Shown: positions 1-64,000 of the stretch, in pieces | Numbering within the stretch: position 1 is the stretch's first letter | Layout: each line of letters begins with the position of its first letter | NCBI RefSeq assembly: GCF_900102495.1 | Contig: NZ_FMVQ01000005.1 | Location: 124,001 to 188,000, forward strand | From: Nitrosospira sp. Nl5 | GTDB lineage: Bacteria > Pseudomonadota > Gammaproteobacteria > Burkholderiales > Nitrosomonadaceae | Reading direction: 5' to 3' | DNA length: 64,000 nucleotides | The notes under the pieces: model-generated | The model's database searches: none | What the model saw: the letters and a program-made list of their open reading frames with translations, nothing else | Told to the model about the DNA's origin: nothing | Program-made: the position numbers and the translations under genes

Positions 1-132
1 AATTTAGTCGGCAACGTGCTTTAGGAGGACCATTCATGGCCCTTCTAATCAATAGAGTCCAGATAGCCAGATTAAGTTGAAACTACGACAATAAATGTAC
101 AGGGGCTTTTTTACAGCTATTGGGCCTTGTTA

Positions 133-909
133 TCATCCAAGTCTCTTCAGCTCCTTCCTAGCCGCCATATAACCCGGATAGACACGTTCCACTGTTTGCC
201 AGAATGCAGGTGAATGGTTCATCTCGATGAGGTGCGACAATTCGTGAGCCACAACATAATCCACCAGGTGGAGCGGCAATTGGATTAGCCGCCAGTTGAG
301 ATGGACAACTCCGTGTATATTACAACTGCCCCAAAGAGTTGCGGCGCGGGATAGCCGCAACCGCGGCAGCGCTACACCGAGTTTATCCGCATACAGTTCG
401 ATGCGCGCGCTGAAACACGTCAGTGCCTGACTGCGATACCATTCCATCACAATTGCTTCGATTTGCTGTGCGGTTATCGCGGATGGCAGCGGCAACTTCA
501 ACTGCCTGGCTCCAATTCCCGGATTTGCTGCTGTCCGTGCTGTTGACCGAACCATTTGCACAATTCCGTCAGCTGTTGTTGCCAGCCGCCAAGGTTCTCC
601 CAGCAGTGGGAAAATCGCGTCCTCCTCCCATACCAGCCTGCTGCATTGCCTGTTTTCCCATTCATTCAGCCTTGTCACCACCCAATCGGCTTTGTTTTGC
701 AATACCGATTCCACCCAGCGTAGCGATTCCCTTGACGGCACACGAACGGTCAAGCCGCGGCTGTCTACTCTCATCCCGATGGTTTTCCGTCTGCAGCGCT
801 TGAGGGTGTACGCCACCTCCTTGCCGTTCAGGCTGATATGACGGACTTCCCCCTTAAGCGTTGCTGGATTACCTTTCAGGAATTTAGATAAATTCTCTGC
901 TGCCGTCAT
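133..909 (-). CDS. YgjP/DUF45-family zinc metallopeptidase
   Basis: Predicted cytosolic metal-dependent peptidase of the YgjP (DUF45, SprT-like) group, 258 aa. The C-terminal half carries the zinc motif HELSH followed by a downstream His in the HSPAFW segment, the usual HExxH arrangement of the family. Basic and aromatic residues dominate the N-terminal half. It is the last gene of a minus-strand string with plsC, gmhB, glyS and glyQ, and its start lies 26 bp inside the 3' end of plsC, which suggests translational coupling. The family is widespread but its substrate is poorly known. Family call is firm; physiological role is not. Confidence 0.85.
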   Translation of the reverse strand: MTAAENLSKFLKGNPATLKGEVRHISLNGKEVAYTLKRCRRKTIGMRVDSRGLTVRVPSRESLRWVESVLQNKADWVVTRLNEWENRQCSRLVWEEDAIFPLLGEPWRLATTADGIVQMVRSTARTAANPGIGARQLKLPLPSAITAQQIEAIVMEWYRSQALTCFSARIELYADKLGVALPRLRLSRAATLWGSCNIHGVVHLNWRLIQLPLHLVDYVVAHELSHLIEMNHSPAFWQTVERVYPGYMAARKELKRLG

Positions 910-1642
910 ATTCCCTTTGATCCCGATTTCCGATATTGATCATCTCTGCTTCGATCCATCCTTCGACTCTGGCATTGAGGTCGTCCGGTTCCATTCCTGA
1001 GGGGTCTATCGGAGCACCGATGCTTACCGTAATCGTACCGGGCAGTTTAATGAAGGCGTTCTTGCCCCAGAACTCGCCCGCATTGTGTGCCACCGGTATT
1101 ACCGGCGTTGCGGTATGTGTTGCAAGCCATGCTCCGCCTATACGGTACTTGCCTTTTTTTCCAGGCGCGATCCGTGTGCCTTCCGGGAAAATGACTATCC
1201 AGAATCCCTGCTTAAGCCGGTCTTTTCCCTGCTCGACGATCTGTTTCAGTGCGGCCTTCCCTGAACTGCGGTCGATTGCGATGGGATTGGTCATCGCCAG
1301 TCCCCAGCCGAAAAACGGCACACGCAACAGCTCTTTCTTGAGCACCCACACCTGGGGCGGAAAAATCTGCTGAAACGCGAGCGTCTCCCATGCGGATTGA
1401 TGCTTGGACAGGACAATGCTTGGTGTCCGGGGAATATGCTCCGCTCCCATCACGCGATAATGGATACCGCAAATAACGCGGAGCAAAAACAACATCAGAT
1501 GCGCCCAGCCGGAAGTGATGCGATAGCGCTTGAACGGCGACAGCGGAAACGCGGCGAATACAATCACAGCATAAAGTGGCGTAATAATAATCTGCAACAG
1601 ACTGTATAGCGTCGAGCGCAGCACGGCGAGGACCATGCTCAT
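884..1642 (-). CDS. plsC: 1-acyl-sn-glycerol-3-phosphate acyltransferase (PlsC family)
   Basis: Likely transfers an acyl chain to lysophosphatidic acid to make phosphatidic acid at the inner membrane. The 252-aa protein starts with hydrophobic segments (about residues 8-30 and 45-60). It then shows the acyltransferase block I HQSAWE, where the usual HX4D acid is replaced by E, and block III FPEGTR. Its ATG overlaps the gmhB stop in an ATGA, and its 3' end overlaps the metallopeptidase gene by 26 bp. The gmhB-plsC pairing is common in betaproteobacteria. A paralogous acyltransferase with another acceptor is possible. Confidence 0.88.
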   Translation of the reverse strand: MSMVLAVLRSTLYSLLQIIITPLYAVIVFAAFPLSPFKRYRITSGWAHLMLFLLRVICGIHYRVMGAEHIPRTPSIVLSKHQSAWETLAFQQIFPPQVWVLKKELLRVPFFGWGLAMTNPIAIDRSSGKAALKQIVEQGKDRLKQGFWIVIFPEGTRIAPGKKGKYRIGGAWLATHTATPVIPVAHNAGEFWGKNAFIKLPGTITVSIGAPIDPSGMEPDDLNARVEGWIEAEMINIGNRDQREYDGSREFI

Positions 1643-2172
1643 TCCGCCAGAGCATCAACGGCCGCAGCGAGATGAGGGAATACTTTGGTATTTTCCGGCA
1701 GCCCGCCCTTCGTGCTCGTTTTTTTGCCTTTGCCGGTCAATACCAGAACGGGGAGTGCACCCGCCTCGGATGCAGCCTGTAAATCCCGCAAAGAATCGCC
1801 GACGGCCGGTACTCCATTTAACTCAAGACCAAAACGTTGCGCGATTTCCTTGAACATGCCGGTCGCGGGCTTGCGGCAATCGCACTTGTCCGTAGTGGTA
1901 TGAGGACAGAAAAACATTGCATCGACGCGTCCGCCTGCCTGATTCACCGCCTTCCACATCTTGTCATTAATGGCATTGAGCGTCGCCATGTCCAGTAGTC
2001 CCCGCCCGATGCCGGATTGATTGGTGGCCACCACTACCCGATAACCCATCTGGGTAAGGCGGGCGATCGCCTCCAGGCTACCGGGAATAGGCTTCCATTC
2101 ATCCGGTGTCTTGATGAAGGTGGCGCTGTCATAATTGATGACGCCATCGCGGTCGAGAATGATCAGTTTCAT
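1639..2172 (-). CDS. gmhB: D-glycero-beta-D-manno-heptose 1,7-bisphosphate 7-phosphatase
   Basis: HAD-superfamily phosphatase that removes the 7-phosphate of heptose bisphosphate in ADP-heptose synthesis for the LPS inner core. The 177-aa protein begins with the HAD nucleophile motif DRDGVIN. It has TNQSGIGRG as motif II and a zinc-binding stretch of the form CPH..DKCDCRKP typical of GmhB, then GDSLRDLQAA. It overlaps plsC by 4 bp (ATGA) and follows glyS after about 95 bp. Confidence 0.92.
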   Translation of the reverse strand: MKLIILDRDGVINYDSATFIKTPDEWKPIPGSLEAIARLTQMGYRVVVATNQSGIGRGLLDMATLNAINDKMWKAVNQAGGRVDAMFFCPHTTTDKCDCRKPATGMFKEIAQRFGLELNGVPAVGDSLRDLQAASEAGALPVLVLTGKGKKTSTKGGLPENTKVFPHLAAAVDALAE

Positions 2173-2267
2173 CTTAGGCAGCTAATCCTAGTGTGAGTCA
2201 AAAGTGTCGGTAAATAACCGATTCAAACGAATAAACCGTGAAGTAGCGATATCTCTGACTCACTACG

Positions 2268-4406
2268 CTAAATAGCCAACTTGGAAATATCGGCCACCCG
2301 ATTCATCGCCTGCTGCAACTGTGCCAATAGCGCAAGGCGATTGGCGCGCAAAGCGGCGTCTTCAGTATTTACCATCACATTATCAAAAAATGCATCGACA
2401 GGCATTTTCAATGCCGCAAGTTCTTGAAGAGCCGAGCTGAATTCTCCAAGCTTGAAAGCGGCCTCAGCTTTTGGCATGACCATGGTGAGCACAGCATGCA
2501 ATGCCTGCTCGGCAGGCTCTTGCAACAGCGCAACATTTACAGGGCCGCCAATCTTACTTCCAACCTTCTTCAAAATATTACCGACCCGCTTGTTGGCGGA
2601 AGCCAGGCTTCCAGCTTCAGGCAAAGCGGAAAACGCGCGTATGGCAGCAAGACGTTGGGGAATCTCGTTCAAAAATTGCGGCCGTTTTGCAATGACTGCC
2701 TCAATCTGCTGTACGGAGTACCCCTGTTCGCGCAGGTGACTGGACGTTCTTTCATAGATGAAATCAAGCAACTGATGAGATTCTGTATTGCCAAAATTAA
2801 TTTTATTATTGAATGCTCCTCTGGAAATTCCAATCATGTCTTCCAGAGAAATTTCGAGCCTCTTTTCAATCAGCATGCGAGTTACACCTAAAGCATGGCG
2901 ACGCAACGCATATGGATCCTTGTCGCCAGTCGGAATCTGACCAATGCCGAACATGCCGACCAGGGTTTCCATTTTATCCGCCAGTGCGACGCAGACGCCA
3001 GCTATATTGCGCGGCAACTCGTCGCCCGCATAGCGGGGCTTGTAGTGGTCTTCGATAGCATATGCAATATCGTCCGCCAGCCCGTCATGCTGAGCGTAGC
3101 AGCGTCCCATGATACCTTGCAACTCGGGGAATTCGCCCACCATACCGGTGAGCAAGTCTGCTTTGGATAGCATTGCCGCTTCACCCGCGTGTGCTGCAAG
3201 TTCGTTGCTGCCCAATTGCAAACCAATCGCTTGCGTGATCGCCCAGATGCGTTCTACGCGCTCGGCCTGAGTACCGAGCCTATTGTGATAAACGACCTTA
3301 TCCAGACCGGCAACACGCGAATACAGCGTCTTCTTGCGATCCTGATCAAAGAAGAATTTCGCATCGGCCAGGCGGGAACGCAGCACGCGTTCGTTGCCGC
3401 CTACTATTTGGCTTGCATCCGAGGGACGGATGTTGGAAACGATGAGAAATTTGTTGGTGAGCTTGCCGTTAACGTCGAGCAGCGGAAAATGTTTCTGGTT
3501 CGCCTTCATGGTAAGAATCAGGCATTCTTGCGGTATCTCAAGGAATGCCGCATCAAACTCCCCCACCAGCACGTTAGGCCGCTCGACCAGCGCCGTCACC
3601 TCCTCCAGCAATGCTTCATCTTCGGCGAACTTGAGGCCCTCTCCGGCGGTGGCAACGGCGAGTTGTTTCATAATCTCTGCACGGCGCGCGCCAAAGCTGG
3701 CTATGACTGCGCCTTCCGTTGCCAGTTGCTGTGCGTAACTGTCAGCATCCCGCAATACTATCGGATTGACGCTGGCCTCGAAGCGATGACCCCGGGTTTT
3801 GTTTCCGGCGGTCAATCCCAGCACTTCCACCATCGGTAAAATCTCTGCACCATGCAGCGCGACCAATCCATGCACGGGACGCACGAAACTTGCGCTATTC
3901 CAGCCATCGGCCAGTTGATAGGTCATCATCTTGGCGACCGGCAGCTTCGTGATCAAGGCATGCAGCACCTGTTGCAGGTTTACCGCCAGAGGGAATCCGG
4001 CGGATACATCAGTGTGGAATAGAAATTCTGCCTTTCCATCAAATTCCCGGGAGATGCGCTCCCCAAGAACCGAAGGGGATATCTCATCGGGATAATCACA
4101 CGTTTGCTGTAGTTTTTTACGAAATGCTTGCGTGTACTCCCCATCCGCACCAATCCCTACCGATACCGGCAGGAGCTTTACCTTGCGAGGCTTCTGTACG
4201 GCACGTTCCGGGACGTCGGTGATATGCGCTGCAAGTCTTCTGGGAGACGCAAACGTTGTCAGTTGCGCATTGCCGTCGAGGTTGTGGAGTTTTTGCAATC
4301 CTTCAAACATGAGAGCTCCAAATGACTCCCCCAACTGTTTCAGCGACTTTGGCGGCAACTCCTCGACAAGCAACTCAACGAGCAGGCTTTTGGCTGCGTG
4401 GCTCAA
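2268..4406 (-). CDS. glyS: Glycyl-tRNA synthetase beta subunit
   Basis: Beta subunit of the tetrameric (alpha2beta2) class II glycyl-tRNA synthetase, which binds tRNA-Gly and charges it together with GlyQ. The 712-aa length fits the family. Recognisable features are the N-terminal [13 protein letters not shown] segment, a DKDPYALRR motif in the central HD-like region and a C-terminal helical anticodon-binding region. The start is TTG, and its TTGA overlaps the glyQ stop codon by 4 nt, so the two subunits are probably translationally coupled for equimolar output. Confidence 0.96.
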
Positions 4407-5308
4407 CTGATCTTCTCCATGGATTGTTCGATCCGGTCGCGAGGTGCCATAGGGAAACCCAGGCGTTCGCGACTCTCGTAATAGGCTCTTGCTACGCTAC
4501 GGGCGAGATCGCGAATTCGTCCAATATAGGCCGCGCGCTCAGTGACCGAAATCGCCCCGCGCGCGTCCAGGAGGTTGAACGTATGCGCGGTTTTCAGTAC
4601 CTGCTCGTAAGCGGGTAATGCCAATTCCCGTTTCACCAGATAGTCGGCTTGTGCTTCGTGACTACCAAATGCGCTCAGCAAAAAATCGATATCGCTGTGC
4701 TCAAAGTTGTAGGCTGATTGCTCGACTTCGTTTTGGTGGTATATATCACTGTACAAAAGTCCTTTCGTCCAGGTGAGGTCGAACACGCTTTCCACGCCTT
4801 GCAGATACATGGCAAGCCGCTCCAGACCGTAGGTGATTTCGCCGGTAATGGGTTTGCAGTTCATGCCGCCGACTTGCTGAAAATACGTAAATTGCGTAAC
4901 TTCCATCCCGTTCAGCCATATTTCCCAGCCCAGGCCCCAAGCGCCAAGCGTTGGATTTTCCCAGTCATCCTCAACGAAGCGAATATCGTTTTGCTGCAGA
5001 TCAAAGCCGAGTTCTTTCAGCGAACCCAGGTACAGTTCGAGGATATTGGCAGGCGCGGGTTTCAGCACGGCCTGAAATTGATAGTAATGCTGCAGGCGGT
5101 TGGGGTTTTCGCCATAGCGTCCATCCTTGGGGCGACGTGTCGGCTGCACGTATGCGGCCTTCCAGGGCTCGGGGCCAAGGGCGCGAAGAAAGGTAGCGGT
5201 GTGCGAAGTGCCGGCACCTACTTCCATGTCATAGGGTTGGAGCAGCACACAACCCTGCTTATCCCAATAGTGTTGCAAGGTGAGGATAATTTCCTGGAAT
5301 GTGAACAT
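4403..5308 (-). CDS. glyQ: Glycyl-tRNA synthetase alpha subunit
   Basis: Catalytic alpha subunit of glycyl-tRNA synthetase, forming glycyl-adenylate. I place the start at the ATG at 5308 ([15 protein letters not shown]...), the standard family N-terminus, giving 301 aa. A longer reading frame to 5425 only adds unrelated residues and runs into lnt. Conserved segments include [15 protein letters not shown] and [16 protein letters not shown]. It is immediately upstream of glyS with a 4-nt overlap and 52 bp downstream of the lnt stop. Confidence 0.96.
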
Positions 5309-5360
5309 GAAGAACGCCTGAGAAATTGCCGTGACGGGTAACAACGATAAGGCTGGGATT

Positions 5361-6860
5361 TTACAGTTTTTTGCGCCTGCCGCGAAAAATTGGCAACAAG
5401 CTGGCGACCAGCAGCACACCGGCAAGTCCTAATGTCAAACTGTTGCCGAAACGGACATAAGGCGTTGTACCGGTGTATCCCTGCGCCATGCCGTGCAGCG
5501 CGGTCGTGGTAAACACTTCAGCTTCCTGCAATACCGTGCCGCGTTCATTGATAATGGCGGTAACGCCGGTATTGGTGGCACGCAGCATGTAACGCCCTGT
5601 CTCCAGCGCGCGCATCTGTGAAATCTGCAAGTGCTGCCGGGGACCGATGGATCGCCCGAACCAGGCGTCGTTACTGACGTTGGCAAGTAATGTGGCTTGC
5701 GGCAATTGCTTGATTATTTCTTCTCCAAATACGTCTTCATAGCAAATATTCACCGCTACTCTCTGCCCCGCCAGGTGCATGGGTTGCTGGTCAAGGCCGC
5801 CTCGCGAAAAATCCGATAGCGGGATTTTCAGTACATTGATCACCCAGCCGAATACCGGCTTCAATGGAATAAATTCGCCAAACGGAACCAAGTGATGTTT
5901 TCGGTAACTCTGATCCGGTGACGCACCGAAACTGAACATGGTATTGTAATATTCGCTGGCTCCGGCGGGCGCTTCAACCATGCCGACAAGGATATCCCCA
6001 TTATTCCGCTTGGCATGGGTCGCAAGTTGAGCCAGATAGCTTGACGGCACCTCGTCACGATAGAGCGGCACGGAAATTTCCGGCGTGATAATCAAACGGC
6101 TGCTGCTTTCCAGCGTGAGGCGGGCATACGTATCCATCGAATTGAAGAGCTGGTCTTCCCGCCATTTCATATCCTGTGAGATGTTCCCCTGCAACAGGCT
6201 TACTGTTACCGGATCACCTTGCGGTTTGGTCCAACGGATATGCTGCAAGCCGAAACCGATAATCCAGATTGCGAAAAGGAACAACGGATAGCGCCGTTTT
6301 CGAAATGGCTTTTCAAAAAACAAACATATGAGCGCCGCGCTTAGAACAAGTATCAGTGAGACACCATAGACTCCCACTATGGGAGCAAAACCTGCCAAGG
6401 GGCTGGCAGGTGCTTGCGAATATCCCAGCGTCAGCCATGGAAAGCCGGTGAACAATACGCTGCGCAGCCAATCCGAAAGTCCCCATAACGCCCCCGCGGT
6501 CGACGCCCAGAGCACCGGTATGTTGATGTGCAGCTTCGCCAGTATCCAGCCTGTCAATGCGGGGAATAATGCAAGATAGGCGCACAGAAAGAACAGCGCA
6601 AGCACAGCCATCGGCATCGGCATTGCACCGAAATCATGCAGGCTGACGTAAATCCAGGTCACCCCGGCGCTGAACATACCCATGCCGAAGGAGAAGCCTA
6701 GCAAAGCTGCGTGCAGGGGCGTCGCGCTCTTGCGCCAGAAATGGCACAAGAGCGCGAGCGTGAGAACAGGAATCGGAAAAAGGTAAAACGGCGCAAAACC
6801 GAGAACGGTAAATGCGCCGAGTAGAAAAGAAGCGGCTAATGCCGAGCGGATTGTATTCAA
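5361..6860 (-). CDS. lnt: Apolipoprotein N-acyltransferase
   Basis: Inner-membrane enzyme that adds the third acyl chain to the N-terminal cysteine of lipoproteins, the final maturation step before Lol sorting. The 499-aa protein has about six to seven N-terminal membrane segments, then a nitrilase domain. Its catalytic residues are visible as Glu in TPEISVP, Lys in [10 protein letters not shown] and Cys in [11 protein letters not shown]-terminal hydrophobic anchor follows. The start is TTG, with an in-frame stop five codons upstream, so no longer start is available. It follows the sensor kinase gene by 26 bp. The window encodes several lipoproteins that would be substrates, including LolB and the TPR protein. 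Confidence 0.94.
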
Positions 6861-6886
6861 ATCTTCAGATGGTCATGCTTCGGTTC

Positions 6887-8041
6887 CTACCGCGGCAACA
6901 CCAACCGGAACGTTGAGCCCACATTGACTTCCGAATCTATTTCCAGCTTTCCACCCAGAAGCTTAGCCGCTTCCGATGCGATTGACAGTCCCAGTCCTAC
7001 TCCAGGTTTGCCATACGTGTCGCCACGCTTGAAGGCAAGGAATAAATGGCTCAATTTTTCAGGTGCGATTCCCGGCCCCTGGTCGCTAACGCTCAATACC
7101 CAGCCAATGTCCTCTCTATCCGAAAGGTGCCGGGCGGTTACCTTCACGCTCCCCCTTGAAGTGTATTTCACTGCGTTACCTAACAAGTTTTGCAATACCA
7201 GGGTCAGTAATCCTTCGTCGCTCGCGGCCTGAGCTTTCTCGGGCACGTCCACGTTCAATTCCAATCCCTTGGATTTGGCTTCATGCGATATCTGTTTAAC
7301 CACTTCCGAAAGCAGCAGATTCAGATCTACCAGGCCGTTCCTGAGCTCCACAGACTCCTTCCGAAGCTGCTCCGCCTGAAGCAGCCTATCCATTCCGGCA
7401 GTCGTTTGAAAGATGGCGCGTTTGATCGAATGAATATCCTTTACTGCATCCGAACATTCAGGGACGTGCGCAAGTTTTGCGGCGAGAAGCTGTAGATGAA
7501 GCGTTGCGTGATTGAGATGATTTCGAAGGTCGTGCGAGAGGAAAGAAAGGTACTTGGACTGAACCTCGGTGGAAAATTTGATCTGCTGTTGCAGGTGATC
7601 GGTGAACATGACCATTCCGCTCTGCAGGGCTGTATCAACTGCCATGTTCAAGGCAATGTTACTCTGAACATCCAATCGCTCATCCAGGGCTTCCGAGACT
7701 TGTTCAATGATCACTCTCCGGAGTAGCCTGTATTCGACGATCAGCTCTCGTACATTGTAATGCTCATGGAAGCGTGCTTCGCCATGCATTTTGCTGCCTT
7801 CCATCAGCTCACGAGTAGTGAAAGGTGTATCCGAAGCAAATGCGCTCACGATCTCTCGCAGAATCTGTGGCAGAGAGTCTCGGAGTTGCTGGAGAGTCAG
7901 TTCGTCGGCGGCAGGGAGGGTTCGCAGCACAGCAGCTTCCCACTCCAGGATAATGATATCGAACCGCGACTGCAATGCCGCCGCAAGACGAGGAAAAGCA
8001 TGATAGGCCAAAAGATCGAGTGTCAGGTCTTCCGTGGACAT
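6887..8041 (-). CDS. Orphan sensor histidine kinase
   Basis: Predicted soluble histidine kinase, 384 aa, with no transmembrane segment. Residues 1-155 are helical and resemble RsbRD-type N-terminal sensor domains. A HisKA region follows with the phosphoacceptor in SHDLRN (His170). The HATPase domain has an N-box (NLLGNAVKY) and glycine boxes (DQGPGIAP, GVGLGLSIA). No response regulator lies beside it. The gene is transcribed toward lnt with a 26-bp gap and diverges from the M23 peptidase gene. That context might hint at envelope sensing, but the signal is unknown. Confidence 0.88.
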   Translation of the reverse strand: MSTEDLTLDLLAYHAFPRLAAALQSRFDIIILEWEAAVLRTLPAADELTLQQLRDSLPQILREIVSAFASDTPFTTRELMEGSKMHGEARFHEHYNVRELIVEYRLLRRVIIEQVSEALDERLDVQSNIALNMAVDTALQSGMVMFTDHLQQQIKFSTEVQSKYLSFLSHDLRNHLNHATLHLQLLAAKLAHVPECSDAVKDIHSIKRAIFQTTAGMDRLLQAEQLRKESVELRNGLVDLNLLLSEVVKQISHEAKSKGLELNVDVPEKAQAASDEGLLTLVLQNLLGNAVKYTSRGSVKVTARHLSDREDIGWVLSVSDQGPGIAPEKLSHLFLAFKRGDTYGKPGVGLGLSIASEAAKLLGGKLEIDSEVNVGSTFRLVLPR

Positions 8042-8286
8042 AAATATTCTCTGTGAAACAATAGGAAATGCTCAGAAAGGCGGAGATGAGGATGCGCTTT
8101 ACTACTCAGATAAATTCAATGCTACTTTCCTCGCAGAAGAGTGAATCGACCGTGCCGGTCCGACAAACGTCATCAGTAAACCAATAAACTAATCATTTTT
8201 ATTGTGACGACATTAATACAGGTCTGCATTACGTAGAGAGCAAGTTATGTTAAACTTTATGTTCTCAAAACTTGGTGAGGGGAAGC

Positions 8287-9603
8287 ATGCTGGGCGACAA
8301 CATCGGCATTTTAGCGCAAAAACCGCTGACGCTGACCAAAAAAAGACTACGCTGGCTAATTCTGTTATCGAGTTTCCCCTTATTCGGGATGGTGACTGCT
8401 TTTGGTATCGCGCCTGATACTTCCCCGGAGGATATTCCTATCGAGGAAGTTATTCTCGGGCTTGATCTCCCTGAGATACTCCCGGCCTCGGATGAAAATA
8501 TGACGTTCTGGCGGCAGGAAAGCATTCAGCGGGGCGACACTATTGGGACCCTGCTTTCCCGGCTTGAAGTGAATAGTCACGATGCAGCCAATTTTCTGCG
8601 CGACACAAGGGATATCAAAGTCATGCATCAACTGGTGGCCGGCAAGATCGTCCATGTGCAGACCACCACAGCAGGCGAGTTGCGTCTGTTGCGCTACTTC
8701 CTCGGCGGCAGTGAACAGCTGGTGATAGAAAAAAGCGATGGCGTTTTCAAAGTAAGCGGACAGGCGGCCAAGCTGGAAACGCACATTCAGATGAAATCCG
8801 GTGTGATAAACAGCTCGCTCTTCGCTGCCGTCGATAGCGCGGGTGTGCCTGACAGCGTCGCCACCCAGATTGTCGATATTTTGGCGTCCGACATTGATTT
8901 TCATCGGGATTTACGCAAGGGTGACCGCTTTACCGTGGTGTATGATTCGCTCTATGGCAATGGGGAACCGGCTCGAGCCGGGCGCGTGCTAGCGGTGGAA
9001 TTCATCAACCAGGGGACGCCTCACCGGGCGGTATACTTTGAGGCGGAAAACGGGGAAAGCGGCTATTACGCACCGGACGGCAAGAGTCTGCGCAAGGCAT
9101 TTCTGCGATCGCCACTGGAATTTTCCCGCATCAGTTCCGGCTTTTCTCACGCCCGTTTCCACCCCGTTCTGAAAACCTGGCGTGCCCATCGAGGCATTGA
9201 CTATGCCGCGCCGACAGGTACGCGGGTAAAGGCCGCCGCCGATGGGATCGTGGAATTTGCGGGTTGGCAGGGTGGTTACGGCAATGTCGTTATTCTACAA
9301 CATCGGGGGCAATACTCTACCGTCTATGGTCACCTCTCGAAGTTTGCCAAAGGCCTGGGTAAAGGCCAGCGGGTCAGCCAGAGCGATATAATCGGTTATG
9401 TCGGCGCGACCGGAATGGCCACAGGCCCGCATTTGCATTACGAATTTCGCTTTAACGGTATTCAACGCGACCCGTTACGCGTGGCAATGCCCGTCGCTAA
9501 CCCTGTGGCAAGTAGAAGCATGGCCGCATTCTACGAAAGCACAAAGCCATTGATGGCGCGGCTGGATATGCTGCGTGGCACCAGCCTCGCATTCCTGGAT
9601 TAG
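8287..9603 (+). CDS. M23-family (LytM-type) peptidoglycan endopeptidase
   Basis: Predicted periplasmic or membrane-anchored murein endopeptidase of the MepM/LytM type. I choose ATG 8287 because a GAGGGGAA ribosome site sits just upstream; a TTG at 8272 is the longer alternative. The 438-aa protein has one N-terminal membrane segment (about residues 25-45), an OapA/LysM-like central part and a C-terminal M23 domain. The zinc ligands appear in HRGIDYAAPTGTRV and GPHLHYEF, with VYGHLSKF between. anmK follows 36 bp downstream, so wall cleavage and recycling genes are paired. Confidence 0.93.
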   Translation: MLGDNIGILAQKPLTLTKKRLRWLILLSSFPLFGMVTAFGIAPDTSPEDIPIEEVILGLDLPEILPASDENMTFWRQESIQRGDTIGTLLSRLEVNSHDAANFLRDTRDIKVMHQLVAGKIVHVQTTTAGELRLLRYFLGGSEQLVIEKSDGVFKVSGQAAKLETHIQMKSGVINSSLFAAVDSAGVPDSVATQIVDILASDIDFHRDLRKGDRFTVVYDSLYGNGEPARAGRVLAVEFINQGTPHRAVYFEAENGESGYYAPDGKSLRKAFLRSPLEFSRISSGFSHARFHPVLKTWRAHRGIDYAAPTGTRVKAAADGIVEFAGWQGGYGNVVILQHRGQYSTVYGHLSKFAKGLGKGQRVSQSDIIGYVGATGMATGPHLHYEFRFNGIQRDPLRVAMPVANPVASRSMAAFYESTKPLMARLDMLRGTSLAFLD

Positions 9604-9639
9604 CCTTCTAATCACTCCGAATCGGGAAATTACCCGGAA

Positions 9640-10740
9640 TTGAAAAACGCTTACTATGTCGGCGTCATGTCGGGCACCAGCCTGGATGGGATCGATGTGG
9701 TGTTAGCTGATTTTAATTCGCCGTCCCCATCTCTGTTACACACCCTTTATTTGCCCTACGGCGAGGAGTTGCGCAGCCGATTGCTGGGTATCCACCATTC
9801 GGGTCATGATGAGTTGCACCGCGCAGCCATGCTTGGCAACGAGCTTGCCCGTCATTATGCCGGGGCGGTAGTAAATTTGCTTGAAAAAAATGAAGTAGAA
9901 TCCCGGAATGTTGCCGCTATCGGGTGTCACGGCCAGACCGTGCGCCATTGCCCCCAACCGGATAGAGGCTATACCATCCAGCTATTCAATCCCGCATTGC
10001 TTGTTGAATTGACCGGCATTACCGTAGTGGCAGACTTCAGGAGCCGCGATATCGCCGCAGGCGGCCAGGGCGCTCCTCTGGTTCCGGCATTTCATCAAGT
10101 CTTGTTCAACGATTCACAAACGCATCGTGTCATTGTCAATATCGGCGGCATCGCCAATCTCACCAGTCTTCCGTATGGTGGAGATGTAACGGGATTCGAT
10201 TGCGGCCCCGGCAATATAATGATAGACGCATGGTGTTTGCGTCATACCGGAAAGGCATATGATGAAAGTGGTCTATGGGCCGGATCCGGCAACGTCATTC
10301 CGGCGTTGCTTGAGAAACTGCGGGCACTTCATTTTTTTTCTCTTCCCCCACCGAAAAGCGTCAGCAGGGAAGTATTCAGTCTGGCCTGGCTGGAGGACTG
10401 CTTATCCGGGCAAGAGAACCCGGCGGATGTGCAGGCAACGCTGCTGCAGTTGACCGTCTCAGGAATTGCTGAGTCAATATTTGCTTATTTCCCAGGTGCG
10501 ATGGAAATTTATCTGTGCGGCGGCGGGGCGCGTAACGAAACCCTGGTTACCCGGTTAAGGACAGCCTTACCAGGTAAAAAGGTGGAATTGACAGATCGGC
10601 TTGGCGTCGATGCGGACTGGCTGGAGGCGTTTGCTTTTGCCTGGTTGGCAAAACAGGCCATTCAGGGGGCTCCAGGCAATCTCCCTGCAGTAACCGGCGC
10701 CAGGGGCGCCAGATTACTCGGTGCGATTTATCCGGTTTAA
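9640..10740 (+). CDS. anmK: Anhydro-N-acetylmuramic acid kinase
   Basis: Phosphorylates and opens 1,6-anhydro-MurNAc to MurNAc-6-phosphate during peptidoglycan recycling. The 366-aa length is typical. The N-terminal ATPase motif GVMSGTSLDGID, the IGCHGQTVRH segment and GFDCGPGNIMID are characteristic of AnmK, and CGGGARN near the C-terminus contributes to the nucleotide site. The start is TTG at 9640. It lies directly downstream of the M23 endopeptidase gene and converges on erpA with a 48-bp gap. Confidence 0.95.
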   Translation: MKNAYYVGVMSGTSLDGIDVVLADFNSPSPSLLHTLYLPYGEELRSRLLGIHHSGHDELHRAAMLGNELARHYAGAVVNLLEKNEVESRNVAAIGCHGQTVRHCPQPDRGYTIQLFNPALLVELTGITVVADFRSRDIAAGGQGAPLVPAFHQVLFNDSQTHRVIVNIGGIANLTSLPYGGDVTGFDCGPGNIMIDAWCLRHTGKAYDESGLWAGSGNVIPALLEKLRALHFFSLPPPKSVSREVFSLAWLEDCLSGQENPADVQATLLQLTVSGIAESIFAYFPGAMEIYLCGGGARNETLVTRLRTALPGKKVELTDRLGVDADWLEAFAFAWLAKQAIQGAPGNLPAVTGARGARLLGAIYPV

Positions 10741-10788
10741 AGCCGGGTTTTTACCTTTGCATCCTCTGCGGAAAAATGGACGTTAGAC

Positions 10789-11157
10789 TTAAACCGAAAA
10801 TGAGGATCCACAACCGCAGGTACTGGAGGCGCCTGGATTTTTGATGACAAATTGCGCGCCCTCGGCGTTCTCCTGATAGTCAATTTCCGCCCCGGCCAGA
10901 TACTGAAAACTCATCGGGTCAACCAGGAGTTTCACGCCATTTTTTTCCATCACGGTATCATCTTCGCTGATTAGCTCATCAAAGGTAAAACCGTATTTAA
11001 AACCCGAACACCCACCACCTGCCACAAATACTCTCAGCTTGAGGTCATTGTTCCCTTCTTCTTCGATCAATTGTCTGACCTTGCTTGCCGCGCCATCGGT
11101 AAAGATCAATGGGGCCTGCATTCCCGCGACCAGGTCCGCCTCGGTTGCTGCGTTCAT
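10789..11157 (-). CDS. erpA: A-type iron-sulfur insertion protein ErpA
   Basis: Fe-S carrier that delivers clusters to apo-proteins. The 122-aa protein has the three conserved cysteines of A-type carriers: one in [11 protein letters not shown] and two in the C-terminal CGCGSSFSV. The N-terminal extension before [11 protein letters not shown] is short, as in ErpA. It is cotranscribed or closely spaced with the bactofilin gene upstream, an arrangement common in betaproteobacteria. IscA is the alternative name, but no isc genes are nearby. Confidence 0.93.
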
Positions 11158-11215
11158 GTTGATTTCCGAATAAAATTAACCATGGGAAAAATTATCCTCT
11201 GCTATGACTTAAACG

Positions 11216-11629
11216 TCAATCTCCGTGGGCGGAGGGTATCAATGCCACGATTTTGTTGTCGATCTCCGCATCATCCTGTCGAAGCAACATACCTTCAATC
11301 GATGCGCCAAGCTGAATTTCCATGATTTTGTAGCATACTTCACCCGAGACCCTGGCTTTCGCCTGGAGTTCCAGATATTCGTTCGAGTGTATCGGGCCGA
11401 CCACGGTACCATTAATGACCGCATGGGAAACCTTGATTTTGCCCTCAATGACCGCCTGGTCGCTCAACACCAAGGTGCTCGGCTTGTCTCCAGTCGCGGT
11501 GATGTTTCCCCGGACTTGACCATCTATGCGCAAACCTCCACTGAAAGTAATATTGCCGTCAATGCGCGTGCCCGCGCCAATTAGCGAATCAATATGGTTA
11601 AGAGGCTTATTTGCTTTCTTTCCGAACAT
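11216..11629 (-). CDS. Bactofilin (polymer-forming cytoskeletal protein)
   Basis: Small cytoskeletal protein expected to polymerise into filaments through a beta-helical core. The 137-aa sequence has the bactofilin pattern of short glycine-spaced strands (SLIGAGTRIDGNITFSGGLR, IDGQVRGNITA) flanked by short unordered ends. It sits 10 bp downstream of the DUF6776-like membrane protein and upstream of erpA, all on the minus strand. Bactofilins often act with M23 peptidases in cell-shape control, and an M23 gene lies about 2 kb away, but that link is inference. Confidence 0.9.
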   Translation of the reverse strand: MFGKKANKPLNHIDSLIGAGTRIDGNITFSGGLRIDGQVRGNITATGDKPSTLVLSDQAVIEGKIKVSHAVINGTVVGPIHSNEYLELQAKARVSGEVCYKIMEIQLGASIEGMLLRQDDAEIDNKIVALIPSAHGD

Positions 11630-11639
11630 TCTCTCTCCT

Positions 11640-12389
11640 TCACAAAGACAGGCTCACGGTCTGCACCAACTTTGCCTGTGCTACACCGTTTTCAAATACC
11701 TTCACCTGCATGCTTTCCACAACGGCGTCTGGCGGCAAACGGAAGCTTTTCTCTACGCGCTGGTAAAATCTGAAACTAACGTTAAACGTCTTTGAAGGAC
11801 TTTCACTGGCAAGAGGCGTGACCATGTTCTCCCCATTCTGCCGGAAATTGACCACGAATTCCAGACTGCCCTGAAAATCCTTGGTGCGCTGTCCACCTTG
11901 CACCAGCAACAGGCTGTAATGATACTCTCCGGGTAGTTGCCCGCGCTCCAGCTTTAAACGGCCAATGGAAACTTTTTGTTCGGACTTTCCGTTGACTGAC
12001 AGGAGGTTCTGAAAAAACGCCACGTCTTCTTTCAGGCGGGTATTTTCATCTCCCAGCATCTTGACTTGCTTGGCAACATCTTCGCTTGCGGCGACGTCCA
12101 TCTGTAACTGGCGCTCGAGGCCAGCTGCTTTCATGCGTAGTTCATCGTTATCTTGCTGCAGACGTTTGTTCAGCTGGGATAGCCGATCCAGTTCATAGCT
12201 TGTTTCATTCTTGTCAAAACCCGCGAACTTGCGTCCGGCATCGTACATGCCCCAAGACAGGCCTAACGCAAGTGTGGCAAGGACGGCGATAACCAGCCAT
12301 CGCAAATAAGGCGGGTTTTGCGGGCGCAACGCCACTCGCGGCGCGAATATGCCAGTTTTTCTTTTTAGCGATTTGATCCTGACCATCAA
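11640..12389 (-). CDS. DUF6776-like single-pass membrane protein with coiled coil
   Basis: Uncharacterised 249-aa protein. It has a basic N-terminus, one membrane segment (about residues 29-48, WLVIAVLATLALGLSWGMY), a long coiled coil (about residues 65-130, rich in Leu, Gln, Asp and Lys heptads) and a C-terminal beta-rich domain. The topology places the C-terminal part in the periplasm. It is the first gene of the minus-strand group with bactofilin and erpA, a conserved betaproteobacterial trio as I recall it. The gap to bactofilin is only 10 bp, so a role in anchoring bactofilin at the membrane is a reasonable guess. Confidence 0.75.
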   Translation of the reverse strand: MMVRIKSLKRKTGIFAPRVALRPQNPPYLRWLVIAVLATLALGLSWGMYDAGRKFAGFDKNETSYELDRLSQLNKRLQQDNDELRMKAAGLERQLQMDVAASEDVAKQVKMLGDENTRLKEDVAFFQNLLSVNGKSEQKVSIGRLKLERGQLPGEYHYSLLLVQGGQRTKDFQGSLEFVVNFRQNGENMVTPLASESPSKTFNVSFRFYQRVEKSFRLPPDAVVESMQVKVFENGVAQAKLVQTVSLSL

Positions 12390-12812
12390 ATTATCGCGCT
12401 ACGAAGCGATACATCTGGGCGTAGTGGCATTAGAGAAATTGCGGAGAAAGCTTTAATTTAATTGACAAAGTGTTTTTCCCTGGAGCGAAATGGGAAAACG
12501 GTGGGCGCCGGATAGAAGCGAGGCGTGACAACTCTGCAACGAAAGATAATACAACATGACGGCACCTTGCTATTCTACGTCTTCCGCCTGGTTTAACTTT
12601 AATCCATTACGCACAATAGTTTCTACCCCCGTCCCGGCAGCCTTCCGACTTAAAGGAACCGGGCCGCGAAGGCGAAGGCATCCGCCCCAGCCATATTCGC
12701 CGTTTGTTTCGACTAAAGGATAACTGGCGACATTTCATCATTCCCAAGATCCCGGAAATAACCATTCTCCTCCAGCCGCCGCTTCGATTCTCCGGGTCGG
12801 CAGGCTTCTACA
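12390..12812. other. Intergenic region between argC and the DUF6776-like gene
   Basis: No convincing gene in this 423-bp gap. The half next to argC (12636-12807) is repeat copy D, described separately. The other half should hold the promoter of the DUF6776-like/bactofilin/erpA group on the minus strand, but I cannot point to a clear one. Confidence 0.6.
12636..12807 (+). repeat. Dispersed intergenic repeat, copy D (near full length)
   Basis: Left end GGCAGCC (12636-12642), 3-nt spacer, then CGACTTAAAG (12646-12655); core CATATTCGC (12692-12700); right end GATTCTCCGGGTCGGCAGGC (12786-12805), roughly the inverse of the left end. The same ordered signals occur in copies at 24.7, 35.1 and 39.1 kb. 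It ends 5 bp past the argC stop codon. No open reading frame of note. I interpret it as a small non-autonomous element with degenerate inverted ends. Confidence 0.6.
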
Positions 12813-13841
12813 CTAAGGCAGCAATGGAACAAAGTCGATAGCAAGGGTTTCCGGCAAGCCAAACATCAGGTTCATGTTCTGCACGGCTTGGCCCGCTGCG
12901 CCCTTGACGAGGTTGTCTGTTACCGACAATATCACCGCCGTGTCGCCACCTTGCGGACGGTGGACCGCAATACGGCAGAGATTTGAGCCACGTACCGAGC
13001 GGGTTTCAGGGTGCGCGCCCGCGGGAAGCACGTCAACGAACGGTTCCCCGGCGTAGCGTTTTTCGTATAACGTTTGTAGATCGGCGTCACCGGTCAGCCT
13101 GGCATAAAGCGTGGCATGAATGCCCCGAATCATTGGAGTGAGGTGCGGGACAAATGTCAGTCCGACTGGTTTTGCCGCCACGTGGGACAGGCCTTGCCTG
13201 ATTTCGGGCAAATGGCGGTGCCCAGACACACCATAGGCTTTGAAATTGTCAGCCGCTTCGGCAAACAGCGTATGCACCTCCGCATTTCTTCCCGCGCCGG
13301 AAACCCCGGACTTTGCATCCGCGACAAGATGATCCAGATCGACAATACCAGCTTCGATCAAGGGAAAGAAGCCTAATTGCACTGCTGTGGGATAACAGCC
13401 GGGATTTGCTATGAGCCGTGCAGCCTTGATTCCGTCACGATTGATTTCAGGCAGGCCATAAACAGCCTCCGCCACCAGATCGGGACATGCGTGCGACATG
13501 CCATACCATTTTTCCCATACCGCGACATCCTTGATACGAAAATCGGCGGCCAGATCTATTACCCGCACTCCCGCATCCAGCAATGACCTGGCTTGCTGCA
13601 TGGCGATCCCGTTGGGTGTGGCGAAGAATACGACGTCGCATTTATCCAGGCCGGCTTCGGCTGGATCGGAAAATTGAAGTGGCACACGTCCACGCAGGCT
13701 TGGAAATAACTCGGCTACGGCCATTCCGGCTTCTTTACGGGACGTGATGGCGTGTAAGTTTACTTGGGGATGCTGCGACAAGATGCGCAGTAACTCCACG
13801 CCGGTATAACCGGTTCCGCCTACGATAGCAACTTTAAGCAT
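12813..13841 (-). CDS. argC: N-acetyl-gamma-glutamyl-phosphate reductase
   Basis: NADPH-dependent third step of arginine biosynthesis, reducing N-acetylglutamyl phosphate to the semialdehyde. The 342-aa length is standard. The N-terminal Rossmann motif [16 protein letters not shown], the catalytic cysteine in [10 protein letters not shown] and the substrate segment SGHRHLPEI are all present. It stands downstream of rplM-rpsI on the same strand but is separated from them by a strong terminator, so it probably has its own promoter. Confidence 0.96.
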
Positions 13842-13967
13842 AAAATCCTCAGTGAGCAGATTGTTAACAAATGCGCTTGCCTGGAATTTTTAGAGATGCC
13901 TTTATATTTTTGGTTCGATTAGCCCGATTGCTTACATGGAAAATGCAGCGGGCTGATCGATGGCAAG

Positions 13968-13996
13968 AAAAAAAGCCGCCAGAAACAGGCGGCTTT
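13968..13996 (-). terminator. Rho-independent terminator of the rplM-rpsI operon
   Basis: On the minus strand, 27 bp past the rpsI stop, AAAGCCGCC pairs perfectly with GGCGGCTTT across a 7-nt loop (13981-13987) and is followed by a run of seven T residues. It separates the ribosomal operon from argC. Confidence 0.92.
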
Positions 13997-14023
13997 CCAA
14001 ATATGACGTACGCGCAAAAAAGC

Positions 14024-14416
14024 TTATCGTTTGGAAAATTGCTTACGGCGGCGCGCCTTGCGCAGCCCCACCTTTTTTCGTTCCACTTCACGTGCATCAC
14101 GTGTCACCAGTCCGGCACTGCTCAACACCGGTTTAAGCGTGGCGTCAAAATCAATCAACGCACGGGTAATACCGTGGCGCACTGCTCCGGCCTGCCCGGA
14201 TTCCCCGCCCCCATGAATGTTGACCATGATATCAAAGCTTGTAAGATTCCCAGTCAGCTCAAGCGGCTGGCGAACCACCATGCGGCCAGTTTCGCGGGAA
14301 AAAAATTCGTCAACCGGTTTGTCATTAACGGTAATCAAACCCTTGCCGGGTTTGATGAACACCCGAGCCACCGCACTTTTGCGGCGACCTGTACCATAAT
14401 TATACGTTGCGCTCAT
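14024..14416 (-). CDS. rpsI: 30S ribosomal protein S9
   Basis: Small-subunit ribosomal protein whose C-terminal tail reaches the P-site tRNA. The start is the ATG at 14416 ([15 protein letters not shown]), giving 130 aa; the extension to 14476 is not S9-like and would overlap rplM. The family signature [15 protein letters not shown] and the basic C-terminal tail ending [11 protein letters not shown] are intact. It follows rplM with a 4-nt gap. Confidence 0.97.
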
Positions 14417-14420
14417 ATAT

Positions 14421-14855
14421 TTAAGCCCTGACTTCGAGTTGGCGCGGCTGCTGCGCCGCGTGCGGGTGTGCGGCACCCGCGTAGATCTTGAGTTTCTTTA
14501 ACATTGCATAGCCAAGAGGCCCTTTCGGCAACATACCCTTGACCGCCTTTTCCAATGGCCGGCCCGGAAAGCGCGCGTGCATTTTGGCGAAACTGGTCTC
14601 GTAAATGCCCCCCGGATAACCAGTATGACGATAGTAAGTCTTGTCTTCCGCCTTGCTGCCGGTGATGCGCAGCTTATCGACATTGATGACAACGATAAAA
14701 TCACCGGTGTCCACATGAGGAGTGAAAATGGGCTTGTGCTTGCCCCGTAAACGATGGGCGATCTCTGCAGCGAGACGTCCCAACACTTTGCCGGCCGCGT
14801 CGATCACGAACCAGTCATGGACTACTTCATGTGGTTTTGCTGAAAATGTTTTCAC
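14421..14855 (-). CDS. rplM: 50S ribosomal protein L13
   Basis: Large-subunit protein that binds 23S rRNA early in assembly. I place the start at GTG 14855, where the sequence becomes (M)[18 protein letters not shown], the normal L13 N-terminus; this gives 144 aa. The longer frame to 14921 would run through the promoter. The signature [20 protein letters not shown] is present. It is the first gene of the rplM-rpsI operon. Confidence 0.96.
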
Positions 14856-14892
14856 AAAGCCTGCCTGCTTATGCTTATTGAGATAACCGCGG

Positions 14893-14921
14893 ATTTTATG
14901 CCAGACCCGGACGGATGTCAA
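14893..14921 (-). promoter_or_regulatory. Sigma-70 promoter of rplM-rpsI
   Basis: On the minus strand, TTGACA (14921-14916) is separated by exactly 17 nt from TAAAAT (14898-14893). The expected transcript start near 14886 leaves a leader of about 30 nt before the rplM GTG. The near-consensus boxes and position make this the best promoter visible in the window. Confidence 0.8.
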
Positions 14922-15288
14922 ACTTGAAGCCCCTCATGGAATTCCGGGAATAGCTGCTCGACGACATCGCGGCCATACAGGGGACCCGGCGATTCCGCGC
15001 CCGCACCCTGGACTCCAGACGATATTCGCTGAAAAAGTCTTATGCTACTGCAAAGGGACGGAAATTACTCTACAGGCGCCGCTAATCAGGCTGAGTATAT
15101 TCCTGTCAGCACATACACTTCAAACCGAGCCGCCACGGAATTAATCTTTGCCTATTCCTGCCAAAATTCTCAAGAAAACGGGTATTATGTCGACCGAAAG
15201 TGCGTCTGCGACTTGCCGGAGCCGAGCAAGTTTATTGGCGCGAAGACCTTTACCCATTTCTATTATCTTATTGCCCGAGGAGCGTTGC
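14922..15288. other. Intergenic region between rplM promoter and phosphoribulokinase
   Basis: About 370 bp between divergent genes. It should contain the promoter of the phosphoribulokinase gene. A TATTAT at 15183-15188 could be a -10 box, but I see no matching -35 at the right spacing. No small gene or terminator is evident. A LysR-type (CbbR) site might be expected but I cannot identify one with confidence. Confidence 0.4.
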
Positions 15289-16161
15289 ATGTCACAAAAA
15301 CACCCTGTTATCGCCGTTACCGGATCGTCCGGCGCCGGGACGTCGACGGTCAAGAATAGTTTCGACCATGTTTTTCGTCGTGAGAAACTGACCGTTGCGG
15401 TGGTAGAGGGCGACAGTTTCCACCGCTATGATCGTGATGCCATGCGGAAAGCCGTAGCCGAATCGGAAAAGGACGGCGGTCATCCCATTAGTCATTTCGG
15501 CCCGGAAGCCAATGAATTCGAGAAGCTGGAAACCTTGTTCAAGGAGTATGGCGAGAGCGGAAGCGGCAAGACCCGCCTGTATCTGCACAATGATGAAGAA
15601 GCCGCACCTTATCAGCAAAAGGCTGGCACATTCACTCCATGGACATCGATAGAGCCCGGTTCCGACATGCTGTTTTATGAAGGTTTGCATGGCGGAGTGA
15701 AGAGCGATACCGCCGACGTAGCGAACTATGTGGATCTGCTGGTAGGAGTTGTGCCCATTGTCAACCTGGAATGGATCCAGAAAATCCATCGCGACATGAA
15801 TGCTCGTGGGTATTCGGCGGAAGCGGTGACCCATACCATACTTCGCCGTATGCACGATTATGTGCATTACATTACTCCGCAATTTTCACGTACCCATATT
15901 AATTTTCAACGGGTACCCACAGTTGACACGTCCAATCCCTTCATTGCGCGCGATATTCCGACCCTGGATGAAAGTTTTGTCGTGATTCGTTTCCGCGATC
16001 CCAAGAACGTGGATTTTCCTTACCTGCTTTCCATGATCCACAACTCATTCATGTCTCGCCCGAATACAATTGTCGTTCCCGGTGGAAAAATGGGACTGGC
16101 CATTGAATTGATATTAACGCCGCTGATTCTGGATCTGGTCAGGGAAAGCCGAAGCAAGTAA
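15289..16161 (+). CDS. cbbP: Phosphoribulokinase (bacterial class I)
   Basis: Phosphorylates ribulose 5-phosphate to ribulose 1,5-bisphosphate, the substrate of RuBisCO, in the Calvin cycle. The start is ATG 15289, behind a GAGGAG ribosome site (15277-15282). The 290-aa length matches the octameric proteobacterial enzyme; upstream residues in the longer frame are not conserved. The P-loop GSSGAGTST is followed by the VVEGDSFHRYDR and GPEANEFEKLE segments and a LFYEGLHGG stretch typical of the family. It stands alone between rplM and uvrD, with no other cbb gene adjacent. A small CbbY-like phosphatase gene is 38 kb away. Confidence 0.95.
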   Translation: MSQKHPVIAVTGSSGAGTSTVKNSFDHVFRREKLTVAVVEGDSFHRYDRDAMRKAVAESEKDGGHPISHFGPEANEFEKLETLFKEYGESGSGKTRLYLHNDEEAAPYQQKAGTFTPWTSIEPGSDMLFYEGLHGGVKSDTADVANYVDLLVGVVPIVNLEWIQKIHRDMNARGYSAEAVTHTILRRMHDYVHYITPQFSRTHINFQRVPTVDTSNPFIARDIPTLDESFVVIRFRDPKNVDFPYLLSMIHNSFMSRPNTIVVPGGKMGLAIELILTPLILDLVRESRSK

Positions 16162-16474
16162 TCAGGCAGTTCTTTTGAAAAGTGCAACGTCATAAAGGGT
16201 CTCTATCATTCACTTCGTTGTGGTACGTGTTTTTTGACAGACTTCTGCGCCCGTTAAAAGTGCATGAGGCGTAACGTCGTCATATCAGATGAGATTGACG
16301 TATTTTGCACTGCTGGCGTCCAAGCGATTCCATTGTATTTTAAACGATAGGGAGCCCTAAACAATAATCGGGTATATCGCCTTTATATTGTCCTTGTTGT
16401 CCTTATTATCCTTTACGGCCGTGTAGCTCGAAATATTCCGGTCAGCAAACGCGTTCCGGAAAAGTCTTTTCTCA
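16162..16474. other. Intergenic region between cbbP and uvrD
   Basis: A 313-bp gap without a supportable gene. It holds an imperfect 9-bp tandem repeat (16388-16414, three units of the pattern TTGTCCTTG) about 60 bp before the uvrD start. I could not assign a terminator for cbbP or a clear promoter for uvrD. Confidence 0.4.
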
Positions 16475-18724
16475 ATGTCTTCCCTACTTTCAGCATTAAA
16501 TCCCGAACAACTAGAAGCCGTTACCCTGCCGCATGAGTCAGCGCTAGTGCTGGCAGGCGCGGGCAGCGGCAAGACACGTGTGCTCACTACCCGTATTGCG
16601 CATCTCATCCAGTCCGGTCAGGTCAGCCCTCACGGCATACTGGCCGTCACTTTCACTAACAAGGCAGCGAAGGAAATGCTCGCTCGCATTTCTTCCATGC
16701 TGCCCATCAATACGCGTGGGATGTGGGTAGGCACTTTCCACGGACTGTGTAACCGGATGCTGCGTGCCCACCACCAGGACGCAGGGTTGCCCCAGGCTTT
16801 TCAGATTCTGGATTCCGCTGATCAGTTGGCGGTTATCAAGCGTCTCCTGAAAAGTCTTGGCGCGGATGACGAAAAATTTCCTCCACGCCAAGTGCAATGG
16901 TTCATCAATAACGCCAAAGAAGAAGGCCTCAGGGCATCGCGGGTGGAAATTTATGACGATTTCACACGCAAGATGGTTGAGTTCTACCTTTTCTACGAGC
17001 AGCAATGCAATAAGGAAGGCGTAGCGGATTTTGCTGAACTGCTATTGCGTAGCTATGAGTTGCTGACGCGAAACGAACATCTGCGCGAGCATTATCGCGG
17101 CCGATTTGACCATATCCTGGTGGATGAATTTCAGGACACCAACCGGTTGCAGTACAGTTGGCTAAAGCTGCTTGCCGGTGACCGCGCTGCTGTGTTTGTG
17201 GTTGGCGATGATGATCAGAGTATTTATGCATTCCGGGGTGCGAATACCGGCAACATGAAAGATTTTGAGAAAGACTTCCGCATCTCCAAAATCATCAAAC
17301 TGGAGCAGAACTATCGCTCGCATGGCAACATACTGGCCGCTGCTAACACCCTGATACGCAACAACAGCGGGCGCCTCGGCAAAAATCTCTGGACTTCGGA
17401 AGGACATGGAGAACCGATACGCGTGTATAACGCGCCGACCGATTTCGATGAGGCGGCTTTTATCGTGGACGAAGTTAAATCGCTGCATGCGGAAGGCGTC
17501 GCGTTGTCCCAGATAGCATTGCTGTACCGCTCCAACGCCCAGTCACGGGTACTGGAGCACGCTTTATTCAATGCCTCCCTGGCTTATCGGGTATATGGCG
17601 GCATGCGTTTCTTCGAACGGCAGGAGATCAAGCACGCTTTGGCCTACCTGAGGCTGATAGCCAACCCCGACGATGATAATGCGCTGCTTCGGATCATCAA
17701 TTTTCCTGTACGCGGTATCGGCATGCGGAGCCTGGAGCTATTGCAGGACGATGCCAGCCAGCAAGGGGGGAGCTTGTGGGCGGCAGCGCTAAAGAAATGC
17801 AGAGGCAGGACAACTGCCATTCCCGATTCGGAAAATAAACTCTCGGCCCGGATCGAGCGGAAAAGCCAGGCGGATAGGCCCAAGAAAGGCCTTGAGGGCT
17901 TTGTTGCGCTGATTGAATCAATGCGCCAGGGTTGTGAAACGCTGCCATTGCCGGAAGTCGTCGAACACATGCTGGAGCACAGCGGGCTGGCGGCACATTA
18001 CCGCGCTGAACGCGAAGGAGCCGAACGGCTGGAGAATCTGAACGAATTGGTCAATGCCGCCACCAGCTTCGTGCACGAGGCCGAGGATGACAGTCTTGTG
18101 GTATTTCTGGCCCATGCATCGCTGGAAGCAGGCGAGCATCAGGCAGCGGGCGGCCAGGATGCGCTGCAATTGATGACAGTGCACTCGGCCAAGGGGTTGG
18201 AATTTCACAGCGTATTCCTGAATGGGCTTGAAGAAGGTTTGTTTCCTCATGATAACAGCCGTAATGAAGCAGGGGGCGTGGAGGAGGAACGACGCTTGAT
18301 GTATGTGGCCCTCACCCGCGCACGGCGACGGTTGTATTTGAGTTTTGCCCAGAGCCGCATGTTGCACGGGCAGATCCGTTACAACATTCCCTCGCGTTTC
18401 TTGCAGGAGATCCCGGATGGTTTGCTGAAGTGGCTACAGCCGCTTCAGAAGAATCAGATCGGCAATCAGGGATTGGCAGTCCGGAAGCAAGGGGCAAGCC
18501 GAGCCCAGGAAACTGGTTACGGCATGCAGACTCGTACATTGAACATTCAGGACGCGACGACATCGCGTTGGCGGGTGGGACAGAACGTGATACACGCCAA
18601 ATTCGGCGCGGGAGTGATAGTCAACTGTGAAGGTCAAGGCACTGACGCCCGCGTGGAGGTCAAATTTGGCCGTGCCGGCACGAAGTGGTTATTGCTGGAG
18701 TATGCGAAACTGATTTCTGCGTGA
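16475..18724 (+). CDS. uvrD: DNA helicase II (UvrD)
   Basis: Superfamily 1 3'-to-5' helicase acting in nucleotide excision and mismatch repair. The 749-aa protein shows Walker A GAGSGKTR, motif Ia TFTNKAAKEM, motif II DEFQDTN, motif III GDDDQSIYAFRGA, motif IV EQNYRS, motif V TVHSAKGLEF and motif VI YVALTRAR. Its C-terminal tail (HAKFGAGVIVNCEG...KWLLLEYAKL) matches the UvrD tail and distinguishes it from Rep and PcrA. It converges on the next gene with only 13 bp between stops. Confidence 0.95.
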   Translation: MSSLLSALNPEQLEAVTLPHESALVLAGAGSGKTRVLTTRIAHLIQSGQVSPHGILAVTFTNKAAKEMLARISSMLPINTRGMWVGTFHGLCNRMLRAHHQDAGLPQAFQILDSADQLAVIKRLLKSLGADDEKFPPRQVQWFINNAKEEGLRASRVEIYDDFTRKMVEFYLFYEQQCNKEGVADFAELLLRSYELLTRNEHLREHYRGRFDHILVDEFQDTNRLQYSWLKLLAGDRAAVFVVGDDDQSIYAFRGANTGNMKDFEKDFRISKIIKLEQNYRSHGNILAAANTLIRNNSGRLGKNLWTSEGHGEPIRVYNAPTDFDEAAFIVDEVKSLHAEGVALSQIALLYRSNAQSRVLEHALFNASLAYRVYGGMRFFERQEIKHALAYLRLIANPDDDNALLRIINFPVRGIGMRSLELLQDDASQQGGSLWAAALKKCRGRTTAIPDSENKLSARIERKSQADRPKKGLEGFVALIESMRQGCETLPLPEVVEHMLEHSGLAAHYRAEREGAERLENLNELVNAATSFVHEAEDDSLVVFLAHASLEAGEHQAAGGQDALQLMTVHSAKGLEFHSVFLNGLEEGLFPHDNSRNEAGGVEEERRLMYVALTRARRRLYLSFAQSRMLHGQIRYNIPSRFLQEIPDGLLKWLQPLQKNQIGNQGLAVRKQGASRAQETGYGMQTRTLNIQDATTSRWRVGQNVIHAKFGAGVIVNCEGQGTDARVEVKFGRAGTKWLLLEYAKLISA

Positions 18725-18737
18725 ATGTAAACCTGAA

Positions 18738-19493
18738 TCAGCCCGGTCGGACATCGCTACTGTCAGCTCCGGTTGATTCGACTACATCATCCGTAAAAAT
18801 ATCTCTGTAACTTGCATAAATAGAGGCAAACATGGTCGGCACCAGAACAAACAAGCCCAGACCATAGGGCATTGCTGCGACTATCGTCAGCACGATCAGT
18901 ATGACAGCATAAATCTGAAACGCCACGATGTTTTTGAGGCAGGCAAAGAAGCTTATCCGCATTGCATCCAGTGCGGGCATATCCTTGAATATCACCAGTA
19001 AAGGTGCGAACCAGGCGGCCATCATTAGCGGAATGGATAGCATCAGTGCCACCAGGGATGCGGATAACATATCTCCCGAGACGTTTTTCAACTCATTCTC
19101 GTCGACCCGTTTTCCGTCTATCAAAAGATCCATCAGTACATTTCCTCCGACCAGCATGAATACCCCGAGAATCAGTACCTGTCCGACCAGATAAATCCCC
19201 CCAATAGTGATCAGCGGGCCGGAGGTGTGCCGGAAGCCTGCGAGTAAATGTGTAATCTCCAGTTTGTCGCCTTGTTCCAGGGCCTTGCATCCTATCATCA
19301 GCCCGGCTAAAAATACTGGCGAGAGGAGCGTAAAAATAAATTGTCCTGCTACTGGTATCAGGGACAACGTGGCAGCGATCAGAAGCAAAGTCGTGCATAG
19401 TACAATCCACGTCAGCGGAACCTGGCGGAATATAAGGAAGCCGGTCACAATCCATTGCCATCCCTGTTTTGCATCGACTTGCCTGACTTCCAT
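18738..19493 (-). CDS. BPSS1780-like multi-pass membrane protein
   Basis: Uncharacterised integral membrane protein of 251 aa with about six hydrophobic segments spread along its length (for example VPLTWIVLCTTLLLIAATL, LVPTMFASIYASY). A recurrent GWQW/F..P.. type N-terminus suggests the betaproteobacterial BPSS1780 family. No enzymatic motifs. It converges with uvrD and sits just downstream of thrB on the same strand. Function unknown. Confidence 0.75.
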   Translation of the reverse strand: MEVRQVDAKQGWQWIVTGFLIFRQVPLTWIVLCTTLLLIAATLSLIPVAGQFIFTLLSPVFLAGLMIGCKALEQGDKLEITHLLAGFRHTSGPLITIGGIYLVGQVLILGVFMLVGGNVLMDLLIDGKRVDENELKNVSGDMLSASLVALMLSIPLMMAAWFAPLLVIFKDMPALDAMRISFFACLKNIVAFQIYAVILIVLTIVAAMPYGLGLFVLVPTMFASIYASYRDIFTDDVVESTGADSSDVRPG

Positions 19494-19541
19494 TTCCGTA
19501 TCTCCGATAGGATAGCGCCAGATTCCGACGTAGTTAACCGT

Positions 19542-20492
19542 TCAAATCCAGACTTGTGCCAGTCTTGGCTGGGATGCCGCATGGCTTTTCAGTATGTGCA
19601 TGAAATGTGCGGGGTTTTTTGCATGGGTCAATTCCCCCGTGCGCGGCAAGTGATAATCATGCAGCCGTGATAACCAGAAGCGTAAAGCCGCGGCGCGCAG
19701 CATCACCGGCCAGGCGCCGCGTTCGATAGCGGTAAGCGGCCTGGCATGGTGATAACCCTCAAGTAGAGACAACGTGCGTTCCTCATCCAGATCCCCGCTC
19801 TCACTCAGGCACCAGTCATTGGCGGTAATAGCGAGATCGTATAACAACGCATCGTTACAGGCGAAATAGAAGTCAATCACTCCGCCTATCGCGCTGTCGA
19901 CGAATAATACGTTGTCACGAAAAAGATCCGCATGAATTACGCCGCGCGGCAGATTTTCAAAACGATACAACGATTGGAAATGCAGTTCCTCTTCGAGAAC
20001 CGCGATTTCCTCGGCTGTCAGGAATGGCATGATATCGGGCGCTACCGCTTTCCACCATTTTGGACCTCGCGGATTCTCCATTTTCTCAGGATACGATAGG
20101 CCGGACAAATGCATGTTCGCCAGGAGTGCGCCGACCTCTGCGCAATGCGCCAGGCCAGGGCATTCCTGCGATTTTCCAGGCAAACAGGTAACAATGCTTG
20201 CCGGTTTACCATTAAGTTCGCCGAGGAATTTATTGTCAAGATCAGCTATCGGGCAGGGACATGGAATGCTGTGCCGCGACAAATATGCCATCAGGTTCAG
20301 GTAGTAAGGCAGATCGGCCGCGGTGAGCTTTTCAAATAGAGTGAGAACATATTTTCCATGACTGGTCGTGACAAAATAATTCGTATTTTCGATGCCGGAG
20401 GAGATCCCCTGCAGATTAATCAGCGTGCCCAGCGAATAGTTTCTCAGCCAGGCGGAAAGTTGATGCTGAGTGACGGTAGTGAATACAGACAT
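19542..20492 (-). CDS. thrB: Homoserine kinase (ThrB, APH-fold type II)
   Basis: ATP-dependent phosphorylation of homoserine, the penultimate step to threonine. The 316-aa protein is of the aminoglycoside-phosphotransferase-fold type found in beta- and alphaproteobacteria, not the GHMP type of E. coli. The catalytic loop [14 protein letters not shown] and the metal-binding IDFYFACND are visible, and the N-terminal [13 protein letters not shown] forms the nucleotide loop. It is preceded on the same strand by a DUF2782 gene, a neighbour pairing I recall from related genomes. Confidence 0.92.
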
Positions 20493-20784
20493 GAGTGAAA
20501 AAAGGAGGAAGCAGAAGAACTATCGGCTGACGCAATCTTCTTGTCTTTTATGGACATTTTAACCTAATCCGGACGTTGACCGCTCATTTTTCAGCTTTTC
20601 ATCTGTCAATCGAGCACTATGACCCGCAGGCACCTTTTTCACCGCTCGGCCTGCTTTTTTAGGTAATTCGCTATGGGATGCCGCCGCAAGTCTCTGCCGT
20701 CGCCACGAAGACGGTATTCCGCTTCGTTGCGCTTCTGCCGAGTGGCACACAAAAACTCACACTCAGTTCAGCTACCGGGTGAGG

Positions 20785-21159
20785 TTAAAATTCGCGTATC
20801 ACCCACATTGGAGGCCGAATGCCTTGGTCGAGACCACCAGTGGCGCCATCGGAAAATGCGCCGTCCCCATGACGGTCAATCAAGTAATACGGCACACCAA
20901 TGCGGGGAGTAACCTTGATCATATAAAGGCGCCCATTGATGCGGTATTCTTCGACCTTATCCTCTCCACGCCGGGTGATGGTAACCTGCGGCTCAAGCTC
21001 GGAATCCTCCTGGTCGGCCCCGGGGGAAGGCAGGGGTATTGCCGGCGGTTCAGGCACTTCTGGTATGGGCACCAGGTTCTTTGGCTGCTTGGGCTGTTTG
21101 GATTGCGCAGCCGCTGACAATGCAGTGCTCAATAACAATACAAGAATGATTAGGCGCAT
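20785..21159 (-). CDS. DUF2782 periplasmic protein
   Basis: Small secreted protein of unknown function, 124 aa from the ATG at 21159. A signal peptide (MRLIILVLLLSTALSAAAQ, cleavage after AAQ or SAA) is followed by a Pro/Lys-rich linker and the DUF2782 core (TRRGEDKVEEYRINGRLYMI...GVPYYLID). The longer frame to 21189 would put ten polar residues before the signal sequence. It lies between a LOG-family gene and thrB on the minus strand; a 292-bp gap without recognisable genes separates it from thrB. Confidence 0.85.
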   Translation of the reverse strand: MRLIILVLLLSTALSAAAQSKQPKQPKNLVPIPEVPEPPAIPLPSPGADQEDSELEPQVTITRRGEDKVEEYRINGRLYMIKVTPRIGVPYYLIDRHGDGAFSDGATGGLDQGIRPPMWVIREF

Positions 21160-21212
21160 GGCGGCTCCCGGCGGGATGAATGAGTTCATTCTATCCGAAA
21201 TGACATGGCTTG

Positions 21213-21941
21213 TTACAGATTGAGTTGAACTTCCCGTTCCGCTGCGGAAGGCTCGAAGCCGCGCGTTGCGTAATACTGGAAGATCGCATTAACGATTTCA
21301 GCGGGTTCATCAATCATCTGTATCAAGTCCATATCTTCCGGAGCGATCATGCCTTCGGCTACAAGCGATTGCTGGAGCCAATCAAGCATGCCACGCCAAA
21401 ATTCTGAACAAACCAGAATAATGGGCATTTTCCGGGTCTTGCCGGTCTGAACCAGCGTGAGCGCTTCCATCAGTTCGTCCAGTGTGCCGAATCCGCCAGG
21501 TAACACCACGTATGCAGTGGCGAATTTCACGAACATATACTTACGCGCAAAAAAATGGCGGAAAGTCTGGCTGATGTCCTGGTAAACGTTGCGATGTTGT
21601 TCATGGGGCAATTGGATATTCAAGCCGATACTGGGTGATTTACCAAAGTAAGCGCCCTTGTTGGCCGCTTCCATAATACCCGGCCCGCCGCCCGATATGA
21701 CGGAAAAGCCGGCGTCGGACAATTTCCGGGTGATCTGCTCGGTTAGCTTATAGTTGGGATGATCGGGAAGAGTGCGTGCACTGCCGAAAATACTTACCGC
21801 GGGTTTAATCGAATTCAGACGTTCCGTTGCCTCGACAAATTCTGCCATAATCCCGAACACGCGCCACGATTCCCTTGCTGACCAGGTTTTTTCCCGAAAA
21901 TCACTTGTCATGGTAAGAGCGAGTTTATCTTGCGGGTTCAT
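21213..21941 (-). CDS. LOG-family protein (TIGR00730 type)
   Basis: Rossmann-fold protein of the lysine-decarboxylase-like LOG family, whose characterised members are cytokinin-activating phosphoribohydrolases or nucleotide 5'-monophosphate nucleosidases (PpnN-like). The 242-aa sequence has the diagnostic SGGGPGIMEAANKGA and PGGFGTLDELME motifs with the catalytic Arg/Glu. Its start is only 21 bp from that of polA on the opposite strand, so the two promoters must overlap. The exact substrate cannot be assigned from sequence. Confidence 0.88.
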   Translation of the reverse strand: MNPQDKLALTMTSDFREKTWSARESWRVFGIMAEFVEATERLNSIKPAVSIFGSARTLPDHPNYKLTEQITRKLSDAGFSVISGGGPGIMEAANKGAYFGKSPSIGLNIQLPHEQHRNVYQDISQTFRHFFARKYMFVKFATAYVVLPGGFGTLDELMEALTLVQTGKTRKMPIILVCSEFWRGMLDWLQQSLVAEGMIAPEDMDLIQMIDEPAEIVNAIFQYYATRGFEPSAAEREVQLNL

Positions 21942-21962
21942 TGGAAACCTTTGGAAGTCTAA

Positions 21963-24698
21963 ATGAAAACATTATTGCTGGTTGACGGTTCATCCTACCT
22001 GTACCGCGCTTTCCACGCGCTGCCGGATTTTCGTAACCGCAATAACGAGCCGACGGGTGCGATTTATGGTGTGCTCAGCATGCTGCGCCGTTTGCACAAG
22101 GATTATCAGGCCCATTATAGCGCGTGCGTATTTGATGCAAAAGGTAAGACTTTTCGCGACGACCTCTACGCGGAATATAAATCGAACCGTCCTCCGATGC
22201 CGAACGATCTCGTGGCGCAGATTACGCCACTGTATGAGTGTATTAGCGCCATGGGATGGCCGATGCTGATCGTCGAAGGGGTGGAGGCGGATGATGTGAT
22301 CGGCACGCTGGCGAAACAGGCCGTGCGAGAAAACATGCGATGCATAATTTCAACTGGGGACAAGGATATTGCGCAACTGGTGAATCCGCAAGTCACGCTG
22401 GTCAATACCATGAGTAACGAAACCCTCGATGAAGCGGGGGTGCTTGCCAAGTTCGGCGTAACGCCTGCGCGCATGCTGGATTATCTGGCACTGGTCGGCG
22501 ATGCAGTCGACAATATTCCGGGGGTGGAGAAGGTGGGTCCCAAGACCGCGGTAAAATGGCTCACACAATATGAAACATTGGATAATCTTATCACTCATGC
22601 CGATGAAATTGGCGGCGTCGTTGGCGAAAATCTGCGCAGAGCGCTGGATTGGTTGAGTAGATCGCGCGAACTTCTTACTATCAAGTGCGACGTGGCGTTA
22701 CCGGTGAGCTTTCATAATCTTGGGCTGCAACCGCAGGATATTGCAAAATTAGCTGAGTTGTATGAGCGGCTGGATTTTAAAAGCTGGTTGCGGGAATTGC
22801 AGCAAGAGACGGGTCCAGGGGAGAGGGGCAATGTATCTTCTGCCGCCGGATACCAGAAAACAGGTGCGGATCAGCGGTCCGCCGGTATTGTATCAGCGGA
22901 TTACCAGACCATTCTCACTCAGTCCCAACTGGATGAATGGGTTACGCGTATCAATGCCGCCCCGCTGGTTTCGGTGGACACTGAAACCACCGGACTGGAC
23001 CCGATGCAGGCGCAGCTCGTCGGTATTGCATTTTCCACTGAACCGCATCAGGCTGCTTACTTGCCCCTGGCGCACCGGTATGCCGGGGTCCCCCAGCAAT
23101 TGGCGATCGATCTCGTGATTGACAAACTCAGACCATGGCTGGAAGATCCGGCAAAGCCTAAACTTGGGCAGAATCTCAAATATGACAAGCATATCTTCGC
23201 TAATCATGGCATTAACTTGAGCGGCATCGCGCATGACACGCTATTGCAATCCTATGTGCTGGAATCCCATCGCCCGCACGACATGGACAGTCTTGCGCTG
23301 CGGCATCTTGGCGCCAAAACCATTGGCTATGATGAAGTCACCGGCAAGGGGGCCAGCCGCATAAGTTTTGATCAGGTGGATATTGAACGCGCAGCGCGAT
23401 ATGCGGCGGAGGATGCAGATATCACCCTACAATTGCACCAACATTTATACCCGGCAATTACAGGGGAGGTAAAGCTTGATTACGTTTATCGCGTACTTGA
23501 AATACCAGTGCTGAACATACTGTTCGAAATGGAGCGCAATGGCGTATTACTGGACTTGAAGTTGCTGGAAAGCCAAAGCCGCGAACTCGGCGAGAAAATG
23601 CTGGCGCTGGAGGACCGGGCGCACGGAGTCGCCGGCCAGCCATTCAATTTGAATTCACCCGGGCAAATTCGGGAAATCCTGTTCGGCCAGCTGAAGCTTC
23701 CTGTTATCAAGAAAACACCGGGCGGTGCGCCATCCACTGACGAAGACGTGCTGCAACTACTCGCGCTGGATTATCCCCTGGCAAAAATCCTGCTCGATTA
23801 TCGCGGCCTTGCCAAGCTCAAATCGACTTACACCGACAAGTTGCCCCGCATGGTGGACGCATCCACCGGACGAGTCCATACCAATTATGCGCAGGCGGTA
23901 GCGGTTACCGGGCGGCTGGCCAGTAACGAGCCAAACCTGCAAAATATCCCGATACGCACCGCTGAAGGCCGCCGCATTCGCGAAGCGTTCATCGCGTCGG
24001 CGGGATACAGCATTATCTCTGCTGATTATTCACAGATCGAGCTACGCATCATGGCGCATATCTCGCAGGATGCGGGATTGCTCAAAGCCTTCGCAGCCGG
24101 GGAGGATATCCACCGCGCCACCGCCGCGGAGGTGTTTGGTCTCCCGTTGGACGCGGTGACCAGTGAACAGCGCCGCTACGCGAAAATCATCAACTTCGGC
24201 CTGATTTATGGCATGTCGGAATTTGGTCTCGCCTCGCAACTCAACATTGAACGCGCCGCTGCCCGGGCATACATAGACCGGTACTTTGCCCGCTACCCGG
24301 GCGTAGCGAATTACATGCAGAGCACCAGAGAAACCGCCAGAAAAAAGGGGTACGTCGAAACCGTTTTGGGACGCAGGCTGTGGTTGCCGGAGATCAACAG
24401 TTCCAACGGCAATCGCAGGCAGGGTGCAGAACGCGCGGCAATCAACGCTCCCATGCAAGGTACCGCGGCGGACATTATCAAGCTCGCCATGATCGCGGTA
24501 CACCCTTGGCTGGCTGAACAAAATATGCGCAGCAAACTTATCATGCAAGTCCATGACGAATTGGTACTGGAAGTGCCGGATGATGAGATTGAAACCATAA
24601 AAAATGAGTTGCCGCGGCTTATGGGTGATGTGGCGAAACTCGATGTACCGCTGCTGGTGGGAGTGGGCGTGGGGCCAAATTGGGAGCAAGCACACTAG
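21963..24698 (+). CDS. polA: DNA polymerase I
   Basis: Repair and Okazaki-fragment polymerase of 911 aa with all three domains. The N-terminal 5'-3' exonuclease begins LLVDGSSYLYRAFHA. The 3'-5' proofreading exonuclease is apparently intact (DTETTGLDPM, NLKYDKHIF, YAAEDADIT). The polymerase has motif A DYSQIELR, motif B RRYAKIINFGLIYGMSEFG and motif C QVHDELVLE. It is transcribed divergently from the LOG gene; its stop codon is followed within about 10 bp by repeat copy C. Confidence 0.97.
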   Translation: MKTLLLVDGSSYLYRAFHALPDFRNRNNEPTGAIYGVLSMLRRLHKDYQAHYSACVFDAKGKTFRDDLYAEYKSNRPPMPNDLVAQITPLYECISAMGWPMLIVEGVEADDVIGTLAKQAVRENMRCIISTGDKDIAQLVNPQVTLVNTMSNETLDEAGVLAKFGVTPARMLDYLALVGDAVDNIPGVEKVGPKTAVKWLTQYETLDNLITHADEIGGVVGENLRRALDWLSRSRELLTIKCDVALPVSFHNLGLQPQDIAKLAELYERLDFKSWLRELQQETGPGERGNVSSAAGYQKTGADQRSAGIVSADYQTILTQSQLDEWVTRINAAPLVSVDTETTGLDPMQAQLVGIAFSTEPHQAAYLPLAHRYAGVPQQLAIDLVIDKLRPWLEDPAKPKLGQNLKYDKHIFANHGINLSGIAHDTLLQSYVLESHRPHDMDSLALRHLGAKTIGYDEVTGKGASRISFDQVDIERAARYAAEDADITLQLHQHLYPAITGEVKLDYVYRVLEIPVLNILFEMERNGVLLDLKLLESQSRELGEKMLALEDRAHGVAGQPFNLNSPGQIREILFGQLKLPVIKKTPGGAPSTDEDVLQLLALDYPLAKILLDYRGLAKLKSTYTDKLPRMVDASTGRVHTNYAQAVAVTGRLASNEPNLQNIPIRTAEGRRIREAFIASAGYSIISADYSQIELRIMAHISQDAGLLKAFAAGEDIHRATAAEVFGLPLDAVTSEQRRYAKIINFGLIYGMSEFGLASQLNIERAAARAYIDRYFARYPGVANYMQSTRETARKKGYVETVLGRRLWLPEINSSNGNRRQGAERAAINAPMQGTAADIIKLAMIAVHPWLAEQNMRSKLIMQVHDELVLEVPDDEIETIKNELPRLMGDVAKLDVPLLVGVGVGPNWEQAH

Positions 24699-24707
24699 TG
24701 TACTGGT

Positions 24708-24831
24708 CCATATTTCGCCGCTTTCATCCACGAAGGCAGATGGAGAAACAACTATTGGCCTTTTAAAGGCGTCAAAATCGGTCTTCGCCCAGTCATTCTC
24801 CCGCGCGATTCTTTAAGTCGAGCGGGCTGCC
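24708..24831 (+). repeat. Dispersed intergenic repeat, copy C (right part)
   Basis: Contains the core CATATTTCGC (24709-24718), CAACTATTGGCC (24749-24760), TCAAAATCGGTC..TCGCCC (from 24772) and the right end CTTTAAGTCG (24811-24820), 4 nt, GGCTGCC (24825-24831). The right end is the exact inverse complement of the CGACTTAAAG left-end motif of copies B and D. The left end is missing, so it reads as a truncated element between polA and the rpsP promoter. Confidence 0.6.
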
Positions 24832-24843
24832 AGTATTTTTGTA

Positions 24844-24873
24844 TTGCTAATAGGGTAAAAATTACCGTAAAAT
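24844..24873 (+). promoter_or_regulatory. Possible promoter of rpsP-rimM-trmD-rplS
   Basis: TTGCTA (24844-24849), an 18-nt spacer, then TAAAAT (24868-24873), about 39 bp before the rpsP ATG. It lies just beyond the end of repeat copy C. The -35 match is moderate, so treat as tentative. Confidence 0.4.
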
Positions 24874-24911
24874 CACACCCTTTTCGGTTTCAGACCTCCA
24901 TAGGCATATAC

Positions 24912-25178
24912 ATGGTCATTATTCGACTGGCGCGAAGCGGCGCCAAGAAGCGCCCATTTTTCAACATGGTAGTAGCAGATTCCCGCAATGCCCGTGATGG
25001 CAAGTTCATCGAGCGCATTGGCTTCTATAATCCCAGGGCGGCTGGAGGCGAAGAAGCGCTGCGTGTTCAACTGGATCGCGTTAACCATTGGCGATCGCAC
25101 GGTGCGCAATTATCCGATACCGTGGCGAGACTGGTCAGGCAGTTCGGTGCAAAGGAAAAGCCTGCCGGAAGCAGCTAA
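24912..25178 (+). CDS. rpsP: 30S ribosomal protein S16
   Basis: Small-subunit assembly protein, 88 aa. The N-terminal [24 protein letters not shown] and the ERIGFYNP motif are typical. First gene of the rpsP-rimM-trmD-rplS operon, with rimM starting 22 bp after its stop. Confidence 0.97.
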
Positions 25179-25200
25179 GCCAGGCGACGCGGTTGAGCCG

Positions 25201-25716
25201 ATGGTGGTGATGGGCCGCATTATCGGCCCCTTCGGTGTATTAGGCTGGGTCAAAGTTTTTCCCTATACCGAATATGTAGATGGATTGCTTGATTATCCGG
25301 TATGGTGGCTCGGCAAAGGCGATGGCGATTGGCGCGAGGTAAACGTTGCGGGTTGCGAAGTTCACGGGAGTATATTGACCGCTGTACTTGAGCAATGCGC
25401 TGACCGTACCGCGGCAATACGGCTAAAAGGCATGCAGGTCGCGGTCCCTCGCAGTCAATTGCCGGCCTTGGCAAAGAGTGGTAAAGACGGCTACTACTGG
25501 TCGGATCTGATCGGCCTTGCGGTCGTTAATCTGCAGAATGAAGAATTGGGAAAAGTGACGGGGTTACTCGAAACCGGCGCTAATGACGTGCTTCAAGTGC
25601 AAAGCCTGATGAAAGAAAGTGGAAGGGAAAGATTGATCCCTTTCGTCAGCCAGGTGATCATTAGCGTGGACTTGGATGCTTGCCGGATAATAGTGGATTG
25701 GGGCGTGGATTACTAA
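25201..25716 (+). CDS. rimM: Ribosome maturation factor RimM
   Basis: Assembly factor that binds S19 and helps mature the 30S head. From ATG 25201 (MVVMGRIIGPFGVLGWVKV) the protein has 171 aa, the normal size; upstream residues of the longer frame overlap rpsP in another phase and are not conserved. N-terminal RimM beta-barrel is followed by the PRC-barrel segment (YYWSDLIGLAVVN). The ribosome site is weak, which suggests coupling to rpsP translation. Confidence 0.94.
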   Translation: MVVMGRIIGPFGVLGWVKVFPYTEYVDGLLDYPVWWLGKGDGDWREVNVAGCEVHGSILTAVLEQCADRTAAIRLKGMQVAVPRSQLPALAKSGKDGYYWSDLIGLAVVNLQNEELGKVTGLLETGANDVLQVQSLMKESGRERLIPFVSQVIISVDLDACRIIVDWGVDY

Positions 25717-25722
25717 CTCGCC

Positions 25723-26493
25723 ATGACTTTCGAATTCGATGTCGTCACGCTGTTTCCCGAAATGTTCGACGCCGTCACCAAGCATGGCGTAACCGGCAGA
25801 GCGAAGGAAAATGCGGTTTACGGGTTGCACGCCTGGAACCCGCGCGACTTTACCGAGGATAATTACCGTACGGTGGATGACCGCCCTTATGGCGGTGGCC
25901 CCGGAATGCTGATGCTGGCGCAGCCGCTGGAAAAAGCCATCGCCGCGGCGATGGCCAGGCAGGCAGAGAATGGGGCTAACGGGGCGAAAGTGATCTATCT
26001 TTCCCCCCAGGGACGGCTCCTGAATCATGATGTGGTGATGGAGTTGTGTCAACTGCCGGCATTGGTGCTACTCTGCGGACGCTACGAAGGTGTGGATGAG
26101 CGGTTGATAGCGCGCCAAGTAGATGACGAAATCTCCATCGGGGATTATGTGCTTTCTGGCGGCGAACTTGCGGCAATGGTGCTGATAGATTGTATGGTGC
26201 GGCAAATGCCAGGCGTGCTGGGTGATTCGGAATCAGCCAGCCAGGATTCATTTGTAAGCGGACTTCTGGATTTTCCCCACTACACACGGCCCGAAATCTA
26301 TCGGGGAAATATCGTGCCAGAAGTTTTAATGTCCGGCAATCATGCCAGAATCAAGCGCTGGCGTTTGCAGCAGTCGCTGGGCAGAACATGGCTGAGACGA
26401 CCGGATTTGCTGGCGTTGAGAATCGAACGCGGCCTGACGGGAGAAGAAAAGAAATTGCTGGAAGAATTCAAACGTGCCTACGAAGACAATTAG
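25723..26493 (+). CDS. trmD: tRNA (guanine-N1)-methyltransferase TrmD
   Basis: Methylates G37 of tRNAs beside the anticodon to prevent +1 frameshifts. The 256-aa protein starts [15 protein letters not shown] and carries the trefoil-knot SAM site ([27 protein letters not shown]). It starts 6 bp after the rimM stop within the ribosomal operon. Confidence 0.97.
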
Positions 26494-26533
26494 AACTGAT
26501 TGAAACCAAGCGAAATACAGCAAGGAGTAGCAA

Positions 26534-26932
26534 ATGAACCTGATCGAACAACTTGAAAGTGAAGAAATTAGCCGCCTTGGCAAGACGATTCCGGATTTCG
26601 CCCCTGGGGACACGGTGATTGTTAGCGTCAAAGTGGTGGAAGGCGATCGTAAACGCGTACAAGCTTATGAAGGTGTTGTCATCGCCAAGCGCAATCGGGG
26701 TCTCAATTCGGCCTTTACCGTGCGCAAAGTATCCAGCGGGGAAGGTGTAGAACGAACGTTTCAGACCTATTCGCCGCTGATTGCCAACATCGAGATCAAG
26801 CGTCGCGGCGATGTCCGCCGCGCCAAGCTTTATTTCCTGCGGGATCGTTCCGGCAAATCGGCGCGTATCCGCGAGAAACTTCCTGCGCGTGCCTCAGTAA
26901 AAAAGGAACCACAGAAAGCAGAGTCAGCATAA
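26534..26932 (+). CDS. rplS: 50S ribosomal protein L19
   Basis: Large-subunit protein at the 30S-50S interface, last gene of the rpsP operon, 132 aa. The motifs [29 protein letters not shown] and FQTYSPLI are standard. A clear AAGGAG ribosome site precedes it. The C-terminal tail is lysine-rich. No obvious terminator follows. Confidence 0.97.
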
Positions 26933-27148
26933 GCTTTCAATCTGTAGCGGCGGTTGAACGCACAGCGAACCCGCCATAAATTTGAAAATCAGGTGGCAAA
27001 GTTGCAAATGGGGGGCAAATCCCCTTGTGGACGATAGGGCCGCCCCAAAGAATGCGTGAAGAACGAGCGGTTAACCGCCGGGTTCAGGTATATCGGCAAC
27101 GACCGCAGGTCGAATGGACCGAATGAACTTGGCGCACCAACTCAGCAC

Positions 27149-27730
27149 TCAACTCTTTGGGGGCTCCGGCTTATGCTCAATCTCCTTATCCCAGACCTCG
27201 TAGACCTCATCCGACCACAATGACTTGATCCAGACAATCACGTCATCGATTTGCTGATTGGTCAACTTGCCCTCCCACGCAGGCATACCGCCGCCATCAG
27301 CCGGACTGCCTTCCCGAATCATTCTTTCCAGTGTCTCCGTTGAGTGATGCCAGGCATGGGCGCTATCGTCTAGAGGCGGCGGAGGATACCTTCCGTCAGC
27401 TCCCGGAATTCGCCAGCCTGGAGTCGCTTCCCCCTTCGGTCCATGGCAGGCTGCACAGTTTGCCTGATAAACGGCCTCGCCACGCTTGATTTTCTCCGGG
27501 TCTAAATTACGCGCCGCCAAATTTTTTGGGGGCGTAACCGGGACCGCGGCAGAGGGCGTGGGCTCAACGGCAGAAGGCGCCGGGGCAGCAGCAGATGGCG
27601 CTGATTCTACCGCGGGGGAAGCGGGTGCAGCGGTGGGCGCCGCCGATGTTGGAGCCGGCGGCTTCGATTCGCCGCAGCCCGCAATAAACCCCGCTATCAC
27701 TCCCGCCAGAAGGATATATCGAGCACTCAT
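27149..27730 (-). CDS. Cytochrome c lipoprotein (mono-heme)
   Basis: Predicted lipid-anchored mono-heme c-type cytochrome, 193 aa from ATG 27730. The signal sequence ends in a lipobox (FIAGC, Cys19). A low-complexity Ala/Pro/Ser/Glu linker of about 50 residues follows, then a cytochrome domain with the heme site CAACH (residues 92-96) and a likely axial Met in GGGMPAWEGKL. The linker would hold the heme domain away from the membrane. It lies downstream of DUF411 and cupredoxin genes on the same strand, suggesting a copper- or electron-transfer context. The donor and acceptor cannot be inferred. Confidence 0.87.
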   Translation of the reverse strand: MSARYILLAGVIAGFIAGCGESKPPAPTSAAPTAAPASPAVESAPSAAAPAPSAVEPTPSAAVPVTPPKNLAARNLDPEKIKRGEAVYQANCAACHGPKGEATPGWRIPGADGRYPPPPLDDSAHAWHHSTETLERMIREGSPADGGGMPAWEGKLTNQQIDDVIVWIKSLWSDEVYEVWDKEIEHKPEPPKS

Positions 27731-27895
27731 GACTGCTCGATGTTCGTACCAACCACTCCTTGCCTTCCATGCGCAATACTCGAATCCCATTGATGCTGCG
27801 TGTTACCGTAATTCATGACATCCCTCAGGTAAGAAAAGCGTGATTGCTAGCTATAGTGGCGGCGACAGCATCGTCAAGATATGGATTCACGCTCT

Positions 27896-28378
27896 TTACT
27901 TCAGCTTCATCACAGAATCTTTCGGATCAGATGGAAGATGGCGACTATATACCGTTGTATCGCCTTGCTTATCGATCAAAAGTACATTGTATGGGTCGCT
28001 ACGCGCGCCTTCCATGCCAGGAGAACCGTGAGGCATGCCGGGAACAGCCAGGCCAATGGCACGGGGACGTTCCTTGAGAAACCGTTTCACATCCTGTGCC
28101 GGCACGTGGCCCTCAATTGCGTACCCATCAACCAGGGCGGTATGGCACGAGCCGAGCGTAGTTGAAATGCCCGCACGTTCACGTGCTTCCTTGTTGCCTA
28201 CATCGTGGGTATTGACGGTAAATCCGTGGGCACGCATATGGTCAACCCATTTTGCGCAGCATTTACAGGTCGAGCTCTTGTAGACGTCAATTGTTGTTGC
28301 GGCGGCATGAGTGCCGACACCTGATAAGGCGATGATGATAATCGATCCCGCCAGGAATGTGCGAATGGGTGTTTTCAT
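27896..28378 (-). CDS. DUF411-family periplasmic metal-binding protein
   Basis: Secreted 160-aa protein of the DUF411 family, often found near copper-resistance genes. A signal peptide (cleavage near THAAA) is followed by the CxCC motif STCKCC (Cys38, Cys40, Cys41), a second Cys-His pair in GSCHTA (78-79) and a Met/His-rich GMPHGSPGM segment. These are plausible copper ligands. Its start overlaps the stop of the upstream cupredoxin gene in an ATGA, so the two are almost certainly cotranslated. Copper binding is inference from family and residues. Confidence 0.87.
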   Translation of the reverse strand: MKTPIRTFLAGSIIIIALSGVGTHAAATTIDVYKSSTCKCCAKWVDHMRAHGFTVNTHDVGNKEARERAGISTTLGSCHTALVDGYAIEGHVPAQDVKRFLKERPRAIGLAVPGMPHGSPGMEGARSDPYNVLLIDKQGDTTVYSRHLPSDPKDSVMKLK

Positions 28379-28839
28379 TTGGCCTCCACGTCGATGGTTC
28401 CTTTCATACCTGAAAAATTCATGCCTTTGAAATGACCTGGCATCGGGCAGGCAAAGTTAACCGCGCCGGCTTCGGTGAAATGCCACACCAGTTCCCCGGT
28501 CTCTCCTGGGTTGATCGTGATCATGTTGGGTTCATCGGGGTGTTCCTTATCGGGAAATTTTTTCATCATTTTGCCATGCTTATCAATTTCCTCCGGGGTG
28601 CCAATCATCATCTCATGCTTTTTCTTGCCAGCGTTCTTCAGCATAAATTTTATCGTTTCACCCTGTTTTACCTTTATTTCAGATGGTTTGAAACGATTCT
28701 CCACCATTGTTATTTCAATGGTGCGTGACACCTTGCCGGGATCGCCGGGACTGCCAACAGATGTGGCTTCTTCAGTGGCAAGCGCACCGGTTGAAATCAG
28801 GCTTAAAATTAGAGCAGATGTGATCGAAAGCTTTTTCAT
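28375..28839 (-). CDS. Periplasmic cupredoxin-like copper protein
   Basis: Predicted type I copper protein, 154 aa from ATG 28839, which has a strong GGGGGAA ribosome site upstream. A cleavable signal peptide (to about ALA-TEE) precedes a cupredoxin fold. The ligand set His75 (KKKHEM), Cys131, His136 and Met140 (CPMPGHFKGM) is complete. An insert of about 25 residues rich in Met, Lys and His sits between the first His and the Cys. It forms a two-gene unit with DUF411. It could shuttle electrons or deliver copper, for instance to copper enzymes of an ammonia oxidiser; that is inference. Confidence 0.9.
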   Translation of the reverse strand: MKKLSITSALILSLISTGALATEEATSVGSPGDPGKVSRTIEITMVENRFKPSEIKVKQGETIKFMLKNAGKKKHEMMIGTPEEIDKHGKMMKKFPDKEHPDEPNMITINPGETGELVWHFTEAGAVNFACPMPGHFKGMNFSGMKGTIDVEAK

Positions 28840-29164
28840 ATGATTTCCCCCTTCCGGCAGGGATCCCAAGTAAATTTTATTACGGGCGCGCTACAGGCAT
28901 ACTTTTATAAGTGTGGGAGCGTCTTTCGATGCCTCCGGAAATCATTAATGGGTTTCAGCTGACTGATTCTCCGTGAAAGATTGAAGGCAGCGCTTGGCGG
29001 AAAACCTCCGTATAAACAGTATACACCCCGCTATCAAAAATTAAATACCTGGCGCAGGATCGGAAAACGTAACGTCTCGCTGTTGGTAGACCGGGGAAGC
29101 GGGTTGAGAGTTCCTATCCTTCAACTCGTCGGCAATTGCCCAAAAAAATGTGGATGCCCTCGGC
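28840..29164. other. Intergenic region upstream of the cupredoxin gene
   Basis: A 325-bp gap between the CorA-type gene and the cupredoxin gene, both on the minus strand. It should hold the cupredoxin promoter. An 81-codon open frame (28981-29226, plus) crosses the CorA 3' end and has no ribosome site or recognisable homology, so I did not call it. A CopR/CueR-type operator was not identifiable by eye. Confidence 0.4.
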
Positions 29165-30142
29165 TCATCGTAACCAACCCTTACTTTTTATATATAACAG
29201 CGGTAGCAGGGCGGCCGTTAACGTAAGGATCATCGAATAAATAAATCCGTGCTTCCAGGAAAGCTCGGGCATCACAGCGAAGTTCATGCCGTAGAAGGTG
29301 CCCACCAGTGTAGGCGGCAGAAAAACAGCGGTGATGATCGTGAAGACTTTGACGATCTGGTTCTGTTTGATGTTGAGAATATTCGTGACGGCGTTTTGGA
29401 GGTAACGCACTTTCTCATGCTCGAAGTAGGCATGCTCCTTGACTCCTGCGACATCCTCGGCGAGTTCGGTTGTTAATACCTGCAACTCTGCCTCGGTCAC
29501 GTTATCAATCTCGCTATTGAGGTAACGCACCGTCCGCGCCAGCGATAGCTGGGCTTCCAGGCAACGCGAAATCAGCTCTTCTTTTTCGTTAAGATCCTGC
29601 ATCGTACCGATGAGATCCGGCACGCCCAGCTCCTTGCCAACGGCATTGTACCCATCGGATATTTCAGAAATCTCCTCGGCACTTCGCTCCAGTTCATCCG
29701 CGATCCGGTCTATGACGGCGTCGGCGCTATCGTTGGCCACTTGTAATAATAGCCGCAATACCGCCTTTGCACTTTTGACATGATCCGGTTTCCGGTTCAT
29801 GCGTTGCAAGGCGAATTCAAATGGATGAAAATCAGAGTCCCCGCAAAGAATTGCCACAACCTGTTCCCCCAGGACGAAGGTTACGTCTCCAAACCCCGGG
29901 ATCGCATCGGCGCCCAATGCGAGCAGCTTGGAGCGCATATACATGAAAGTCCCGTCATCCGTGACACTGCTGTTTTGTGGGCCGGTATCGATGCCGAAGC
30001 GCCGGCCCAGGTCCGCTGTTTCCTCAGCCGTCGGTGCATTGATTTCAAGCCAAACCACGTCCTTGTCGTTTGCTGGCTGCGGTAGCCCCTGAATGATGGA
30101 AAGCGACTGGTTGTTTCTAACTCTGATAATGCTGCGGATCAT
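29165..30142 (-). CDS. CorA-family divalent metal transporter (ZntB-like)
   Basis: Pentameric CorA-type channel subunit, 325 aa, for Mg2+, Co2+, Ni2+ or Zn2+. A cytosolic N-terminal domain of about 260 residues ends in a long helix. Two C-terminal membrane segments follow, the first closed by the selectivity motif YGMNFAVMPEL. The absence of the long acidic MPEL loop variants and the overall length suggest the ZntB/CorA mixed subgroup. An AGGGGAAA ribosome site precedes the ATG. It is adjacent to copper-related genes, but metal specificity cannot be told from sequence. Confidence 0.9.
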   Translation of the reverse strand: MIRSIIRVRNNQSLSIIQGLPQPANDKDVVWLEINAPTAEETADLGRRFGIDTGPQNSSVTDDGTFMYMRSKLLALGADAIPGFGDVTFVLGEQVVAILCGDSDFHPFEFALQRMNRKPDHVKSAKAVLRLLLQVANDSADAVIDRIADELERSAEEISEISDGYNAVGKELGVPDLIGTMQDLNEKEELISRCLEAQLSLARTVRYLNSEIDNVTEAELQVLTTELAEDVAGVKEHAYFEHEKVRYLQNAVTNILNIKQNQIVKVFTIITAVFLPPTLVGTFYGMNFAVMPELSWKHGFIYSMILTLTAALLPLLYIKSKGWLR

Positions 30143-30203
30143 GATAAATTTCCCCTTTCTTCCGGATCATGCGATAAGCAGGCCTGCTTGCTCCCAGACT
30201 CAT

Positions 30204-30401
30204 TCATTCTTTAATCTGCCGGGAGCTCCTTTCGTTATGGGAAGGCGATGTCGACGACGTTACCGTTTCCTGCTCGGCGGGCTGGATGTAATGCACCACT
30301 GTCATCACGATCGCGAGCAACAAATACAATACGACCACAGCCAGGATCACCTCGTTTTCGAGGCTCCTGTTGTGTTGCTGGGAATGACTTTTTTTAAACA
30401 T
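30204..30401 (-). CDS. Small single-pass membrane protein (hypothetical)
   Basis: A 65-aa open frame with a polar N-terminus, one strongly hydrophobic segment (residues 18-38, VILAVVVLYLLLAIVMTVVHY) and a Ser/Thr/Glu-rich tail. A plausible AGGAA ribosome site lies 6 nt before the ATG. It sits upstream of the CorA-type gene on the same strand with a 61-bp gap and could be cotranscribed. No family recognised. Confidence 0.6.
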   Translation of the reverse strand: MFKKSHSQQHNRSLENEVILAVVVLYLLLAIVMTVVHYIQPAEQETVTSSTSPSHNERSSRQIKE

Positions 30402-30687
30402 GGCGGATTCCTGGTTTCGTAGTTGTTTTATAAGCGTATCACGGCAGAAAGGCCGGGGACAGAGTCACAGGCCCAGCAGAGAACTGACGATGCCGGAGCC
30501 CGCTCTCGATTTGGCCGACCATAAAGGTAACATCGATCTGTATTCGGTCGACGCGGATTCGAATTCGAAATCCAACTTGAAGGAACGGATTTTCCTGGTG
30601 CGCCAAGTTTCAGCGACCAGCCGAGTGCGCGTAGGGAGCTAGTTTTAGACGTCAAATTCCAAGTCAGGTTATGCTCGCCTGCGCTAC
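30402..30687. other. Intergenic region, no supported gene
   Basis: A 286-bp gap between divergent genes. Overlapping open frames of 75-80 codons on both strands have no ribosome site and no recognisable product. The stretch around 30450-30475 (GGCCGGGGACAGAGTCACAGG) resembles the edge sequences often seen near degenerate mobile elements, but I cannot name one. Confidence 0.3.
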
Positions 30688-31440
30688 ATGATACAGCTCA
30701 TACGACATCGAACCATCGCTTCGCTGACCTTGGCGTTAGTGCTGCTGATGACTCAGAGCGGGGCACACGCCATTCGCCCATTTGTCACGGACGACGCACG
30801 TGTGGTGGGTTCCCGGCTCGGTCAAGTCGAGTCGTGGTTCGTCTTGGATAGACAAGAGAGTGCACACAACACACTTTTCGCAATAGGTCCCACGAATTGG
30901 CTCGAAATTACTTCTGGTTTCACTCACGGTGGCGGCTACAGAGGTGCTGAGAGTAACTATGGTGTTACAGGGGGAATTTTGCAGGTGAAAGCGCTCGTCC
31001 GCGAGACCAAGCCAAACGATTGGCCGGGAGTGGCTTTTGCGGCTGGTGTGATACCTCCATTCGGTTCTGGTTCGGTAACGCCGGATGGGGTCGGTATGTT
31101 TGGCTATGCCGCGCTGTCGCAATCCTTCTTCAAGGACGACCTGCTATTCCACGCCAATCTCGGTGTTGCCACCATCAAAGAAGCAATGCAATGGAAGCCA
31201 ACGTTGACAGCGGGCCTCGGTTTTCAGGCAAGGCTCATAGGGAAGTTTCATTCCGTTGGAGAGATTTACCGCGGCGATCCATATGACCCGACCATGAGAG
31301 TGATGGCTACACAGGTGGGGTTCAGGCACGTCTTCGGACCCAATTTTCAGATTGACGGAACGATTGGCTCGACGCTCGAAGGTCATTCACAACAATGGTT
31401 TTCAATAGGCGTTCGCATTGTGAGTTTCGAGCTCTGGTAG
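30688..31440 (+). CDS. Secreted beta-barrel-like protein of unknown function
   Basis: Hypothetical 250-aa protein with a signal peptide (cleavage after AHA, about residue 28). The mature part alternates glycine-rich turns with amphipathic beta strands (LEITSGFTHGGGYRG, YGVTGGILQVKALVRE, VGFRHVFGPNFQIDGTIG) and ends in aromatic Trp. This pattern is like small outer-membrane barrels. No specific family is recognised with confidence. It may be related to phenol-degradation meta-pathway-type porin-like proteins. It is isolated between the small membrane protein and a lipoprotein gene. Confidence 0.7.
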   Translation: MIQLIRHRTIASLTLALVLLMTQSGAHAIRPFVTDDARVVGSRLGQVESWFVLDRQESAHNTLFAIGPTNWLEITSGFTHGGGYRGAESNYGVTGGILQVKALVRETKPNDWPGVAFAAGVIPPFGSGSVTPDGVGMFGYAALSQSFFKDDLLFHANLGVATIKEAMQWKPTLTAGLGFQARLIGKFHSVGEIYRGDPYDPTMRVMATQVGFRHVFGPNFQIDGTIGSTLEGHSQQWFSIGVRIVSFELW

Positions 31441-31757
31441 ACCCTAGTCCCCGCTATCCCCACCGGTTAGCACGCCGGGCAATAGGTCTAAATATACATT
31501 ACAAATATGCCTTTCAGCGGACTGGCGTGTTGCATCCCCCTACGGAAATGGCGGCAAAACCCACTTGCGGCAAAATTTCGCAAACCGAATCCCGTAGTGC
31601 TCGGTATACTAGTGCTCGGTATACTAATTGCCGGTTGTTTAACCATGCTTTTGCCAGCACTGTTGTTTCATGGACCTTTACTCCGGCCTGAATCCCTACG
31701 TTGGGTGCCTCGATTATCCTTTATTGGCGTGGCAATCTGAACGCTCATTGCTTGACG
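31441..31757. other. Intergenic region with a 15-bp tandem duplication
   Basis: A 317-bp gap. AGTGCTCGGTATACT occurs twice in tandem (31596-31610 and 31611-31625). A 77-codon frame (31507-31740, plus) reads through the repeat as VLGIL twice and then LIAGC, which resembles a lipobox, but no ribosome site precedes it and I leave it uncalled. Otherwise nothing seen. Confidence 0.5.
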
Positions 31758-32978
31758 ATGAAAATAAGCCGCACGAATGTCTTCTACCTTCAGCATTTAC
31801 TATGGTCGCTGCCGTGTATTGGGTTGTTACTCGCGCTCCCCGGCTGTGTATCGCCCATCGCGCTCAACCGCGCTGTTGGCGCTTATGACGATGCCATTAC
31901 CAGCGCGGCGTCCAAGCAGCTGTTGACGAATATCGCTCGCGCCCATCACCATCAGCCCATCCATTTCACTGGCGTATCAAATGTCGCGGCCACCTTCGAT
32001 TTTCGCTTTAATGCCGGGGCTACGCCCGCGCTGGGGGGGCTAGCCGGACAGGTGCTGATGCCGATATTCGGCGGGAGTGTTGCGGAAAATCCCACCATCA
32101 GCATCGTACCGATAGAGGGAGAAGAGTTTACCAAGCGGCTCCTCACCCCGTTTCAGCAAAGCAAACTCACCCTTCTGCTCCGTCAGCGTTTTGATATCGA
32201 TCTCTTGCTGAGACTGATGGCACAGGAAGTGCGCATTCAGCACCAGGCACAGCAGATTGCTTATCGCAACACGCCTTCTGATCAGCCGGGCTATGAAATG
32301 TTCCGCCGCGTGGTGCTGCATTTGTCGGCCATTCAGGATCAAAACCAGCTCTATGCCGAACCGCTGACCTTGGAACGCACCTGGACAATTCCCGGCGGTT
32401 CGATTACAGCAGAAGGTTTTCAAGCTCTGGAGAGAGAGTTTGTCCTGCGCTACAACAAGCAGGATAATAGCTATACGCTTCGCAAACAGGTGGCGGGACC
32501 TATCCTCATCACCAACTATAATCCGAATACCTTGTCTTCAGACGAGCGCGCGCGGCTGAGCGATGAGGTGGAAGCGTGGAGTATGAACGATGTCGCTTTC
32601 GACATCCGACCAAACCATCCTGGCGGAGATTGGCCTGTTAGAGGAGCCTTCCGGCTCAGAAGCTTCCATGCAATTCTCAGTTTCCTCGGCCGGTCCATCG
32701 GCGACGAGCCGGAGTACCATATCGAGAAGGACATCCGGACGCCGCCGATCAAGGGCGGCGAAAACCCAATTTCCACGATGGGACTGATTGTGTCCGACTC
32801 GCAACCCTCGGAAGCCGATCTATCGATTCACTCGCACGGCCGCTATTACTCGGTGGGTACCGTGGGTCCGCTCGCCCGCTGGAACCGAGACGCCTTCCAG
32901 ATGTTGTATCTCCTGTTTCAGATGACGATTACCGATATTCCACGCCATGGGGTACCAAGTATCACGATCGCGAAATAA
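31758..32978 (+). CDS. Hypothetical lipoprotein
   Basis: A 406-aa protein from ATG 31758 with a lipoprotein signal ending LALPGC (Cys30). The longer frame to 31701 would bury the signal sequence. The mature protein begins with an Ala-rich helix (AVGAYDDAITSAASKQLL) and a GVSNVAATFDFRFNAG segment, with later acidic and amphipathic stretches. I recognise no catalytic motif and no named family. It follows the secreted barrel-like gene on the same strand after a 317-bp gap. Envelope location is well supported; function is unknown. Confidence 0.78.
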   Translation: MKISRTNVFYLQHLLWSLPCIGLLLALPGCVSPIALNRAVGAYDDAITSAASKQLLTNIARAHHHQPIHFTGVSNVAATFDFRFNAGATPALGGLAGQVLMPIFGGSVAENPTISIVPIEGEEFTKRLLTPFQQSKLTLLLRQRFDIDLLLRLMAQEVRIQHQAQQIAYRNTPSDQPGYEMFRRVVLHLSAIQDQNQLYAEPLTLERTWTIPGGSITAEGFQALEREFVLRYNKQDNSYTLRKQVAGPILITNYNPNTLSSDERARLSDEVEAWSMNDVAFDIRPNHPGGDWPVRGAFRLRSFHAILSFLGRSIGDEPEYHIEKDIRTPPIKGGENPISTMGLIVSDSQPSEADLSIHSHGRYYSVGTVGPLARWNRDAFQMLYLLFQMTITDIPRHGVPSITIAK

Positions 32979-33015
32979 TACGTTTCCCCTGAGAATCGCC
33001 GTGGACATTAGCGGC

Positions 33016-33639
33016 CTATTTTAAAGCGGCGGTCGTCTGTTCCGAGAAGCGCCACTCGCCTGGCGCAATGCCATGCAGCGAATATGGCCCGACAGCATAG
33101 CGGATCAGACGCAGCGTAGGGAAGGATACGGCCGCAGTCATGCGCCGCACCTGGCGGTTTTTGCCTTCTTTGAGCGTCAGTTCAATCCATGAAACAGGAA
33201 TATTTTTACGCGAGCGAATGGGTGGCGTACGCGGCCAAAGACTATCGGGTTCATCCATTACGCTTACTTGTGCAGGCATTGTTTTGAAACCGCTCAGTGT
33301 CACGCCCTGTCGCAGCTTATTCAACGCAGCTTCATCCGGTACGCCCTCCACTTGGACCCAATACGTTTTGGATAGCCCGTGCCTGGGGTTGCTGATTTTG
33401 TTCTGCAATTTGCCATTATCAGTCAGCAGCACCAGGCCTTCGCTATCGGCATCGAGCCGCCCCGCGGGATAAAAGCCGGGCAACTGGATGAAGTCCTTTA
33501 GAGATTTGTAGCCGGCCTCCGGGGTGAACTGGCAAATGACTCCGTAGGGCTTGTTGAAAAGAATGAGAGGGGGCATTTTTTGAGCTGGACACATAGCGGC
33601 GGAAAGGATGTGGTTTGAGGATAGCGCTCTGGAAGTCAT
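33016..33639 (-). CDS. rluE: 23S rRNA pseudouridine synthase (RluE-type)
   Basis: RsuA/RluB/RluE-family pseudouridine synthase, most like RluE (U2457 of 23S rRNA). It lacks an S4 domain and goes straight into the catalytic fold: ILFNKPYGV, then [14 protein letters not shown] with the catalytic Asp, and [15 protein letters not shown]. The frame gives 207 aa. Conservation begins at LILFNKPYG, so an internal start (ATG 33576 or 33594) is possible; none has a good ribosome site. Confidence 0.87.
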
Positions 33640-33685
33640 GGAGAAGCGCGATCAGGGAAGCCAGCTAATTGCCGAACAAAAATGA

Positions 33686-34258
33686 TCAGAACAAACGGGC
33701 GATTTCCCGCTGCAGTTGCGCCACGACAAACAGCAGTAGCTGAATGACGATCAGCACGAAAAGCGGCGACAAGTCCACGTTGCCGATGGGAGGAATGCGC
33801 CTACGAATACCACCCAGGAATGGGCGCGTGAAACTGTCGAGCGTCGGGGCCAACGGGTTGTGCGGGCTGAACCACGAAAGTACCGCCTGTATGATTATCG
33901 CCACCAGGATAATGTAGAGCGTCATTTTAATGATTTCCATCAATCCCTGCAGCGCTATTCCCGCAACGGCGATACCGATAGTGGAAGTGAAATCGTAACC
34001 CTGAAGCATATGCACCCCCGCCAGCAGAATGCATTGCGCAAGCCATGCCAGCAGCAACGTGGAAAGATCCATTCCCTTGAATCCAGGGATCACCCGGCGT
34101 GCGGGCCGTACGATAAAATTGGTAAGTGCGACGAGAAATTGCGACAGCGGGTTGCGATAGGGAGCGCGCAGCAGTTGCATATAAAAACGCAGCAGCAGCG
34201 CCAACGAAAACAATCCCAGCAGGGTGTCGAGCAGGAATATCAGTATCTGGTTAAGCAT
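33686..34258 (-). CDS. YggT-family membrane protein
   Basis: Integral membrane protein of 190 aa with two YggT repeats, each a hydrophobic hairpin around an RP.RR or FxRP motif (NFIVRPARRVIPG and FTRPFLGGIRRRIPPIG), and about four membrane segments. Some relatives are linked to osmotic shock, division or photosystem assembly. It follows proC on the same strand with a 16-bp gap, a pairing common across bacteria. Confidence 0.92.
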   Translation of the reverse strand: MLNQILIFLLDTLLGLFSLALLLRFYMQLLRAPYRNPLSQFLVALTNFIVRPARRVIPGFKGMDLSTLLLAWLAQCILLAGVHMLQGYDFTSTIGIAVAGIALQGLMEIIKMTLYIILVAIIIQAVLSWFSPHNPLAPTLDSFTRPFLGGIRRRIPPIGNVDLSPLFVLIVIQLLLFVVAQLQREIARLF

Positions 34259-34274
34259 CAGTGTTTCCTAAAAT

Positions 34275-35087
34275 TCAGTTTCTGCCAAACTCATCGCCCA
34301 ATTCACGCGAGCGCTTATTTGCCGCATGCATCGCACGTATGACGGCATTCTTGACTCCATCTTTTTCCAGAGACTCTATCGCGCGTTCCGTGGTGCCGCC
34401 CTGTGAAGTTACCCGGGCGCGCAGCACGGCAACGCTTTCATCGCTTTGACTTGCGAGCCCGGCCGCCCCGAGAAAGGTCTCCAGGCTCAGCAGCCTTGCC
34501 TGGGCCTCAGTTAGCCCTAATTCCTGTCCCGCCTTCTGCATTGCTTCGATGAAATAGAAAACATAAGCCGGCCCGCTGCCGGAAAGGGCAGTCACCGCAT
34601 CCAGCAACTCCTCGCGCTCAACCCATAGCACGGAACCTACCGCAGCAAGTATGGCCTCCGCATCGTGTCTTTCCTCCGTACTCACACCAGGCAGAGCATA
34701 GAGACCAGTGACCCCCGAGCGAACCAGCGCAGGCGTATTGGGCATGGCCCGCACCACGTGTTCGTACCCGCCCAGCCAGCGGGAGATATCAGTGGCGCGA
34801 ATACCCGCAGCGATGGAAATGACCAGATGATTTCCGAGCAGTGCCGCAAGCTCCTGCGCCACGATTGGGAGTTGCTGCGGCTTCACAGCCAGCAGGACGG
34901 CATCGCTATTGGCCACGCCTTCGGCAAGCTCCGCCACCGCTTCCACGTTAAACTCATGTTTTATTTTCTCGCGCCCTTCAGCGTTGATTTCCACTACACG
35001 TAGTTGCGCAGGCAGGTAACCCCGCTGCAGCAGTCCGCCGATCAAGGCTGACGCCATGTTGCCGCCGCCGATGAAAGTGATGTTCAT
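34275..35087 (-). CDS. proC: Pyrroline-5-carboxylate reductase
   Basis: Last step of proline synthesis, NAD(P)H-dependent reduction of P5C. The 270-aa protein has the N-terminal Rossmann motif IGGGNMASALIGGL, VRAMPNTPALVRSGVT, SGSGPAYVFYFIEAM and the C-terminal TSQGGTTERAIE motif. It heads a proC-yggT pair on the minus strand. Repeat copy B lies in the gap upstream. Confidence 0.96.
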   Translation of the reverse strand: MNITFIGGGNMASALIGGLLQRGYLPAQLRVVEINAEGREKIKHEFNVEAVAELAEGVANSDAVLLAVKPQQLPIVAQELAALLGNHLVISIAAGIRATDISRWLGGYEHVVRAMPNTPALVRSGVTGLYALPGVSTEERHDAEAILAAVGSVLWVEREELLDAVTALSGSGPAYVFYFIEAMQKAGQELGLTEAQARLLSLETFLGAAGLASQSDESVAVLRARVTSQGGTTERAIESLEKDGVKNAVIRAMHAANKRSRELGDEFGRN

Positions 35088-35137
35088 GCGGTCCTATAAT
35101 CCTGTGCGAAGTTTTGTAAATGGCGATGATATACCCT

Positions 35138-35228
35138 GGCAGCCTGTCGACTTAAAGAAAATCGGCTACAAAAGGGCGCGAAGGCCGCAAAGGCCGCAAA
35201 GGCCGAGGGCTGGCCCATATTTCTCTAT
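35138..35228 (+). repeat. Dispersed intergenic repeat, copy B (left part)
   Basis: Left end GGCAGCC (35138-35144), 3 nt, CGACTTAAAG (35148-35157), then a 9-bp tandem (AAGGCCGCA at 35181 and 35190, partial at 35199) and the core CATATTTC (35216-35223). The right half is missing where mutM begins. The signals match the left half of copies A and D in order and spacing. Confidence 0.6.
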
Positions 35229-35230
35229 GC

Positions 35231-36046
35231 CTATTTTTGACAACGCGGACAATAAAAACTTGAACGCTGTCCCTGCCTGATCTGGACGATGACAGCGCCG
35301 CACTTTCGGCAGGGCTGCCCGGTTCGGTGATACACCCAATACTGCTGCTGGAAATAGCCGGGATTGCCGTCGCTGTTGACGAAATCGCGCAAGCTGCTGC
35401 CGCCGGCTTCTATCGCGAGGTGGAGTGTCTCCTTTATCGCCCGCGCTAGTTTGCCGTACCTGCTTACGCCAATTCGTCCCGCCGACGTAGTGGGATTGAT
35501 GCCCGCATGGAAGAGCGCTTCGCTGGCGTAAATGTTGCCGACGCCGACCACAATACGGCTGTTCATCAGGACCTCCTTGATGCTGGCGGTACGGCGCCGG
35601 GTTTTTTCGTATAGCAAATTTCCATTGAATGCAGCGGTAAGCGGTTCAGGCCCAAGTCGAGCCAATAACGCATGGTGTGCGACATCGGCGGTTTCCCACA
35701 CAATTGCGCCAAAACGTCGCGGGTCCTTCAACCGCAAGACTGTGTCATTATCTAAAATCAGATCGACGTGATCATGTTTTTGCGGCGGGGTTGCGGCAGG
35801 CAGCAATCTCAGGCTGCCGGACATTCCGAGATGCAGGATCAGCGTCCCTTTGCCACAGTCGAATAAGAGGTATTTTCCACGTCGCATCACCTTGCTGATT
35901 TCCTGCCCGCAAAGCATGCCTCCCAGATCGTGTGGTACCGGCCAGCGCAAGCTCGGGTTTCGTATGGTAGCGCCAATAAGGCGGCGTCCCTCAAGATGGG
36001 ATACGATACCGCGACGGATGACTTCGACTTCAGGGAGTTCAGGCAA
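35231..36046 (-). CDS. mutM: Formamidopyrimidine-DNA glycosylase (MutM/Fpg)
   Basis: Excises 8-oxoguanine and formamidopyrimidines from oxidised DNA. I set the start at TTG 36046, so the protein begins (M)[12 protein letters not shown] with the catalytic proline second, as the mechanism requires. An AGGGA ribosome site sits 8 nt before this TTG, whereas the ATG at 36055 overlaps it. The 271-aa protein has Lys in [11 protein letters not shown], a helix-two-turns-helix region ([14 protein letters not shown]) and a C-terminal four-Cys zinc finger (CRKCG...CPRC). A 27-bp gap separates it from the GldG-type gene upstream on the same strand. Confidence 0.96.
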
Positions 36047-36073
36047 TTGGAACATCCCTGTAAAATTTTGGCC

Positions 36074-37429
36074 TCATCTTCTTCTCCGGCGCCACCAAAT
36101 AATCGCGCCGCTGGTCAAAAACACGAATGGAAGGATGATGAGGAAGCCGCCGGCAATGATGATTAGCGCCGGCTCGCTTAACATCACGCTGCTGTCGATA
36201 GTGGCCCGAGGCTGAATAGTGATAAGATTTTCGTCACCGGCGAGCCAATTGACGAGATTAATGCCGAAATCCAGGTTGTTGCCGTTACCGAGATAAGTAT
36301 TGGCAAGAAAATTTCCGCTGCCGATGACGGCGATGCGCTGCTCGCGGTCTTGCCAAATGCGGCTAAGGGCGGCGGCGATACTGACGGGACCGGACACATC
36401 GTACATTTTGTCGAAGACGACCTCGGAATCCAGCTTGCCGGTTTCCACCCATCCGCTTTGGGCAGCCTCCACCAGCGAAACGCTATGCCATTCCTTGTTT
36501 TCATTGATGGTTATCTGCCGGGCAAAAGGAAACATCGTAATATAATCGAAATTGTGCGTGACCGGATGCTGTCCGTAATTCGCACCCAGCGCGAAAGTGA
36601 TGGGCAATTTTAGCTTCTGAGCTTGAGGATCAACCACCACGCCGGATGTGAGCGTCAGTTCCAGTTTCTCGGCCAGCGGCTGGAGCCCTCGCAAAGGTTG
36701 CTGATCGATTAGCCACAATAGATTGCCGCCCCGGGCGATATACGAAAGCAGCTTGTCCACTTCTCCCTCCGACAGATCAACTTGTGGCGAGGCAATAACG
36801 AGCATGCTCGCATCCGCCGGCACATCGCGGTCAATAGAAAGATTGAGCGTCTCGATCTTGAAGCCTTTGGTCGCTAGTTGCCTGCCAAATTCTCCCATGT
36901 CATGGCTGGAGATACCGTCCAGCTTGCGTTCGCCGTGGCCGGTGAGCGTCATCACCCGCTTTTCCCTTGAACGCGCCAGCCGCATCAGTAGACTGCTTAA
37001 CGCTTGTTCATTGAAAGTGGTGAGGTGTTCGCGCCTGCCTTCAAACGCTACCACCATTTCCCCATTAACATGAACTCCCGCGTCCTGCGTGAGCTTTGGC
37101 TGCTCGACCGGATCAATGAACGTGACTGTGAAATCGGGTTTTGCGCGCTGGTAACGTGCGAGAAACTCACCGATAATTTTACGAATATCCCCCAGTTTCG
37201 CGTCTTGCGCCGTTGCGTAGACGGTAATGCTGACCGGACCGCTAACCTTTTCCAGTACCTCCAGGCTTGCCTGGCTTAAACTGTGGCGTCCGTTCTGGCT
37301 GACATCCCACTGGACGCGGGTTTTCCACGCCAGGTAGCCCAGCGACACGACGAACAATATCAGCAGCACGACAAGCACGCCATTTTGCACCTGCCAGTGC
37401 GTCCGCAGTTTATCAGTCACTGTGATCAT
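36074..37429 (-). CDS. GldG-type ABC transporter auxiliary protein
   Basis: A 451-aa protein with one N-terminal membrane segment (about 19-39, GVLVVLLILFVVSLGYLAWK), a large extracytoplasmic domain of the GldG/ABC-type uncharacterised family (WDVSQNGRHSLSQAS..VLEKVSGPVSITVYA) and a C-terminal membrane segment with a basic tail. It is the third gene of a GldA-GldF-GldG-like operon. In Flavobacteria these proteins support gliding, but homologues in non-gliding bacteria have other, mostly unknown roles. Substrate unknown. Confidence 0.85.
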   Translation of the reverse strand: MITVTDKLRTHWQVQNGVLVVLLILFVVSLGYLAWKTRVQWDVSQNGRHSLSQASLEVLEKVSGPVSITVYATAQDAKLGDIRKIIGEFLARYQRAKPDFTVTFIDPVEQPKLTQDAGVHVNGEMVVAFEGRREHLTTFNEQALSSLLMRLARSREKRVMTLTGHGERKLDGISSHDMGEFGRQLATKGFKIETLNLSIDRDVPADASMLVIASPQVDLSEGEVDKLLSYIARGGNLLWLIDQQPLRGLQPLAEKLELTLTSGVVVDPQAQKLKLPITFALGANYGQHPVTHNFDYITMFPFARQITINENKEWHSVSLVEAAQSGWVETGKLDSEVVFDKMYDVSGPVSIAAALSRIWQDREQRIAVIGSGNFLANTYLGNGNNLDFGINLVNWLAGDENLITIQPRATIDSSVMLSEPALIIIAGGFLIILPFVFLTSGAIIWWRRRRR

Positions 37430-37447
37430 TGATACACCTGCACGGTT

Positions 37448-38194
37448 TCAACCACGTAGCCGTTCTCCGTCCAGTCGGCGAACGGACAACACCAGAAAGA
37501 CGGTAATAAACAGTGAAAAGTACGCGAGATCGAACGTGTCAATCATGCCTCGATTGAAATTCCCATAATGCTCGAGGAGAGAAAAGTTGCGCGTAATGCT
37601 CTCTTTTTCGTCTCCCGCGCCAATGTCTATTACCCACAATCCCAGCAGTGCGCCCAGCGTGCCGGAAGCCGCAATCGCCGGATGGGCGGTGAGGCAGGAA
37701 ATATAAAGCCCGAGAGAGGCAAAGCACGCGGAGATCAAGAATATGCCAAAGACATTGCTCAGCAATAAGCCGAAATCCAGGGTGCCGCCTGCCAGTAGAG
37801 AAATCGACAGTGCCACCACCAGCGTTATCACAGCTGAAAAGAAGACCATCAAACCGAGAAATTTTCCCAGTACGATGTCGGTCATGGAAATGGGCGCGGA
37901 AATGAGAAGAGTCATGGTGTGGTTACGGCGCTCCTCAGCAATGAGCCGCGCCGTTAAAACGGGTGTGACCATCAACAGCATTACCGCAGCCATGGAGAAT
38001 ACCGGTGCAATAATTGTCTCCGTCACTCCCGGTGGATTGGCGATGGCCACCAGTTGCGGCTGGATTTGCAGAAAGGTATCGAGATGGGCGAGAAAAATCC
38101 AGGTCAGCACTAATTGCACCAGCGCAAGCAGTATCCAGGCCAGCGGCGAGCTAAACAGAATTTTCAGTTCCTTCCGGGCAATGGTGAAAATCAC
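37448..38194 (-). CDS. ABC transporter permease (GldF-like)
   Basis: Six-pass ABC-2 type permease of 248 aa (segments around residues 15-35, 60-80, 100-125, 135-160, 170-190 and 215-235). The TLLISAPISMTDIVLGKFLG stretch is typical of ABC-2/GldF permeases. It lies 16 bp after the ATPase gene and 18 bp before the GldG-type gene, so all three form one operon. Confidence 0.88.
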   Translation of the reverse strand: MIFTIARKELKILFSSPLAWILLALVQLVLTWIFLAHLDTFLQIQPQLVAIANPPGVTETIIAPVFSMAAVMLLMVTPVLTARLIAEERRNHTMTLLISAPISMTDIVLGKFLGLMVFFSAVITLVVALSISLLAGGTLDFGLLLSNVFGIFLISACFASLGLYISCLTAHPAIAASGTLGALLGLWVIDIGAGDEKESITRNFSLLEHYGNFNRGMIDTFDLAYFSLFITVFLVLSVRRLDGERLRG

Positions 38195-38210
38195 AGGGAA
38201 ATGATGAAAA

Positions 38211-38972
38211 TCACAACGATGAAAAACTCTCGGAAATTTTTGGATTCATGGTGAATCGTGTGAATACCTCCTCCAGGCTTGTTCCTTTCAGTTTTAGTCC
38301 GTCGACAGAGCCGCAAAACACGACGCGGCCCTCGTGTACGATCTGCACCCGGTCACAGATGCTTTCGACCTCCGGCAGGATATGGGTCGAGAGAATGACG
38401 CTGTGCTCGGAGCCCAGTTCACGAATGAGGGTGCGAATTTCGCGGATCTGGTTAGGATCGAGCCCCACGGTTGGTTCATCAAGGATGATTACATCGGGAT
38501 TATGAATAATTGCCTGCGCGATTCCGATCCGCTGCTGATAGCCTTTCGACAGCGAGCTAATCAGCCGTTTGGCTGAATCATTCAGCCCGCAGCGTTGTAT
38601 CACTTTATCCACGGCAGAATCAATACTTGGGCTGTTTATTCGATGCAATCTGCCGGCGAAATGCAAGTATTCCCGCACGGTCAATTCCCGGTAGAGCGGA
38701 GGTGTTTCGGGTAGATAACCAATGCGTGCCTTCGCGTCACGGGGCTTATCCAGCAAGTCTATCCCACAGATCTCAATGCTCCCCGCAGTCGGCGCGAGAT
38801 TGCCGGTGAGCATGCGCATGATGGTGGTCTTGCCCGCGCCGTTGGGACCAAGAAACCCCAGTACTTCTCCACGCTTCAGTTCCAGGTCGATTTCCCGCAC
38901 GGCGACGTGTGCATCGAAGTTACGGCACAAGCCGCGGACCGAGACGGTTACAGGGACAATTTGTTCAGCCAT
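38211..38972 (-). CDS. ABC transporter ATP-binding protein (GldA-like)
   Basis: Cytoplasmic ATPase subunit, 253 aa. Walker A GPNGAGKTT, Q-loop GYLPETPPLY, signature LSKGYQQR, Walker B VIILDEPT and switch His in STHILPEVE are all intact. It is the first gene of the three-gene GldA/F/G-like operon, transcribed divergently from the TPR lipoprotein gene. Confidence 0.93.
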   Translation of the reverse strand: MAEQIVPVTVSVRGLCRNFDAHVAVREIDLELKRGEVLGFLGPNGAGKTTIMRMLTGNLAPTAGSIEICGIDLLDKPRDAKARIGYLPETPPLYRELTVREYLHFAGRLHRINSPSIDSAVDKVIQRCGLNDSAKRLISSLSKGYQQRIGIAQAIIHNPDVIILDEPTVGLDPNQIREIRTLIRELGSEHSVILSTHILPEVESICDRVQIVHEGRVVFCGSVDGLKLKGTSLEEVFTRFTMNPKISESFSSL

Positions 38973-39398
38973 AAAAACATTCTGCCATTTTGAATCGTCT
39001 GGAGCCGCTCCTTGCGGGTATTAATTGCCTTCCATATTTCTTTGGTGCATATAAGGTCGCACTTGGAACTTTGAATTTATAAGGCTGCCATATAAGCATG
39101 TCGCAAACACCCCGACTGACAGCCTGTCCGAGTTGAAGAAATCGCCTGCAGAAGCGCTGGGCCGATTCATATTTCGCGGCTTTTTCGGCAAATAGAGCAA
39201 CTATTCGCCCTCAAAATCCTCAAAATCTGTCCTCGCCCGGTCACGCATTCGCTTCAAGTCTCAAAGCCCGGCAATTGCTAGTTGGCAATGTGCACTTGTG
39301 ATAAGCGGAAAATATACCTAATATGTGCGATGTATTGAAAGCCAATCCAGCCTCTTATTTCCTTATTTGCTTTATTTCGAACCTGTCTGGATTTCCCC
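38973..39398. other. Intergenic region between divergent GldA-type and TPR genes
   Basis: A 426-bp gap with no supportable gene. Its middle (39118-39273) is the most complete copy (A) of the dispersed repeat. Promoters for both flanking operons must lie here, but none is clear by eye. Confidence 0.5.
39118..39273 (+). repeat. Dispersed intergenic repeat, copy A (full length)
   Basis: Left end GACAGCC (39118-39124) and CGAGTTGAAG (39129-39138); core CATATTTCGC (39168-39177); CAACTATTCGCC (39199-39210); TCAAAATC..GTCCTCGCCCGGTCA to 39243; right end GCTTCAAGTC..AAGCCCGGC (39251-39273), whose inverse resembles the left end. It combines the left part seen in copy B and the right part seen in copy C. 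Roughly 156 bp, no coding potential. Confidence 0.62.
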
Positions 39399-41126
39399 AT
39401 GAATCTTAAAATACCTGGCGCGCTGCTGCTGCTTTTTCTCTCCGCCTGTGCGCAGATTCTGCCTAAGCCCACGGCCGATGCCGACAAGCGGGCGGAGCGG
39501 AGTCAAGCTGCTGGAAAGTCAAAATTACCCAGTCAGGATTTGACCGCGCCCATGCTGTTCGATTTCCTGCTGGGAGAAACGGCCCTGCAGCGCGGCGAAC
39601 AGGATATAGCGAGCCGCACTTATCTCAAACTCGCGCGGACGACCCGCGATCCCCGTGTCGCCCAGCGTGCCACCGAGATCGCGCTTCATTCGCGTCAACC
39701 CGTGATGGCGCTTGAAGCAGCAAAAATCTGGGTGGAACTTGATCCGAATTCGGTAACTGCCCGCCAAACGGTGGCGGCGCTGCTGGTGAACGCCGACAGA
39801 TTGGAGGAAGCGCGGCCCCATCTGGAGAAATTGCTGGCCTCGGAGGGGGGTAGCATCGACGAGGCCTTTATGCAACTGAATAGTTTGCTGGCCCGCAACT
39901 CCAATAAAAGTGCGACATTCGAACTGGTAAAACAACTTGCACAGCCCTATCCTAAGCTGCCGGAAGCGCATTTCGCGGTGTCTCAGGCTGCCTGGTTTGC
40001 CAACAATTTTGATGTTGCGCTGGCTGAAATGAAGCAGGCATTAGCATTGCGTCCGGACTGGGAGATAGCCGCAGTTTATCAGGGACGGATCCTGGCGCGC
40101 ACTTCCAATGCCAGCGCTCTCGAATTTTATGAAGACTATCTCAAGGCCCATCCCAAGGCCAACGATACGCGCATCACCTATGCCCGGTTATTGCTGGCGG
40201 AAAAAGATTATATCAAGGCGCGCGACCAATTCCAGAAATTGCTGGAGGAAAATCCGGGTAACGCCGACGTCGCTCTGGCGGTGGGTTTGCTCTCCCTGGA
40301 ATTACGCGAATATGATACCGCCGAGTTGAATTTTAAGAGGGCCCTGGAGCTGGGTTACAGGGATCCAGGCATGGTGCGCTTTTATCTCGCCGGAATTTAT
40401 GAAAAAACCGAGCGTATCGATGCAGCGATGGAATGGTATCGCTCAGTGACGGCCGGCAATCAATATATTCCGGCACAAATCAGATATGCCATTCTGCTCA
40501 CCAAGAAAGGCAAAGCGGATGAGGCCCTCCAGTATTTGCAACAATTGCCGGCTACGAATAATCAGCAACGTGCTCAGCTGATCATTGCCGAAGCCCAATT
40601 ACTGCGTGAAACGGGCGCCTATCAGAAGGCTTTTCAGCTGTTGAGCAGTGGCCTTGAAAAACTGCCAGACTTCGCCGAGTTGCTCTATGACCGAGCCTTG
40701 GCGGCGGAGAAGATCGGCAAATCCGATATCATGGAACAGGATTTACGCAAGCTGATTCAATTGAAACCCGATCATGCGCATGCTTATAATGCCCTCGGTT
40801 ATGGTCTTGCAGAGCATAGCAACCGCAGTCGCCTGCCGGAAGCGCTGGAACTCATTGAAAAAGCTATCGCGCTATCCCCCAACGACCCTTACATCCTGGA
40901 TAGCCTGGGTTGGGTGCATTATCGCATGGGTAATCTTAATCAAGGCCTGAGTTACCTGCGGCAAGCGTTCGGGATGAATCCTGACCCGGAAATTGCAGCC
41001 CACCTGGGCGAAGTTCTGTGGGTACAGGAAATGAAGGAAGAAGCGAAAGAAGTCTGGCGGTCGGCCCTCGAGAACAATCCCGGTAACGAGGCGTTGATCA
41101 ACACCATGAAGAAATTCATGAAGTAG
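39399..41126 (+). CDS. TPR-repeat outer-membrane lipoprotein
   Basis: A 575-aa lipoprotein with signal and lipobox LSAC (MNLKIPGALLLLFLSAC), then a nearly continuous array of tetratricopeptide repeats (for instance ALEFYEDYLKAHPKAN, AELNFKRALELGYRDPG, ALELIEKAIALSPNDPYILDSLGWVHYRMGN). The C-terminal repeats are the best preserved. It lies directly upstream of lolB and ispE, a conserved position in betaproteobacteria. Such proteins usually act as scaffolds, but no partner is known here. Confidence 0.9.
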   Translation: MNLKIPGALLLLFLSACAQILPKPTADADKRAERSQAAGKSKLPSQDLTAPMLFDFLLGETALQRGEQDIASRTYLKLARTTRDPRVAQRATEIALHSRQPVMALEAAKIWVELDPNSVTARQTVAALLVNADRLEEARPHLEKLLASEGGSIDEAFMQLNSLLARNSNKSATFELVKQLAQPYPKLPEAHFAVSQAAWFANNFDVALAEMKQALALRPDWEIAAVYQGRILARTSNASALEFYEDYLKAHPKANDTRITYARLLLAEKDYIKARDQFQKLLEENPGNADVALAVGLLSLELREYDTAELNFKRALELGYRDPGMVRFYLAGIYEKTERIDAAMEWYRSVTAGNQYIPAQIRYAILLTKKGKADEALQYLQQLPATNNQQRAQLIIAEAQLLRETGAYQKAFQLLSSGLEKLPDFAELLYDRALAAEKIGKSDIMEQDLRKLIQLKPDHAHAYNALGYGLAEHSNRSRLPEALELIEKAIALSPNDPYILDSLGWVHYRMGNLNQGLSYLRQAFGMNPDPEIAAHLGEVLWVQEMKEEAKEVWRSALENNPGNEALINTMKKFMK

Positions 41127-41153
41127 TGCAGTGCGGCAGAAAGGTAATGGAGC

Positions 41154-41834
41154 ATGCTTGTGAAAAGCCGGTTCAGTCTGGCCCGGCTGTTTTTTCTTTT
41201 AAACAAGCGGATCGATGTCCCATGGTGGGGGCTGATTGCATGTGTGCTGCCTTTTGCCGCATGCACCACCCTTCCCCCTAAAAATAACATAGTCAGCACC
41301 ATCGTTACCGAGCCTGGGGCGGGCGCGGCGGACACAGAACCAGCGAATTTCGGGCTAGTTGGCAGAGTCTCGGTGAAGGGCGGCAAAGAAAGTTTCTCTG
41401 GCGGAATTCAGTGGCATCACACCGAAAGTACCGATGAAATTCTTCTGCTTTCTCCGCTCGGGCAGACGCTAGCGCAGATTCGGGGCGATCCGGAGGGCGT
41501 ATACCTGACGACCTCGGAGCAGGAAAGCTATTACGCCGCCGACGTGGAAAGCCTGACTGAACAAGTGCTGGGATGGCGTCTCCCCCTTGCAGGTTTGCAA
41601 TATTGGGTACGAGGCATGAATTCGCCCGCGACAGCCGCCGAGATAGACATGGATGCTAACGCACGCGTAGCGGCTATCCGGCAGGACGGATGGGAGATTA
41701 GTTATTTAAGCTATTTTCCGATGGTCCAGACGCAAATGCCGGCGCAAATTGCGGAACCGAAATTGTTGATGCTTAACCGTGGCAGCCTTCAAATAAAACT
41801 GGTAATAGATCATTGGGACCCGGGCAAACTCTGA
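41154..41834 (+). CDS. lolB: Outer-membrane lipoprotein receptor LolB
   Basis: Accepts lipoproteins from the periplasmic carrier LolA and inserts them in the outer membrane; itself a lipoprotein. The 226-aa sequence has a hydrophobic signal ending in the lipobox PFAAC. The LolB core follows: FGLVGRVSVKGGKESFSGGIQWHH, LLLSPLGQTLAQI, and the hydrophobic-cavity segments LGWRLPLAGLQYWVRG. It lies between the TPR gene and ispE, the standard order. Confidence 0.92.
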   Translation: MLVKSRFSLARLFFLLNKRIDVPWWGLIACVLPFAACTTLPPKNNIVSTIVTEPGAGAADTEPANFGLVGRVSVKGGKESFSGGIQWHHTESTDEILLLSPLGQTLAQIRGDPEGVYLTTSEQESYYAADVESLTEQVLGWRLPLAGLQYWVRGMNSPATAAEIDMDANARVAAIRQDGWEISYLSYFPMVQTQMPAQIAEPKLLMLNRGSLQIKLVIDHWDPGKL

Positions 41835-41988
41835 ACCTGAACCTATTGATCCCGTATTTTTCGGCGCATTTATCAGTTCACTCCATGACTCTCAATAACG
41901 TTCTACGCCACTTGGCTTTCATCTTTTTAATGATTTCACTCCGGAGTCCACGACGAGCCGGATTCAGGCTCAAACGACTGCGTACTCG

Positions 41989-42837
41989 ATGACCGAGCTC
42001 ATCTGTCTTGCTCCTGCCAAGCTTAATCTGTTCCTACACGTGGTCGGTCGTAGAACGGATGGCTATCACCTGCTGCAAACGGTTTTTCGTTTCCTGGATT
42101 TCTCGGATCGGCTCCGTTTTGCCGTGCGCGAGGACGGCGTGATCAAGTTGCATACGCCCATTCCCGGCGTGCCCGAAGACAAGGATCTGTGTATACGCGC
42201 CGCAAAATTATTACAGCAGGAAAGCGCCACGCCTCGGGGGGTGGAAATTTTCCTGGAAAAGCGCATTCCCATGGGGGGCGGACTAGGGGGCGGTAGTTCC
42301 GATGCGGCTACCACATTACTGGCGCTCAACCGCCTGTGGGGACTGGGCTGGAAAAAGGATCGGCTAATAAAACTGGGGTTGAGATTAGGAGCGGATGTAC
42401 CCGTGTTCATTTTCGGCGAAAATGCTTTTGCTGAAGGGATAGGCGAAAAACTTTCGTCCATCACGCTACCGCCCGCCTGGTATCTCGTCCTGACACCACC
42501 CGTGCATGTGCCAACCGCGCAGGTTTTTGCCAGTAAAGGATTGACACGAAACACGATTCCAATCAAAATACCGCCCTTTTCCGTCGAGCATGGGCATAAC
42601 GACTTGGAGCCCGTGGTATCCCGGGAATATCCTGAGGTGGCGCGTCATCTGGAATGGCTCAAGCGGCTCGATAACGCCGGGATAAGGGCAATGACCGGGT
42701 CCGGCGCCTGTGTATTTGCCGAGTTTGCCACGGGACAGGCGGCACGAGCGGCCCTGGAGCAAATTCCGGTTGGCATGAGCGGTTTTGTCGCGCAAGGATT
42801 GGACCGCCATCCCATGCATGATTTTGTGGAACCGTAA
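41989..42837 (+). CDS. ispE: 4-diphosphocytidyl-2-C-methyl-D-erythritol kinase
   Basis: GHMP kinase of the non-mevalonate isoprenoid pathway. The 282-aa protein begins with APAKLNLFLHVVGRRTDGYH and carries the ATP motif PMGGGLGGGSSDAATTL and MTGSGACVFAEF near the C-terminus. A 154-bp gap separates it from lolB. The tRNA-Gln gene begins 5 bp after its stop, so cotranscription is likely. Confidence 0.96.
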   Translation: MTELICLAPAKLNLFLHVVGRRTDGYHLLQTVFRFLDFSDRLRFAVREDGVIKLHTPIPGVPEDKDLCIRAAKLLQQESATPRGVEIFLEKRIPMGGGLGGGSSDAATTLLALNRLWGLGWKKDRLIKLGLRLGADVPVFIFGENAFAEGIGEKLSSITLPPAWYLVLTPPVHVPTAQVFASKGLTRNTIPIKIPPFSVEHGHNDLEPVVSREYPEVARHLEWLKRLDNAGIRAMTGSGACVFAEFATGQAARAALEQIPVGMSGFVAQGLDRHPMHDFVEP

Positions 42838-42841
42838 ACAT

Positions 42842-42916
42842 TGGGGAGTCGCCAAGTGGTAAGGCACCGGATTTTGATTCCGGCATTCGTAGGTTCGATC
42901 CCTACCTCCCCAGCCA
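42842..42916 (+). tRNA. tRNA-Gln (anticodon TTG)
   Basis: Acceptor strands TGGGGAG (42842-42848) and CTCCCCA (42906-42912) pair perfectly. The anticodon arm CCGGA-TTTTGAT-TCCGG presents TTG, and the T arm GTAGG-TTCGATC-CCTAC is complete. The discriminator is G and the CCA end is encoded. It lies between ispE and prs, a conserved betaproteobacterial order. Confidence 0.97.
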
Positions 42917-43032
42917 ACTTTCAGATCTTTAAACCTGGAACCGCCGGACAACCGGACACTGCGAGAAATCGCTTGTATCCGCTTCCATCCTTCAGTTCCC
43001 GCCTTACAATTTTCAAACTCTAGTTACCAGCC

Positions 43033-43983
43033 ATGGCCTACGATAGCTTGATGGTTTTTACCGGCAACGCCAATCCCAAGCTGGCGCAGGATGTGGTACG
43101 GCATCTCAACATCCACGTGGGCCGCGCAACGGTAGGCCGTTTCAGCGACGGCGAGGTCATGGTGGAAATCCTCGAGAATGTCCGCGGCAAGGATGTATTC
43201 GTTTTGCAATCCACCTGTATGCCCACCAACGATACGTTGATGGAGCTCCTGGTTCTGGTGGATGCGCTCAAACGCGCTTCCGCCGGGCGCATTACCGCGG
43301 CAATGCCTTATTTTGGCTACGCCCGTCAGGACCGAAGGCCGCGTTCGGTGCGGGTGCCGATTACCGCGAAAGTAGTAGCGAACATGCTGACCACTGTTGG
43401 GATAGATCGGCTGTTGACCATGGATTTGCATTCGGACCAGATACAGGGTTTTTTCGACATCCCCGTGGATAATATCTACAGCATGCCAATCCTGCTGGGC
43501 GATTTATGGAAAAGCGACTATCAGAATCTGGTAGTGGTTTCGCCGGATGTCGGGGGGGTGGTGCGCGCAAGGCAGATGGCGAAACGCCTGGAATGCGATT
43601 TGGCGATCATAGACAAGCGACGCCCCAAGTTCAACGTTGCCAAGGTGATGAACATAATCGGCGAAGTGGATGGGCGCACATGCGTTATCATGGATGATAT
43701 GGTGGATACCGCCAACACCTTGTGTGAGGCGGCCCGGGCATTAAAGGAGGAGGGTGCCGCGAGCGTGCTGGCTTATTGCACTCACGCGGTGCTATCCGGC
43801 AAGGCGGTGGAGCGGATCGAGAATTCCGCGCTGGACAAATTGGTGGTTACAGATACCATTCCCCTGCGCGCTGATGCGAAAGCGTGCATCCGGATTCATC
43901 AGCTGAGCGTGGCGAGCTTGCTGGCGGAAACGATGTTGAGGATCAGCAACGAGGATTCTGTGAGTTCTCTTTTCATGGAGTAA
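43033..43983 (+). CDS. prs: Ribose-phosphate pyrophosphokinase
   Basis: Makes PRPP from ribose 5-phosphate and ATP for nucleotide, histidine and tryptophan synthesis. The 316-aa length is standard. Motifs: [10 protein letters not shown], the ATP-binding [10 protein letters not shown], the metal site [12 protein letters not shown] and the PRPP-binding [12 protein letters not shown]. It is preceded by the tRNA-Gln gene and followed by rplY, as in related genomes. Confidence 0.97.
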
Positions 43984-44072
43984 GAGCGTATCCCTATTGA
44001 TTCAAAATCCATGTAGCACCGGTAGGGAGGCGGATAACGAAATCGGCTGAAGTGATGGATGTGGGCGCTGTG

Positions 44073-44090
44073 GCGTGCTGGACAGCACGC
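44073..44090. other. Hairpin between prs and rplY
   Basis: GCGTGCT (44073-44079), GGAC loop, AGCACGC (44084-44090): a 7-bp GC-rich stem about 90 bp after the prs stop. No T-run follows on the plus strand, so it is not a canonical terminator; it may be a leader structure of rplY. Confidence 0.35.
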
Positions 44091-44186
44091 GTAACACGCA
44101 TCATGGATTGAATTGGGACAAAGATTCGCAAGTTTATTAATCGGAGTCATCTGGTCGCGGATGCTCCATATTCTGGAGAAAATACG

Positions 44187-44873
44187 ATGCAAATTGAAAT
44201 TGGCGCCAGCAAGCGCACGTTGCAGGGCAAAGGTGCGAGCCGCCGCCTGCGTGGTTCCGGCAAGGTGCCGGGAGTTATCTACGGCGGAGAGAGTCCCGCG
44301 CAAGCGATTGAGCTTGATCATAACGGTCTTTACCACAAGTTAAAGCTGGAGGCCTTTCATGCTTCCATTTTGTCGATGGATCTGGAGGGGCAGAAAGAGC
44401 CGGTGCTCTTGCGTGACATCCAGATGCACCCGTTCAAATTGCAAGTGCTGCATATTGACTTTCAGCGTGTCGACCGGAACAAGAAAATACACATGAAAGT
44501 ACCGCTGCACTTTATTAATGCGGAGATTGCGCCAGGGGTGAAGTTGTCTGGAGGTATCGTCAGTCATGTGCTTACCGAACTGGATATTTCCTGCTTGCCG
44601 AAAGATCTGCCTGAATTTATTACGGTTGATTTGACCGATCTGGCCGCGGGAAATACCTTGCACCTGAGCGATCTGAACCTGCCGCAGGGCGTGGAAATTC
44701 CCACACTGGCCAAAGGTGAGAACTTGCCCGTAGCGACCATCGTCATTCCCCGGGCCGTGGCGGCCGAGGAAGCTGCCGCCGCCGTGGCTGCGGCGGATAT
44801 CCCGACGACTGTACAGAAGAAAGAGGGTGTGGCAAAGGAAGGCGAGAAGAAAGACGCTGGAAAGAAGAAATAA
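44187..44873 (+). CDS. rplY: 50S ribosomal protein L25 (CTC form)
   Basis: Binds 5S rRNA in the central protuberance. The 228-aa protein is the long, general-stress CTC form: an N-terminal L25 domain ([28 protein letters not shown]) and a C-terminal TL5 domain, ending in an Ala/Lys/Glu-rich tail (from about residue 190). A GGAG ribosome site precedes the ATG. It precedes pth after a 378-bp gap. Confidence 0.95.
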
Positions 44874-45251
44874 TCCCTGCGTTTTTTGGACGAACCGATG
44901 GAGTTTTAGGGAATTCCTGGATAAACCTCCTGCGGCCGCGACGGCGCTTTTAAGGGACGGGTGCCATTGATGAGGGAGGCGACGGCCGACGCGCAGCCTC
45001 CCTCTCGCAGTGCGTCCGCTGACAAAGCAGATGCAGATGCCCCGCAACCGCCTCTTCGCCCGGTTGGCAAATGAGCGGAGGAATCGGCGCTCATCGCGTT
45101 GCATTCCTTGGTGCCGAAGACCAAGCTATGAGCGGCATCTTGTCTCTGATCATCGCCTTTTGCCGCGACGCGTTTGGCGCAAGCTTTTCAAAGGTTCCGG
45201 TTCCGGCGGGCTTTTCCTTTTAGTAAATCCAACACTATTCTGTTACGCTCG
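44874..45251. other. Intergenic region between rplY and pth
   Basis: A 378-bp gap without a supportable gene. It contains an inverted repeat GAGGGAGGC (44972-44980) / GCCTCCCTC (44996-45004) with a 15-nt loop and no T-run. A frame to 45174 upstream of pth lacks conservation. Promoter of pth not identified. Confidence 0.4.
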
Positions 45252-45830
45252 ATGAAACTCATCGTCGGTCTCGGCAACCCAGGCAGGGAATATGCAGCCA
45301 CTCGTCATAATGCCGGGAACTGGTGGGTCTCCCGCCTGGCGGATGAATTGCACATTACTTTGAAAGCCGAGGCGAGATTCCATGGCTTATGCGCTCGCGT
45401 TCATCAAGGCGATTCAGAGCTGTGGCTGCTCAATCCCATGACCTACATGAACGTCAGCGGTAAAGCCGTCGCAGCTTTATGTAATTTTTATAAAATCCCG
45501 GCTGAGCAGATTCTGGTGGTTCATGATGAACTGGATTTGCCTCCCGGCATCTCCAGGCTGAAACTGGGGGGCGGGCTTGGCGGGCACAACGGGTTAAAGG
45601 ACATTGCCGCGCACCTTGCTACCAAGGCTTTCTGGCGCCTGCGCATCGGTATTGGCCATCCCGGCGATAGAAATGCCGTGGTGAATTACGTATTGCAACC
45701 GCCGCGCAAGGAAGAGGCGCCGCTGATAGACGAATCAATCAGCCGCAGCCTGAAAGTCTGGCCGCTTATCGCGGAAGACAATTGCCAGGCCGCCATGTTG
45801 AAGCTGCATACGAAAGCAGATAGCGGATGA
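45252..45830 (+). CDS. pth: Peptidyl-tRNA hydrolase
   Basis: Recycles tRNA from peptidyl-tRNAs released during translation. The start is ATG 45252, giving [22 protein letters not shown] with the catalytic His at the family position; 192 aa. [11 protein letters not shown] and HDELDLPPG are also present. The longer frame to 45174 adds non-conserved residues. ychF follows about 92 bp downstream. Confidence 0.95.
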
Positions 45831-45922
45831 AGGAGAAATCTTGATAAATACCACAGCTTTCATTTCATTTTCCACGTTTCATCAGCCGGGCTCGGCCCTG
45901 CATTTAGAGTGCCAATAAACTT

Positions 45923-47014
45923 ATGAGCTTGAAATGCGGTATCGTCGGTCTGCCCAATGTCGGAAAATCTACGCTATTCAATGCACTGACCCGGGCAGGC
46001 ATTGCCGCGGAAAACTACCCCTTCTGCACCATCGAGCCTAATGTCGGCATAGTCGAAGTGCCTGATCAGCGCCTGGCCAAACTTAGCGCAATCGTCAACC
46101 CGCAAAAAGTGCAGCCTGCCATCGTCGAGTTTGTCGATATCGCCGGTCTTGTCGCCGGTGCATCCAAGGGCGAAGGACTGGGCAACAAGTTTCTCGCCAC
46201 CATCCGTGAAACCGACGGCATCATCAACATGGTGCGCTGCTTCGTCAATGACAACGTGGTGCACGTCAGCGGCAATGTAGATCCGGTTTCGGACATCGAG
46301 ACCATACAGACCGAGCTGGCCTTGGCTGATCTGGCGACCGTGGAAAAGTCGATGCAACGCGAAGTCAAGCTCGCCAAGTCCGGCAACAAGGACGCGATCA
46401 AGTTTGTGGCGCTGCTGGAAACGACGAGAGCGCACCTCGACCAGGGCAAACCTGCCAGAAGCCTGGGGTTTGATATAGAGCAGCAACAATTGCTAAAGCC
46501 TCTATGCCTGCTAACCGCCAAACCAGCCGTTTATGTGGCCAACGTCGACGAAAAGGGCTTCACTGAAAATCCTCTGCTGGCGCGTGTGGAGGAATATGCT
46601 GCACGCGAGGGCGCGCCTGTGGTGGCGATCTGCGCAGCTCTGGAAGCGGAAATTGCCGAAATGCCGGACGAGGACAAGCAAATCTTTCTCGCTGACATGA
46701 ACCTGGAAGAACCGGGGCTGAATCGCCTGGTTCGCGCCGCCTACCAGCTGCTCGGTCTGCAAACCTATTTCACTGCCGGCGTAAAAGAGGTGCGCGCCTG
46801 GACCATATCAAAAGGGGATACCGCGCCGCAGGCGGCCGCCGTGATTCATACCGATTTCGAGAAGGGTTTCATTCGCGCCGAAGTCATCGCGTACGACGAT
46901 TTCATTGCTTGCAAAGGCGAACAGGGCGCGAAGGAAGCGGGAAAGATGCGGCTGGAAGGGAAGGAGTATGTGGTCAAGGATGGTGACGTGATGCATTTTC
47001 GATTTAACGTCTAA
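45923..47014 (+). CDS. ychF: Ribosome-binding ATPase YchF
   Basis: Obg-related P-loop protein (OLA1 type) that hydrolyses ATP rather than GTP, binds ribosomes and takes part in oxidative-stress control. The 363-aa protein has the P-loop [34 protein letters not shown] and NVDEKG, which replaces the NKxD of GTPases, with a C-terminal TGS domain ending in [13 protein letters not shown]. It follows pth, the standard order. Confidence 0.96.
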
Positions 47015-47108
47015 GTTGCCCTTTGCGGTTCCCAGTGCAGGGATAGCTCCCGGATGTAAAGACCGGCAAGAGATACGATGATAAAAAAATGAAGAGGAGG
47101 TATTTGGA

Positions 47109-47312
47109 ATGGCATATAAGGTTCTTATAACACCTATCCAACCGTCGATAGAAGATAGGCCAAATTACAGCGGCATTCTTGCTGATTACAATATCGAAGC
47201 GGCTTCCGAAACTGAAGCTGGACATGTGGCATTTATCCGGTTCTGCCAGGAAAATCCCTATCGCTCTCACAACCGAGATGATTACACGATAAACGTTCAC
47301 AAAAATAAATAG
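47109..47312 (+). CDS. Small hypothetical protein (67 aa)
   Basis: A 67-aa open frame preceded by a strong GAGGAGG ribosome site (47094-47100, 8-nt spacing). The sequence is soluble and moderately acidic at the centre, with no signal peptide, membrane segment or recognised motif. It lies between ychF and the fmdB-like gene on the same strand. Its stop codon is part of a 12-bp palindrome (TAGGCATGCCTA, 47310-47321). Reality is supported by the ribosome site; function unknown. Confidence 0.62.
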   Translation: MAYKVLITPIQPSIEDRPNYSGILADYNIEAASETEAGHVAFIRFCQENPYRSHNRDDYTINVHKNK

Positions 47313-47531
47313 GCATGCCTATGCGTGCCCAGTGCTGTTTCCACCAGCCTGCGTGAAACGCTGTCCGCTGTAACATTTGTCCCGCTACAAACCTACAAGT
47401 GCCCTCTTTTGATGCGCACTGATAACCTCAACAGCCTCTTGTAATCCCGCTTGCAGCCCATATTTTCCGGTTACACCAAGTGGTTGAGGTATAATCCTGT
47501 TTTTTCAAATTCCGCCTTGCTGGAGATTGTC

Positions 47532-47828
47532 ATGCCAATTTATGAATACCGCTGTGGGTCTTGTGGGGTTGAAAAAGAACATCTGCAAAAAGTGAGCGAC
47601 GCGCCAGTTGCCGCTTGTCCCGCATGCGGCAGCAATGTTTACACGAAACTTATTTCCGCGGCAGGCTTTCAGTTGAAAGGCAGCGGCTGGTATGCCACCG
47701 ATTTCAAGAATGGCACCAAGCCGAAATCCAAGCCGGATGCGGAAGCGCCCGCGGCAAAGAAGAATGAGACAGTTACTGCAACCGCCTCTACCGCCGATAC
47801 TGCTTCCCCGGCTTGCGCCACCGACTGA
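47532..47828 (+). CDS. FmdB-family zinc-ribbon regulatory protein
   Basis: Small CxxC zinc-ribbon protein, 98 aa from ATG 47532 (MPIYEYRCGSCG), with a GGAG ribosome site. Two Cys pairs (CGSC, CPAC) make the zinc site; the C-terminal half is a Pro/Ala/Thr-rich tail with a TASPACATD end. FmdB relatives are annotated as regulators but their function is poorly defined. It lies just upstream of the DUF502 and aspS genes, a conserved betaproteobacterial order. Confidence 0.92.
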   Translation: MPIYEYRCGSCGVEKEHLQKVSDAPVAACPACGSNVYTKLISAAGFQLKGSGWYATDFKNGTKPKSKPDAEAPAAKKNETVTATASTADTASPACATD

Positions 47829-47853
47829 ATACCTGGCGCGAAAATCGCTCAAT

Positions 47854-48531
47854 ATGAAACGTTATTTCATTACCGGGCTTCTCATCTGGGTGCCTCTTGG
47901 CATTACCGCCTGGGCACTGAAGTTTCTGATTAGCACCATGGATCAGTCGCTATTGCTGTTGCCCGCCAGCCTGCATCCTGAAGTTCTGGTTGGTATGTAT
48001 GTTCCCGGCGTTGGAACGGTGCTGACGTTGCTGGTGGTATTCATCACCGGGTTGCTGACGACCAATATCATTGGCCAGCGGCTGGTATTGTTTTGGGAAG
48101 GGGTCTTGTGGCGAATCCCGGTGGTCAAGTCAATTTATTATGGCGTGAAACAAGTCAGCGACACCTTGTTTTCCAGCCAGGGCGAGGCTTTTCGCAAGGC
48201 ACTGTTAGTGCAATATCCGCGTCAAGGCTCATGGACGATTGCGTTTATGACCGGATATCCGGGCGGCGATGTGGCTAATCACCTCAAGGGCGAGTATGTG
48301 AGTGTTTATGTGCCGACTACCCCCAATCCCACTTCCGGATTTTTCCTGATGATGCCGAGAAGTGATGTGATCGAGCTCGACATGAGCGTAGATACCGCTT
48401 TGAAATATATTATTTCCATGGGGGTGGTCGCACCTGGCAACGGTAAAAAGCATTCCGCCCAATCACAAGCAGCACTGTTAAACAGCGCTGCCTCCCCCGC
48501 CAGTTCCACGCCATCAAGCGACAAGTCCTGA
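47854..48531 (+). CDS. DUF502 membrane protein
   Basis: Membrane protein of 225 aa from ATG 47854 (MKRYFITGLLIWVPLGITAW). Two strong membrane segments (about 1-27 and 55-80) are followed by a soluble domain with VKSIYYGVKQVSDTLF and PTTPNPTSGFFLMMP, characteristic of DUF502. The C-terminal tail is Ala/Ser-rich. Function unknown in bacteria; it is regularly found upstream of aspS. Confidence 0.92.
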   Translation: MKRYFITGLLIWVPLGITAWALKFLISTMDQSLLLLPASLHPEVLVGMYVPGVGTVLTLLVVFITGLLTTNIIGQRLVLFWEGVLWRIPVVKSIYYGVKQVSDTLFSSQGEAFRKALLVQYPRQGSWTIAFMTGYPGGDVANHLKGEYVSVYVPTTPNPTSGFFLMMPRSDVIELDMSVDTALKYIISMGVVAPGNGKKHSAQSQAALLNSAASPASSTPSSDKS

Positions 48532-48560
48532 TTCCTGATCTTCCTTATATTTAACACGCT

Positions 48561-50342
48561 ATGCGCACTGGTTATTGCGGCCTCATTGATGCCAAATATC
48601 TGAACCGGACGGTCACCCTTTACGGCTGGGTGCATCGCCGCCGCGACCACGGTGGCGTGATTTTCATTGATCTGCGTGATCGCGAAGGCGTGGTGCAGGT
48701 GGTGTGCGATCCCGATAATGTGGCCGCTTTCCAGATCGCGGAAAAAATTCGTAACGAATTCGTGCTCAAAGTTGCAGGCACAGTGCGGCATCGTCCCGCT
48801 GGTACCGTTAACGCCAACCTGGTCAGCGGCGAAATCGAGGTGCTTGTGCAGTCCATCGATATCCTCAATAGCTCTCTGACGCCGCCATTCCTGATGGACG
48901 ATGAAAATTTGAGCGAAGCGGTGCGCCTGGAACACCGGTATCTCGATCTGCGGCGCCCGCAGATGCAGGCAAATTTGCGGTTGCGCTACAAGGTGGCGAT
49001 GGCTGTTCGCATATTTCTCGATCAGCAAGGCTTCATCGATGTGGAAACGCCAATGCTGACCAAATCCACGCCGGAGGGCGCACGCGATTACCTGGTGCCG
49101 TCCCGCGTCAATACGGGGCATTTCTTTGCGTTGCCGCAGTCGCCGCAGTTGTTCAAGCAACTCCTGATGGTCGCCGGGTTCGACCGTTATTACCAGATTA
49201 CCAAATGCTTTCGCGACGAAGACTTGCGTGCCGACCGTCAACCCGAATTCACACAGATTGATATCGAGACTTCTTTCCTGGATGAAACGCAGATCATGGC
49301 GCTGATGGAAGAGATGATTTGTGGTTTATTCAAAAGTGTAATGAATATCGATCTGCCAAATCCCTTTCCGCGTTTGACATACGTCGAGGCCATGGCCAGC
49401 TACGGTTCAGATAAGCCCGACCTGCGCGTGCCGCTGGTTCTGACCGAGCTCACCGACGTGATGAAGGAAGTAGAGTTCAAGGTCTTCCGCGAGGCTGCGC
49501 AGAAACCGGGCGGGCGGGTCGCGGCGCTGCGCGTCCCCCAGGGCGGCGAAATATCCCGCAAGGAGATAGACGACTATACCAGTTTCGTAGCGATATACGG
49601 GGCGAAGGGCCTCGCTTATATTAAAGTGAATGCGCTGGAAAAAGGCCTCGACGGCATGCAGTCGCCAATACTGAAATTCTTGCCGTATGCGGTAGTAAAA
49701 GTCATCCTGGAGCGTACGGGTGCGAAAGATGGTGATCTCATATTCTTCGGTGCGGACAAGGCCCAGGTGGTAAATGAGGCGCTAGGCGCGCTGCGCGCCA
49801 AGGTCGGTCATGACCGGGGACTCGCGGAAGCAGGCTGGAAACCTTTATGGGTGATCGATTTTCCCATGTTCGAACGCGACGAGGAAGAAAACCGCTGGAA
49901 AGCTCTGCATCATCCGTTTACTTCTCCCGCCGATGGCCACGAGGATTTACTGGAAACCAGCCCCGAGAAAGCATTATCCAAGGCGTACGATATGGTACTG
50001 AACGGTTCCGAGATCGGGGGCGGCTCGGTGCGTATTCACCGCCAGGAAGTACAATCCAAAGTATTTCGCGCCTTGAATATCGGCGCGGATGAAGCACATG
50101 AAAAGTTCGGCTTTTTGCTGGAAGCATTGCAATATGGCGCACCTCCACATGGAGGTATCGCATTCGGCCTGGATCGTGTCGTTACCATGATGGCCGGCGC
50201 GGAATCAATCCGCGATGTGATTGCCTTTCCCAAGACCCAGCGCGCCCAATGCCTATTAACCCATGCGCCCAGTGCGGTGGGTGAAAAGCAGTTGCGGGAA
50301 TTGCATATCAAGTTACGGCACTCGGAAGCGCCAAAACATTGA
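48561..50342 (+). CDS. aspS: Aspartyl-tRNA synthetase
   Basis: Class II synthetase of 593 aa. N-terminal OB-fold anticodon-binding domain ([23 protein letters not shown]), catalytic core with motif 2 ([14 protein letters not shown]) and motif 3 ([13 protein letters not shown]), and the bacterial GAD insertion domain between them. It charges tRNA-Asp. Whether it is discriminating or also charges tRNA-Asn was not determined. It begins 29 bp after the DUF502 stop. Confidence 0.97.
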
Positions 50343-50392
50343 ACCTGAGATTGCAGAATTGCTGCAATCCGATAAAAGCAGCGATTCAGGTT
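50342..50392 (+). other. Nested hairpin at the 3' end of aspS
   Basis: Immediately after the stop, GATTGCAG (50349-50356) pairs with CTGCAATC (50362-50369) across a 5-nt loop, inside outer arms AACCTGA (50342-50348) and TCAGGTT (50386-50392). No T-run follows, so it is probably a structured 3' end or attenuator rather than a canonical terminator. Confidence 0.45.
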
Positions 50393-50440
50393 ATCGGTAA
50401 ATCGGAATAGTTTTCGATTCCCTGTGCCTGCGCGGAGAAA

Positions 50441-50899
50441 ATGTATAAGACACCAGTTTCCGTTCTGGTAGTTATTCATACGCCCGACGTGCAAGTTCTA
50501 TTGCTGGAGCGAGCCGATCATCCCGGGTATTGGCAATCCGTGACGGGCAGCCAGAATCAGGGCGAAACGCTTACGCAAACTGCGGTGCGGGAAGTGGCGG
50601 AGGAAACGGGGCTGGATGCAACCCGCTATCAACTGACTGATTGGAATATTCAGAACGAATACGAGATTTTTGAAGAATGGCGCTGGCGCTACGCGCCAGA
50701 GGTATTCCACAACACCGAGCACGTTTTTGGGCTGCTATTGCCAAAACCGGTTCCGGTCTCGGTGGCTGCAAGAGAGCATCTGAACTTTATCTGGCTGCCC
50801 TGGCGTGAAGCGGCGGAAAAGGTTTTTTCCTCAAGCAACGCAGAAGCGATACGGATGCTGGCCACGGATAGAAGTGCTGGAAGCGGAAACAGGCTTTGA
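50441..50899 (+). CDS. nudB: Dihydroneopterin triphosphate diphosphatase (NudB)
   Basis: Nudix hydrolase of 152 aa, most likely the folate-pathway enzyme removing pyrophosphate from dihydroneopterin triphosphate. The Nudix box GETLTQTAVREVAEETGLD is complete (GX5EX7REUXEEXGU). The N-terminal PVSVLVVIHTPDVQVLLLERADHPGYWQSVTGS is typical of NudB. aspS-nudB is a common order. Confidence 0.9.
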   Translation: MYKTPVSVLVVIHTPDVQVLLLERADHPGYWQSVTGSQNQGETLTQTAVREVAEETGLDATRYQLTDWNIQNEYEIFEEWRWRYAPEVFHNTEHVFGLLLPKPVPVSVAAREHLNFIWLPWREAAEKVFSSSNAEAIRMLATDRSAGSGNRL

Positions 50900-50984
50900 A
50901 ATCCGGAAGAACCGATATCCGGTATTCGGGTCTTATGTGGTTTGATATGTTTTCTGATCGCCAGACCGATAGACGGGAGTAACC

Positions 50985-52082
50985 ATGCAAGCAGAAGCCA
51001 TTGCATTTGAACGTTTTGATACCTTGAAAGACGATGACTGCGAGCAGCGCATCATTGAAGCCAAAGCTGTGCTGGGAAAGCGCGCAGTGATACTTGCACA
51101 CCATTATCAGCGGGCGGATGTTTATAAACATGCCGATCTCACCGGCGATTCACTGAAGCTCTCGCGTCTTGCCAGCGGAACGGATGCGGATTATCTGGTA
51201 TTTTGCGGCGTGCACTTTATGGCTGAGGTAGCCGACATTCTCTCCAAGCCGGAGCAGATCGCCATCCTGCCAGATCTTGCCGCCGGCTGCTCGATGGCCG
51301 ATATGGCAAATCTCTCCAAGGTGGAACGGGCCTGGCGAGAACTGGCGGAAGTGCTTGATCCTGACGAAACGATTACGCCAGCGACATATATTAATTCCGT
51401 GGCCGACCTGAAGGCTTTCTGTGGCGAGCACGGCGGCATCGTCTGCACTTCCAGCAATGCTGTCAAGATCCTGCAATGGTCTTTTTCCCGCCGTGAAAAA
51501 GTGCTGTTTTTCCCCGATCAACATCTTGGCCGCTGGAGCGGCCACAAGCTGGGAATACCGCCGGACGAAATGCCGGTATGGGATTTTGATGAGCCCATGG
51601 GCGGACTGACTCCGGAACAAATCAGGAAAGCCAGGATTTTGTTATGGAAGGGACACTGTTCCGTGCACCAGATGTTCCAGCCGCAGCATATCTTGCGCTT
51701 CCGCAACCAATACCCCGACGGAAAAGTGATTTCACATCCAGAATGCAGTTTTGAAGTATGTAAAAATTCCGATTATGTCGGTTCGACCGAGTACATCATC
51801 AATACCATCCGCGAAGCGGAAAAGGGAACCCGCTGGCTGGTCGGTACGGAATTGAACCTGGTTGGGCGCATCGCCGAGGAGTTCAAGCCTGAAGGGAAAA
51901 TCGTGCAGTTCATGGCCCCGACGATATGTATGTGCTCCACCATGGCACGCATTGATCCGCAGCATCTGGCCTGGACGCTGGAAAACCTTGTGGCGGGAAA
52001 AGTGGTGAACCAGATCAAAGTGCCGATGGCCGAAGCAGAGCTGGCGAGGCTTGCATTGGAGCGGATGCTGGAGGCTTCATGA
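50985..52082 (+). CDS. nadA: Quinolinate synthase A
   Basis: [4Fe-4S] enzyme condensing iminoaspartate and dihydroxyacetone phosphate to quinolinate in NAD synthesis. The 365-aa protein has the cluster cysteines in VFCGVHFM, HPECSFEVC and PTICMCSTM. A GGGAG ribosome site precedes ATG 50985. No other NAD gene is adjacent. It sits between nudB and an endonuclease/exonuclease/phosphatase gene. Confidence 0.96.
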   Translation: MQAEAIAFERFDTLKDDDCEQRIIEAKAVLGKRAVILAHHYQRADVYKHADLTGDSLKLSRLASGTDADYLVFCGVHFMAEVADILSKPEQIAILPDLAAGCSMADMANLSKVERAWRELAEVLDPDETITPATYINSVADLKAFCGEHGGIVCTSSNAVKILQWSFSRREKVLFFPDQHLGRWSGHKLGIPPDEMPVWDFDEPMGGLTPEQIRKARILLWKGHCSVHQMFQPQHILRFRNQYPDGKVISHPECSFEVCKNSDYVGSTEYIINTIREAEKGTRWLVGTELNLVGRIAEEFKPEGKIVQFMAPTICMCSTMARIDPQHLAWTLENLVAGKVVNQIKVPMAEAELARLALERMLEAS

Positions 52083-52187
52083 TAACGAAAAAACGACATT
52101 TTTCGATGGCTGACCGGAAGCAGGTATTTCGACGGAATACGAATATCGGCCTTCCGGACGACCTACACTAGGCCTCCCGTTCACCAC

Positions 52188-52940
52188 ATGCCCGATAAGC
52201 TGCATATCGCCACTTACAATATTCATAAAGGTTTCTCCCATTTCAAGCGGCGCATGGTGGTACATCAGCTGCGCGAAAACCTGCGGACCCTTGACGCGGA
52301 TATCATCTTTCTGCAGGAAGTGGTTGGCGAGCACACACGGCATGCGGCGCGTTTCGAAAACTGGCCGCGCGGTCCCCAGCACGAATTTTTGGCCGATTCG
52401 GTTTGGACCGATTTTGCCTATGGAAAAAACGCGGTATATGATGAAGGGCATCACGGCAATGCGATTCTGAGCCGTTATCCCATCGCTCGTTGGGATAACG
52501 TCGATGTTTCCGCGCACCGGTTCGAGAGCCGTGGCATGCTCCATTGCGAAATCAGTATTCCCAGTTGGCCGGAGAATCTGCACTGCGTATGCGTTCACTT
52601 GGGGCTGTTCAAGCGTGGGCAATCGCAGCAGTTGCTGGCGTTGGAACAACACATCGAGCAGTTGGTCCCGCAGCAGGCGCCGCTGGTTATCGCCGGTGAT
52701 TTCAATGATTGGCGGGAAATGGCGAGCCGAATTCTGGTCGAACGGCTGAATCTTGTCGAAGCCTTCGAGTTTACAGGGGGAAGGGCCGCGCGCAGCTACC
52801 CCTCCTCGCTGCCGTTGTTCCGCCTTGACCGTATCTATGTGCGCGGCTTTCATGTGGTAAAGGCGCAGGTGCATCAAGGCCACCCATGGTCAAAAATTTC
52901 CGATCATGCCGTACTGTCGGCAAGGATGATTCGTCGATGA
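52188..52940 (+). CDS. Endonuclease/exonuclease/phosphatase-family protein
   Basis: Metal-dependent phosphohydrolase of the DNase I-like (EEP) superfamily, 250 aa. Motifs: ATYNIHKGF, QEV (metal-binding Glu), HGNAILSRYPI, HLGLFKRGQ, GDFNDW (metal-binding Asp-Asn) and KISDHAVL with the catalytic His. It lacks a signal peptide. Related betaproteobacterial genes often lie beside a cardiolipin synthase; here the next gene is a Sua5 homologue, overlapped by 4 bp (ATGA). Substrate undetermined. Confidence 0.88.
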   Translation: MPDKLHIATYNIHKGFSHFKRRMVVHQLRENLRTLDADIIFLQEVVGEHTRHAARFENWPRGPQHEFLADSVWTDFAYGKNAVYDEGHHGNAILSRYPIARWDNVDVSAHRFESRGMLHCEISIPSWPENLHCVCVHLGLFKRGQSQQLLALEQHIEQLVPQQAPLVIAGDFNDWREMASRILVERLNLVEAFEFTGGRAARSYPSSLPLFRLDRIYVRGFHVVKAQVHQGHPWSKISDHAVLSARMIRR

Positions 52941-53998
52941 TGAAACCGGACCTGCATAACCAGATCGGTTCCGCTGTTGCCCTGCTGAGGGCAGGCGGGA
53001 CGGTGGCCTTTCCGACGGAAACGGTCTACGGACTGGGGGCCGATGTCTCCAATTTTTCCGCGGTGCAACGTATCTTCGAAATCAAAAAACGGCCTGCGGA
53101 TCACCCGCTGATTGTTCATTTCGCCGACACATCCCGGCTGCATTACTGGGCCCGGGACGTACCAGAACAGGCTTGGCAATTGGCGGAACATTTCTGGCCA
53201 GGACCATTGACATTGATATTGCCGCGCAGCCACCACGTACCAGAAAACGTAACCGGGGGTCAGGATACGGTCGGGCTTCGGGTGCCGGATCATCCGGTCG
53301 CACTCGCCTTGCTGACCGCGCTGGGAACCGAAGGAGCCTTGGCCGCACCTTCGGCTAACCGGTTCGGACACATCAGCCCGACAACCGCAGCCCACGTACA
53401 GGAGGAATTGGGCCAAACGGTAGACATGATTCTGGATGGCGGGGCATGCGAGATCGGTCTGGAAAGCACGATTGTCGGCTTCAGCGGCCAGACCGCCGTC
53501 ATATTGCGGCCGGGAGGGATCTCGCTGGCGGCGGTGGCGGAAGTACTGGGGGACAAGGTCGTCTTGCCCGAGAAGGAGAACCGCACTGTGCGCGTGCCGG
53601 GTGCTCTGGCTTCTCATTATGCCCCGGTAACGCCACTTGAGCTTTGTCCCACGGAATCTTTATGGCGGCGCGCTCTCGAACTGGAGAGCGCTGGATTGCG
53701 TGTGGTAGTAATGGAATGGTCAGCCCGTAAACCGGACCATCCGGAAAATACAGATATTCTCCATTTTCCCATGCCCCGGAAGCCTGCGGCTTATGGCAGC
53801 CTACTGTATGCAACCTTGCGCCGTTTCGACCATGAAGGGCTCGATCGTTTGTTGGTGGAAGCGCCTCCCGATCAGCCGGTCTGGGCGGCAATTGCGGACC
53901 GCTTGCAGCGTGCGAGTTGCGTCCCTGGCTTTAAGGCTCAAGCTGATGATCACGATTCGTCGCGAATGGATGGGAACATGACACATGAAGCCGTATAG
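52937..53998 (+). CDS. L-threonylcarbamoyladenylate synthase (Sua5)
   Basis: Makes threonylcarbamoyl-AMP from threonine, bicarbonate and ATP for t6A37 of tRNAs. From ATG 52937 it has 353 aa with an N-terminal YrdC domain (LLRAGGTVAFPTETVYGLGAD, KKRPADHPLIVH) and a C-terminal Sua5 domain (from about residue 210, VRVPGALASHYAPVTPLEL). This is the longer Sua5 type rather than the short TsaC. It overlaps the EEP gene by 4 bp; the next gene (CbbY) overlaps it by 14 bp. Confidence 0.92.
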   Translation: MMKPDLHNQIGSAVALLRAGGTVAFPTETVYGLGADVSNFSAVQRIFEIKKRPADHPLIVHFADTSRLHYWARDVPEQAWQLAEHFWPGPLTLILPRSHHVPENVTGGQDTVGLRVPDHPVALALLTALGTEGALAAPSANRFGHISPTTAAHVQEELGQTVDMILDGGACEIGLESTIVGFSGQTAVILRPGGISLAAVAEVLGDKVVLPEKENRTVRVPGALASHYAPVTPLELCPTESLWRRALELESAGLRVVVMEWSARKPDHPENTDILHFPMPRKPAAYGSLLYATLRRFDHEGLDRLLVEAPPDQPVWAAIADRLQRASCVPGFKAQADDHDSSRMDGNMTHEAV

Positions 53999-54764
53999 AG
54001 ATAAAGATAATCAGGTCCGTGCGGTACTGTTTGACGTTGATGGCACACTTGCCGATACCGAGCGCGATGGCCATCGCCTTGCTTTCAACGCCGCATTTGG
54101 AGAATTTGACCTTGACTGGGAATGGAACGTCGAGCTTTATGGAGAGCTGCTGGCGATTACCGGCGGCAAGGAACGAATTCGTCATTATATGGAAAAATAT
54201 GCTGCCGCCGAATTAGGCAGGAGCGGGCTGGATAGCTGGATCGCCGGTTTGCACAAGGCCAAGACCAGGCATTACGTGGCCCTGCTGGAGCGCGGAGAAA
54301 CGCCGTTGCGCCCGGGGGTGGCCCGCTTGATCCGCGAATTACGCGATGCAGGAATAAAGATTGCCATTGCAACCACCACCACGCCGGAAAATGTAAGTTC
54401 CTTGTTAAAATCCACGCTGGGAGAAGATTCTCCCGGCTGGTTTGACGTCATTGGCGCAGGCGACATTGTCGCCGGCAAAAAGCCCGACCCGGATATTTAT
54501 CATTGGGTGCTTGAACAGCTTGGATTGCCGGCGAAACACTGCATTGCAGTGGAAGATTCGGAAAACGGACTGAGAGCATCACTCGCTGCGGGGCTGGACA
54601 CTGTTATTACCGTCAACGATTACACCCGCCTGCAAGATTTTACCGGTGCAGCGGCCATATTGTCGGACTTGGGCGAGCCCGCGCAGCCATTCACCGTGCT
54701 TGGGGGAACGACCCATGGAAGTAAATGGGTGAATGCGGAATTATTAATGAAGTTAAAAACTTAG
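53985..54764 (+). CDS. cbbY: CbbY-family HAD phosphatase
   Basis: HAD-IA phosphatase of 259 aa, most like CbbY, which dephosphorylates the RuBisCO inhibitor xylulose 1,5-bisphosphate in Calvin-cycle bacteria. Motif I FDVDGTLADTE, motif II TTTTPENV, Lys in GKKPDPDIY and motif IV EDSENGLRAS are present. In many autotrophs cbbY is within the cbb operon; here it is downstream of Sua5 and overlaps it by 14 bp, so the link to carbon fixation is inferred. Other sugar-phosphate phosphatases are possible. Confidence 0.85.
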   Translation: MKPYRDKDNQVRAVLFDVDGTLADTERDGHRLAFNAAFGEFDLDWEWNVELYGELLAITGGKERIRHYMEKYAAAELGRSGLDSWIAGLHKAKTRHYVALLERGETPLRPGVARLIRELRDAGIKIAIATTTTPENVSSLLKSTLGEDSPGWFDVIGAGDIVAGKKPDPDIYHWVLEQLGLPAKHCIAVEDSENGLRASLAAGLDTVITVNDYTRLQDFTGAAAILSDLGEPAQPFTVLGGTTHGSKWVNAELLMKLKT

Positions 54765-54900
54765 CGAAGAGATCAAGCAAGAGATCTGCCGACTAAAACA
54801 GCAGAGATTCCCAGCACCAGTTTTTCAATCGAAATTGGAATTGTCATCTGGAAGAGGTAGTATTGGCAGCTGCCTGCAATGGCAATTCCTGACAAGAAAA

Positions 54901-55347
54901 ATGCTCAGTCCCCGCACCACCGGCTATTCCCGTCGCATCCTCTACTTCTTCGAAGGCATGGGGCTCATCGTCATCGCCCTTGCCACGATATTCGCGGGCT
55001 ATCAGGAAACTATGTTGATGGTCAACAACGCGAGAGTTACTCTCGCGGACTTGTTGCTGATGTTTCTTTACCTGGAAATTCTGACCATGGTGGGATTGTA
55101 TTTCGAATCGGGCAAGCTGCCGGTACGATTTCCGCTTTACATCGCAATGGTGGCTATGGCGCGCTATGTGATTGTGGACATCAAGGAAATGGACAACATC
55201 CGGTTGCTGGGCGTGTCTGCCTCCATCGTACTTGTCGCGGTGGCAGTCCTGGTCATACGTTATGGGCATGTGCGTTATCCCTACCTTGAGGATCTGGAGG
55301 AACTGGTGGATTCCACCTCCAAAGAAACTGATAAGCTCCGCGACTAA
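54901..55347 (+). CDS. PsiE-family membrane protein
   Basis: PsiE (phosphate-starvation-inducible E) family protein, 148 aa from ATG 54901, with four hydrophobic segments, for example GMGLIVIALATIFAGY, LADLLLMFLYLEILTMVGLY and LLGVSASIVLVAVAVLVI. The C-terminus is acidic. The longer frame from TTG 54835 adds 22 residues without conservation; neither start has a good ribosome site. It lies between cbbY and purE. Function of the family is unclear beyond phosphate-linked expression in E. coli. Confidence 0.83.
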   Translation: MLSPRTTGYSRRILYFFEGMGLIVIALATIFAGYQETMLMVNNARVTLADLLLMFLYLEILTMVGLYFESGKLPVRFPLYIAMVAMARYVIVDIKEMDNIRLLGVSASIVLVAVAVLVIRYGHVRYPYLEDLEELVDSTSKETDKLRD

Positions 55348-55468
55348 TCCTGTGGTCTGCTGAACAGGGATGCCAAAATTTATTTCTCACATGACTCTGA
55401 TTTTGCCGTGAGATCTACTTAATAAACGTGCTGTATTGGCGAGATTCGCACTTTTTAGAGGTGATTGA

Positions 55469-55960
55469 ATGAAACAACCCCTGGTTGGCGTCGTCATGGG
55501 TAGTAGTAGCGATTGGGAGGTAATGAAGCACGCGGCGAGTATATTGAAGGATTTTAGCGTACCTTACGAAGCTGAAGTGGTTTCCGCCCATCGCACGCCG
55601 GACCGGATGTTCGAGTACGCGGACACTGCGGTCAAACGCGGACTCAAATGCATTATCGCCGGCGCCGGTGGCGCGGCGCACCTCCCCGGAATGATTGCCG
55701 CCAAAACCATTTTGCCGGTGCTGGGCGTGCCGATTACATCCAGGCAGCTTCAAGGTCTTGACTCGCTTCTCTCCATTGTGCAAATGCCAAAGGGAGTTCC
55801 CGTTGCCTCCTTCGCCATCGGGGAGGCGGGCGCGTCCAATGCGGGCTTATTCGCGATTGCGTTGTTAGCGGTAGAGGATATAAAGCTCGCCAGGCTTCTT
55901 GCAAAGTTTCGCAAATCCCAGGCGGCAACGGTTGCGGCAACGGCACTGCCCAGGTTATGA
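55469..55960 (+). CDS. purE: N5-carboxyaminoimidazole ribonucleotide mutase (PurE)
   Basis: Class I PurE, isomerising N5-CAIR to CAIR in purine synthesis. The 163-aa protein shows [21 protein letters not shown] and the [13 protein letters not shown] loop. It overlaps purK by 4 bp (ATGA). Confidence 0.96.
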
Positions 55961-57117
55961 GCATCATGCCGGGAGCAATGCTGGGGCTCCTCGGCGGCGG
56001 CCAGCTGGGGCGCATGTTTACCATGGCGGCGCAAAGTATGGGCTACCGGGTTACGGTGCTCGACCCGGCCGATAATGGCCCATCAAGTAGCATAGCTGAC
56101 CGGCATTTGCGCGCCGATTACCTCGATAGCGATGCCTTGCATGAGCTCGGGTGCGCCTGCGCGGGCGTTACCACCGAATTCGAGAATGTGCCGGCTGAAT
56201 CTCTTAGAATCCTGGCCGAACATTGTGTTGTCAGTCCCGCGGCAAGCAGCGTAACCATTGCCCAGGACCGCATTCTGGAAAAGAAATTTCTCGCTACCAA
56301 CGGCTTCGAAGTCGCGCCCTATGCAGTAATCCAGGATTTGCCCAATTCGAATAATTTGGATGAAGTATTGCCACAAGTTCATTCAGCGTTGTTTCCCGGC
56401 TTATTTCCCGCGATTCTCAAAGTGAGCCGATTTGGTTATGACGGCAAGGGGCAGGTACGGGTCGGGAACGCGGCAGAACTTGGCAGTGCATTCGCCGGCA
56501 TGAATGGGGAGGCATGCGTGCTGGAACAATTGTTGCCGTTGGAGAGTGAAGTGTCCGTCATCGTGGCACGCGGATTTGACGGCGAGGTGGTCACTTTTCC
56601 CGTGTCAGAGAATCAGCATCGCCACGGCATCCTCGATGTCAGTATCATTCCCGCCCGAGTATCGCCGGTAATTATCGAGAGAGCGCGCGACATTGCGATT
56701 CAAATAGCCGAGAAGCTCGATCACTGCGGGGTGTTGTGCGTGGAATTTTTTGTGCTTGCCGACGGCCGGCTGCTGGTAAACGAAATCGCGCCCCGCCCCC
56801 ACAACAGCGGCCACTATACGCTCGATGCCTGCATTACTTCCCAATTTGAACAACAGGTGCGAATACTTTGCGGCATGCCGCTCGGCAGCGCCGCCATGCA
56901 TGGTGCGGCGGTAATGGTCAACTTATTGGGCGACCTGTGGCAGCGGGGAGAGCCGCGGTGGGAGCAGGTCTTGCGGCATCCTGCTGCCAAACTGCACTTA
57001 TACGGCAAGTTCGCCGCCCGGCCCGGGCGGAAAATGGGGCATTATACCGTGCTCGCCGAAACAGTCGAAGCCGCGTTGCAGCTTGCTCTGGAAATTAAAC
57101 AGTCGTTACAAGGGTAG
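55957..57117 (+). CDS. purK: N5-carboxyaminoimidazole ribonucleotide synthase (PurK)
   Basis: ATP-grasp enzyme that carboxylates AIR with bicarbonate to N5-CAIR, 386 aa. N-terminal [17 protein letters not shown], a central ATP-grasp with [15 protein letters not shown] and [26 protein letters not shown]. Starts inside the purE stop codon, so coupled to it. purC follows 20 bp later. Confidence 0.96.
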
Positions 57118-57137
57118 TGTGGAAATAGCCCGAAATC

Positions 57138-58028
57138 ATGACTGATCAAACTGCGCTGTTTGAAACAAGCATACAAAGCCTGCCTCTCCTGCATCGGGGG
57201 AAAGTGCGTGACATTTATGGAGTGGATGGAGACAAATTATTAATTATCCAGACTGACCGCCTTTCCGCATTCGACGTGATCCTGCCGACCCCGGTACCGG
57301 GAAAGGGCAGGTTGCTGACCGCGTTATCCAGTTTCTGGTTCAAGAAACTCGGCCATATTCTTCCCAATCAGCTCACTGGCATCGCACCTGAGTCGGTGGT
57401 GGCAGAGGGCGAGCGCGAACAGGTGGCCGGGCGCGCATTCGTGGTAAAGCGATTAAAGCCGCTACCGATAGAGGCCATTGTCCGCGGCTATGTCGCAGGA
57501 TCCGGGTGGAAGGATTATAAAAAGACCGGCGCGATCTGCGGAATCACGCTCCTCATCGGATTACAGGAAGCCGCCAAGCTGCCGGGTGGAGCAATTTTCA
57601 CGCCTTCAACCAAAGCCGGAGCGGGCGACCATGACGAAAATATTTCCTTTGCCGAAGCGGAAAAGTTACTTGGGGGGCGGTTGGCTTCGCAAGTGCGGAA
57701 TAAGGCCATCTCCCTTTATACCGAGGCTGCGGATTACGCCATGACCAAGGGCATTATTATCGCGGATACCAAGTTCGAGTTTGGCCAGGATAGCGCGGGC
57801 AACCTTTATCTGATAGACGAGGCGCTTACTCCGGATTCGTCGCGTTTCTGGCCAGCCGACCAATATGCACCAGGAAAAAACCCGCCTAGCTACGACAAAC
57901 AGTTCGTACGCGACTGGCTGGAAACCCAGGACTGGAACAAGAAACCACCTGCTCCCGCGTTGCCCCCGGATGTTCTCGCGAAGACGAGGGAGAAATATGA
58001 GGAGGCCTTGAGAAGACTTGGGGGCTGA
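57138..58028 (+). CDS. purC: SAICAR synthase (PurC)
   Basis: Adds aspartate to CAIR in de novo purine synthesis, 296 aa. Motifs [31 protein letters not shown], the [14 protein letters not shown] segment and [14 protein letters not shown] are diagnostic. This is the longer (yeast-like) form common in betaproteobacteria. Third gene of the purE-purK-purC operon. Its 3' flank carries a pair of palindromic repeats. Confidence 0.96.
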
Positions 58029-58072
58029 ATTCTCGACGGCAGGTACAAACTTAGCTCAAGATGTAGGGCGCC

Positions 58073-58095
58073 CAATAAGCGAAGCGCATTGCGCC
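58073..58095 (+). repeat. REP-like palindromic unit, left copy
   Basis: A 23-bp unit starting CAATAAGCGAAGCGC and ending ATTGCGCC, preceded by TAGGGCGCC. It is the exact inverse complement of the unit at 58271-58293. With its left flank it can fold into a short hairpin of GGCGC / GCGCC type. Similar REP-like palindromes are common in intergenic DNA of proteobacteria. Confidence 0.72.
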
Positions 58096-58270
58096 GCAGG
58101 GCATCTTCATAATGCAGTTTTCATATTCAAACCCGTCTTCATTTACTCCTGCCCGGTTCTCTGGATAACGCTCTTCTTAACGACCGATGAAAGCCACTGC
58201 AGTAGCCAAACCACGCAGACCACCAGGACATATCCCACTTATCACTTCACCCATCCAAGCAACTTCATAC

Positions 58271-58293
58271 GGCGCAATGCGCTTCGCTTATTG
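58271..58293 (-). repeat. REP-like palindromic unit, right copy
   Basis: GGCGCAAT (58271-58278), an 11-nt centre and ATTGCG (58290-58295) fold into a hairpin; this unit is the inverse complement of 58073-58095 over 23 bp. The flanks also agree partly (left GTAGGGCGC, inverse of right GTAGGTCGC). Together the pair makes a BIME-like inverted arrangement with about 175 bp between. Confidence 0.72.
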
Positions 58294-58406
58294 CGACCTA
58301 CTTCATATGGGTTGATTGCATCATCGAGGTGAAGGTGATGAACGCCCCAAAGACCGGCGCATTGGACGAGCGCCATGCGCAGATCATTTGCCGAGACGGT
58401 TTGTTC

Positions 58407-59204
58407 CTACAAAAGTCCCACCAACATTTTTGTTCCCAGCAAATAAAGCAGAACCACAAAAATTTTTCTAAGCGTGGCGGTCTGCATGACGTGAGTGGTT
58501 TTCGCGCCCAAGGGTGCGGTCAACGTACTCGCGAGGACCACCCATCCCAACGCAGGGAGGTAGACATATCCCAGGCTGTATGCCGGCAGCGGTTGGGATT
58601 GTGCCATGCCGTTGGCAATATAACCGATAGCCCCCGCCACAGCGATGGGAAATCCTACCGCGGCGGCAGTGCCGATGGCATGTTGCAACCTGACGTTGCA
58701 GATGGAGAGAAAGGGAACTGTCAGTAATCCTCCCCCGATTGCGACAAAGCTGGAGATCGCGCCGATTATGCTACCGGCCCCGAACATCCCGGCCGTGCCG
58801 GGGAGTTTGCGGCTGGGCTTGGGAGTGATTTTAAGCAGCATCTGCGTCGCGGCATAATAAATGAACACAACAAAAATAATGCTCAGGAAATCACTGGAAA
58901 GCGTGCTCACCAGCGTCGCGCCCGCCAAAGTGCCAACGATGATCCCTGGCGTAATTGTTTTTACGACTTGCCAGTTCACTGCGTCGTGGGCGTGATGGGT
59001 GCGCAGGCTGGAAGCGGAAGTGAATATGATCGCCGCCATGGTGGTGCCCAGGGCGAGATGCAGGATACGGTCAGGAGGAAAATTCTGTGCGCTGAAAACG
59101 AAGGTGAGCACCGGTACCATGATTAACCCCCCGCCGATACCCAGCAGTCCGGCAAAGAAGCCGACAACCGCGCCCAACAGGAGATAAACCGGCCACCACT
59201 CCAC
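58407..59204 (-). CDS. TauE/SafE-family anion permease
   Basis: Integral membrane transporter of 265 aa with about eight hydrophobic segments; TauE/SafE (DUF81) members export sulfite, sulfoacetate or related anions. N-terminal GAVVGFFAGLLGIGGGLIMVPVL and a repeat GAISSFVAIGGGLLTVPFL show the two glycine-rich halves typical of the family. It is convergent with purC. Substrate cannot be inferred; no sulfur genes are adjacent. Confidence 0.9.
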   Translation of the reverse strand: MEWWPVYLLLGAVVGFFAGLLGIGGGLIMVPVLTFVFSAQNFPPDRILHLALGTTMAAIIFTSASSLRTHHAHDAVNWQVVKTITPGIIVGTLAGATLVSTLSSDFLSIIFVVFIYYAATQMLLKITPKPSRKLPGTAGMFGAGSIIGAISSFVAIGGGLLTVPFLSICNVRLQHAIGTAAAVGFPIAVAGAIGYIANGMAQSQPLPAYSLGYVYLPALGWVVLASTLTAPLGAKTTHVMQTATLRKIFVVLLYLLGTKMLVGLL

Positions 59205-59306
59205 GTCAAGTTTTGCTGGAGTTGAGGTAATTGATATGGGGTTTCAGTATTTCCGGGAAGCTGCCTGAATCATGGGAAATATAGGAAATCGTCCACAGGC
59301 GGGCCA

Positions 59307-59762
59307 TCATAAAATTCCCATGATGAAACTCCACTCTGATGGATCCACTGGCGTGATGGACAGGCGATTGCCTTTTTGCAAAATGCGTAGGGTGGCAATT
59401 TCAGGATGGCTTCGTAATTCCTTGATGCCAACCAGCCGGGTTTTTTTGACAAACCGCACATCAACATTGAACCAGCGCGGATTTTGCGATGTCGCTTTCG
59501 CATCAAAATATTTGCTGCCGGGATCGAACTGAGTGGCGTCGGGATACGCACGCTTGCAAACTTCAGCAAGCCCTGCGATACCCGGTTGTTCGCAGCTCGA
59601 ATGATAAAAAAAAACCTGGTCGCCTACGTGCATCTGATCGCGCATGAAATTGCGTGCCTGGTAGTTGCGCACACCGTACCACGCGACAGTTTGCTTGGGC
59701 ATTGACGCCAAGTCGTCGATGCTTACATCGGATGGCTCCGATTTCATTAGCCAGTAACGCAT
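59307..59762 (-). CDS. EVE-domain protein
   Basis: PUA-like EVE domain protein, 151 aa, of the thymocyte nuclear protein 1 group. Start MRYWLMKSEPSDVSIDDL, and the central VRNYQARNFMRDQMHVGDQVFFYHSSCEQPGIAGLAEV segment are typical. EVE domains read modified bases in DNA or RNA in some systems, but stand-alone bacterial copies like this have unproven roles. In betaproteobacteria it often sits near zapA-6S RNA; here two extra genes intervene. Confidence 0.92.
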   Translation of the reverse strand: MRYWLMKSEPSDVSIDDLASMPKQTVAWYGVRNYQARNFMRDQMHVGDQVFFYHSSCEQPGIAGLAEVCKRAYPDATQFDPGSKYFDAKATSQNPRWFNVDVRFVKKTRLVGIKELRSHPEIATLRILQKGNRLSITPVDPSEWSFIMGIL

Positions 59763-59883
59763 ATTTCGTCCATCTTATTTCGTCCATCTTAGCGGCATCA
59801 CAACTTAGGGCGCCAAAATTTGTCAGATTGAATACATACTCGCTGAATACGTACCGCAATTCGCACGGGCCGAGGAATACGCA

Positions 59884-61290
59884 ATGAATGATCTTCCGGG
59901 TCAACTCGGAAAGTATAACAGTCCAGCACGTGTCATGCGATTTACTGTCATGAAGACTCGTAAAAATGAAAATCCGGAATATAGGAGCCCTTATTTGGGA
60001 CGGCGCAAATTTATTGTTTATGCACTTGCCTCGGGATTTGCGGGGATAGTCCGTCCAATTTACGCGCAAGCGGCCGTAGATCGCAGCATGGGTGTTAGCG
60101 CTGGCGAAGCTCGGTCACACCGAAATGATACCGAACAAAATGCCGCGCGTTTGCCATCACAAGTTTCCGGCTTCGTCACGCTATTTCTATGTGGCGACGT
60201 CATGACGGGAAGGGGGATTGATCAGGTCTTGCCCCATCCCGGAAATCCCATTCTCTACGAACGATATATGAAAAGTGCGACCGGCTACGTGGAGCTTGCC
60301 GAAGAGGCGAATGGCCCCATTCCGAAGCCTGTGGATTTTTCCTACATCTGGGGGGACGCGCTTGCCGAACTGGAGCGAAGAAAACCCGATGTGCGCATTA
60401 TTAACCTGGAAACAGCAGTCACCTGTAGCAATGACGTGGAAGACAAGGCGGTCAATTATCGGATGCACCCGGACAATATCCCGTGTATCACCGTAGCGAA
60501 TATTCATTGTTGCGCCTTGGCGAACAATCATGTTGTGGATTGGGGTGATTCAGGCCTTGCGGAAACGCTAAAAACTTTGAAAATGGCTGAAATTAAAACA
60601 GCAGGAGCAGGCCGGAATATTCGAGAAGCCCGAAGCCCCGCAATCATGCCCATCTCCGGAAAGGGGAGAGTGCTTGTCTTCTCATTTGGTGCGGAAACAA
60701 GTGGCATACCCTGGAGCTGGACTGCCCGGGCGGACAAGCCTGGGGTGAATTTGCTGGAAGACTTTTCCGAGGAAACGGTCGGGGATATCCGCGATAGTAT
60801 TACGCAAATAAAATTGACCGGTGATGTTGCCGTGGCCTCAATTCATTGGGGCGGCAATTGGGGCTACGAAGTGCCCCATGAGCAAAGGCAATTTGCCCAT
60901 CGGCTAATTGATGAAGCAAGGGTTGATATCGTTCACGGCCATTCTTCTCACCATGTGAAGGGGATCGAGGTTTACAAGGGGAAGCTCATTCTGTACGGCT
61001 GCGGCGACTTCCTGAATGATTATGAAGGGATCTCGGGACATGAAGCTTACAGGAGCGATCTCGTCCTGATGTATTTTGTGAGGACGGATCCCTTGACAGG
61101 CAAGCTGATTAGCTTGCAAATGTGTCCCATGCAGATAAAGCGTTTCAGGTTGAATCGCGCCTCCGGCGACGATACGCGCTGGCTGAGAAAGGTCCTGAAC
61201 AGCGAGGGCAAAAAGTTCGGGACTGGGGTAGAGCTGGACGCGGATGATGCCTTGACCTTGCGATGGATATCCTCAAGTAGCGCAATTTAA
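59884..61290 (+). CDS. CapA-family metallophosphatase-like protein with Tat-type signal
   Basis: A 468-aa CapA/PgsA-type protein (metallophosphatase fold seen in polyglutamate-capsule proteins). GAGGA precedes ATG 59884 by 7 nt, supporting this start. A twin-arginine motif (GRRKFI, Arg40-41) precedes a hydrophobic segment ending near AQA, so Tat export is likely. CapA motifs follow: CGDVMTGRGID, INLETAVT, ALANNHVVDWGD, ASIHWGGNWGYEV, VHGHSSHHVKGIEV and LYGCGDFLNDYEG. No capsule or polyglutamate ligase genes are nearby, so a phosphoesterase or hydrolase role is as likely as capsule work. It converges with an amidohydrolase gene with 14 bp between stops. Confidence 0.86.
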   Translation: MNDLPGQLGKYNSPARVMRFTVMKTRKNENPEYRSPYLGRRKFIVYALASGFAGIVRPIYAQAAVDRSMGVSAGEARSHRNDTEQNAARLPSQVSGFVTLFLCGDVMTGRGIDQVLPHPGNPILYERYMKSATGYVELAEEANGPIPKPVDFSYIWGDALAELERRKPDVRIINLETAVTCSNDVEDKAVNYRMHPDNIPCITVANIHCCALANNHVVDWGDSGLAETLKTLKMAEIKTAGAGRNIREARSPAIMPISGKGRVLVFSFGAETSGIPWSWTARADKPGVNLLEDFSEETVGDIRDSITQIKLTGDVAVASIHWGGNWGYEVPHEQRQFAHRLIDEARVDIVHGHSSHHVKGIEVYKGKLILYGCGDFLNDYEGISGHEAYRSDLVLMYFVRTDPLTGKLISLQMCPMQIKRFRLNRASGDDTRWLRKVLNSEGKKFGTGVELDADDALTLRWISSSSAI

Positions 61291-61304
61291 GGCGAACTCC
61301 TGGA

Positions 61305-62789
61305 TTACGGTGTGCCGGCGCCGGGAAGATTGAGGAATTCGCGCCGTGTCTTCGGTCCATACGTGAGGAAGTGTGGCTCGGGGTGTTCAAGGTAACCGGC
61401 CCGGTCACGGGCGATGCGGTCGCGGCTGGCGTACCGCTTCACTTCGTCTGGGTTGATCGAATATACTTTCGCGGCGCTCAGCCCGAAGATTTTGGCGCGA
61501 AGCTGTGGAGTCATCTCAGGATAGCCATGCTTCGCGCGCAGTTCGGGCGCAATCTGGAACGCCCTGAATGCCTGGATCTGATCTTGTGGAGAGCCATACC
61601 AGATCGAGTCGGTGCCCCAGAGGACGTTGTTCTCACCGCAGTACTTCAACAGTTTTCCCAGCGCATGCGCCGCGGCTTCAGGGTCGCGCATCAGGTAGCG
61701 CCATGTGCTGCCGAGCTCAGCGTAGACGTTGCTGTTTGGCGCCACGTCATTTTCAATGAGGGAGCGGATTAGCGTGTCGATGCCGTCGTCCGCGCCCCGC
61801 CCTTCGAAGGCGCGCTCGGGAACGGTGGTCACGAATCCGGAGTGGTAGACCAGGAATGCGACATCCGGAAAACGCTTGGCGACGATACCAATGTCGGTAC
61901 ATTTGCTGTGTTCGTAGGATTGTTTACCGAAGGGTAGACCCTTATGCACGCAGATAATCTTGACGCCAAGCTTGCGCGCCTTCTCGATGAATCGTGTACC
62001 GATGTCATCCGACAGAAAGTAGCCTTTACCGCCGGGGCCGAACTGAGTATATGTCTTCCAGGCGGACACGCCCCAGCGCTCCTTCAACTCGTCCATCGCT
62101 TCGAGATCGGCCGCCTGATTGGGATTTACTCGCCCATGGAGCAGCATGCGATGCATGCCTTCCATCCGGTCGACAATTGTTCGCACCGCGTCCGCCGTCT
62201 GGATGGTGAGTGGCTCGGCATCGGGTTTTGAAGGAACGAAGGACAGCACCATCATGTCGGTATCGGAATCAAGGAATACGTCCTTGATGAACTCATCTGG
62301 CCCGAGGCACCGCAGGTAGCTGCGAGCGCCGGGCTCAGCTGCAAGCGCACAGCCTGTTTTGGGCATCTGGCTTAAGGGGTTGGAGCCGATGGGAAGTTTT
62401 TGCAGCCAGGTGCCATTCGGGTCCACGAAATGGCCTTGCACGTCGAAAATAAATTCGCCCTCGCCACCGCCGATCCGTGACTGCGCGAGCGTAGGCTCAA
62501 GTGCGGCTTCGGCCGGCAGATCGAAGAAGCCGCCTATCTTGCCGGCGGCGGCGTTTGCGGCATTGAAGGCAAGAAGCGTGGAGGCGGCGCCGCAAGCGGA
62601 GATGAGAAAGCTTCTCCGGGAAACAGCCAGACGTTTGGCATTCGTACCGGCTGCTTCCTGCGCAAGCCGGTTTGCGGCATGATTCTCGGGCGAGAGGGGC
62701 ACCGGCTTGAACTCCCCATTCGAGGTTGTGTCGAGTTTAATCGGGAGGCGGGTGCCGTCAGGATCGATGGGAGAATTAACTGGGCTCAT
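61305..62789 (-). CDS. Amidohydrolase-2 (ACMSD-like) family protein with Tat-type signal
   Basis: TIM-barrel metal-dependent hydrolase of the amidohydrolase-2 (ACMSD-related) group, 494 aa from ATG 62789. The longer frame to 62987 would cross the terminator and 6S RNA, so I reject it. SRRSFL (Arg58-59) and a hydrophobic stretch ending AANAAAG form a Tat-type signal behind an unusually long 56-residue N-region. The first metal motif reads DVQGHF (116-121) with Gln where the family usually has His (HxH). Later ligands look conserved: HKGLPFGK, YHSGF and WGTDSIWYG. It faces the CapA-like gene. Substrate unknown. Confidence 0.83.
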   Translation of the reverse strand: MSPVNSPIDPDGTRLPIKLDTTSNGEFKPVPLSPENHAANRLAQEAAGTNAKRLAVSRRSFLISACGAASTLLAFNAANAAAGKIGGFFDLPAEAALEPTLAQSRIGGGEGEFIFDVQGHFVDPNGTWLQKLPIGSNPLSQMPKTGCALAAEPGARSYLRCLGPDEFIKDVFLDSDTDMMVLSFVPSKPDAEPLTIQTADAVRTIVDRMEGMHRMLLHGRVNPNQAADLEAMDELKERWGVSAWKTYTQFGPGGKGYFLSDDIGTRFIEKARKLGVKIICVHKGLPFGKQSYEHSKCTDIGIVAKRFPDVAFLVYHSGFVTTVPERAFEGRGADDGIDTLIRSLIENDVAPNSNVYAELGSTWRYLMRDPEAAAHALGKLLKYCGENNVLWGTDSIWYGSPQDQIQAFRAFQIAPELRAKHGYPEMTPQLRAKIFGLSAAKVYSINPDEVKRYASRDRIARDRAGYLEHPEPHFLTYGPKTRREFLNLPGAGTP

Positions 62790-62889
62790 GTGGGCAGGGC
62801 CTTTCAAAATGAAGCCGATGCAGGACGAAGGTAGTGCTCTCGCCCTGTATCTACAGTGTATAACTGTAAAGCTTAGTTGAAAAGCAACA

Positions 62890-62916
62890 AAAAAAGCGGC
62901 ATAGCCGCTTTTTTTG
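62890..62916 (-). terminator. Terminator after 6S RNA
   Basis: AAAAAAAGCGGC (62890-62901), loop ATA, GCCGCTTTTTTT (62905-62916): a stem with T-runs on both strands. On the minus strand it lies just past the 3' end of 6S RNA. It also isolates the amidohydrolase gene from transcription through zapA-6S. Confidence 0.9.
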
Positions 62917-62932
62917 TATTCTGAAATAAAGT

Positions 62933-63108
62933 CCCCGCAAATGCCGTCAGACCATTTATCTTGAACCTTAAGGTCCAAGGTGGTCACTAGCCGGACGCAT
63001 CAGGCGCTTCCATATAGGACGCGCACAACAGCATCACTTTGGTTCGTAACCGATTCTTAAAAAAGTTGGTTCAAAGAATATAGGCCTAAACGAACACCGC
63101 AGGGAACA
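62933..63108 (-). ncRNA. ssrS: 6S RNA
   Basis: Small RNA of about 176 nt that binds the sigma-70 RNA polymerase holoenzyme in stationary phase. Read on the minus strand, the 5' part TTCCCTGCGGTGTTCG pairs with the 3' part CGGCATTTGCGGGG, the closing stem of 6S RNA. The inner TTGAACCAA..., GTGATGCTGTTGTGCGCG and ACCTTGGACC / AAGGTTCAAG segments resemble the central bubble and arm of betaproteobacterial 6S RNAs and E. coli. Synteny supports it: it lies directly downstream of zapA, as in E. coli. Ends are approximate to several nucleotides. Confidence 0.85.
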
Positions 63109-63213
63109 ACTTTTACCTGTTCTCGCTTTCAAGCAGAAGAATCTACTCACCTCATTCCGCCTTGAGCGCAAACTGGAAACCTATCGGGCCGACTCGGAAC
63201 CTTCGTAACTGGT

Positions 63214-63522
63214 TTAAAACAGCTTGTCCTGTTCCGGCATTACCGCATCGAGCGCCGCCTGCATGTGATCGATTCTACGCTTAAATTCTTCCATGTCAAA
63301 GCCCCCCCTCTTTCTTGTAGTGAGCATTTCATACGTGATATTGAGTGCCGCCATGATGGCGATGCGCTCGGACCCGACCACCTTTCCGCTATCCCTGATT
63401 TCGCGCATTTTTTTATCCAGGTAAGTTACCGCTTGCAACAACTCTTCGCGTTCCTCATCAGGACAGGTGATGCGGAATTCGCGTCCCATAATGGTGACGT
63501 CCATGGCTGGGACGGTCTTCAT
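63214..63522 (-). CDS. zapA: Cell division protein ZapA
   Basis: Z-ring-associated protein that bundles FtsZ filaments. The 102-aa protein begins with the beta region VTIMGREFRITCPDEEREELLQAVTYLDKKMREIRD and continues with a coiled-coil helix (ALNITYEMLTTRKRG...EFKRRIDHMQAALD). It lies upstream of 6S RNA, the conserved zapA-ssrS arrangement, and downstream of zapB on the same strand. Confidence 0.95.
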   Translation of the reverse strand: MKTVPAMDVTIMGREFRITCPDEEREELLQAVTYLDKKMREIRDSGKVVGSERIAIMAALNITYEMLTTRKRGGFDMEEFKRRIDHMQAALDAVMPEQDKLF

Positions 63523-63603
63523 CCTAGATCCGCCAGCCGTCCGGGATGCAATCCGCCCACAGCGAGCGCAACAGAAGGGTGAAGGTCAAGTGGCCTGCGA
63601 AGG

Positions 63604-63633
63604 TTTTCCGGATCACGGCACTGATCCGGAAAA
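63604..63633 (-). other. 12-bp hairpin between zapB and zapA
   Basis: TTTTCCGGATCA (63604-63615) pairs perfectly with TGATCCGGAAAA (63622-63633) across a 6-nt loop. A third copy TTCCGGATCA overlaps the zapB stop (63663-63672). There is no T-run on the minus strand, so it is more likely an mRNA processing or stability element than a terminator. Confidence 0.6.
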
Positions 63634-63669
63634 TGAGTGAAAAATGGGCAGCCGACGCCGGGTTCCGGA

Positions 63670-63873
63670 TCATTCTTCGTTTCCAGGAATTTGTAACAGG
63701 AGGGTTTCCAAACGACCGGTTGCAGCACTTATTTTCTCCGTCAGATGCTTATTCTCATTAGATACGCCTGCCAACTGCTGGCGCAACTGAATATTTTCCG
63801 TACGCAGCTGCTGACACAATTGCACGAATTGATGAATTTTCTCTTCCAGCGCGTTGAGCTCGGATTCCATCAA
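63670..63873 (-). CDS. zapB: ZapB-like cell division protein
   Basis: Short coiled-coil protein of 67 aa (MMESELNALEEKIHQFVQL...), heptad pattern through residues 3-60. Its location just upstream of zapA, and its size, fit the TIGR02449/ZapB-like group that pairs with ZapA at the Z-ring. Homology to E. coli ZapB is weak by sequence because coiled coils diverge rapidly. The stop codon TGA overlaps a TTCCGGATCA repeat. Confidence 0.82.
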   Translation of the reverse strand: MMESELNALEEKIHQFVQLCQQLRTENIQLRQQLAGVSNENKHLTEKISAATGRLETLLLQIPGNEE

Positions 63874-64000
63874 GGCACTATAGTTCGGAAATCCTTATTG
63901 AGTCAACTGGTAAGAGAGCTGTTCAAATGTTATTTCCACTATGCGTCAGGCAAGTCCCGTTAACCCCGTTCGTATCACGAAACGCCAATCCGAATGTTCC

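What the first reader, a model, noticed from the sequence alone, without database searches (positions are those of the whole stretch)
12636..39273. Four-copy family of small intergenic repeats with inverted ends
Copies at 12636-12807 (D), 24708-24831 (C), 35138-35228 (B) and 39118-39273 (A). B and D start GGCAGCC, 3 nt, CGACTTAAAG; C ends with the exact inverse complement of that 10-mer and 7-mer variant GGCTGCC. A starts GACAGCC..CGAGTTGAAG. All share a core CATATTTCGC (CATATTCGC in D, CATATTTC in B). A and C also share CAACTATT and TCAAAATC..TCGCCC. B looks like the left part, C the right part, A and D nearly full. All lie at gene ends. This reads as a degenerate MITE-like or structured RNA element not explained by genes.
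Basis: partly seen in the sequence, partly recalled or inferred. Interest (0 to 1): 0.62.

Follow-up and report, generated by a model that had tools for sequence, protein, structure and literature searches.

The report
Hairpin-shaped miniature transposon family in Nitrosospira
Four small repeats between genes turn out to be worn copies of a 160-base hairpin-shaped DNA parasite that inserts at the sequence CTAG and probably borrows the enzyme of a known type of bacterial jumping gene; it is a new family of a known kind, with the unexpected twist that its folded shape seems to have been preserved during evolution.

Summary
A profile from 66 family members scores the four copies at 138.6 (A), 66.4 (C), 37.6 (D) and 30.1 bits (B); the best of 40 shuffled windows reaches 10.1. 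The host genome holds at least 56 copies or fragments at E<=1e-3. The element is an imperfect palindrome, 160 bp between two CTAG tetramers, folding end to end.

It is a MITE. Its 19-22 bp ends equal ends of IS1182-family insertion sequences on Pseudomonas plasmids and in same-genus genomes. In sister genomes 5 of 8 readable empty sites hold a single CTAG where the filled site has the element between CTAG or CTAG-like tetramers. Copy A is absent from all 20 relatives with a readable gap.

IS1182-associated MITEs of 160-169 bp are in print (PMC3852290), so this is a new family of a known kind. One feature goes further: between bacterial families 18-20 of 57-64 hairpin pairs show changes on both sides that keep pairing (shuffles 8-9). 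No orientation bias was seen and no Rfam family reaches its threshold, so hairpin DNA is favoured over a regulatory RNA.

The parts
39116..39281 (+). Copy A, nearly full-length MITE, end tetramers CTGA and CTAG, between divergent genes (ABC-transporter ATPase on -, TPR protein on +)
   Evidence: E 6e-35; 80.6% identity to the consensus over positions 5-159; absent from 20 of 20 readable relatives; ends read
24701..24833 (+). Copy C, right three quarters of the element; left end missing next to the stop codon of the DNA polymerase I gene
   Evidence: E 9.2e-17, model 46-167; 1 of 20 readable relatives (G014) has an element in the same gap
35136..35227 (+). Copy B, left end (model 2-65) with an inserted GGCCGCAAA-type stretch, between genes of a pyrroline-5-carboxylate-reductase-like and a formamidopyrimidine-DNA-glycosylase-like protein
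   Evidence: E 4.6e-6; 30.1 bits vs 10.1 best shuffle; gene names by Pfam
12636..12809 (+). Copy D, full-length but strongly decayed, upstream of a DUF6776 gene and downstream of a semialdehyde-dehydrogenase-like gene
   Evidence: E 2.4e-10, model 3-166; 37.6 bits; gene names by Pfam

Best explanation
A non-autonomous transposable element (MITE), 160 bp between duplicated CTAG tetramers, whose terminal inverted repeats (CAGCCTGTCGGACTT and its inverse) are cut and joined in trans by an IS1182-family DDE transposase. It inserts at CTAG and duplicates it. Copies in other genomes of the genus are still up to 97% identical to a copy in the window's genome, so it moved fairly recently in the lineage. 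In the window's genome copies range from such young ones to fragments and no intact partner was found, so the four window copies are fossils. SHOWN by sequence: the family, the ends shared with IS1182 elements, single CTAG at most readable empty sites, presence/absence between relatives. INFERRED: that an IS1182 transposase does the moving, and, less surely, that the full-length hairpin has been kept because the folded DNA matters to the element.
For: Multi-copy family: 56 distinct places at E<=1e-3 in the own genome; matches in 15 of 23 same-genus genomes, own included. Ends: a 22-base end matches exactly on 5 Pseudomonas plasmids; 3 of the 5 were opened, each with an annotated IS1182 transposase between two CTAGCAGCCTGTCGGACTT ends. 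The same ends flank a truncated IS1182 transposase in G016 (both ends perfect over 19 bases) and a 479-aa one in G019 (one end perfect, the other 17 of 19); the G019 protein passes NF033551 at E 3.8e-100. Target: 24 of 66 copies have exact CTAG on both sides, and 52 of 66 are within one mismatch on both sides. Empty sites: 5 of 8 readable ones carry a single CTAG. Copy A absent from 20 of 20 readable relatives. Variant ends CTAGGAG in distant copies also occur beside an IS1182 fragment in G003.
Against: Of the 11 genomes with ten or more element matches, seven (G002, G004, G005, G009, G011, G014, G021) show no IS1182 match; the own genome and G020 show only weak fragments, G018 pieces, and only G019 a full gene. 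So partner loss, or a partner too distant for the query, must be assumed. G016 has an IS with these ends but no element. Beyond about 22 bases the element shares no clear sequence with the ISs. 3 of 8 readable empty sites are not exactly CTAG (one CTGG, two degenerate) and 2 of 10 could not be read. 13 of 66 copies have CTAG on neither side. Movement itself was not observed.
Confidence: 0.92

Rival explanations
1. A structured non-coding RNA or riboregulator, dispersed between genes, whose function is carried by the transcribed hairpin.
For: Compensatory changes between distant lineages: 20 of 57 pairs (alifold structure) or 18 of 64 pairs (structure from one sequence) with a change on both sides; shuffle means 8.8 and 8.3; 0 of 500 shuffles as high. 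Within the genus the cells changed on both sides (37 vs 16.6) and the covariation score (0.062 vs 0.054) also exceed all 500 shuffles.
Against: Insertion at CTAG with duplication, and IS1182 ends. No orientation bias relative to neighbouring ORFs: 47 of 79 copies with a called ORF on both sides split 10 ++, 11 --, 15 +-, 11 -+; without one duplicate and five orthologous copies, 44 of 73 split 10, 9, 15, 10. No Rfam family at its threshold. Within the genus the number of pairs changed on both sides is no higher than in shuffles, 8 vs 6.4, 122 of 500.
Confidence: 0.05
2. A REPIN-like element moved by a REP-associated tyrosine transposase (RAYT) through single-stranded hairpin DNA.
For: Full-length hairpin with compensatory changes, as reported for REPINs in PMC3116915 (passages read).
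Against: Ends are those of IS1182 DDE elements; CTAG duplication. RAYT genes were not searched for here.
Confidence: 0.02
3. Not mobile on its own: repeats spread by recombination or inherited from an ancestral duplication.
For: Many own-genome copies are fragments (27 of the 56 places are under 140 bp); copy C's gap also holds an element in G014; five G019 copies share their flanks with G020 copies.
Against: Empty sites with a single CTAG between sister genomes for 5 of 8 readable sites; apart from those five orthologous pairs the 12-base flanks printed for 70 loci look unrelated by eye.
Confidence: 0.01

Closest known systems
ISMac2-associated MITEs of Methanosarcina acetivorans (IS1182 family), PMC3852290 Table 4 (passages, section 16)
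   Same: Partner family IS1182; 160 and 169 bp, 14 and 7 copies, IR 26 and 25, DR 4 and 0. The section says of its MITEs in general that only the borders resemble the partner IS.
   Different: Archaeal host, different IS. Their sequences are not printed in the text I read, so they could not be compared; no hairpin covariation is described in the section read.
MITEPsy1 of Pseudomonas syringae pv. phaseolicola, PMC3189936 (passages read)
   Same: [quoted passage not shown] trapped transposing.
   Different: 100 nt, ends GGAAGGTCTGAAAAAGCC, listed as 'IS5?' and thought to come from ISPsy2, not IS1182.
REPINs, PMC3116915 (passages read)
   Same: Miniature mobile hairpin with compensatory changes on both sides.
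   Different: RAYT-associated; built of two short REP sequences. The CTAG duplication and DDE-type IS ends seen here are not described in the passages read.
Correia/NEMIS and ERIC repeats (recalled, not tested)
   Same: Recalled: palindromic intergenic elements of roughly this size at many places in a genome.
   Different: Recalled: TA targets and other termini; no sequence comparison made.

Membership tests
MITE | Short (<600 bp), multi-copy, too short to code for a transposase | tested here: met
   160 bp between tetramers, 66 aligned copies 164-171 bp with them; 56 own-genome places at E<=1e-3
MITE | Terminal inverted repeats shared with an autonomous element | tested here: met
   19-22 bases identical to IS1182-family ends
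MITE | Target site duplication and empty sites | tested here: met
   Single CTAG in 5 of 8 readable empty sites; the other 3 are CTGG or degenerate
MITE | Mobilised in trans by the partner transposase | not testable with these tools
   Needs a transposition assay
IS1182-family partner | Transposase belongs to IS1182 | tested here: met
   NF033551 336.1 bits, cut-off 270, in G019; truncated G016 copy 201.2 bits, below cut-off; DDE_Tnp_1_6, DDE_Tnp_1 and DUF772 in G019
IS1182-family partner | 4-bp target duplication in this family | tested here: inconclusive
   CTAG at both ends of the 5 ISs read, but no empty site of an IS was examined; ISPse1 is listed with DR 4 in PMC3281130 (passages); ISPsy36 has target GGCC in PMC8027508 (passages)
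IS1182-family partner | Intact partner in the window's own genome | tested here: not met
   Only weak or broken fragments, best E 1.5e-8
Structured non-coding RNA | Compensatory base changes | tested here: met
   Between families 20 of 57 and 18 of 64 pairs, 0 of 500 shuffles as high; within the genus mixed. Would also fit structured DNA
Structured non-coding RNA | Known family or strand-specific placement | tested here: not met
   No Rfam family at its threshold; no orientation bias
REPIN | RAYT transposase and REP pairs | not tested
   No RAYT search was run

The most novel reading that the evidence does not exclude
A DDE-transposase MITE whose entire length is a selected hairpin. Stems covary across bacterial families while some mismatches persist (T56.C120 in 9 of 10 rows of A4), so the folded DNA, as cruciform or single strand, would be needed for its transposition, its replication or its evasion of palindrome-cutting nucleases. 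This would bring a REPIN-like structural constraint into the IS1182 world.
Probability: 0.3. Interest if true: 0.6.

Novelty: new member of a known kind. Interest (0 to 1): 0.42.

Why it matters
It explains a dense repeat (about one detected copy or fragment per 54 kb in this genome) of Nitrosospira-type bacteria, known as ammonia oxidisers, and gives their annotation a usable profile. It ties a MITE to IS1182 ends and to a CTAG duplication with empty-site evidence. It also offers a test case for whether the long hairpin of foldback MITEs is merely a by-product or is itself under selection.

Tried and rejected
Rfam at gathering threshold on the window gave only 6S RNA and a tRNA. A relaxed search of three element loci gave two hits far below gathering: a microRNA family inside the element of L358 (22.3 of 55 bits) and a Yersinia sRNA outside the element of L076 (24.1 of 70 bits); both taken as chance. 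Plasmid and phage searches with the element found only the IS end or nothing. The IMG/VR scan gave 18 contigs with the terminal repeat, not examined. The search around L019 listed other element copies and one short flank match in G002, so it gave no usable empty site. A 39-row alignment (A5) was made but not used for counts because many rows are decayed copies with unsure boundaries; in choosing rows for A4 I left out a single-end match in G032 (L077), an arm-truncated copy in G001 (L074) and a third G050 match whose place was not listed. The L160 search on plasmids did not settle whether that Deltaproteobacteria MAG contig is binned correctly. Locus D was not compared with relatives.

Templated palindrome correction was considered as a source of the covariation. 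It is disfavoured because shared mismatches persist, but this is inference only: in five rows unpaired columns are on average less conserved (66%) than paired ones (79%), which does not by itself favour sequence-specific loops.
Full report
WHAT IS THERE. The four stretches are on the + strand and belong to one family. A model from 66 copies (A3; only copy A of the window is among them) finds them at E 6e-35 (A, 39117-39274), 9.2e-17 (C, 24701-24832), 2.4e-10 (D, 12636-12809) and 4.6e-6 (B, 35137-35227); apart from the same places on the opposite strand, nothing else in the window has E below 0.5. Bits of 138.6, 66.4, 37.6 and 30.1 compare with a best of 10.1 in 40 dinucleotide-shuffled windows and 8.6 in the reversed window.

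COPIES ELSEWHERE. In the own genome the model gives 85 rows at E<=1 (150 of 1317 candidates scored, so a lower bound). Merging both-strand rows leaves 56 distinct places at E<=1e-3, 29 of them at least 140 bp. With one young copy as BLAST query, 19 of 61 genomes match: 15 of 23 of the same genus including the own, 1 of 14 of other genera in the family (weak), 3 of 24 of other families of the order; the best copies elsewhere are 96-97% identical to the query. A core pattern in the named genome collection gives 33 stretches: 32 in records titled Nitrosospira or Nitrosovibrio, 1 in a Deltaproteobacteria MAG. Contig lengths suggest that G019 and G020 are Nitrosovibrio sp. Nv6 and Nv4 (inference).

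ANATOMY. The consensus is 168 bp with both CTAG tetramers, 160 bp between them: ends CTAGCAGCCTGTCGGACTTAAAG..CTTCAAGTCCGACAGGCTGCTAG, core GGCCAATAGAATAACTATTGGCC. It folds end to end at -70.5 kcal/mol (RNA parameters), 64 pairs. Shorter derivatives keep both ends: G018:C25 (about 95 bp, L338), G020:C2 (about 81 bp, L321), and a 40-bp end-to-end pair in G011 (L108).

PARTNER. A 22-base end of the element matches exactly on five Pseudomonas plasmids. In the three opened, it is the end of an IS annotated as IS1182 family, with CTAGCAGCCTGTCGGACTT at both ends. In the genus, 6 of 23 genomes have an IS1182 match at E<=1e-3: G019 with a 479-aa transposase (NF033551, 336 bits, cut-off 270) between CTAG-flanked ends, one of them with two mismatches; G016 with a truncated one between perfect ends; G018 with pieces, mostly at contig ends, several carrying such an end; the rest fragments. 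Of the 11 genomes with ten or more element matches, seven have no IS1182 match, and the own genome only fragments. So the partner assignment rests on the ends, not on co-occurrence.

TARGET AND MOBILITY. Of 66 copies, 24 have exact CTAG on both sides, 29 on one, 13 on neither; 52 are within one mismatch on both sides. Flanks of ten insertions (eight of G019, two of G020) were joined without their tetramers and searched in both genomes. Eight empty sites could be read: five have a single CTAG (L302, L303, L305, L310, L313), one CTGG (L314), two are degenerate (L320, L321). Window copy A: 20 of 22 relatives have a readable gap between the same two genes, and none of the 20 contains the element by blastn or by profile (best 1.9 bits); in 16 the gap is 190-278 bp against 426 here, in 4 it is 397-714 bp for other reasons; G002 is 155 bp shorter. 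Copy C: 1 of 20 readable relatives (G014) has an element in the same gap. Copy B: of 19 readable relatives, 5 have gaps of 13-14 bp, too short to hold it, and the 14 scanned reach at most 10.0 bits, below the shuffle maximum. D was not compared.

STRUCTURE. Across 66 Nitrosospira-genus copies the evidence is mixed: pairs with changes on both sides are not raised (8 vs 6.4 in shuffles, 122 of 500 as high), but cells with such changes (37 vs 16.6), cells paired (95.2% vs 94.7%) and covariation score (0.062 vs 0.054) exceed all 500 shuffles; 21 of the 37 cells are one pair, 51-130, that differs between lineages. Across ten sequences it is strong (A4: three young Nitrosospira-genus copies, two lone copies of that genus, five from outside; L160 found by pattern, the rest by BLAST): 20 of 57 pairs with the alifold structure (8.8 in shuffles; slid structures 3-8) and 18 of 64 with a structure taken from one G019 copy alone (8.3 in shuffles; slid 5-7), 0 of 500 shuffles as high in either. 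Examples: pair 39-138 A-T, T-A or G-C; 45-132 T-A or A-T; 5-173 C-G or G-C. Such shuffles ignore relatedness, and only about six lineages are independent. In five rows unpaired columns are less conserved than paired ones (66% vs 79%), but some mismatches, such as T56.C120, are nearly invariant. By rough ORF calling, 9 of 79 copies lie inside an ORF of 100 codons or more, 23 lack a called ORF on one or both sides, and the 47 others split 10 ++, 11 --, 15 +- (convergent), 11 -+; without one duplicate and five orthologous copies the picture is the same (44 of 73: 10, 9, 15, 10). No Rfam family reaches its threshold.

MECHANISM. Shown: a repeated element with IS1182-type ends that sits where relatives mostly have a single CTAG. 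Inferred: an IS1182 DDE transposase recognises the ends and moves the element. Further inferred, and less sure: the hairpin is maintained because folded DNA matters. A transcript function is not supported.

COMPARISON. IS1182 MITEs of 160 and 169 bp with direct repeats of 4 and 0 are listed in PMC3852290 (section 16 read); a CTAG-duplicating MITE in PMC3189936 (passages); compensatory hairpins in REPINs in PMC3116915 (passages). PMC8027508 (passages) gives GGCC as the target of the IS1182 element ISPsy36 and CTAG for ISPsy32, whose family is not stated there. PMC9208149 (passages) reports IS1182 over-represented between convergent genes; the 15 of 47 seen here are only a slight excess. Searches of the open library for Nitrosospira with MITE and inverted-repeat terms found no paper; with 'transposable elements' four and with insertion sequence and repeats two, none about this by title and abstract start. 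Subscription journals and ISfinder were not searched.

VERDICT. A new MITE family of the IS1182 kind, fossil in the window; ordinary in class, with an unusual covarying hairpin worth a test.

Noticed in passing
window 62928-63108 (-): 6S RNA (RF00013), 78 bits, above gathering score.
   Followed up: no
window 42842-42913 (+): tRNA gene by Rfam, 63.8 bits.
   Followed up: no
window 35175-35210: Short GGCCGCAAA-type repeated stretch inside copy B, between its left end and the CATATTTC motif.
   Followed up: no
L160:4004-4171 (-): A related element with CTAGGAATCTG-type ends in a contig binned as a Deltaproteobacteria soil MAG, in a region that also resembles moeB/ThiF sequence of rhizobial plasmids; transfer between phyla or a binning error.
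   Followed up: partly
L073, L419 (G050), L075 (G043), L076 (G058): Related hairpins in other families of the same order; L073 and L076 have CTAGGAG ends, L419 ATAGGAG, L075 CTAGCAG; L076 has a rewritten but still paired middle stem.
   Followed up: yes
L338 (G018:C25), L321 (G020:C2), L108 (G011): Internally deleted mini-versions keeping both ends, from about 95 bp down to 40 bp.
   Followed up: partly
G000:C12:13502-14805 and G000:C30:68141-68467: Weak, partly broken IS1182-like transposase matches in the window's own genome.
   Followed up: no
G000:C20:185248-185492: Three partial matches to copy A close together, possibly nested or clustered insertions; two of them are weak.
   Followed up: no
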